DNA of 21,101 nt from a virus: positions 1-21,101 of IMG/VR virus record IMGVR_UViG_3300046750_000304. The stretch is one strand, 5' to 3'. The notes beneath the pieces were generated by a model. It was not told the DNA's origin. It saw only the letters and a list, made by a program, of their open reading frames with translations, and did not search any database. How positions within the stretch are numbered: the stretch's first letter is position 1; the number at the start of each line of letters is the position of its first letter. Made by a program: the position numbers and the translations under genes. Shown one piece after another: positions 1 to 21,101 of the stretch.

Positions 1-1
1 C

Positions 2-2848
2 ATAGGTGTTACACCTTACTCTTATTCAAGATTAACTACTGAAGGTTCAGACAATACAAGTTCTAATTATGCTTTTATTGCTTATAAAGAAAATACAGAC
101 GCTATTCTTTCTTGTAGAAATGATGGTAATGTTTTTATACCTGGTCAAGGAAATTATTTAAAATTTGGCGGTTATAGTTACATTGGTGAAAGTTTAGATG
201 ATTTACATTCTTTAACAATCGCATCTGATTTTACTGAATCAATAAGATTTGCACATTATAATAGAACAACATCAGCTTATGAGCTGAATATGATAATTGA
301 TGATAATTCAAGAGTTGGAATTAACACACCATCCCCAACAACACTTTTACATCTTGACCAAGTATCAAATGATAGAGCTGGTGGTTTATATATTGAAAGA
401 AATGGTAGTAATTATGGTTTAGCGGCATTTGTAAACACAGGTGGTTATGGAATCATTGGAAGTGGTGGGGATTACAATCTTGATATAATAACAATGAATT
501 TTAGTACTGGTAATGTTGGAATTGGAATTTCCGACCCATCAGCGGCAAAATTAGTTGTTAACTCTAGTTCAAACCCACAAATATTAGTAAAAAAACAAAC
601 AAGTGGTGGTGGTGCTGAAATATTATTTGAACATAATTCTGGTGGTACTCAATATGCTAGTATAAAATACGACCAATCTGGTGATAATCAATTATACATA
701 ACAACTGGTTATGATTCGCCAAATGATTTAAACAGAATTTATTTGCAACCTGGTGGCGAAACTGCTTTGACTTTATTTGGTGGTAATAATTCAACTGGTA
801 CTGCTGGAACTGTTACTTTAAATGTAAACGCTTGGTTAAAAGGTTATGCTGTTGCAAATTCAACACAACAAAATTTAATTCGTAGCCGAGCTATGGGTTA
901 TCCTGGCTATTATGGTTTACAAATTGGTCAAGAAACTAATCATATTGCTTTATTTATTGACCCTGGCTCTGTCTCTGGTGGTTCTTTTAGTGGGAATATT
1001 AATGAAATAATGATACCAAATAAAGTTGTTTTTGAACAAGCAAACTCAGCTGGTAACAACTGGCTTTATGGTCAATCAATAACTTTAGACAATGGAAAGC
1101 TAGGGTTAGGAATAATGTCGCCATCAACTAAATTTCACATTCAAGATGGTACTGGTGGTGGCAACCCAACTGATTCAAGAACTAAATTATATATAGATTC
1201 TAGCGGTGAAGCATACATAGGTATAAACGTACCTACAAATTCTTTTGGTGGTATTAGATTAGCCGCTGGTGGCTCTAATAAAGCATTTTTTGAATTATAT
1301 GATAATACAACACAAGGTCAAAAATTAAGTTTAGGTACTGTTGATGCTAGGGATGTTGTTATTAATACTACTAATACTGAGCGTTTAAGAATTAACTCTA
1401 ATGGTAATGTTAATCTTTTAAACACTAGCTCAACTGATAGCAGACATTTTGGAATAACTAATGCGGCTGGAACAACTGGTTGGACATTTGGGAATGGTGT
1501 AATTGCAAATTCACATCAATTTGTTATTTATGATAATACAGCTGGTGATGATAGATTGTTAATAAATAGTAGTGGGGGTGTTGGAATAAACTGCGATGCT
1601 GGAAGTTATCGTTTTAAGATAAACAGTACACAATCAGAAACCGAAGCTATTAGGGTTGAAAAACCTTATAGCTCAGCACGAAATATCGGTAGTGTTGTAC
1701 ATGGCAACAACTTTGTAAGGAATTCCTACGATACGTTTACAATAGCACAATCAGATGTTTCTTGTTTAGTAATAACAGAAACTGTTGCCGCATCAAATCA
1801 AGGTGTTGAGCAAAGATTAACATTGACTGCTGGTGATGGCAAATGTGTTATTGGTACATCATCAACTATAACTAATGGAATGTATTTTAATGTTGCTAGG
1901 TCAACAAACTCACCTGGTTATGTAGCAACAAATGGAATTACAGCATTACGTTTGACTAATAATGGTGATGCAACTTTTTATGCAAATGCAATAGTTCCAA
2001 ATAGTGTATATGTTGGTGATTACATATATCACAAAGATGATACAAACACTTATATAAGGTTTACAGAAGATACATTTACATTTAGAACTGGTGGCGATGA
2101 TAGAGCTATTTTAAATAATAACGCTTTAAATGTTGGACCAGGTACAACAACCTCATCAACAGTAAATGATGGACCGCTAAGAGTTTGTAATAACTCGACT
2201 GGTCAAACTAATATGGGTAGGGGTAGTATTGCTGTTCAATTAGGACCAAAATCAACTAGAACTGCTACTGTTGGTAATTTTTATGGTGGTATTACTTGGA
2301 ATGGTTTATTAAATTATGGCAATGGCACAGGTTATGATATAGCACCTCATGTATGGGTTGGTGCAAAAATGAAAGATTTTCCTGGCTCTGAAAGGTCAAG
2401 TTTTGTTGTAGGTGTTAAATCTGGTTCTGGTTCTACTGGAAGTGGTAATAATATTCCAGTTGAAAGAATGGAAATTGATTATACTGGTAAAATGACTGTA
2501 AGTGGTAATATTTTAGCTACTGGAACAATTACAGCTAATGGTGATATAATAGCTTTTTCAGATAAAAGATTAAAGGAAAATATAAAACCTATTGATAATG
2601 CACTTGAAAAAATAACAAAATTAGAGGGTGTTAGCTATAATAGAATAGATATTGATGATAAATCTAATAAAGTTGGTTTTATCGCTCAAGATGTCAAAAA
2701 AGTATTGCCAGAGGTTGTAAGTGATAATGAGAAATATTTAGGTGTTAGCTATGGTAACATGACAGCAGTATTGGTTGAAGCAATAAAAGAACAACAAAAA
2801 CAAATTGTATCTTTACAAAAAGAAATTAATAATTTAAAAAATAAATAA
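2..2848 (+). CDS. Tail fibre protein with C-terminal S74 intramolecular chaperone domain (5'-partial)
   Basis: The reading frame is open from base 2, so the gene enters from the left; the ATG at 290 is internal. About 948 residues are visible. The body is Gly/Ser/Thr/Asn-rich with degenerate adhesin-like repeats of the form G-x-V-G-I-x-x-x-P (near bases 308, 509, 1093, 1573), typical of beta-rich trimeric fibres. The last ~95 residues are a peptidase S74 (endosialidase-type) chaperone domain beginning SDKRLKENI (Ser at 2558-2560) and including GFIAQDV, followed by a C-terminal coiled coil. In this family the domain drives trimerisation and then cuts itself off at the SD motif using a Ser-Lys pair, so the mature fibre probably ends there. 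The role as receptor-binding fibre is inferred from architecture; the receptor is unknown. It lies one base before the next gene. Confidence 0.88.
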   Translation: MGVTPYSYSRLTTEGSDNTSSNYAFIAYKENTDAILSCRNDGNVFIPGQGNYLKFGGYSYIGESLDDLHSLTIASDFTESIRFAHYNRTTSAYELNMIIDDNSRVGINTPSPTTLLHLDQVSNDRAGGLYIERNGSNYGLAAFVNTGGYGIIGSGGDYNLDIITMNFSTGNVGIGISDPSAAKLVVNSSSNPQILVKKQTSGGGAEILFEHNSGGTQYASIKYDQSGDNQLYITTGYDSPNDLNRIYLQPGGETALTLFGGNNSTGTAGTVTLNVNAWLKGYAVANSTQQNLIRSRAMGYPGYYGLQIGQETNHIALFIDPGSVSGGSFSGNINEIMIPNKVVFEQANSAGNNWLYGQSITLDNGKLGLGIMSPSTKFHIQDGTGGGNPTDSRTKLYIDSSGEAYIGINVPTNSFGGIRLAAGGSNKAFFELYDNTTQGQKLSLGTVDARDVVINTTNTERLRINSNGNVNLLNTSSTDSRHFGITNAAGTTGWTFGNGVIANSHQFVIYDNTAGDDRLLINSSGGVGINCDAGSYRFKINSTQSETEAIRVEKPYSSARNIGSVVHGNNFVRNSYDTFTIAQSDVSCLVITETVAASNQGVEQRLTLTAGDGKCVIGTSSTITNGMYFNVARSTNSPGYVATNGITALRLTNNGDATFYANAIVPNSVYVGDYIYHKDDTNTYIRFTEDTFTFRTGGDDRAILNNNALNVGPGTTTSSTVNDGPLRVCNNSTGQTNMGRGSIAVQLGPKSTRTATVGNFYGGITWNGLLNYGNGTGYDIAPHVWVGAKMKDFPGSERSSFVVGVKSGSGSTGSGNNIPVERMEIDYTGKMTVSGNILATGTITANGDIIAFSDKRLKENIKPIDNALEKITKLEGVSYNRIDIDDKSNKVGFIAQDVKKVLPEVVSDNEKYLGVSYGNMTAVLVEAIKEQQKQIVSLQKEINNLKNK

Positions 2849-2849
2849 A

Positions 2850-3212
2850 ATGGCAGAAATTACTTATAAATGGCAAGTAGATAGCATGAATGAGGACCCT
2901 ATACTAGATGATTTAGAAAATGTTGTAACTTATGTTGGTTTTAGTTATGTTGGAACTGAGCCAATAGAAAATCCTAATGACCCAAAATCAAATTATTGGA
3001 TTGGATATTATAGTACAAATAAAAAACTTTCACCACCAGACCCAAATAATTTTAAACCATTAAATGAATTAACTGAAAGCGAAGTTTTAAGCTGGGTTAC
3101 TGGCGAATATAATGTTGATGATTTAAAACCTAGCATACTACAACAAATAAACGACCAAAAACACCCAACAAATATTCCAATAAATTTACCCTGGAATAAA
3201 AAAGATGTATAA
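2850..3212 (+). CDS. Small fibre-adjacent protein, DUF7936-like
   Basis: This 120-aa protein starts one base after the fibre stop codon, so it is almost certainly co-transcribed and translationally coupled. It has an N-terminal beta-rich half (TYKWQVDSM, then VVTYVGFSYVGTEP), a central region with a PxDxxNFxPLNELTESEVLSWV segment, and a C-terminal INLPW motif. This order (beta strands, a 'LTExEVLxWV' helix, then PLPW near the end) matches from memory a small domain common beside fibre genes of aquatic phages (DUF7936). I did not run a search, so the family name is tentative. The function is unknown; its position suggests a fibre-associated or fibre-assembly role. Acidic, with no signal peptide or membrane segment. 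Confidence 0.72.
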   Translation: MAEITYKWQVDSMNEDPILDDLENVVTYVGFSYVGTEPIENPNDPKSNYWIGYYSTNKKLSPPDPNNFKPLNELTESEVLSWVTGEYNVDDLKPSILQQINDQKHPTNIPINLPWNKKDV

Positions 3213-3214
3213 TT

Positions 3215-3751
3215 ATGGCTTGTCCAAATATTGCAAATGATGAAATCTCAATGTTTAAAACTGGTCGTGAGAGAACTGGAGCTGGTTATGATTCTAGTTA
3301 TAATCTAAGCACACCAATATATATGTCTGATTTACAAAGATTATCTGGTGGTAATACAAGTGGCTCAGGTCAAAATTATCCAGCAGTAAATACATTAAAT
3401 CCAGTTGAAAACCGACCAGATGGTGAAAATCCATTGCAAATGAGTGAATTTAGTGAGTATAACCAAAATGTAACAAGGTCAGCATTTAATTATATATACA
3501 GCTCATCTAGTAGTTCAAATGCTTGTCAAGCTGGTATTCCCTCACCAACTCCTTATTTTCATACTGATGTAAATAATTTGGTGCCAGATGCTGGTGGTGG
3601 TCAATATACTGCATATACAACTATAAGTGGCTCAACAGTTGTTGCGGCTGGTTACTATTCAATTTATTCAACTGGTAATTTTCCTAGTGCAAGTGGAAAA
3701 TATATGCAAGTAGGTAGTAATGGTGCAATTTTATCAATAGGTAATTGTTAA
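3215..3751 (+). CDS. Putative virion structural protein of unknown function
   Basis: A 178-aa protein starting two bases after the previous gene. It is rich in Ser, Gly, Asn and Tyr, with a run of six serines (YIYSSSSSSN), and lacks membrane segments. The N-terminal part contains ISMFKTGRERTGAG and then MSDLQRLSGG, and the middle contains NPLQMSEFSEYNQN. This DLxxxxGG ... PLxMSEF arrangement resembles small structural proteins seen next to fibre genes in marine phages, in which a short N-terminal segment may anchor to the virion. The C-terminal half is Gly/Tyr/Ser-rich and probably beta-structured. I do not recognise a named family. Role inferred only from position and composition: a minor tail or fibre-tip component. 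Confidence 0.7.
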   Translation: MACPNIANDEISMFKTGRERTGAGYDSSYNLSTPIYMSDLQRLSGGNTSGSGQNYPAVNTLNPVENRPDGENPLQMSEFSEYNQNVTRSAFNYIYSSSSSSNACQAGIPSPTPYFHTDVNNLVPDAGGGQYTAYTTISGSTVVAAGYYSIYSTGNFPSASGKYMQVGSNGAILSIGNC

Positions 3752-3761
3752 AATAAATTCT

Positions 3762-3777
3762 TAAATTTGTATAATTA
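3762..3777 (+). promoter_or_regulatory. Candidate promoter -7 box (TAnnTTTG)
   Basis: TAAATTTG at 3762-3769 matches the Bacteroidota -7 consensus TAnnTTTG. It overlaps TTTGTATAATTA (3766-3777), a variant of the 12-base motif seen upstream of other genes here. It lies 12 bases before the ATG at 3790, in a 38-base A/T-rich gap. A clear TTTG at -33 is not visible. Confidence 0.4.
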
Positions 3778-3789
3778 AATTTTTAAAAA

Positions 3790-4026
3790 ATGAGCAAACT
3801 AGAGGAAAAAGAGTTACAAGAATTAAAGCAAACAATAGCTAAACCAAACCAAATTGCAACTGAAATTGGTATGCGAGTAATTGCATATAAATCTATTGAC
3901 AAACTTGTTGATGCATTTGGTGAGGCATCTAAAGAACAACAAGAGTTAATGAAATCAATTGAGGAAAAACATGGCAAAGGTTCTTTAAATATTGATACTG
4001 GCGAAATTACACCAATAGAGGAATAA
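3790..4026 (+). CDS. Small coiled-coil protein of unknown function
   Basis: This 78-aa acidic protein is mostly predicted helix (heptad-like MSKLEEKELQELKQTIAK and FGEASKEQQELMKSIEEK). It ends in a conserved-looking tail, EKHGKGSLNIDTGEITP. Small phage coiled-coil proteins that end in 'KYGxGxINxxxGEI' are common in structural regions, but I know of no assigned function. Its stop codon (4024-4026) overlaps the ATG of the first tail-tube gene at 4026, so the two are translationally coupled. It has its own candidate promoter and opens the tail-tube operon. A minor head-tail or tail-completion component is possible, but that is positional inference only. Confidence 0.72.
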   Translation: MSKLEEKELQELKQTIAKPNQIATEIGMRVIAYKSIDKLVDAFGEASKEQQELMKSIEEKHGKGSLNIDTGEITPIEE

Positions 4027-4493
4027 TGCCAGTTTTAAATGCCAGTAGCTTTTTATTATTAAAAGATACAACAGTTATTGGTCATTCTAAAAGCACATCA
4101 TTCAATATTAATGTAGATACACCAGAATCAACTACAAAAGATAGTTTAGGATGGCGTGAAATTATACCAGGTGTTAAATCTGGTACAATTAATTGTGAGT
4201 GCTTAACTGATTATTCTAACAGCTTAAATTTTGATGAAATTGCCGACATGATTATAACTCGGCAAAAAGCAGTTTTTTATTTTAAAGATACTGTAAACAC
4301 TAAATTAATAGTTAGGGGTGAGGGTTTTATTGTATCGGTTGATGAAACTGCGGAGTTTGAAAATGCAACCTCTTTTAACTTAGACATAAATTTAACTGGT
4401 ATTTTTACAGTTAGTGATGCATCTGAGGGTAAAACATGGGATAATGTCTTTGAAAAATGGGAGGATATTGCTACAAACTGGGAAAATGTATAA
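4026..4493 (+). CDS. Tail tube protein, paralogue 1 (with W-rich C-terminal extension)
   Basis: A 155-aa protein of the phage tail-tube class, which stacks as rings around the tape measure to form the DNA conduit. It shares with the next gene an ordered set of motifs: VIGHSxS near the N-terminus, PExTTKDSxGWREIIPGVKSG in the first third, EIAD in the middle, and GEGFI followed by an Ala-Glu rich strand and an LTGIF strand near the end. The two are clearly homologous, from tandem duplication. This copy has about 25 extra C-terminal residues rich in Trp (KTWDNVFEKWEDIATNWENV). It overlaps the upstream gene by one base. The lower promoter investment and the extension suggest a minor, specialised tube subunit such as a terminal ring, but this is inference. 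Confidence 0.82.
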   Translation: MPVLNASSFLLLKDTTVIGHSKSTSFNINVDTPESTTKDSLGWREIIPGVKSGTINCECLTDYSNSLNFDEIADMIITRQKAVFYFKDTVNTKLIVRGEGFIVSVDETAEFENATSFNLDINLTGIFTVSDASEGKTWDNVFEKWEDIATNWENV

Positions 4494-4501
4494 ATATTTT
4501 A

Positions 4502-4513
4502 TTTGTATATTTG
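4502..4513 (+). promoter_or_regulatory. Strong candidate promoter for the major tail tube gene
   Basis: TTTGTATATTTG contains a perfect Bacteroidota -7 box, TATATTTG (4506-4513), 30 bases upstream of the ATG at 4544 and directly behind the stop codon of the first tube gene. A canonical -33 TTTG at the usual distance is not evident. It would allow the second tube protein to be made in excess of the first. Confidence 0.55.
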
Positions 4514-4543
4514 TCTTAAATTAATAATTAAAAAATATAAATT

Positions 4544-4966
4544 ATGGCTACTGTTGGAGTATTTTCTGGAACTAACTTATTACTAAAATTTGCCGCTGAT
4601 GGTGGTTCACCAGCATCAATTGGACATTCAACATCTTGTTCACTTTCACTATCTAATGATTTGCCAGAGGCAACTACAAAAGATAGCAATGGTTTTCAAG
4701 AGGTTATTGCTGGTGTAAAAAGTGGTGAAATTAGTTTTGAAGGTTTAGTTGCTTATGATGATGCAAATAATGCTATTGAGGCGGCTGATTTTCTTTTAGC
4801 TAGGACAAAATTAGATTGGTCTTTTGGAACTGCCGCTACTGGGGATGAAGTTTATTCTGGTGAGGGTTTTATTAGCTCAATTGAAATGAGTGCCGAAATG
4901 GAATCACCAGTATCTTATTCTGGTTCGATTACTGTTACTGGTGCAATTGCTAAATCAACTAACTAA
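4544..4966 (+). CDS. Major tail tube protein, paralogue 2
   Basis: A 140-aa protein homologous to the preceding gene product. The shared pattern includes IGHSxS, LPEATTKDSNGFQEVIAGVKSG, an Ala-Asp segment, GEGFISS, and a final beta strand ending TGAI. The compact single-domain form without a C-terminal extension fits a major tail-tube subunit, which polymerises in hundreds of copies. It has its own perfect TATATTTG promoter box upstream and a stable hairpin immediately after, features fitting a highly expressed gene. The leader ATATAAATTATGGC is identical to that of the next gene, indicating a shared SD-independent translation signal. Assignment as the major rather than minor copy is inferred from these signals. 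Confidence 0.85.
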   Translation: MATVGVFSGTNLLLKFAADGGSPASIGHSTSCSLSLSNDLPEATTKDSNGFQEVIAGVKSGEISFEGLVAYDDANNAIEAADFLLARTKLDWSFGTAATGDEVYSGEGFISSIEMSAEMESPVSYSGSITVTGAIAKSTN

Positions 4967-4987
4967 GAAAAATAACATATAATCTAA

Positions 4988-5017
4988 AGGGGTATAGCTT
5001 AAGGAAACTATACCCTT
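4988..5017 (+). terminator. Hairpin after the major tail tube gene (attenuator or weak terminator)
   Basis: GGGTATAG (4990-4997) pairs perfectly with CTATACCC (5008-5015), and outer A-U and G-U pairs extend the stem to 10 bp around a 10-base loop. It is followed by TTATATATATA rather than a clean U tract, so it may only partly terminate, or may protect the 3' end of the abundant tube mRNA while allowing some read-through to the chaperone genes. Confidence 0.6.
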
Positions 5018-5032
5018 ATATATATATAAATT

Positions 5033-5419
5033 ATGGCAAACAAGAAACGAGGGTACTACACCCTAAAACTAGGTGGTAAAATGCGAACTATGCATTTTTC
5101 GATGAATTTCTGGTCCAACTTTACTGAACAACTTAATATTTCACTTGACCAAATAGGTGAGGTTTTTGCTGGTGGTATGTCTATAAAAGGTATTAGAGCT
5201 TTGATATATTCTGGCCTTTTAGCACATGACCAAGAGCAAGGTAATGATATTGATTACAATGAATTTAAAGTTGGAATGTGGCTTGAGGATTTTGATTCTG
5301 AAAAATTAAATGATGTGGTAAATGCAATGATGGAATCAAGAATTTTAGGTAATGACTTAAATATGGGAGTTGCTAGAAATATTAAAAAAACCTCAAAACC
5401 TACAAAAGAGGGAAAGTAA
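5033..5419 (+). CDS. Tail assembly chaperone, short form (lambda gpG-like)
   Basis: A 128-aa protein located between the tail tube and tape measure genes, the invariant position of tail assembly chaperones. These bind the tape measure protein and recruit tube subunits, and are absent from the finished virion. The N-terminus is beta-like (YYTLKLGGKMRTMHFSMNF) and the rest mostly helical, as in this group. The last codons read GAG-GGA-AAG-TAA, so the heptamer G GGA AAG abuts the stop codon. This is a classic -1 slippery site, and the overlapping frame gives a longer form. Sequence similarity to gpG itself is not evident; the call rests on synteny, size, the frameshift site and the downstream frame. 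Confidence 0.8.
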   Translation: MANKKRGYYTLKLGGKMRTMHFSMNFWSNFTEQLNISLDQIGEVFAGGMSIKGIRALIYSGLLAHDQEQGNDIDYNEFKVGMWLEDFDSEKLNDVVNAMMESRILGNDLNMGVARNIKKTSKPTKEGK

Positions 5420-5437
5420 CAACCCAGCTGACATGGG
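5410..5437 (+). other. Programmed -1 ribosomal frameshift site (G GGA AAG plus hairpin)
   Basis: The heptamer GGGAAAG occupies 5410-5416 in the correct X XXY YYZ phase, directly before the TAA at 5417-5419. Slippage by -1 continues translation into the frame starting GTA at 5416. After a 6-base spacer, CCCA (5423-5426) can pair with TGGG (5434-5437) around a 7-base loop, a possible stimulatory hairpin. The -1 frame is open only from 5386 (TAA at 5383-5385), so slippage must occur in a ~30-base window, and this is the only well-formed heptamer in it. Confidence 0.8.
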
Positions 5438-5748
5438 ATAGTTTATTGGATTATTATATTGGTCAAGCTGGGATTATGCCAGATATTTTTTGGAAAAATA
5501 CTTGGAAAGAAAATCATTTACTTGGCGAATCACACATGATAAAATCTAATATGCAATGGGAACAAGTAAGGTATATTGCATCAATGTTATATAATGTCAA
5601 TTGCAATAAAAAAGCTCAAATGATTACACCAGATAAATTATTCCCTTTGCCTCAAGATGTCTATTTACAAAGAGGCAAACCAAAATCATCAAAAGATGAA
5701 ATGATGGCATTTAAAAAATTATCTGAATCTAAAAAGCCACAAAAATAA
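5416..5748 (+). CDS. Tail assembly chaperone frameshift extension (gpT-like part of G-T fusion)
   Basis: This 110-codon open frame lies in the -1 frame relative to the upstream gene. It has no ATG near its beginning; the only early start would be a TTG at 5446, in mid-domain and with no leader. The simplest reading is that it is made solely as the C-terminal part of a ~238-aa G-T fusion after slippage at 5410-5416. The encoded segment has the motif G-x-M-P-D-I-F-W-x-x-T-W-x-E near its start, resembling the 'PxxFWxxTxxE' pattern of tail chaperone C-terminal domains, and a basic Lys/Ser-rich end. In lambda the T part binds the tape measure protein. Its stop codon sits in the loop of an intrinsic terminator. 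Confidence 0.75.
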   Translation, partial: VTTQLTWDSLLDYYIGQAGIMPDIFWKNTWKENHLLGESHMIKSNMQWEQVRYIASMLYNVNCNKKAQMITPDKLFPLPQDVYLQRGKPKSSKDEMMAFKKLSESKKPQK

Positions 5749-5764
5749 GTGGCTTATTTTTTTT
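5734..5764 (+). terminator. Intrinsic terminator overlapping the end of the chaperone gene
   Basis: AAGCCAC (5734-5740) and GTGGCTT (5749-5755) form a perfect 7-bp stem with an 8-base A-rich loop containing the gpT-like stop codon. This is followed by ATTTTTTTT. A textbook Rho-independent terminator that would set the tape measure gene apart from the tube and chaperone unit. Confidence 0.8.
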
Positions 5765-5773
5765 GTATTTTTG
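5762..5773 (+). promoter_or_regulatory. Candidate promoter for the tape measure gene
   Basis: TTTGTATTTTTG contains the -7 box TATTTTTG (5766-5773), 16 bases before the ATG at 5790. Its first three bases are the end of the preceding terminator's U tract, giving a back-to-back terminator and promoter. Confidence 0.5.
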
Positions 5774-5789
5774 AATAAAATAAAATTAC

Positions 5790-8228
5790 ATGGCGGATAG
5801 TAAATTAAGAGTACAACTAATTGGCGATGCATCACGATTAACTGGTACGCTAAATAAAGCGAGTGCAAGGTTAAAATCATTTGGTAAAAACGTATCAGCT
5901 GTTGGAGCTAAAATGCAAAGATTTGCATTACCAATGGCATTAGCTGGTGGTGCGGCTATAAAAATGGGTGCTGACTTTGATAAGTCATTAACTAAAATAA
6001 AATCTTTGGTTGGGGTTGCTGGTGATGAGGTTGATAAGATGGGTAAAAAAGCCAGACAAATGGCTATTGAAACTGGACAATCTAGTACTGATGCGGCCAA
6101 TGCTTTATTTTTTATTACATCAGCTGGTTTAAAAGGTAGCGATGCAATGGATGTTTTAAATGCATCCTTAAAAGCTAGTGCGGTTGGTTTAGGCGATGTT
6201 ACCCAGGTAGCTGATGCGGCAACCTCAGCGATGAACGCTTATGGCTCAGATACCTTAAGTGCAACTGATGCAACCGATGTTTTGGTAGCGGCTGTTAGAG
6301 AGGGTAAATTATCTAGTGAGGAATTATCAAGCTCTATTGGCCAAGTGATACCTATTGCATCCAATATGGGGGTCACATTTAATGAGGTTGGTGCAACTAT
6401 GGCGGCAATGTCAAGAACTGGTACAAATGCGGCAACAGCATCAATGCAGTTAAAAAACATATTGATGTCTATTAATAAACCAACAAAAGAGGCGGCTGAT
6501 ACATTGGCAGAAATGGGTTTATCATCAGCATCTTTAAAACAAAAAATAGAAGATGATGGTTTATTATCTGTTTTAGAATTATTAAAAACAGAATTTGGCA
6601 AAAACTCAGATGCTCAAGCAAAGGTGTTTGGAAGCACAAGAGCATTAATGGGTGTTATGGATTTACTTGGTAAAGGTATTGGTTCAACAAGAGAAATATT
6701 TGGCAAACTAAATAATGTACAAGGTGATACACAAAAAGCATTTGATAAAACATCTGATAGTGCAAGTTTTAAATTAACAAAAGCATTAAATACAGCTAAG
6801 GAATCATTTGCTGAAATGGGTTCTGTTTTACTAACTACATTATTGCCATTAATACAAGATATTACTGGACTTATTACAAGATTATTTAAAGCGTTTAATA
6901 ACTTAGACCCAGGGATGCAAAAATTTATTTCAGCCGCTGGTGTTTTAGCTCTTGCCTTACCTACAATTATTGGTTTATTTGGAACATTACTATCAGCCAT
7001 TGGTGCATTATTATCGCCAATTGGATTAGTTGTATTGGCAATTGCTGGTATTGGTACTGCAATTTATCAAAACTGGGAAACTGTTGGACCAGTATTAGTT
7101 AAATTATACAACAAATTTGTTGATTTATATAATGGGTCCGAACTTGTTAGGGGTGTTATTGCGGCATTAGAGTTTGCATTTACTGCGGCATTTATTAGAA
7201 TGAAAGAGGGTGTCTCTCAATTAGTAAATGGTTTAGAAACTGTTTGGGCGGCTGTTGAAGCATTTGCGAATGATGAGAGTGTTATGGATGCATTAAAACA
7301 AGGTTTTGAAAAAGGCAAAGAAATTTCAAAAAAAGCTGGTGAGGATATTGCCGATGCATTTAATAAAGGAATGGCAACTGTAATAAATGGTGAGTTGGAA
7401 CATAAAACATTTGATGGTGTTACAAATGCAATGAAAAATGTAGCTAGTAAAACTAAAAACTTTGTTACTGGATTATTAAGCGGTAATAATTTTGGTGGTG
7501 CCGCTGGTGGTGATGGTGATGATGGTAATAAAATAAAATCAGTAAATGCAATAACAACTAAAGGGTCAACATTTGACCCAGTTACACAAATGGCTCAAGG
7601 TGCTAAAGAAGGTAATGTTTTATTACAAACTGAATTGACAAAATCAAATGCAATATTACAAGCTGATTTGGATAAGCGTAAAGAAAAAATGGAAAGGTTT
7701 AAGCAGTTAGGCCAACAAATGGGTCAAGAGGTTGAAGGTGCATTTGCTAGTATGGGTTCATCAATAGCTGAATCATTAGGAGCTGGTGAAAGTGCATTAG
7801 GTACTTTTGCTGGTGTTTTAATACAGACAGCAATGACATCCATAGGTGCCTCATTAGCTGGTACGATGGGTTCTGGTATGGAATCGGCTGGGCAAACTGC
7901 AAAAGGTTTTGGCCCATTAGCGGCATTTGTTTTACCAGCATTATTAGCTGGTGCGGCTGTTGCTGTAAAAGGTGCGTTTAGTAAAGTTGAAAAACCAAAG
8001 AAATTTGCCGCTGGTGGTATTGTATCAACTCCAACAATGGGATTAATGGGTGAATATCCTGGAGCTAGAAGTAACCCAGAGGTTATTGCACCATTAGATA
8101 AATTGAAGGGTATGATAGGGGATAGGAATAATCAACAAGTACAAGTTGGCGGTTCATTTACTTTAAAAGGTCAGGATTTAATAGTGGCATTACAAAGAGC
8201 AAACAAACAACGAAACAGAGTTATATAA
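5790..8228 (+). CDS. Tail tape measure protein
   Basis: An 812-aa protein, the longest complete gene in the tail module, placed directly after the chaperone pair. It sets tail length and is ejected with the DNA. Residues ~60-350 match the TP901-type tape measure core: DFDKSLTKI, then AIETGQSSTDAANALFF, repeated Ala/Ser-rich helices, and LGLSS-like turns. A long hydrophobic stretch (~378-425) could form transmembrane helices, and a second Ala/Gly-rich hydrophobic segment lies at ~687-730. Near the C-terminus FAAGGIVSTPTMGLMGE ... PEVIAPL is the characteristic tape-measure tail motif. At about 0.15 nm per residue the length would predict a tail near 120 nm. The TAA stop overlaps the next ATG (TAATG), so hub synthesis is coupled. 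No lysozyme or peptidase domain is visible. Confidence 0.93.
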   Translation: MADSKLRVQLIGDASRLTGTLNKASARLKSFGKNVSAVGAKMQRFALPMALAGGAAIKMGADFDKSLTKIKSLVGVAGDEVDKMGKKARQMAIETGQSSTDAANALFFITSAGLKGSDAMDVLNASLKASAVGLGDVTQVADAATSAMNAYGSDTLSATDATDVLVAAVREGKLSSEELSSSIGQVIPIASNMGVTFNEVGATMAAMSRTGTNAATASMQLKNILMSINKPTKEAADTLAEMGLSSASLKQKIEDDGLLSVLELLKTEFGKNSDAQAKVFGSTRALMGVMDLLGKGIGSTREIFGKLNNVQGDTQKAFDKTSDSASFKLTKALNTAKESFAEMGSVLLTTLLPLIQDITGLITRLFKAFNNLDPGMQKFISAAGVLALALPTIIGLFGTLLSAIGALLSPIGLVVLAIAGIGTAIYQNWETVGPVLVKLYNKFVDLYNGSELVRGVIAALEFAFTAAFIRMKEGVSQLVNGLETVWAAVEAFANDESVMDALKQGFEKGKEISKKAGEDIADAFNKGMATVINGELEHKTFDGVTNAMKNVASKTKNFVTGLLSGNNFGGAAGGDGDDGNKIKSVNAITTKGSTFDPVTQMAQGAKEGNVLLQTELTKSNAILQADLDKRKEKMERFKQLGQQMGQEVEGAFASMGSSIAESLGAGESALGTFAGVLIQTAMTSIGASLAGTMGSGMESAGQTAKGFGPLAAFVLPALLAGAAVAVKGAFSKVEKPKKFAAGGIVSTPTMGLMGEYPGARSNPEVIAPLDKLKGMIGDRNNQQVQVGGSFTLKGQDLIVALQRANKQRNRVI

Positions 8229-10228
8229 TGGCATATGGTGTAAAATACAGATTGGAGTTTTCTGATGATGCGGAAAATGGCAAAAAAATAGAAATATTAA
8301 AAAAAAATTATTCTGGTTCTGTTTTACCAATAGTGGGTCAAGCTGACCCATGTGTTATTAGCTGGGAAGGTGATGATAATTTTTATTCGCCAATAAAAGG
8401 TTCACAATGTACTTTAAATTTATTTGTAACTGATACAGTTAGTTATGATAATTTTTATGAATTTGATGAGAGAGAATATCAAGTAAAAATTTCATATAAA
8501 GATAGTAGTAATAATTATCAAACATATTGGATAGGTTGGTTGGTAGTTGACCAATTTAGAGAGGCAATTACAACAAAACCATTTCCAATAACACTAACAG
8601 CATTTGATGGGTTGGGTACATTAGATGCCTACACAATGTATATAGATGATACAAGTGTTAGCCAGGTCAATGCTAGAACCTATATCACACAAACATTAAA
8701 TAATTTAGATTTAGAACTTGATATTTATGTAAGCCAAGATATATTTATTAGGAATCCTGGTAATACTGTATATTCATTATATGATGTTATGAATATAACA
8801 CCTTATGCATTACTTAAGGATAAATATGATGTTAATAATGCAAAACATATATTAGAACAAGTTTTAAAAATATCAAATGCTAGGATTTTTCAAGCGTTTG
8901 GTAGTTGGTATATAATTAATAATTCAAGCTATTCGGCACAAAGTGTAAAAGATGCTAGTGCATCAACAGCTCAAGGTGGTACAATACCAACTAATATTAG
9001 GGCATCAGAATCTAGTAATTTAATTAATAATGGTACTGAGGCAATAAAATTTATTAAATATAATTATCAAGGTACATATCAATCAACATCAACAGTTAAT
9101 ATGTTAAAGCAGATACCTAGTCAATTGTTGCCAATAGAAAACACATTAGTCAAAGAATTTTTAAGGCCATTAAATAGATTTAATATTACACATGAAACCT
9201 CACAATATTTAGAAACTAATACTTTTACAAATTCTGGTTTTGAGCATGGTTTAGCAACTTGGACCACTTATACAAGTACTGGTACAACATCGCCTGGTGC
9301 ATTATCAAGTGATTTTACAAAACAAGGTTTAAATAGTTTTAAAAATACACAAACACAAACATCTGAAACTGGCACTAGAAAAACATTAACTAAAACAGCT
9401 GATGTTTATAACTCAGCACATTTAGGCCATAAATTAAATGTTAATGCCTATTTTGACACTAATAGTGGTTATGGTAATGTAAGCTTTAGATTTAGTGTAA
9501 AAGTAGTGGAACAAGGGCCAGGAGCAACACAAACTAAATATTGGAATAATAGTTCTGAATCTTGGCAAAATAGTAGTGTTGTAAATATACAAGATATTGA
9601 TTCTGTAAATGCATGGGATGAGTTTACTTATGATTTTGGTACGTTTCCAATAACTGGTTTATTGACATTAGATTTATATGAACCTTATGTACAAAATTCT
9701 GGTGGTTTAAATGCTATATATTATGATAATATTGAGCTTTTATTTGACCGCAAAGAGGGTACAAAAAGAACAAATTTTTATGCTAGTATAGATGGTTTTG
9801 CTTATGAAAGGGTTAGAACAACTGGCTCAAATTTAACTGGTGAGCTAGATTTAAGTGATTTACAATTGTCATCAAATAATTATACAAATTGTGGTTTATC
9901 AGCAACTAGCTGTATTAGACCAAGGGATGATAATGCTAGTTTTGTAAAGTCATTAGAACAAATTGTAACACAACAAGTAATAAATGATTATAGAACTAAC
10001 CTTGTTAGATATGAGGGTAAATTATATAATTTAAATAATGACCCTATTGGTTTAAATAATAAGGTGTGGATTAACTTTGGCAATCCAGCTAGTGGCAATT
10101 TAAGAGAGGATGTAAGTTGTTATATTGATGGCATGACTTATAGTGTTAAGAAAAATGCCTATGAGGTTATTATGCACATACCAAATCAAAATGATGACCA
10201 AAGCAGTACATTTAAAGCAACATTTTAA
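8228..10228 (+). CDS. Tail hub/baseplate protein with carbohydrate-binding-like insertion
   Basis: A 666-aa protein translationally coupled to the tape measure gene, in the position of distal tail and tail-hub proteins. The N-terminal ~150 residues (YRLEFSDDAENGKKIEIL, then GSQCTLNLFV, YWIGWLVVDQ, FPITLTAFDGLGTLD) match a tail-protein type widespread in Bacteroidota phages. The segment RIFQAFGSWYIIN (~219-231) is also typical. Residues ~330-508 form an apparent extra beta-sandwich beginning N-S-G-F-E-H-G-L-A-T-W and ending IYYDNIELLF, the layout of CBM4/9-like carbohydrate-binding modules. The C-terminal part resumes hub-like sequence (YEGKLYNLNNDPIG ... CYIDGMTYSVKKNAYEV). Role as adsorption hub is inferred from family and position. 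A strong terminator follows, ending the tail module. Confidence 0.75.
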   Translation: MAYGVKYRLEFSDDAENGKKIEILKKNYSGSVLPIVGQADPCVISWEGDDNFYSPIKGSQCTLNLFVTDTVSYDNFYEFDEREYQVKISYKDSSNNYQTYWIGWLVVDQFREAITTKPFPITLTAFDGLGTLDAYTMYIDDTSVSQVNARTYITQTLNNLDLELDIYVSQDIFIRNPGNTVYSLYDVMNITPYALLKDKYDVNNAKHILEQVLKISNARIFQAFGSWYIINNSSYSAQSVKDASASTAQGGTIPTNIRASESSNLINNGTEAIKFIKYNYQGTYQSTSTVNMLKQIPSQLLPIENTLVKEFLRPLNRFNITHETSQYLETNTFTNSGFEHGLATWTTYTSTGTTSPGALSSDFTKQGLNSFKNTQTQTSETGTRKTLTKTADVYNSAHLGHKLNVNAYFDTNSGYGNVSFRFSVKVVEQGPGATQTKYWNNSSESWQNSSVVNIQDIDSVNAWDEFTYDFGTFPITGLLTLDLYEPYVQNSGGLNAIYYDNIELLFDRKEGTKRTNFYASIDGFAYERVRTTGSNLTGELDLSDLQLSSNNYTNCGLSATSCIRPRDDNASFVKSLEQIVTQQVINDYRTNLVRYEGKLYNLNNDPIGLNNKVWINFGNPASGNLREDVSCYIDGMTYSVKKNAYEVIMHIPNQNDDQSSTFKATF

Positions 10229-10254
10229 ACTTTTTTCTTTTCCTTGTTTGCTGG

Positions 10255-10294
10255 GAAAACCCTCTGAGTTCTTATATTTAGGGGGTTTTCTTTT
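10255..10294 (+). terminator. Strong intrinsic terminator closing the tail module
   Basis: GAAAACCCTC (10255-10264) pairs with GGGGGTTTTC (10281-10290), giving 10 bp with one U-G pair around a 16-base loop, followed by TTTT. It separates the late tail genes from the DNA metabolism genes. Confidence 0.8.
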
Positions 10295-10363
10295 ATAAAA
10301 TAATTTAAAATAATTCTTTTATTTACAAATTTTTTTTTATTTTTACAAGCTAAATAATTATAT
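10295..10363 (+). promoter_or_regulatory. A/T-rich leader of the replication module with a 7-base direct repeat
   Basis: A ~69-base, almost purely A/T region before the HTH gene. TTTACAA occurs at 10322-10328 and again at 10342-10348, exactly 20 bases (about two helical turns) apart, a spacing that could serve a DNA-binding protein such as the HTH product encoded just downstream. No clear TAnnTTTG box is present, so early transcription may use a different promoter type. Speculative. Confidence 0.25.
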
Positions 10364-10564
10364 ATGGAATTTGAACTACATTTCAGAAATGAGCTTAAAA
10401 GATTAAAATTTAAGCGTTACCATGTGTGTGAAATATTAAATTGCACAATGCCAACATTAAAAACTAAAATAGAAAATCCTGAGCGATTGACTGTTGGCGA
10501 TATTACTAAATTAAACAACTCAGGATTTGAATTAAATAGAATAATTTATGAACTAAAAAATTAA
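10364..10564 (+). CDS. Small helix-turn-helix protein
   Basis: A 66-aa basic protein and the first gene of the replication module. The layout RYHVCEILNCTMPTLKTKIENP followed by ERLTVGDITKLNNSGFELNRII resembles a Cro/C1-type helix-turn-helix: helix 2 (HVCEILN), a tight turn, recognition helix (MPTLKTKIENP), then 'LTVGDITKL' as helix 4. Proteins of this size at the head of an early operon are commonly transcription regulators, or DNA-binding factors needed for early gene control. The target is unknown; the repeated TTTACAA element in its own leader is one candidate. It precedes the ERF gene by nine bases and is probably co-transcribed. Confidence 0.65.
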   Translation: MEFELHFRNELKRLKFKRYHVCEILNCTMPTLKTKIENPERLTVGDITKLNNSGFELNRIIYELKN

Positions 10565-10573
10565 TTAAACTTT

Positions 10574-11104
10574 ATGAAATCAATAAATCAAAAGCTGTTT
10601 GCTTTACAGCAAGAGATTGGAGCAATCTCGAAGGATGCAAAAAATCCTTTTTTTAAAAGCAGTTATTTCGACATCAATTCGCTAATTAATAATTTAAATC
10701 CACTTTTAAAAAAGCATAGTTTATTATTATTACAACCTATAATTAATAATGAGGTACATAGTGTTATACAAGATGTTGATTCCGATAATAGAATTTTATC
10801 TAGTATTAAATTACCAGAAATTAATGACCCACAAAAATTAGGGAGCTGTATAACTTATTTTAGGCGATACACATTACAATCATTATTAGGCCTTATGGCT
10901 GAGGATGATGATGGTAATTTAGCTAGTAATAAAAAGGTTGTAGTTAAAAAAGAGGATAACCGACCATGGTTAGATATTAACCAAAAAAAAGCTGTATTAA
11001 ATAATCAGCAAAGTAATGCAAAACAAGAGGCCCAAAGAATTTTAAATAAATATAGAATGAAAACTATTTGGGCAACAGAAATTAAAAATCAATTTAAACT
11101 TTAA
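10574..11104 (+). CDS. erf: ERF-family single-strand annealing recombination protein
   Basis: A 176-aa protein with the ERF superfamily pattern. The N-terminal region contains AISKDAKNPFFKSSYFDI (residues ~17-34), and the diagnostic motif DPQKLGSCITYFRRYTLQSL ... AEDDDGN lies at ~85-115. ERF proteins anneal complementary single strands and act in phage recombination, genome circularisation and repair. The C-terminal ~60 residues are a separate Lys/Gln-rich domain starting with NRPWLDINQKKA, possibly a protein or DNA contact region. Neighbours support the role: a DUF3127-like SSB follows, and a RecE-like exonuclease lies ~0.9 kb downstream, the usual partners of an annealing protein. Cys-92 replaces the Ala more usual at that place, probably neutral. 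Confidence 0.87.
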   Translation: MKSINQKLFALQQEIGAISKDAKNPFFKSSYFDINSLINNLNPLLKKHSLLLLQPIINNEVHSVIQDVDSDNRILSSIKLPEINDPQKLGSCITYFRRYTLQSLLGLMAEDDDGNLASNKKVVVKKEDNRPWLDINQKKAVLNNQQSNAKQEAQRILNKYRMKTIWATEIKNQFKL

Positions 11105-11114
11105 AATAATAAAT

Positions 11115-11444
11115 ATGGAACTAAAAGGAAAAATTAAGTTAATAAATCCCACCAAAGAATATGGTGCAAAAGGATTTAAAAAAAGAGAGCTAGTGATTGA
11201 AACTGGTGATGATTACCCACAATTTATAACTATTGAATTTATACAAGATAAATGTGAGGTATTAAATAGCTACAATGTAGGCGATGTTGTTACTATTGGT
11301 ATTAACATACAAGGTAGAGAATGGGAAAACCCAGAAGGTGAAACTAAATATTTTAACTCAATACAAGGTTGGAAAATTAGTAAAGAGGGCGGTTCGGCAC
11401 CAGCTCCAGTAGTTGCAAATGAAAGCAACGATTTACCCTTTTAA
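11115..11444 (+). CDS. DUF3127-like single-stranded DNA-binding protein
   Basis: A 109-aa protein with an OB-fold-like strand order: MELKGKIKLI, KKRELVIETG, QFITIEFIQDKCEVL, VGDVVTIGINIQGREW, then a loop with NPEGETKYFNSIQGWKI. This matches DUF3127, a family found mostly in Bacteroidota and their phages. The C-terminus is an Ala/Pro/Val linker ending in the acidic-hydrophobic tip NESNDLPF. This tip is very like the DDIPF tail through which bacterial SSBs recruit partner proteins. I infer binding of single-stranded DNA during replication and recombination, working with the adjacent ERF protein. It starts 10 bases after the ERF gene with an A/T-only leader. Confidence 0.8.
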   Translation: MELKGKIKLINPTKEYGAKGFKKRELVIETGDDYPQFITIEFIQDKCEVLNSYNVGDVVTIGINIQGREWENPEGETKYFNSIQGWKISKEGGSAPAPVVANESNDLPF

Positions 11445-11454
11445 ATCTTAAGTT

Positions 11455-11667
11455 ATGGCATACGAAAACAAAACAGAAACCATTGAAGGTGAAACATTTA
11501 ATCATTTTAGAAATCAAACTAAAAAGATTTATGATGCAATACATTTTTTGGTCAAGTTTAATTATCAAGTCATTGACTTAGAAAATAAATGGATTAACAA
11601 ATCTAATATTGATGAGTTAGAACACCCTTTTAACAAATCTAATATTGATGAGTTAGAACACCCTTAA
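11455..11667 (+). CDS. Small protein of unknown function with duplicated C-terminus
   Basis: A 70-aa protein 10 bases downstream of the SSB-like gene. Residues 1-47 form a unique part (ETIEGETFNHFRNQTKKIYD, then a helical HFLVKFNYQVIDLENKW). The end consists of NKSNIDELEHP twice, joined by Phe. At DNA level this is a perfect 36-bp tandem duplication (11594-11665) that stops exactly at the TAA codon, so a recent slippage event has lengthened the protein by 12 residues without altering the frame. I do not recognise the family. It lies in an operon with recombination genes, and an intrinsic terminator follows. Confidence 0.65.
   Translation: MAYENKTETIEGETFNHFRNQTKKIYDAIHFLVKFNYQVIDLENKWINKSNIDELEHPFNKSNIDELEHP
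11594..11665 (+). repeat. Perfect 36-bp tandem duplication
   Basis: Copy 1 is 11594-11629 and copy 2 is 11630-11665, identical base for base, in frame, ending at the stop codon of the small gene. Two copies only and no spacer, so it is not a CRISPR array. Perfect identity implies a recent event or ongoing slippage. Confidence 0.95.
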
Positions 11668-11694
11668 TTAATATAAAAGCAAACAAAGGGAACG

Positions 11695-11725
11695 AAGGGC
11701 GTAATTAATTTTATGCCCTTTTTTT
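11695..11725 (+). terminator. Intrinsic terminator in the replication region
   Basis: AAGGGCGTAA (11695-11704) pairs with TTATGCCCTT (11711-11720), 10 bp with one G-U pair and a 6-base loop, running into seven consecutive T bases. It divides the ERF/SSB operon from the exonuclease operon. The next ~63 bases to the ATG at 11789 are nearly all A/T with no clear promoter box. Confidence 0.85.
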
Positions 11726-11788
11726 ATTTTTAATTTTTATTTATGCAAATTTTTTTTTAAATTTAAAATCAACTTTAAAATTTATTAT

Positions 11789-11992
11789 ATGAAAGTAACT
11801 AAAGTAACTAAAGTTTATCGCCCTATGCGAAAGGTCGGTAATTTATTAAAAGACATTTTTAGGCCAAAAGAATCAAAACATTTTTGGGTGAGAATATGTG
11901 AAATTGCCGAATCAAAAAAAGATAAAAAAGAGCAAATAAAAAAAATAAAGGAATTTTTAGAAAACAGAATAAAAGTATATGAAAATAGTTAA
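11789..11992 (+). CDS. Small basic protein of unknown function
   Basis: A 67-aa, strongly Lys/Arg-rich protein. The N-terminus repeats K-V-T (KVTKVTKVYRPMRKVG; encoded by two copies of AAAGTAACT), the middle contains LLKDIFRPKESKHFWVRICEI, and the C-terminal half is a Lys/Glu-rich helix. Charge suggests nucleic acid contact, but no family is recognised. Its last 14 bases overlap the start of the exonuclease gene, so the two are coupled and probably work in the same process. No close alternative in-frame ATG improves the start. First gene after a terminator. Confidence 0.6.
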   Translation: MKVTKVTKVYRPMRKVGNLLKDIFRPKESKHFWVRICEIAESKKDKKEQIKKIKEFLENRIKVYENS

Positions 11993-12734
11993 GGATAGCA
12001 ATGAGGTTTACCATTCGCATAAATCTATAAGTGCAAGTGGTTTAAAGGAAATTTGGAAAAAATCAGTATATCATTTTTTAAATAGAAAATTTAAAGAAAC
12101 TCCAGCAATGAAATTAGGGACTGCGGTTCATCAAATGTTGTTGGAGCCAGAGGATTTTGATGACATATATTATGTTATAGATAAAATTGATAAAAGGACC
12201 AAAGCTGGTAAAGAGGAATATAACAACCAAATTGAATTGGCAAAAAATAAAATAGTATTAGAATCTGATATGTTTTATATTATTAAAGAAATTGTAAAAT
12301 CATTTAATAAAAATAAATTAGCCAAACAATATACAAGAGGCGAAATGGAGCTATCACATTACACAAAATTCAATGGCATATATGTAAGGGTCCGACCAGA
12401 TTGTATAAATAAAATGGGCAATTATATAAGTGATGTTAAAACTTGCCAAGATAACTCACCAGAAGGATTTAAAAGGGATGTATATAAATGGGGTTACCAT
12501 TTACAAGCGGCATTTTATATGGATGTTTGTGGCATAGATAATTTTAAATTTATAGCTGTTACAACTACATATCCATATACTTGCGAAGTTTATACATTAG
12601 ATGAGGAAACTTTAAATTTTGGCCGCAATGCCTATAAACAAGCTATAAATAGTTGGAAAAATTATTTAGAAACTAACATACCGCCTAGCTATACATGGTA
12701 CAAATACGCTGAGGATGGCTCATTTTTATTATAA
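11979..12734 (+). CDS. RecE-like PD-(D/E)XK exonuclease
   Basis: A 251-aa protein of the PD-(D/E)XK superfamily, resembling the nuclease domain of RecE (exonuclease VIII) and related phage exonucleases. Seen in order: SISASGLKEIWK (~17-27), MKLGTAVHQMLLEP (~44-57; His-51), GEMELS (~121-126; acidic residue), VRVRPDCIN (Asp-141), ISDVKTC (Asp-152, Lys-154) and WGYHLQAAFYMD (Tyr-173, Gln-176). Together these give the RecB/RecE signature with all key residues in place. The expected role is 5'-3' resection of double-stranded ends to make the single strand that the ERF protein anneals. It overlaps the preceding small gene by 14 bases and is one base from the next. Confidence 0.85.
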   Translation: MKIVKDSNEVYHSHKSISASGLKEIWKKSVYHFLNRKFKETPAMKLGTAVHQMLLEPEDFDDIYYVIDKIDKRTKAGKEEYNNQIELAKNKIVLESDMFYIIKEIVKSFNKNKLAKQYTRGEMELSHYTKFNGIYVRVRPDCINKMGNYISDVKTCQDNSPEGFKRDVYKWGYHLQAAFYMDVCGIDNFKFIAVTTTYPYTCEVYTLDEETLNFGRNAYKQAINSWKNYLETNIPPSYTWYKYAEDGSFLL

Positions 12735-12735
12735 T

Positions 12736-13188
12736 ATGAAATTAGAATACTTTAAAGATATTGTTGAAAAACATACAGAATTAAAATTAAAAAATCCTAC
12801 AAGAAAATTTGAATATATTTTTGCCAGAGCGTGTTATTATTATTTATGTCGAAAATATACTAAATGTAGTTTCCAGCAAATAAGCAAAACATTAAATAAA
12901 AACCATGCTACTGTAATACATAGCTTAAAAGAATTACCCTATATTTTAAAGCATCATAAACATTTACAAACAATGTTTAATCAAATATTAAAAGAGGCCG
13001 ACAAAGATTATATTTTTGAATCTACAAAAATGAGTATTGATGATTTAGTTAAAGAGTATAATTTTCTATTGTTAAAAAATGGTGAGCTACAAAATAAGTT
13101 GGTAAATCAAGATAAAAAACTAAAATCAATAAGGTCTGAAAATAAAGAAATGAAACGAATTATTTACATCATGGCTGATACTGACTAA
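12736..13188 (+). CDS. DnaA domain IV-like DNA-binding protein with C-terminal coiled coil
   Basis: A 150-aa protein when started at the ATG at 12736, one base after the exonuclease stop. A start at 12715 (157 aa) is possible but would overlap by 20 bases and adds only MAHFYYN. Residues ~20-75 follow domain IV of DnaA: NPTRKFEYIFARACYYYLCR, then CSFQQISKTLNKNHATVIHS, where NHATVIHS corresponds to the DnaA signature 'DHTTVxHA' that reads the DnaA box. There is no AAA+ ATPase domain. The C-terminal third (~100-150) is a Leu/Lys/Glu-rich coiled coil, probably for oligomerisation. I infer an origin-binding or replication-regulating role, or competition with host DnaA. It sits in a replication operon, which supports this. 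Confidence 0.78.
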   Translation: MKLEYFKDIVEKHTELKLKNPTRKFEYIFARACYYYLCRKYTKCSFQQISKTLNKNHATVIHSLKELPYILKHHKHLQTMFNQILKEADKDYIFESTKMSIDDLVKEYNFLLLKNGELQNKLVNQDKKLKSIRSENKEMKRIIYIMADTD

Positions 13189-13196
13189 ATATTTTT

Positions 13197-13212
13197 TAAT
13201 TTTGTAAATAAA
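13197..13212 (+). promoter_or_regulatory. Candidate promoter before the VRR-NUC gene
   Basis: TAATTTTG at 13197-13204 fits TAnnTTTG, in a 28-base gap, 12 bases before the ATG at 13217. The following bases give TTTGTAAATAAA, a weak form of the 12-base promoter motif. No clear -33 element. Confidence 0.4.
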
Positions 13213-13216
13213 TTTT

Positions 13217-13591
13217 ATGTATAAAAACCCATATAGTAAATATTTAGGCAAAGAGGATATATTACAAAACCAGGTCATGAGATACATTGGTTTAAAATAT
13301 CCTAAAGCATTATTTACTCATGTAGCAAATGAAGGTAAACGAACAAAATTTGAACAATACAAAATGAAATATCTAGGCACTAAACCAGGCATACCAGATA
13401 TTATGATTTTTAATCCTAATAAGACAAAGAATGGTTTAGCGATTGAATTAAAAGCTGGGTATAACAAACCCACCGAAAACCAAAAAAAGTGGCTTAAAGA
13501 GCTTAACAATGAGAACTGGGTTGCTGTTTGGCATAATAATTTAGATGAATGTATTGAGACAATAGATAAATATTTTAACAATGGCATCTAA
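13217..13591 (+). CDS. VRR-NUC domain nuclease
   Basis: A 124-aa single-domain protein matching VRR-NUC, a PD-(D/E)XK branch found in phages and fused to the eukaryotic nuclease FAN1. Visible motifs: KEDILQNQVMRYI (Glu-13, Gln-17), ANEGKRT (38-43), PGIPDIMI (Asp-61), LAIELKAG (Glu-77, Lys-79) and TENQKKWL (Gln-89). All catalytic positions are intact. Stand-alone phage VRR-NUC proteins can act on branched DNA such as Holliday junctions, so this is a candidate junction resolvase for the replication and packaging cycle. That function is inferred. The end overlaps the next gene by 11 bases. Confidence 0.85.
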   Translation: MYKNPYSKYLGKEDILQNQVMRYIGLKYPKALFTHVANEGKRTKFEQYKMKYLGTKPGIPDIMIFNPNKTKNGLAIELKAGYNKPTENQKKWLKELNNENWVAVWHNNLDECIETIDKYFNNGI

Positions 13592-13838
13592 TAGAACAAA
13601 AAAAATATACTTTGAACCTAATACACAAAAGGTAAGATGGACCCAAACCAGTAGCGATAATTTTAAATATGATTATAAATATATTGGCGAAGCTAATGAG
13701 CCAGAATTTGAGTTGCTTTTAGATTTTTTGTGGTTTCTTTATGAGGATAAAGAAATTACCTACAATCAATTTTTTGATACTTATAAAGAAATTAGGGATT
13801 TTTGCGATTCAATAAAAGGTTTGGTTGACAAAGAATAA
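13581..13838 (+). CDS. Hypothetical protein, 85 aa
   Basis: The ATG at 13581 lies inside the end of the VRR-NUC gene, in a different frame, so the two are translationally coupled. The N-terminal half is basic and beta-like (RTKKIYFEPNTQKVRWTQ) and the C-terminal half is acidic and helical with many aromatic residues (FELLLDFLWFLYEDKEITYNQ in part, then FFDTYKEIRDFCDSIKG). No family is recognised and no catalytic motif is apparent. Conserved coupling to a nuclease suggests a partner or accessory role, but this is only positional. Confidence 0.62.
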   Translation: MASNRTKKIYFEPNTQKVRWTQTSSDNFKYDYKYIGEANEPEFELLLDFLWFLYEDKEITYNQFFDTYKEIRDFCDSIKGLVDKE

Positions 13839-13852
13839 TATTTTACTTATTT

Positions 13853-14698
13853 ATGAAATACAATAAGATATTTAAACCTAAAAAGTTTGATAATTTTACT
13901 ATAATACCTAGCTATATTTTTAGAGACAAAGGTATTTCTGTTGGTGCTACTGGTCTTTATACTTATTTATTTTCACATACTGCCGACCAAGAAATTACTA
14001 TTGAATTTATATGCGGCCATTTTAAAGAGGGTAAAGATGCTGTTAGAGCTAAGATTAAAGAGCTAATTGAATGTGGTTATTTAGAGCGTAAAAGAATAAC
14101 CGATAAAGGTAAATTTAAAGGTTTTAATTATATATTAAAAGCAAACCATAAAGGGAAAAAACCGAAATCGACAAAACCGATGTCGGAAAATCCGCCACAA
14201 AGTAATATTAATAATATATATACTAATAAAAGTAATATTAACCAAGATTCACAAATTGTAAATTCCTATGTACATTTTGTTGATTTATTTGACAAAAGGT
14301 ATCAACCAAAAAGTGATACACAAAAAAATAAATGGATGCAAGTTTTAGATAGATGTGTAAGAATTGATAAATACGATTTAAAAGATATTTATTTAGCTGT
14401 TAAATATCATAGAAACGATGACTTTTGGAAGGACCATTTTTTAACATTACTTAAATTAAGAAATAATGATAAAAATGGAATTATGTTTATTCATCGGTTT
14501 ATGGAAAATTATAAAAAACAAAATAAACCTAAATGCTATTATAAAGTTAAAGGGATAAAAGAATACGTTAACTATGTTGATGTTGATGGGAAAAATAAAC
14601 TAGGAGCAATAACAAAAACTAATAAACTTAATGAATTTAATTTAAGTCAAATATTAGACAGAAATGAAATTAATGAATTGTTAAATTATTTAAAATAA
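13853..14698 (+). CDS. Phage replisome organiser / replication initiator (winged helix, DnaD-like layout)
   Basis: A 281-aa protein with three parts. Residues ~15-95 form a winged-helix domain of the replication initiator type: IPSYIFRDKGISVGATGLYTYLFS, then HFKEGKDAVRAKIKELIE and CGYLERKRITDKGKFKG (each part of one continuous domain). Residues ~97-135 are a polar, low-complexity linker (KGKKPKSTKPMSENPPQS, then Asn/Ile-rich). Residues ~136-235 are helical and may contact helicase or loader. Such proteins bind the phage origin and load the replicative helicase, here probably the primase-helicase at 15131. The linker DNA contains short repeats and an A/T tract like a lambda-O type internal origin. 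Its TAA overlaps the ATG of the next gene. Confidence 0.75.
   Translation: MKYNKIFKPKKFDNFTIIPSYIFRDKGISVGATGLYTYLFSHTADQEITIEFICGHFKEGKDAVRAKIKELIECGYLERKRITDKGKFKGFNYILKANHKGKKPKSTKPMSENPPQSNINNIYTNKSNINQDSQIVNSYVHFVDLFDKRYQPKSDTQKNKWMQVLDRCVRIDKYDLKDIYLAVKYHRNDDFWKDHFLTLLKLRNNDKNGIMFIHRFMENYKKQNKPKCYYKVKGIKEYVNYVDVDGKNKLGAITKTNKLNEFNLSQILDRNEINELLNYLK
14158..14241 (+). other. Candidate replication origin inside the initiator gene
   Basis: AAAACCGA occurs at 14158 and 14173, with a degenerate copy (AAAATCCG) at 14187, spaced 14-15 bases in an unusually G+C-rich patch for this genome. It is followed by A/T-rich DNA with a perfect 13-base direct repeat, AAAGTAATATTAA, at 14199-14211 and 14229-14241. 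Iterons plus an A/T tract in the linker of an initiator gene is the lambda O/ori layout. Not proven. Confidence 0.35.
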
Positions 14699-15090
14699 TG
14701 AGTAAGCTAATTAGGAACAGTAATCAAGTAAAACAAGCTATTGATTTTAGTGGTATTGGTGATGATAAAATACATCCAACAGATATTGATGCTGTTTTAG
14801 AATTTGACAATAAAGCATTAATATTATTTGAGGCAAAAAAAGTTGGTAACAATTTACCTACTGGTCAAAGATTATTACTTGAAAGGTTAGTTGATAGTTG
14901 GCATACAGAAAAATCAATTGCTGTAATTGTAAAACATGATTTTAAAGATGATACAATTGATATACCCCTAGTTGAATGTTGGGTAACTAATTATTATTAT
15001 GATAGTAAATGGTATAAATGCAAAAAACCATTAAAACCATATCTGCAAAATATCTTGGATAAATGGAATATTAAAAAATTATCATTATAA
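14698..15090 (+). CDS. PD-(D/E)XK nuclease-like protein
   Basis: A 130-aa protein coupled to the initiator gene by a one-base overlap. The motif set HPTDIDAVLEF (Asp-29, Asp-31), ALILFEAKKVG (Glu-45, Lys-47) and PTGQRLLLERL (Gln-57) fits a compact PD-(D/E)XK core: acid, hydrophobic strand, E-x-K, then a Gln-containing helix. A later AVIVKHDF and CWVTNYYYDSKWYK look like the remaining strands. This is the third protein of this fold within 3.2 kb. I infer a DNA nuclease in replication or recombination, perhaps a Holliday junction or nicking enzyme. I do not recognise the exact family, and a non-catalytic role cannot be excluded. Confidence 0.62.
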   Translation: MSKLIRNSNQVKQAIDFSGIGDDKIHPTDIDAVLEFDNKALILFEAKKVGNNLPTGQRLLLERLVDSWHTEKSIAVIVKHDFKDDTIDIPLVECWVTNYYYDSKWYKCKKPLKPYLQNILDKWNIKKLSL

Positions 15091-15130
15091 TATAAAAGTT
15101 TTTTTTTATATTTAAAAAAATTTATTATTT

Positions 15131-16810
15131 ATGAATCACTACAATGAGCTTATTGACTTAGGCATTATACTTAAACGCTCTACTGGCTCGGTCAAAACTA
15201 AATGTCCAAAATGCTCACATACTAGAAAAAACAAAAAAGATGATTGTTTATCTGTTGATATAAATGAGGGTTTATATAATTGTCATAATTGCGGTTGGGG
15301 TGGTAATGTAAAATTTAAACAAAAGGTTGAATATGTTTTACCACCAAAAGTAAATTGTAATTTAAATGACAAAGTAATTAAATGGTTTAATACTAGAGGC
15401 ATTACAGAACCAACATTAATACATTGGAAAATAGGTGAATCATTAGAATATATGCCTCAAGTTCAAGCCAAAAGGCGATGTATAAATTTTAATTATTATA
15501 GGTCAAATGAGGTTATTAATGTTAAATATAGGGATGGTCAAAAGAATTTTAAATTAGTTTCTGGTGCTGAATTAATATTTTATGGTATTGATAATTTAAA
15601 TGATTCTAAAAGATGCTATATAGTTGAGGGTGAAATGGATGCCTTAAGTTTACATGAATCTGGTTTATATAGTGTTTGTTCAGTACCTAATGGAGCCAGT
15701 AAAGGTTCACAAAAATTGGAATATTTAGACAATTGTTGGGAATATTTTAAAGATAAAAAAGAAATAATACTTTGTACCGATAATGATGATGCTGGTTTAC
15801 AATTAAGAAATGAACTGGCTAGGCGGTTTGGAAACTATCGTTGTAAGTATGTTGAGTTTGGTAATTTTAAAGATGCTAATGAAGTTTTAATTAGTAAAGG
15901 TGCGGAAACCTTAAGAAATATAATTAAAGAAGCTAAAAACTTTCCATTAGAGGGTGTTTTAAATATTGATAATATTTGGAATGATGTTTTAAATTTTAAT
16001 GATAATGGCATTACTAATTATAGTATTGGATTGCCAGGGTCAGATGATTATTTTAAAATGGCATTTGGTGAATGGTCAGTTGTAAGCGGTATTCCTAATA
16101 GTGGTAAATCTGATATATTGGACCAAATACTATGCAACTTAGCTACAAAACATGATTTTAGATGTGCCATGTTTTCGCCAGAGAGTTTTCCATACGAGGG
16201 CCATATTAAAAGAATAGCAAATAAATTAAATAATAAAAATTGTAATGCTGATGATTTAAATAATACTAAGGATTTTATTATGGACCATTTTTTTTGGATT
16301 AAGATTGATTTAGAAAACTTAACCCTTAAAGGCATTTTAAATGCATTTAGAGAGCTTGTATTTCAAAAGGGTATTAATGTATGTGTTATTGACCCTTATA
16401 ATATGTTAGACCATTCCGCACAAAGAGATTTTAGTTACATAGGAAAAATATTAAGTCAAATAACACAATTCTGTCAGCAAACTAATACTCATTTATTTTT
16501 AGTGGCACATCCAAGAAAAATTGAAAGTGAGGGTGGTGTATATAAAAAACCAACTCTTTATGATATTTCTGGTTCTGCTGATTTTTTTAATAAGGCATAT
16601 AATGGTTTAATTGCATATAGATGCATAGGCCAAAAAACTAAATATAAAAGTGATGTTGTTAGAATCCATGTTGAGAAAGTAAAGCGTAAAGAAAATGGCC
16701 AACTAGGTGATTTTGAAATTGCACCAGATTTTGATAATGGCGGCATATATAAACCAATTTACAATACTGATAAAAAATTAGAAATAATAAAAGATAATGT
16801 ACCATTTTAA
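15131..16810 (+). CDS. Bifunctional primase-helicase (zinc finger, TOPRIM, DnaB-like ATPase)
   Basis: A 559-aa protein with T7 gp4-like order. A zinc ribbon has CPKC at 25-28 and CHNC at 51-54. A TOPRIM fold has YIVEGEMDALSL with Glu-166 and ILCTDNDDAG with Asp-217/Asp-219. A RecA/DnaB-type helicase domain has Walker A GIPNSGKS at 320-327, a Walker B-like VCVIDPYNML, and HLFLVAHPRK further on, with KPTLYDISGSADFFNKA typical of DnaB-family motifs. It should unwind the fork 5'-3' and lay down RNA primers, ring-shaped and cytosolic. All key residues are present and the length is normal for the family. Its ATG follows a 40-base A/T-only gap. It is the main replication enzyme here; no DNA polymerase gene is seen, so the host polymerase may be used or the gene lies outside the window. 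Confidence 0.93.
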   Translation: MNHYNELIDLGIILKRSTGSVKTKCPKCSHTRKNKKDDCLSVDINEGLYNCHNCGWGGNVKFKQKVEYVLPPKVNCNLNDKVIKWFNTRGITEPTLIHWKIGESLEYMPQVQAKRRCINFNYYRSNEVINVKYRDGQKNFKLVSGAELIFYGIDNLNDSKRCYIVEGEMDALSLHESGLYSVCSVPNGASKGSQKLEYLDNCWEYFKDKKEIILCTDNDDAGLQLRNELARRFGNYRCKYVEFGNFKDANEVLISKGAETLRNIIKEAKNFPLEGVLNIDNIWNDVLNFNDNGITNYSIGLPGSDDYFKMAFGEWSVVSGIPNSGKSDILDQILCNLATKHDFRCAMFSPESFPYEGHIKRIANKLNNKNCNADDLNNTKDFIMDHFFWIKIDLENLTLKGILNAFRELVFQKGINVCVIDPYNMLDHSAQRDFSYIGKILSQITQFCQQTNTHLFLVAHPRKIESEGGVYKKPTLYDISGSADFFNKAYNGLIAYRCIGQKTKYKSDVVRIHVEKVKRKENGQLGDFEIAPDFDNGGIYKPIYNTDKKLEIIKDNVPF

Positions 16811-16819
16811 ATAAAAATT

Positions 16820-17158
16820 ATGAATCAAAAAGAATATCAAGAAACTAGAGAATATATCTTAAATAAAGCTCAGGATATAATGGATGCTAAGCAACCAGAA
16901 TACACAAACAAAAGTATTGATGTATTAAACAATTTTAAAACAACTGCTGAAAGTATAGGTATAAAACCTATGGAAGTTTGGGCGGTGTTTTTTAATAAAC
17001 ATATACAAGCTATATTAACTCATGCTGGTAATCCAAATATGATACAAGCCGAGCCAATTGATAGTCGTTATGCTGATGCAATAAACTATTTGTTTTTAGG
17101 TTTTTCATTACTTGTTGATGAACAAAATAAAAAAGATATAATATCTGGCACAGAATGA
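16820..17158 (+). CDS. Small helical phage protein, possibly nucleotide-modification-associated/MazG-like
   Basis: A 112-aa, mostly helical protein nine bases after the primase-helicase gene. It has the order KAQDIMDAKQPEYTNKSI, VLNNFKTTAESIGIKP, VFFNKHIQAILTHAG, then SRYADAINYLFLGFSLL. The 'NF..AE..GI.P......KH...I ... D..NYL' pattern recalls small phage proteins annotated as nucleotide-modification-associated or DUF1599-like, which have a distant MazG-like, all-alpha look (KH and DxxNY in helices). That assignment is from memory and tentative. A function in nucleotide metabolism would suit the neighbouring replication genes, but it is not shown. The stop overlaps the next start (ATGA). Confidence 0.6.
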   Translation: MNQKEYQETREYILNKAQDIMDAKQPEYTNKSIDVLNNFKTTAESIGIKPMEVWAVFFNKHIQAILTHAGNPNMIQAEPIDSRYADAINYLFLGFSLLVDEQNKKDIISGTE

Positions 17159-17367
17159 ACAAGTATTTGAAAGCTCAAAGCTGGTGTTTAGATAATAATA
17201 TTAAAATCTACATAGTACCTATAAAGCATAAAAAAGAATGTCATATTGAAATAAGCGACAATGGTTTATTTATTAAATCACCAGATACTTATAAAAATCA
17301 ATCAATAGCCAGTAGTAAAATATGGGATTTATACTTGTATTTATATGAAAAAAAGCAAAATAATTAA
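17155..17367 (+). CDS. Hypothetical protein, 70 aa
   Basis: The ATG overlaps the preceding stop codon (ATGA), a standard coupled arrangement, and the gene is the last of the primase-helicase operon. The protein has a short N-terminal helix (MNKYLKAQSWCLDNN), two or three beta strands (IKIYIVPIKHKKECHIEIS, then NGLFIKSP) and a C-terminal helix ending in Lys/Gln/Asn. No motif or family is recognised. It could be a small nucleic-acid-associated protein, given the basic ends, but nothing decides this. A duplicated-type promoter begins just inside its 3' end. Confidence 0.58.
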   Translation: MNKYLKAQSWCLDNNIKIYIVPIKHKKECHIEISDNGLFIKSPDTYKNQSIASSKIWDLYLYLYEKKQNN

Positions 17368-17417
17368 AATAAATTGAAAAAATATTTTGTTATTTAAAAT
17401 ATATTTGTAATTTAGCT
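17364..17417 (+). promoter_or_regulatory. Promoter copy 1 of a duplicated 54-bp promoter region
   Basis: Ungapped alignment with 17830-17883 gives 46 of 54 identical positions by hand count. Conserved elements are TTTG at 17386-17389 and TAATTTAG at 17408-17415, separated by 18 bases, the spacing expected for Bacteroidota -33 and -7 boxes. The nn positions of TAnnTTAG are among the few that differ between copies, as expected for a real box. The ATG at 17459 lies 43 bases after the box. Confidence 0.65.
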
Positions 17418-17458
17418 GTATTAAACAAACAAATTAATATAAATTAAAAATTACAATT

Positions 17459-17764
17459 ATGAATGAATTAAAATTAAACAAAATTGAAAATTTGGGAAGC
17501 GGTGTTAAAATAGCAAATTTAAATTTAAAATTATCAGTTGTATCATCTTATTACGATTCAATAAATTTTGAATTAAGAGCTACTGGTATAGCTGTTAGAG
17601 TTATGAGTGACCATACAGTTGGTGAGTTACAAATATTATTAAACTGGTTAAGCGAGGACAGTAAAGATGATGATAATTTAAGAACAAATCAATCTGAGGT
17701 TATTTTATTTGCAAAAAAAATGATAAAAGCAAATGAATCATTAAAAGAAATAAAAGAACTATAA
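17459..17764 (+). CDS. Hypothetical protein, 101 aa (cassette 1)
   Basis: The only gene of a self-contained transcription unit (own promoter, own terminator). The protein begins with beta-like segments (LKLNKIENLGSGVKIANLNL, SVVSSYYDSINFELRA, GIAVRVMSD), then the helix TVGELQILLNWLSED and an acidic stretch, and ends in a Lys/Glu-rich helix. No membrane segment or signal peptide. I do not recognise a family. Independent control next to the packaging genes suggests expression at a time different from replication, possibly as an accessory or host-takeover factor. That is inference from layout only. Confidence 0.6.
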   Translation: MNELKLNKIENLGSGVKIANLNLKLSVVSSYYDSINFELRATGIAVRVMSDHTVGELQILLNWLSEDSKDDDNLRTNQSEVILFAKKMIKANESLKEIKEL

Positions 17765-17782
17765 AAACCTAATATGAATTAT

Positions 17783-17811
17783 AAGGGAGTTTAAAAGCTC
17801 CCTTTTTTTTT
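17783..17811 (+). terminator. Intrinsic terminator of cassette 1
   Basis: AAGGGAG (17783-17789) pairs with CTCCCTT (17798-17804), 7 bp perfect with a possible eighth U-G pair, followed by a run of nine T bases. The stop codon is followed by AACCTAATAT, also present after the stop of cassette 2. Confidence 0.88.
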
Positions 17812-17829
17812 GCATAAATATTGAAATAA

Positions 17830-17883
17830 TTAAAATAAATTAAAAAAATTCTTTGTAATTAAAAAAATATTTGTATATTAGCT
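17830..17883 (+). promoter_or_regulatory. Promoter copy 2 of a duplicated 54-bp promoter region
   Basis: It carries TTTG at 17852-17855 and TATATTAG at 17874-17881, again 18 bases apart, and about 85% identity to 17364-17417. The gene start at 17925 is 43 bases downstream of the box, exactly as in copy 1. Confidence 0.65.
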
Positions 17884-17884
17884 A

Positions 17885-17894
17885 TGTAATTACA
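17885..17894 (+). promoter_or_regulatory. Palindromic candidate operator at the start of the cassette 2 transcript
   Basis: TGTAATTACA is a perfect 10-bp palindrome lying just downstream of the -7 box TATATTAG, about where transcription should start. A half-site-like TTACAT follows at 17904-17909. It is absent from cassette 1, so it could give this unit its own control. Confidence 0.35.
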
Positions 17895-17924
17895 ACGAAG
17901 TGGTTACATAAACAAAACAAAAAA

Positions 17925-18293
17925 ATGAATACAATTATTAAAAAATTTACAAAATTTACAGAATTAGAAAAACAAGTTATTAGAGCATGGTGTAATCAAA
18001 TTAAGTTTTCAGATGAAACCTTTGAAAAAGATATGCATAGTGCAATTTCTTATTGGGTAATTGAAGCAGAAGAAATATCTAAAGTTACACAAATACCAAC
18101 AAAAAAATTAAGAGGTGTTTTAAGTAGTTTAGTAAAAAAGAATGTTTTTTATGAAGATGAAATTGAAGGCGACACATGGACATCACCAAATAAAATAGCA
18201 TTTTATGCTGGTAATTATTTTTGGGCAGATTATGCAGTAGCCAACCAAATAGATGATTGTAACATGGCCAAAGTTTATGATGCAATAAAATAA
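17925..18293 (+). CDS. Hypothetical protein with possible winged-helix segment, 122 aa (cassette 2)
   Basis: I use the ATG at 17925. The frame is open further upstream to a TTG at 17871, but that would place the start inside the promoter box, so it is rejected. The protein is mostly helical at the N-terminus (NTIIKKFTKFTELEKQVIRA), and its middle, EEISKVTQIPTKKLRGVLSS followed by LVKKNVFYEDEIEGD, resembles a winged helix (HTH plus wing). The end is aromatic (FYAGNYFWADYAV). The presence of a DNA-binding-like fold is tentative. It is the only gene in its unit and could regulate itself through the palindrome in its leader. No family recognised. Confidence 0.62.
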   Translation: MNTIIKKFTKFTELEKQVIRAWCNQIKFSDETFEKDMHSAISYWVIEAEEISKVTQIPTKKLRGVLSSLVKKNVFYEDEIEGDTWTSPNKIAFYAGNYFWADYAVANQIDDCNMAKVYDAIK

Positions 18294-18295
18294 AA

Positions 18296-18334
18296 CCTAA
18301 TATAAAAAGCCAGGTTAATTCTATTGGCATTAGG
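18296..18334 (+). other. Nested inverted repeat in the 3' leader of cassette 2
   Basis: CCTAAT (18296-18301) can pair with ATTAGG (18329-18334), and GCCA (18309-18312) with TGGC (18325-18328) inside it, leaving a 7-base bulge. It lies between the stop codon and the terminator and may be an RNA element or 3'-end stabiliser. Weak evidence. Confidence 0.25.
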
Positions 18335-18339
18335 TAATC

Positions 18340-18368
18340 AAAGGGGGTTTTACAACTCCCTTTTTTTT
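18340..18368 (+). terminator. Intrinsic terminator of cassette 2
   Basis: AAAGGGGG (18340-18347) pairs with CTCCCTTT (18356-18363), 8 bp with one G-U pair, and the tail contains eight T bases (18361-18368). It sits four bases before the next candidate promoter box. Confidence 0.85.
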
Positions 18369-18379
18369 ATGTATTTTTG
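18368..18379 (+). promoter_or_regulatory. Candidate promoter of the packaging operon
   Basis: TATGTATTTTTG includes the -7 box TATTTTTG (18372-18379). Only four bases separate it from the ATG at 18384, so a transcript from it would be leaderless or nearly so. The region upstream is the terminator of cassette 2, and no -33 box is clear. Confidence 0.45.
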
Positions 18380-18383
18380 TTAA

Positions 18384-18743
18384 ATGGCAATTAGACAAGT
18401 TTCGACACATAAAAAAAGATTAATGCTTAAAGCATTGGAAAAAAGTTTATCAGTTGTTACAACAGCTGTAAAACAAGTTGGCATTGATAGACAAACACAT
18501 TACAACTGGTTAAAGAAGGACCCAGAGTATGCCGCCAAAGTAAAAGACATTGAGAATGTCACATTAGATTTTGCGGAAAGCCAATTACATGAACAGATAC
18601 GAGAGGGCAATGTAACAGCAACTATATTTCTATTAAAAACAAAAGGGAAAAAAAGAGGGTATATCGAGAGACAAGAAATACAGCACGATAGCACTATTGA
18701 AAGCAAACTAATTGAATGGACACCAGCCAAAGACAAAAAGTAA
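18384..18743 (+). CDS. terS: Terminase small subunit
   Basis: A 119-aa protein directly upstream of, and overlapping, the large terminase gene. The N-terminal helix-turn-helix, SLSVVTTAVKQVGIDRQTHY followed by NWLKKDPEYAAKV, is of the small-terminase type that recognises the pac or cos site. The central helices (IENVTLDFAESQLHEQIREG) and NVTATIFLLKTKGKKRGYIE match a family often annotated as phBC6A51-like. The basic, polar C-terminus would contact the large subunit. It should oligomerise into a ring that selects phage DNA for packaging. The overlap with the next gene is 28 bases. Confidence 0.85.
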   Translation: MAIRQVSTHKKRLMLKALEKSLSVVTTAVKQVGIDRQTHYNWLKKDPEYAAKVKDIENVTLDFAESQLHEQIREGNVTATIFLLKTKGKKRGYIERQEIQHDSTIESKLIEWTPAKDKK

Positions 18744-19897
18744 CTGAGTATTGCAATAAACAATTTTACCAGGCGGTTAACTCAGATAAAAGATTAAACA
18801 TATTTCAAGGCGGTACTAGAAGCGGTAAATCTTGGTCACTAATGCAATACTGTTTATACTTAATGACTACTCATAAAGAGCCACTAACAATATCAATAGT
18901 TCGTAAAACATTACCAGCTCTTAAAAGGTCAGTATTAAGGGATTTTTTACATATATCCAAACAGCTGGGTATCTACTGGCATGGAGTGCATAATAAAACA
19001 GAAAACACTTTTGAATACAATGGCCATACATTAGAAATGTTTAGTGCGGATGATGCACAAAAAATTAGGGGGTCAGCTAGGGATATATTATGGATTAATG
19101 AGGGTAATGAATTATTTTTTGAGGATTACCAGCAATTGGTAATGCGGACCAGAAAAAACATTTATATTGATTTTAACCCATCAGACCCAGTACACTATTT
19201 ATATGATTTAGCTGAGCGTGATGATGCGGCATTATTTATAAGCACATATAAGGATAATAAGTTTTTACCAAAAGAGTTAGTTGATGAAATTGAAAGGATT
19301 AAAGAGCGTGACCCAGATTACTGGCGTGTATATGGTGAGGGCCAAAGAGCTGAGTTTAGTGAAAAACAAATATTTAAGAATTGGAATTATATTCCTTATA
19401 AAGATTTTCCACAATTAGATGATGAGGTGCTGGGATGTGATTTTGGATTTAGCCAAGACAATTTAGCTATTGTAAAAGTTGGTAAACATAAAAATAATTT
19501 ATACATACATGAGCTTATTTATAAAAAGGGAATGACTAACAGAGACATTGCAAACTTTATTATGGATAGTAAATTAGATGATATGCTAATGTATTGTGAT
19601 AGTGCCGAACCAAAATCAATTGAGGAATTAAGACAAATGAGTGTATTGGCCAAAGGTGCTGTAAAAGGTCAAGGTTCAATTAATGCTGGTATTAGCTTAT
19701 TAAAAGAATTTGATATATATGTTAGTGAGGAATCAGTTAATATATTAAAAGAGCAAATGAGTTACATATATGATGAGTTAAAAGATGGCACAATAATCAA
19801 TAAACCAAAAGCAAATCAACAAGACCATTTGCTAGATAGTATTAGATATTGTGTTTATTCAAGGTGGCGGAATCGCAACGATTTCTTTGTTGTATAA
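18716..19897 (+). CDS. terL: Terminase large subunit (PBSX/Terminase_3 type)
   Basis: A 393-aa packaging motor. The ATPase has Walker A GGTRSGKS (32-39) and the Walker B-like ILWINEGNE (124-132; catalytic Glu-129), with SIVRKTLPALKRSV as an adenine or coupling motif and QKIRGSARD before Walker B. The RuvC/RNase H-like nuclease has GCDFGFSQDN (near 240), MYCDSAEP (near 295) and DHLLDSIRY (near 370), the three acidic clusters expected. It packages DNA into the prohead with ATP and cuts the concatemer. Its ATG lies inside the small-subunit gene, 28 bases before that gene's end, the usual coupled arrangement. Length is close to the family norm. Confidence 0.95.
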   Translation: MDTSQRQKVTEYCNKQFYQAVNSDKRLNIFQGGTRSGKSWSLMQYCLYLMTTHKEPLTISIVRKTLPALKRSVLRDFLHISKQLGIYWHGVHNKTENTFEYNGHTLEMFSADDAQKIRGSARDILWINEGNELFFEDYQQLVMRTRKNIYIDFNPSDPVHYLYDLAERDDAALFISTYKDNKFLPKELVDEIERIKERDPDYWRVYGEGQRAEFSEKQIFKNWNYIPYKDFPQLDDEVLGCDFGFSQDNLAIVKVGKHKNNLYIHELIYKKGMTNRDIANFIMDSKLDDMLMYCDSAEPKSIEELRQMSVLAKGAVKGQGSINAGISLLKEFDIYVSEESVNILKEQMSYIYDELKDGTIINKPKANQQDHLLDSIRYCVYSRWRNRNDFFVV

Positions 19898-19912
19898 AAA
19901 AGAATTTATTAT

Positions 19913-19924
19913 TTTGTATTTTTA
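19913..19924 (+). promoter_or_regulatory. Promoter-motif variant before the portal gene
   Basis: TTTGTATTTTTA differs by one base from TTTGTAnnTTTG and lies 17 bases before the portal ATG in a 44-base A/T-rich gap. Similar sequence stands before the tape measure gene. May be a weak internal promoter. Confidence 0.35.
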
Positions 19925-19941
19925 CATAAAATTTTATATTA

Positions 19942-21101
19942 ATGGCAACATTCTTTGATAGGTTAAGGTCTATAATAACCAGTAAATCCCAAAATACAAG
20001 TGAACAATATAACCGAGCAATTTATAATTGGCTCGGCAATACTATTGTTTGGAATAGTGAAAATGATGAAACCTATATAAATGATGGTTACAGAAAAAAT
20101 GCAACTATTTATTCAATTGTAAATATTATTACTAAGGCGGCATCTACAATACCCTATCACATTTATCGTAAGGTAAATGACAATAGCTATAAAAGATATA
20201 AGGCAATGAGTAGTGGTATTGCTGACCCTAATGTTATGCTTAAATCTAATATGTTAAAAAAACACGCTCTTGTTGAGCTTGAGCATACTGATTTACATAA
20301 ACTATTAGAGCGACCAAATCCAGCTCAATCCTATGCAACATGGATTACAGAAATGATAGCATTTGGTAAATTAACTGGTAACCGATACATCTATGGTATT
20401 GGCCCAGAAACTGGTGATAATATTAATAAATATACTGAGCTTTACATTATGCCCAGCCAGATTATGGAAATAAATTCTGGGGGTATAATGAAGCCAGTTG
20501 AATCATATACTATTGAGTATAATGGTACATACCATATACCAGCTGACCAAATGTGCCATATAAAAGATTTTAACCCTTTTTATGATGGTACTGGTTCACA
20601 TCTTTATGGTCAATCACCTCTAAAAGCTGGTTTACGTTCAATGACTACTAACAATGAGGCGACAGAAAGCGGAGTTAAATTTTTACAAAACCAGACAGCT
20701 AGGGGTTTATTAATGAGTGATGAGGGTGATTTAAATGAGGTACAAGCTCAACAATTAAAAGATAAATTTAGGAAGGAGCATCAAGGTAGTAAAAAAGCTG
20801 GTGATATTATTATAACTCCAAAAAAATTATCATGGGTTAACTTTGGTTTAAATGCTAGTGATATGAGTTTAATTGAGCAATATAATGCATCAATAAAAGA
20901 TTTATGTAACATCTACAATGTGCCAGTACAATTATTAAATAATACTGAAAGCTCAACATATAACAATATGAAAGAAGCTAAAAAGGCATTATATCAAAAT
21001 TGTGTTATTCCTGAGTTAATGAAAATACAAGATGAGTTAAATAGGTGGTTAGCTCCAATGTATGGTGATGATATTTGTATTGAATATGACTTTAGTGTTA
21101 T
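19942..21101 (+). CDS. Portal protein, HK97 family (3'-partial)
   Basis: The frame opens with an ATG at 19942 and stays open to the window edge, giving 386 residues, so the gene is cut at its C-terminus. The N-terminal part (MATFFDRLRSIITSKSQ) is typical. The conserved layout includes GYRKNATIYSIVNIITKAAS near the start, then LHKLLERPNP, GKLTGNRYIYG, MPSQIMEI, DQMCHIKDFNP and GQSPLKAGLRS, and later GVKFLQNQTARGLL and YNVPVQLLNNTESSTYNNMK. This is the HK97/SPP1-like portal family ('LL..PNP...W..E......GN.YI', 'P...L'). The ring of twelve portal subunits docks the terminase at the head vertex. It follows the terminase genes in the standard order, and further head genes are expected beyond the edge. 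Confidence 0.92.
   Translation, partial: MATFFDRLRSIITSKSQNTSEQYNRAIYNWLGNTIVWNSENDETYINDGYRKNATIYSIVNIITKAASTIPYHIYRKVNDNSYKRYKAMSSGIADPNVMLKSNMLKKHALVELEHTDLHKLLERPNPAQSYATWITEMIAFGKLTGNRYIYGIGPETGDNINKYTELYIMPSQIMEINSGGIMKPVESYTIEYNGTYHIPADQMCHIKDFNPFYDGTGSHLYGQSPLKAGLRSMTTNNEATESGVKFLQNQTARGLLMSDEGDLNEVQAQQLKDKFRKEHQGSKKAGDIIITPKKLSWVNFGLNASDMSLIEQYNASIKDLCNIYNVPVQLLNNTESSTYNNMKEAKKALYQNCVIPELMKIQDELNRWLAPMYGDDICIEYDFSV

Follow-up and report, generated by a model that had tools for sequence, protein, structure and literature searches.

The 21,101-nucleotide stretch of viral DNA analysed here (the window) does not contain a single GATC, and its small gene nuc130 probably encodes a GATC-specific endonuclease, or nickase, that acts without a methyltransferase. 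The gene would occupy a swappable slot, and the phage would be immune to its own nuclease because its genome is free of the site. The lack of restriction sites in phage genomes is normally taken for a scar left by host restriction; in this case it points to the phage's own genes. If this is true, sequence alone would suffice to predict, from missing words, the targets of phage nucleases that are still uncharacterised. Four protein families so far unannotated would also gain a function, among them two from abundant marine phages (Pelagibacter and flavobacterial), and site avoidance would be accounted for in phages whose hosts have no matching restriction system.

Absence of GATC and codon choice in the window

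In the initial annotation, the window was read by eye as free of GATC, and an exact count returned zero copies. A maximal-order Markov model of the window predicted 37.5 copies (z -7.0), making GATC its most depleted 4-mer, and dinucleotide shuffles of the window predicted 27.6±5.3. Protein-preserving synonymous codon shuffling gave 41.4±3.7 copies, with a minimum of 29 in 300 shuffles. The word was also absent beyond the window, the relative L003 standing for the remaining genome.

Selection against GATC works through synonymous codons. The preferences first noticed for Asp, Arg and Gly were borne out by complete counts, and all the coordinates cited for them display the words claimed. Before C, Asp was encoded by GAC in 31 of 31 cases, whereas elsewhere GAT was used 333 times and GAC 34 times. 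Before TC, Arg was AGG seven times and never AGA, against 112 AGA and 39 AGG elsewhere, and Gly was always GGT, GGC or GGG (32 codons), never GGA. Among the window codons, Ser following NGA was AGY in seven of seven cases, and none of 35 Ile codons following a G-ending codon was ATC. No copy was retained at 35 ancestral GATC sites, while control words were retained at 37-87%. The losses were point changes distributed genome-wide, a single substitution being sufficient in 38 of 48.

The initial annotation was right in proposing selection against GATC via synonymous codons, but host restriction, its natural explanation, is a possible cause and not the best one, since GATC status follows a phage gene. 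It is unlikely that host restriction alone (a restriction-modification system of DpnII/MboI/Sau3AI type) made these phages purge GATC to survive, nuc130 being frequent among phages that infect such hosts but having no connection with the purge. Site avoidance under restriction is indeed widespread (PMC6286503), and further restriction-like words have zero copies in the window (GCGC, CCGG, CGCG, ACGG/CCGT, CCCG/CGGG, CASTG, GCWGC and AGNCT). However, the nearest relatives of the window phage, which are of the same phage type, possess a full GATC complement. Moreover, of 198 Bacteroidota genomes searched for DpnII-family enzymes, only 5 had one above the cut-off. A prophage search of genome contigs for host identification gave distant terminases only. 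The window phage is marine.

The gene nuc130 and the exchange slot

Coordinates of the features under discussion are collected in Table 1.

Table 1. Features of the window relevant to the absence of GATC.
Feature	Position	Strand	Basis or remark
GATC-free region, 0 copies	1..21101	.	Exact count; same for the remainder of the genome as represented by relative L003
AGNCT absence, probable fossil of earlier 166-170 aa slot gene	1..21101	.	
VRR-NUC nuclease, common to GATC-bearing relatives	13217..13591	+	
HTH_36 gene, 5' border of exchange slot	13853..14698	+	
nuc130, 130 aa putative PD-(D/E)XK endonuclease, predicted GATC cutter	14698..15090	+	Gene-site association, invariant residues, dN/dS, AlphaFold2 model
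DNA primase/helicase, 3' border of exchange slot	15131..16810	+	
Terminase large subunit, query for finding relatives	18716..19897	+	

The start of nuc130 overlaps the stop of the gene upstream. Its product looks like a PD-(D/E)XK-like nuclease. The residue pattern H26-P27-x-D29-I-D31 ... E45-x-K47 ... G56-Q57 ... R63 contains the catalytic signature D ... (D/E)-x-K, and D29, D31, E45 and K47 are invariant across 47 homologs and also present in that of jumbo phage pT24. The gene is under purifying selection (dN/dS 0.07-0.18). An AlphaFold2 model (pLDDT 82.9) displayed a strand-strand-helix-strand order compatible with the PD-(D/E)XK core; in fold searches of the PDB, Hjc as well as Cas4-like and cap-snatching nucleases matched weakly and without significance (E 0.08-0.6). 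A PDB sequence search returned nothing, and neither Pfam nor PHROG families matched. The window protein had zero Pfam matches at E up to 10, and no nuc130 homolog matched restriction-enzyme Pfam families, including DpnII, at the same limit. Homologs were found solely in virus records: the profile detected none in 395 Bacteroidota genomes, and none of the plasmids searched carried the gene. The methylase motif [DNS]PP[YFWH] was absent from all ORFs of at least 100 aa in the window, L003 and L006.

The association between nuc130 and GATC was analysed in 83 contigs of at least 5 kb that carry the gene (1.07 Mb); about 95 of some 406 IMG/VR relatives of nuc130 were read for GATC. Zero copies were present in 81 of the 83 contigs, with 15 observed overall against 2,440 expected, and in the two exceptions the copies lay in localised patches. 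In an unbiased scan of all 4-6-mers, GATC ranked first and was the only word missing from nearly all carriers. The genome of pT24 contains no GATC in 234,670 bases, where 719 were expected. Within the phage family of the window, nuc130 was confined to GATC-free loci.

In close relatives, the same slot is occupied by an unrelated gene of 166-170 aa. The 37 contigs with this gene have normal GATC (1,741/1,545; here and below observed/expected) but lack AGNCT, with counts of 0/316 and 0/206 (0 of 522 expected). All 39 primase-bearing nuc130 loci were GATC-free, all 37 loci with the 166-170 aa gene were GATC-bearing, and no contig carried both genes. On the primase tree, the slot gene and the GATC state each changed four times, of which only two independent pairs are supported. 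AGNCT reaches 84-89% of expectation in nuc130 carriers as a set, and its absence from the window looks like a fossil of the previous slot gene. Two other candidates for the GATC determinant were rejected: the VRR-NUC gene, because GATC-bearing relatives have it as well, and a nuclease-like gene of L003 (8785-9237), also shared by such relatives.

From the genome-wide absence of the site in carriers, we infer that the nuc130 protein cuts or nicks GATC in other DNA within the cell, the most probable targets being the chromosome of the host, co-infecting phages and plasmids, or both. The DNA of the phage itself would be spared solely through the removal of every GATC, mostly by synonymous changes. 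In the replication-module slot, nuc130 would be replaceable by other small nucleases with other targets, each imposing the loss of its own word, as proposed for the 166-170 aa gene and AGNCT; a word lost during the time of a previous slot gene would persist. That nuc130 instead binds GATC in another role (as repressor, recombination or packaging factor), the word being lost to avoid harmful self-binding, is very improbable. The small size of the protein and the adjacent primase would suit such a role, but both the invariant D...E-x-K and the order strand-strand-helix are in keeping with a nuclease, and the complete purge of one word matches lethal cutting better than binding.

Other gene-word pairs and the order of events

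A second, unrelated family, nucB (phrog_13596), gave a similar picture. GATC was absent in 27 of 27 contigs, and ten named nucB phages had 0/939. On the Pelagibacter host HTCC1062, four nucB phages have no GATC and two phages without nucB retain it (HTVC010P, 131/139). The first 50 kb of HTVC008M are without nucB, yet this phage is depleted in GATC (24/130). Several nucB phages also encode an endonuclease I. A third candidate pair links CATG to another PD-(D/E)XK-like gene. Profile comparison detected no homology among nuc130, the 166-170 aa gene, nucB and the CATG gene. Further gene-motif matches of the association scan, CTAG for example, may be mere clade markers. Both the two unrelated slot genes, each with its own missing word, and the phage gene that tracks GATC absence on a single Pelagibacter host speak against host restriction as the only cause.

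The proposition that GATC absence requires nuc130 was rejected, many phages without the gene being GATC-free over their whole records. While nucB accounts for 27 GATC-free loci, 28 others carry neither gene, besides four fragments not covering the slot. Tenacibaculum phage PTm1 (0/124 in 50 kb) also lacks both genes, and the two Tenacibaculum jumbo phages checked are GATC-free with nuc130 in one only. Such phages fit host restriction and indicate that other causes act too: for those with neither gene, host restriction or the nucleases of other phages are still needed. The same agents may have purged genomes ahead of the gene's arrival. As a sub-case compatible with a phage-encoded nuclease, it is quite conceivable, although somewhat short of an even chance, that only genomes already emptied in this way could accept nuc130, which would be a GATC nuclease that locks the absence and not its original cause. 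Where dozens of sites are present, an incoming nuclease gene is expected to be lethal; the GATC-free phages that do not carry it are possible recipients; and the predicted gene-site association is identical. In the family of the window, however, every GATC-free locus covering the slot has nuc130, so no intermediate is seen there.

Taken more broadly, the phage-encoded nuclease may, tentatively, belong to an interchangeable arsenal of solitary, methyltransferase-free nucleases (at least two GATC families, one AGNCT and one CATG), each with its word loss. Used against co-infecting phages, they would make the phages of a community purge their competitors' words, and missing words would therefore record past and present phage-phage warfare independent of host restriction.

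Comparison with known systems

The host Type II enzymes DpnII, MboI and Sau3AI share the four-base target and leave the same selective footprint on phage genomes. They are host-encoded and paired with a methyltransferase, whereas nuc130 is phage-borne, solitary and without Pfam match; its neighbours are HTH and primase genes instead of a cognate methyltransferase, and the Bacteroidota genomes searched do not encode it. nuc130 can also be likened to T7 endonuclease I and T4 endonuclease II, early replication-module nucleases that break down host DNA and may feed the phage nucleotides. T7 endonuclease I is a structure-specific enzyme, and hydroxymethylcytosine protects T4.

Chlorella viruses protect themselves by methyltransferases. 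Their restriction endonucleases and HHPV4I of an archaeal virus are virus-borne, site-specific cutters, as nuc130 putatively is, with a supposed role in breaking down host DNA or keeping other viruses out (PMC10101028). HHPV4I targets Gm6ATC and requires methylated sites (PMC10101028). In contrast, no methyltransferase was found in the nuc130 phage, which would be self-protected by total site loss; the sequences were compared via Pfam and PDB searches only, which were empty.

The phage homing endonuclease gp210 acts in interference competition, harming co-infecting phages while its carrier is without the target (PMC11620839). Homing endonucleases cut one long site, which is lost at a single locus through insertion of their gene, whereas here a four-base word is lost genome-wide. 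In jumbo phages, DNA modification is paired with predicted REase-fold nucleases directed against host or superinfecting DNA (Iyer et al. 2021, PMC7824862). There, phage DNA is shielded by base modification; in the nuc130 phage, the shield would be the missing sites.

GATC absence in the window and in its lineage

An exact count found no GATC in the 21,101 bases of the window, as the initial annotation had stated from reading the sequence. The expectation was 37.5 sites from a maximal-order Markov model, 27.6±5.3 from dinucleotide shuffles and 41.4±3.7 (minimum 29 in 300) from synonymous codon shuffles of 29 genes with the proteins kept, so that all controls agreed. The codon contexts described in that annotation as avoiding GATC were all correct, and each coordinate given there shows the stated word. 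The words GCGC, CCGG, CGCG, ACGG/CCGT, CCCG/CGGG, CASTG, GCWGC and AGNCT are also at zero in the window.

The window (G000) covers part of the genome of a tailed, AT-rich phage and encodes a tape measure, a tail fibre whose end resembles a chaperone, terminase, portal, Erf and exonuclease VIII recombination proteins, and DnaA-like, VRR-NUC and primase/helicase proteins. Among named phages, Cellulophaga phages are closest by portal (32%), and the host is therefore likely a marine flavobacterium. Using the terminase as query, 80 relatives were collected from IMG/VR. The window and the related loci L001-L006 form one clade (100/100), each member having no GATC, whereas the sister clade L009/L010 has 85 vs 66 expected and most of the more distant relatives are normal. 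None of the 48 L010 GATC sites aligned to the window clade is kept there, vs 54% of all 4-mers, and 38 of them differ by one substitution. At sites with GATC in both sister and outgroup, 0/35 are kept (control words, 37-87%), the protein being unchanged in 12 of the 14 testable cases. Judged from these comparisons, the loss of GATC is recent and lineage-specific. Besides GCGC, CCGG, CGCG, CASTG and GCWGC, several 6-mer palindromes are missing throughout the window clade; ACGG and CCCG, equally missing, are non-palindromic.

The nuc130 gene and its exchange with another slot gene

Comparison of gene content within the window's family revealed one gene confined to GATC-free loci, nuc130, which encodes a putative endonuclease of 130 aa; its neighbours are present in dozens of GATC-bearing loci. 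The motif H26-P27-x-D29-I-D31, E45-x-K47, Q57, R63 is invariant in 47 homologs and resembles, by sequence, the PD-(D/E)XK signature. In the AlphaFold2 model (pLDDT 82.9), the order of strands and helices is compatible with this fold. Matches in the PDB (Hjc resolvases, Cas4-like and cap-snatching nucleases) were not significant, and no Pfam or PHROG family matched the window protein. The dN/dS of 0.07-0.18 argues for a working gene. No nuc130 was found in 395 Bacteroidota genomes or in the plasmids searched.

A scan of IMG/VR with the nuc130 protein alone, blind to GATC, gave 24 loci from different phages, all GATC-free. A second scan with the nuc130 alignment added 66 loci, 64 of them with zero GATC; the exceptions have 8 sites, all within the 2.5 kb at the start of a 13.2 kb contig (L147), and 4 sites inside 260 bases (L167). 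After removal of duplicates, 81 of 83 contigs had zero GATC. In the 1.07 Mb of nuc130 carriers, 15 GATC were observed for 2,440 expected, and GATC ranked first among all 4-6-mers in a motif scan. Among named phages, only Tenacibaculum phage pT24 has a homolog (37.5% identity), and its 234,670 bases contain 0 GATC (719 expected). CCGG (0/81) and GGCC (1/42) are depleted as well over this length (L122-L127).

In the window's relatives, the slot between the HTH and primase/helicase genes harbours either nuc130 or an unrelated gene of 166-170 aa with lyPDF...DVKVN. Among primase-bearing loci, GATC is absent from 39/39 with nuc130 and present in 37/37 with the 166-170 aa gene, and none carries both. 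An unbiased motif scan of the latter 37 (523 kb) gave 0/316 observed/expected for AGCCT/AGGCT and 0/206 for AGACT/AGTCT, with GATC at 1,741/1,545; in nuc130 carriers as a set, AGNCT is near normal (1,098/1,235 and 1,498/1,775, respectively). In the primase phylogeny, each of the four changes of slot gene is matched by a change of GATC state, with strongly supported branches under only two contrasts. The window clade branches from within the group that carries the 166-170 aa gene and still has 0-2 AGNCT per contig. Other nuc130 phages near these carriers have mostly 0-6 (L120, 19), and more distant ones up to 51. This gradient, from the window clade outwards, looks like the fading trace of a previous slot gene. 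For L009/L010, with AGNCT at 0, normal GATC and contigs that do not extend to the slot, the 166-170 aa gene is the predicted slot occupant.

The 166-170 aa gene (L022 and 36 other loci) weakly matches DUF5843/phrog_18407. An extra slot gene lies upstream of it in L018, L026 and L035 (~281 aa, PAPS-reductase-like, LSGGKTSSY) and in L050 (157 aa, methyltransferase-like).

A second candidate GATC nuclease and other missing words

When two genes lying near nuc130 in other phages served as queries, loci without nuc130 were recovered, of which 37/70 and 21/62 were GATC-free. The whole records of 39 such phages contained no nuc130; 38 were GATC-free and one had a single site. A gene-motif association scan with follow-up identified nucB, a putative GATC nuclease unrelated to nuc130; its products of 114-125 aa carry E-x-K and a GN..E motif and belong to phrog_13596, a family of unknown function. 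All 27 nucB loci are GATC-free and none has nuc130. Ten named carriers (HTVC019P, HTVC011P, HTVC025P, HTVC031P, HTVC104P, HTVC115P, HMO-2011, CRP-143, C72C1 and C75C1; 29-52% GC) have 0 GATC vs 939 expected in the stretches read. Named carriers include Pelagibacter and Puniceispirillum phages, all those examined being GATC-free.

The initial annotation had considered host restriction a natural explanation, and it is well established that phages avoid the sites cut by host restriction (PMC6286503). DpnII-family enzymes were above cut-off in 5/198 Bacteroidota genomes. On host HTCC1062, four nucB phages have 0 GATC, and HTVC010P, without nucB, has 131/139; HTVC008M, with no nucB in its first 50 kb, is still depleted over that length (24/130). 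GATC absence is therefore dissociated from the host, which speaks against restriction as the cause in these phages. It keeps a place elsewhere: 28 GATC-free loci, plus four fragments not covering the slot, have neither nuc130 nor nucB, and further causes must therefore act as well, be it restriction by the host, other nucleases or those of competitors. In the first 50 kb of Tenacibaculum phage PTm1 (L349), GATC is at 0/124 and neither gene was detectable, so that a different cause, or a third nuclease for GATC, may be at work there.

CATG is missing in 18/20 loci with another PD-(D/E)XK-like gene of 130 aa (14 observed, 483 expected), in 11/11 close members of this family and in the named phage ct2KA10 (L343; 0/106). 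Profile comparison of nuc130, the 166-170 aa gene, nucB and the CATG-linked gene detected no homology. A 110 aa family (L232 and 11 other loci), which may be a clade marker, goes with CTAG at 2 observed and 446 expected. The non-palindromic CAGG/CCTG is absent from L078 (62 expected), and GGATG/CATCC, a FokI-type site, from L066 and L068 (15 and 11 expected).

Coordinates of genes linked to missing words
Gene	Locus	Position	Strand	Remark
nuc130	window	14698-15090	+	
nucB	L200	3722-4063		GATC-free carrier
nucB	L320	11018-11392		GATC-free carrier
CATG-linked 130 aa gene	L158	10382-10768	-	adjoins nuc130
CATG-linked 130 aa gene	L153	3471-3860		
110 aa family	L232	735-1064		

Proposed mechanism and comparison with known systems

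In the simplest reading, each gene would encode a site-specific cutter without methyltransferase, cleavage being predicted; no methylase motif was found in ORFs of at least 100 aa of the window, L003 and L006. Self-cutting would select for loss of the site and then permanently enforce it. Acquiring such a gene should be lethal to a site-rich genome, so that entry may be limited to genomes that had lost the site beforehand. Probable targets are co-infecting phages and/or the host chromosome; for the latter, nucB adjoins the DNA polymerase gene in T7-like phages. Viral nucleases directed at either are known or proposed (PMC10101028, PMC11620839, PMC7824862).

In the open-access literature, consulted mostly as abstracts, no description was found of solitary phage nucleases protected by a genome-wide lack of their own site. 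Such nucleases are apparently undescribed, an absence which falls short of proof of novelty. Already well known are viral restriction enzymes with protection by methylation or by modified bases.
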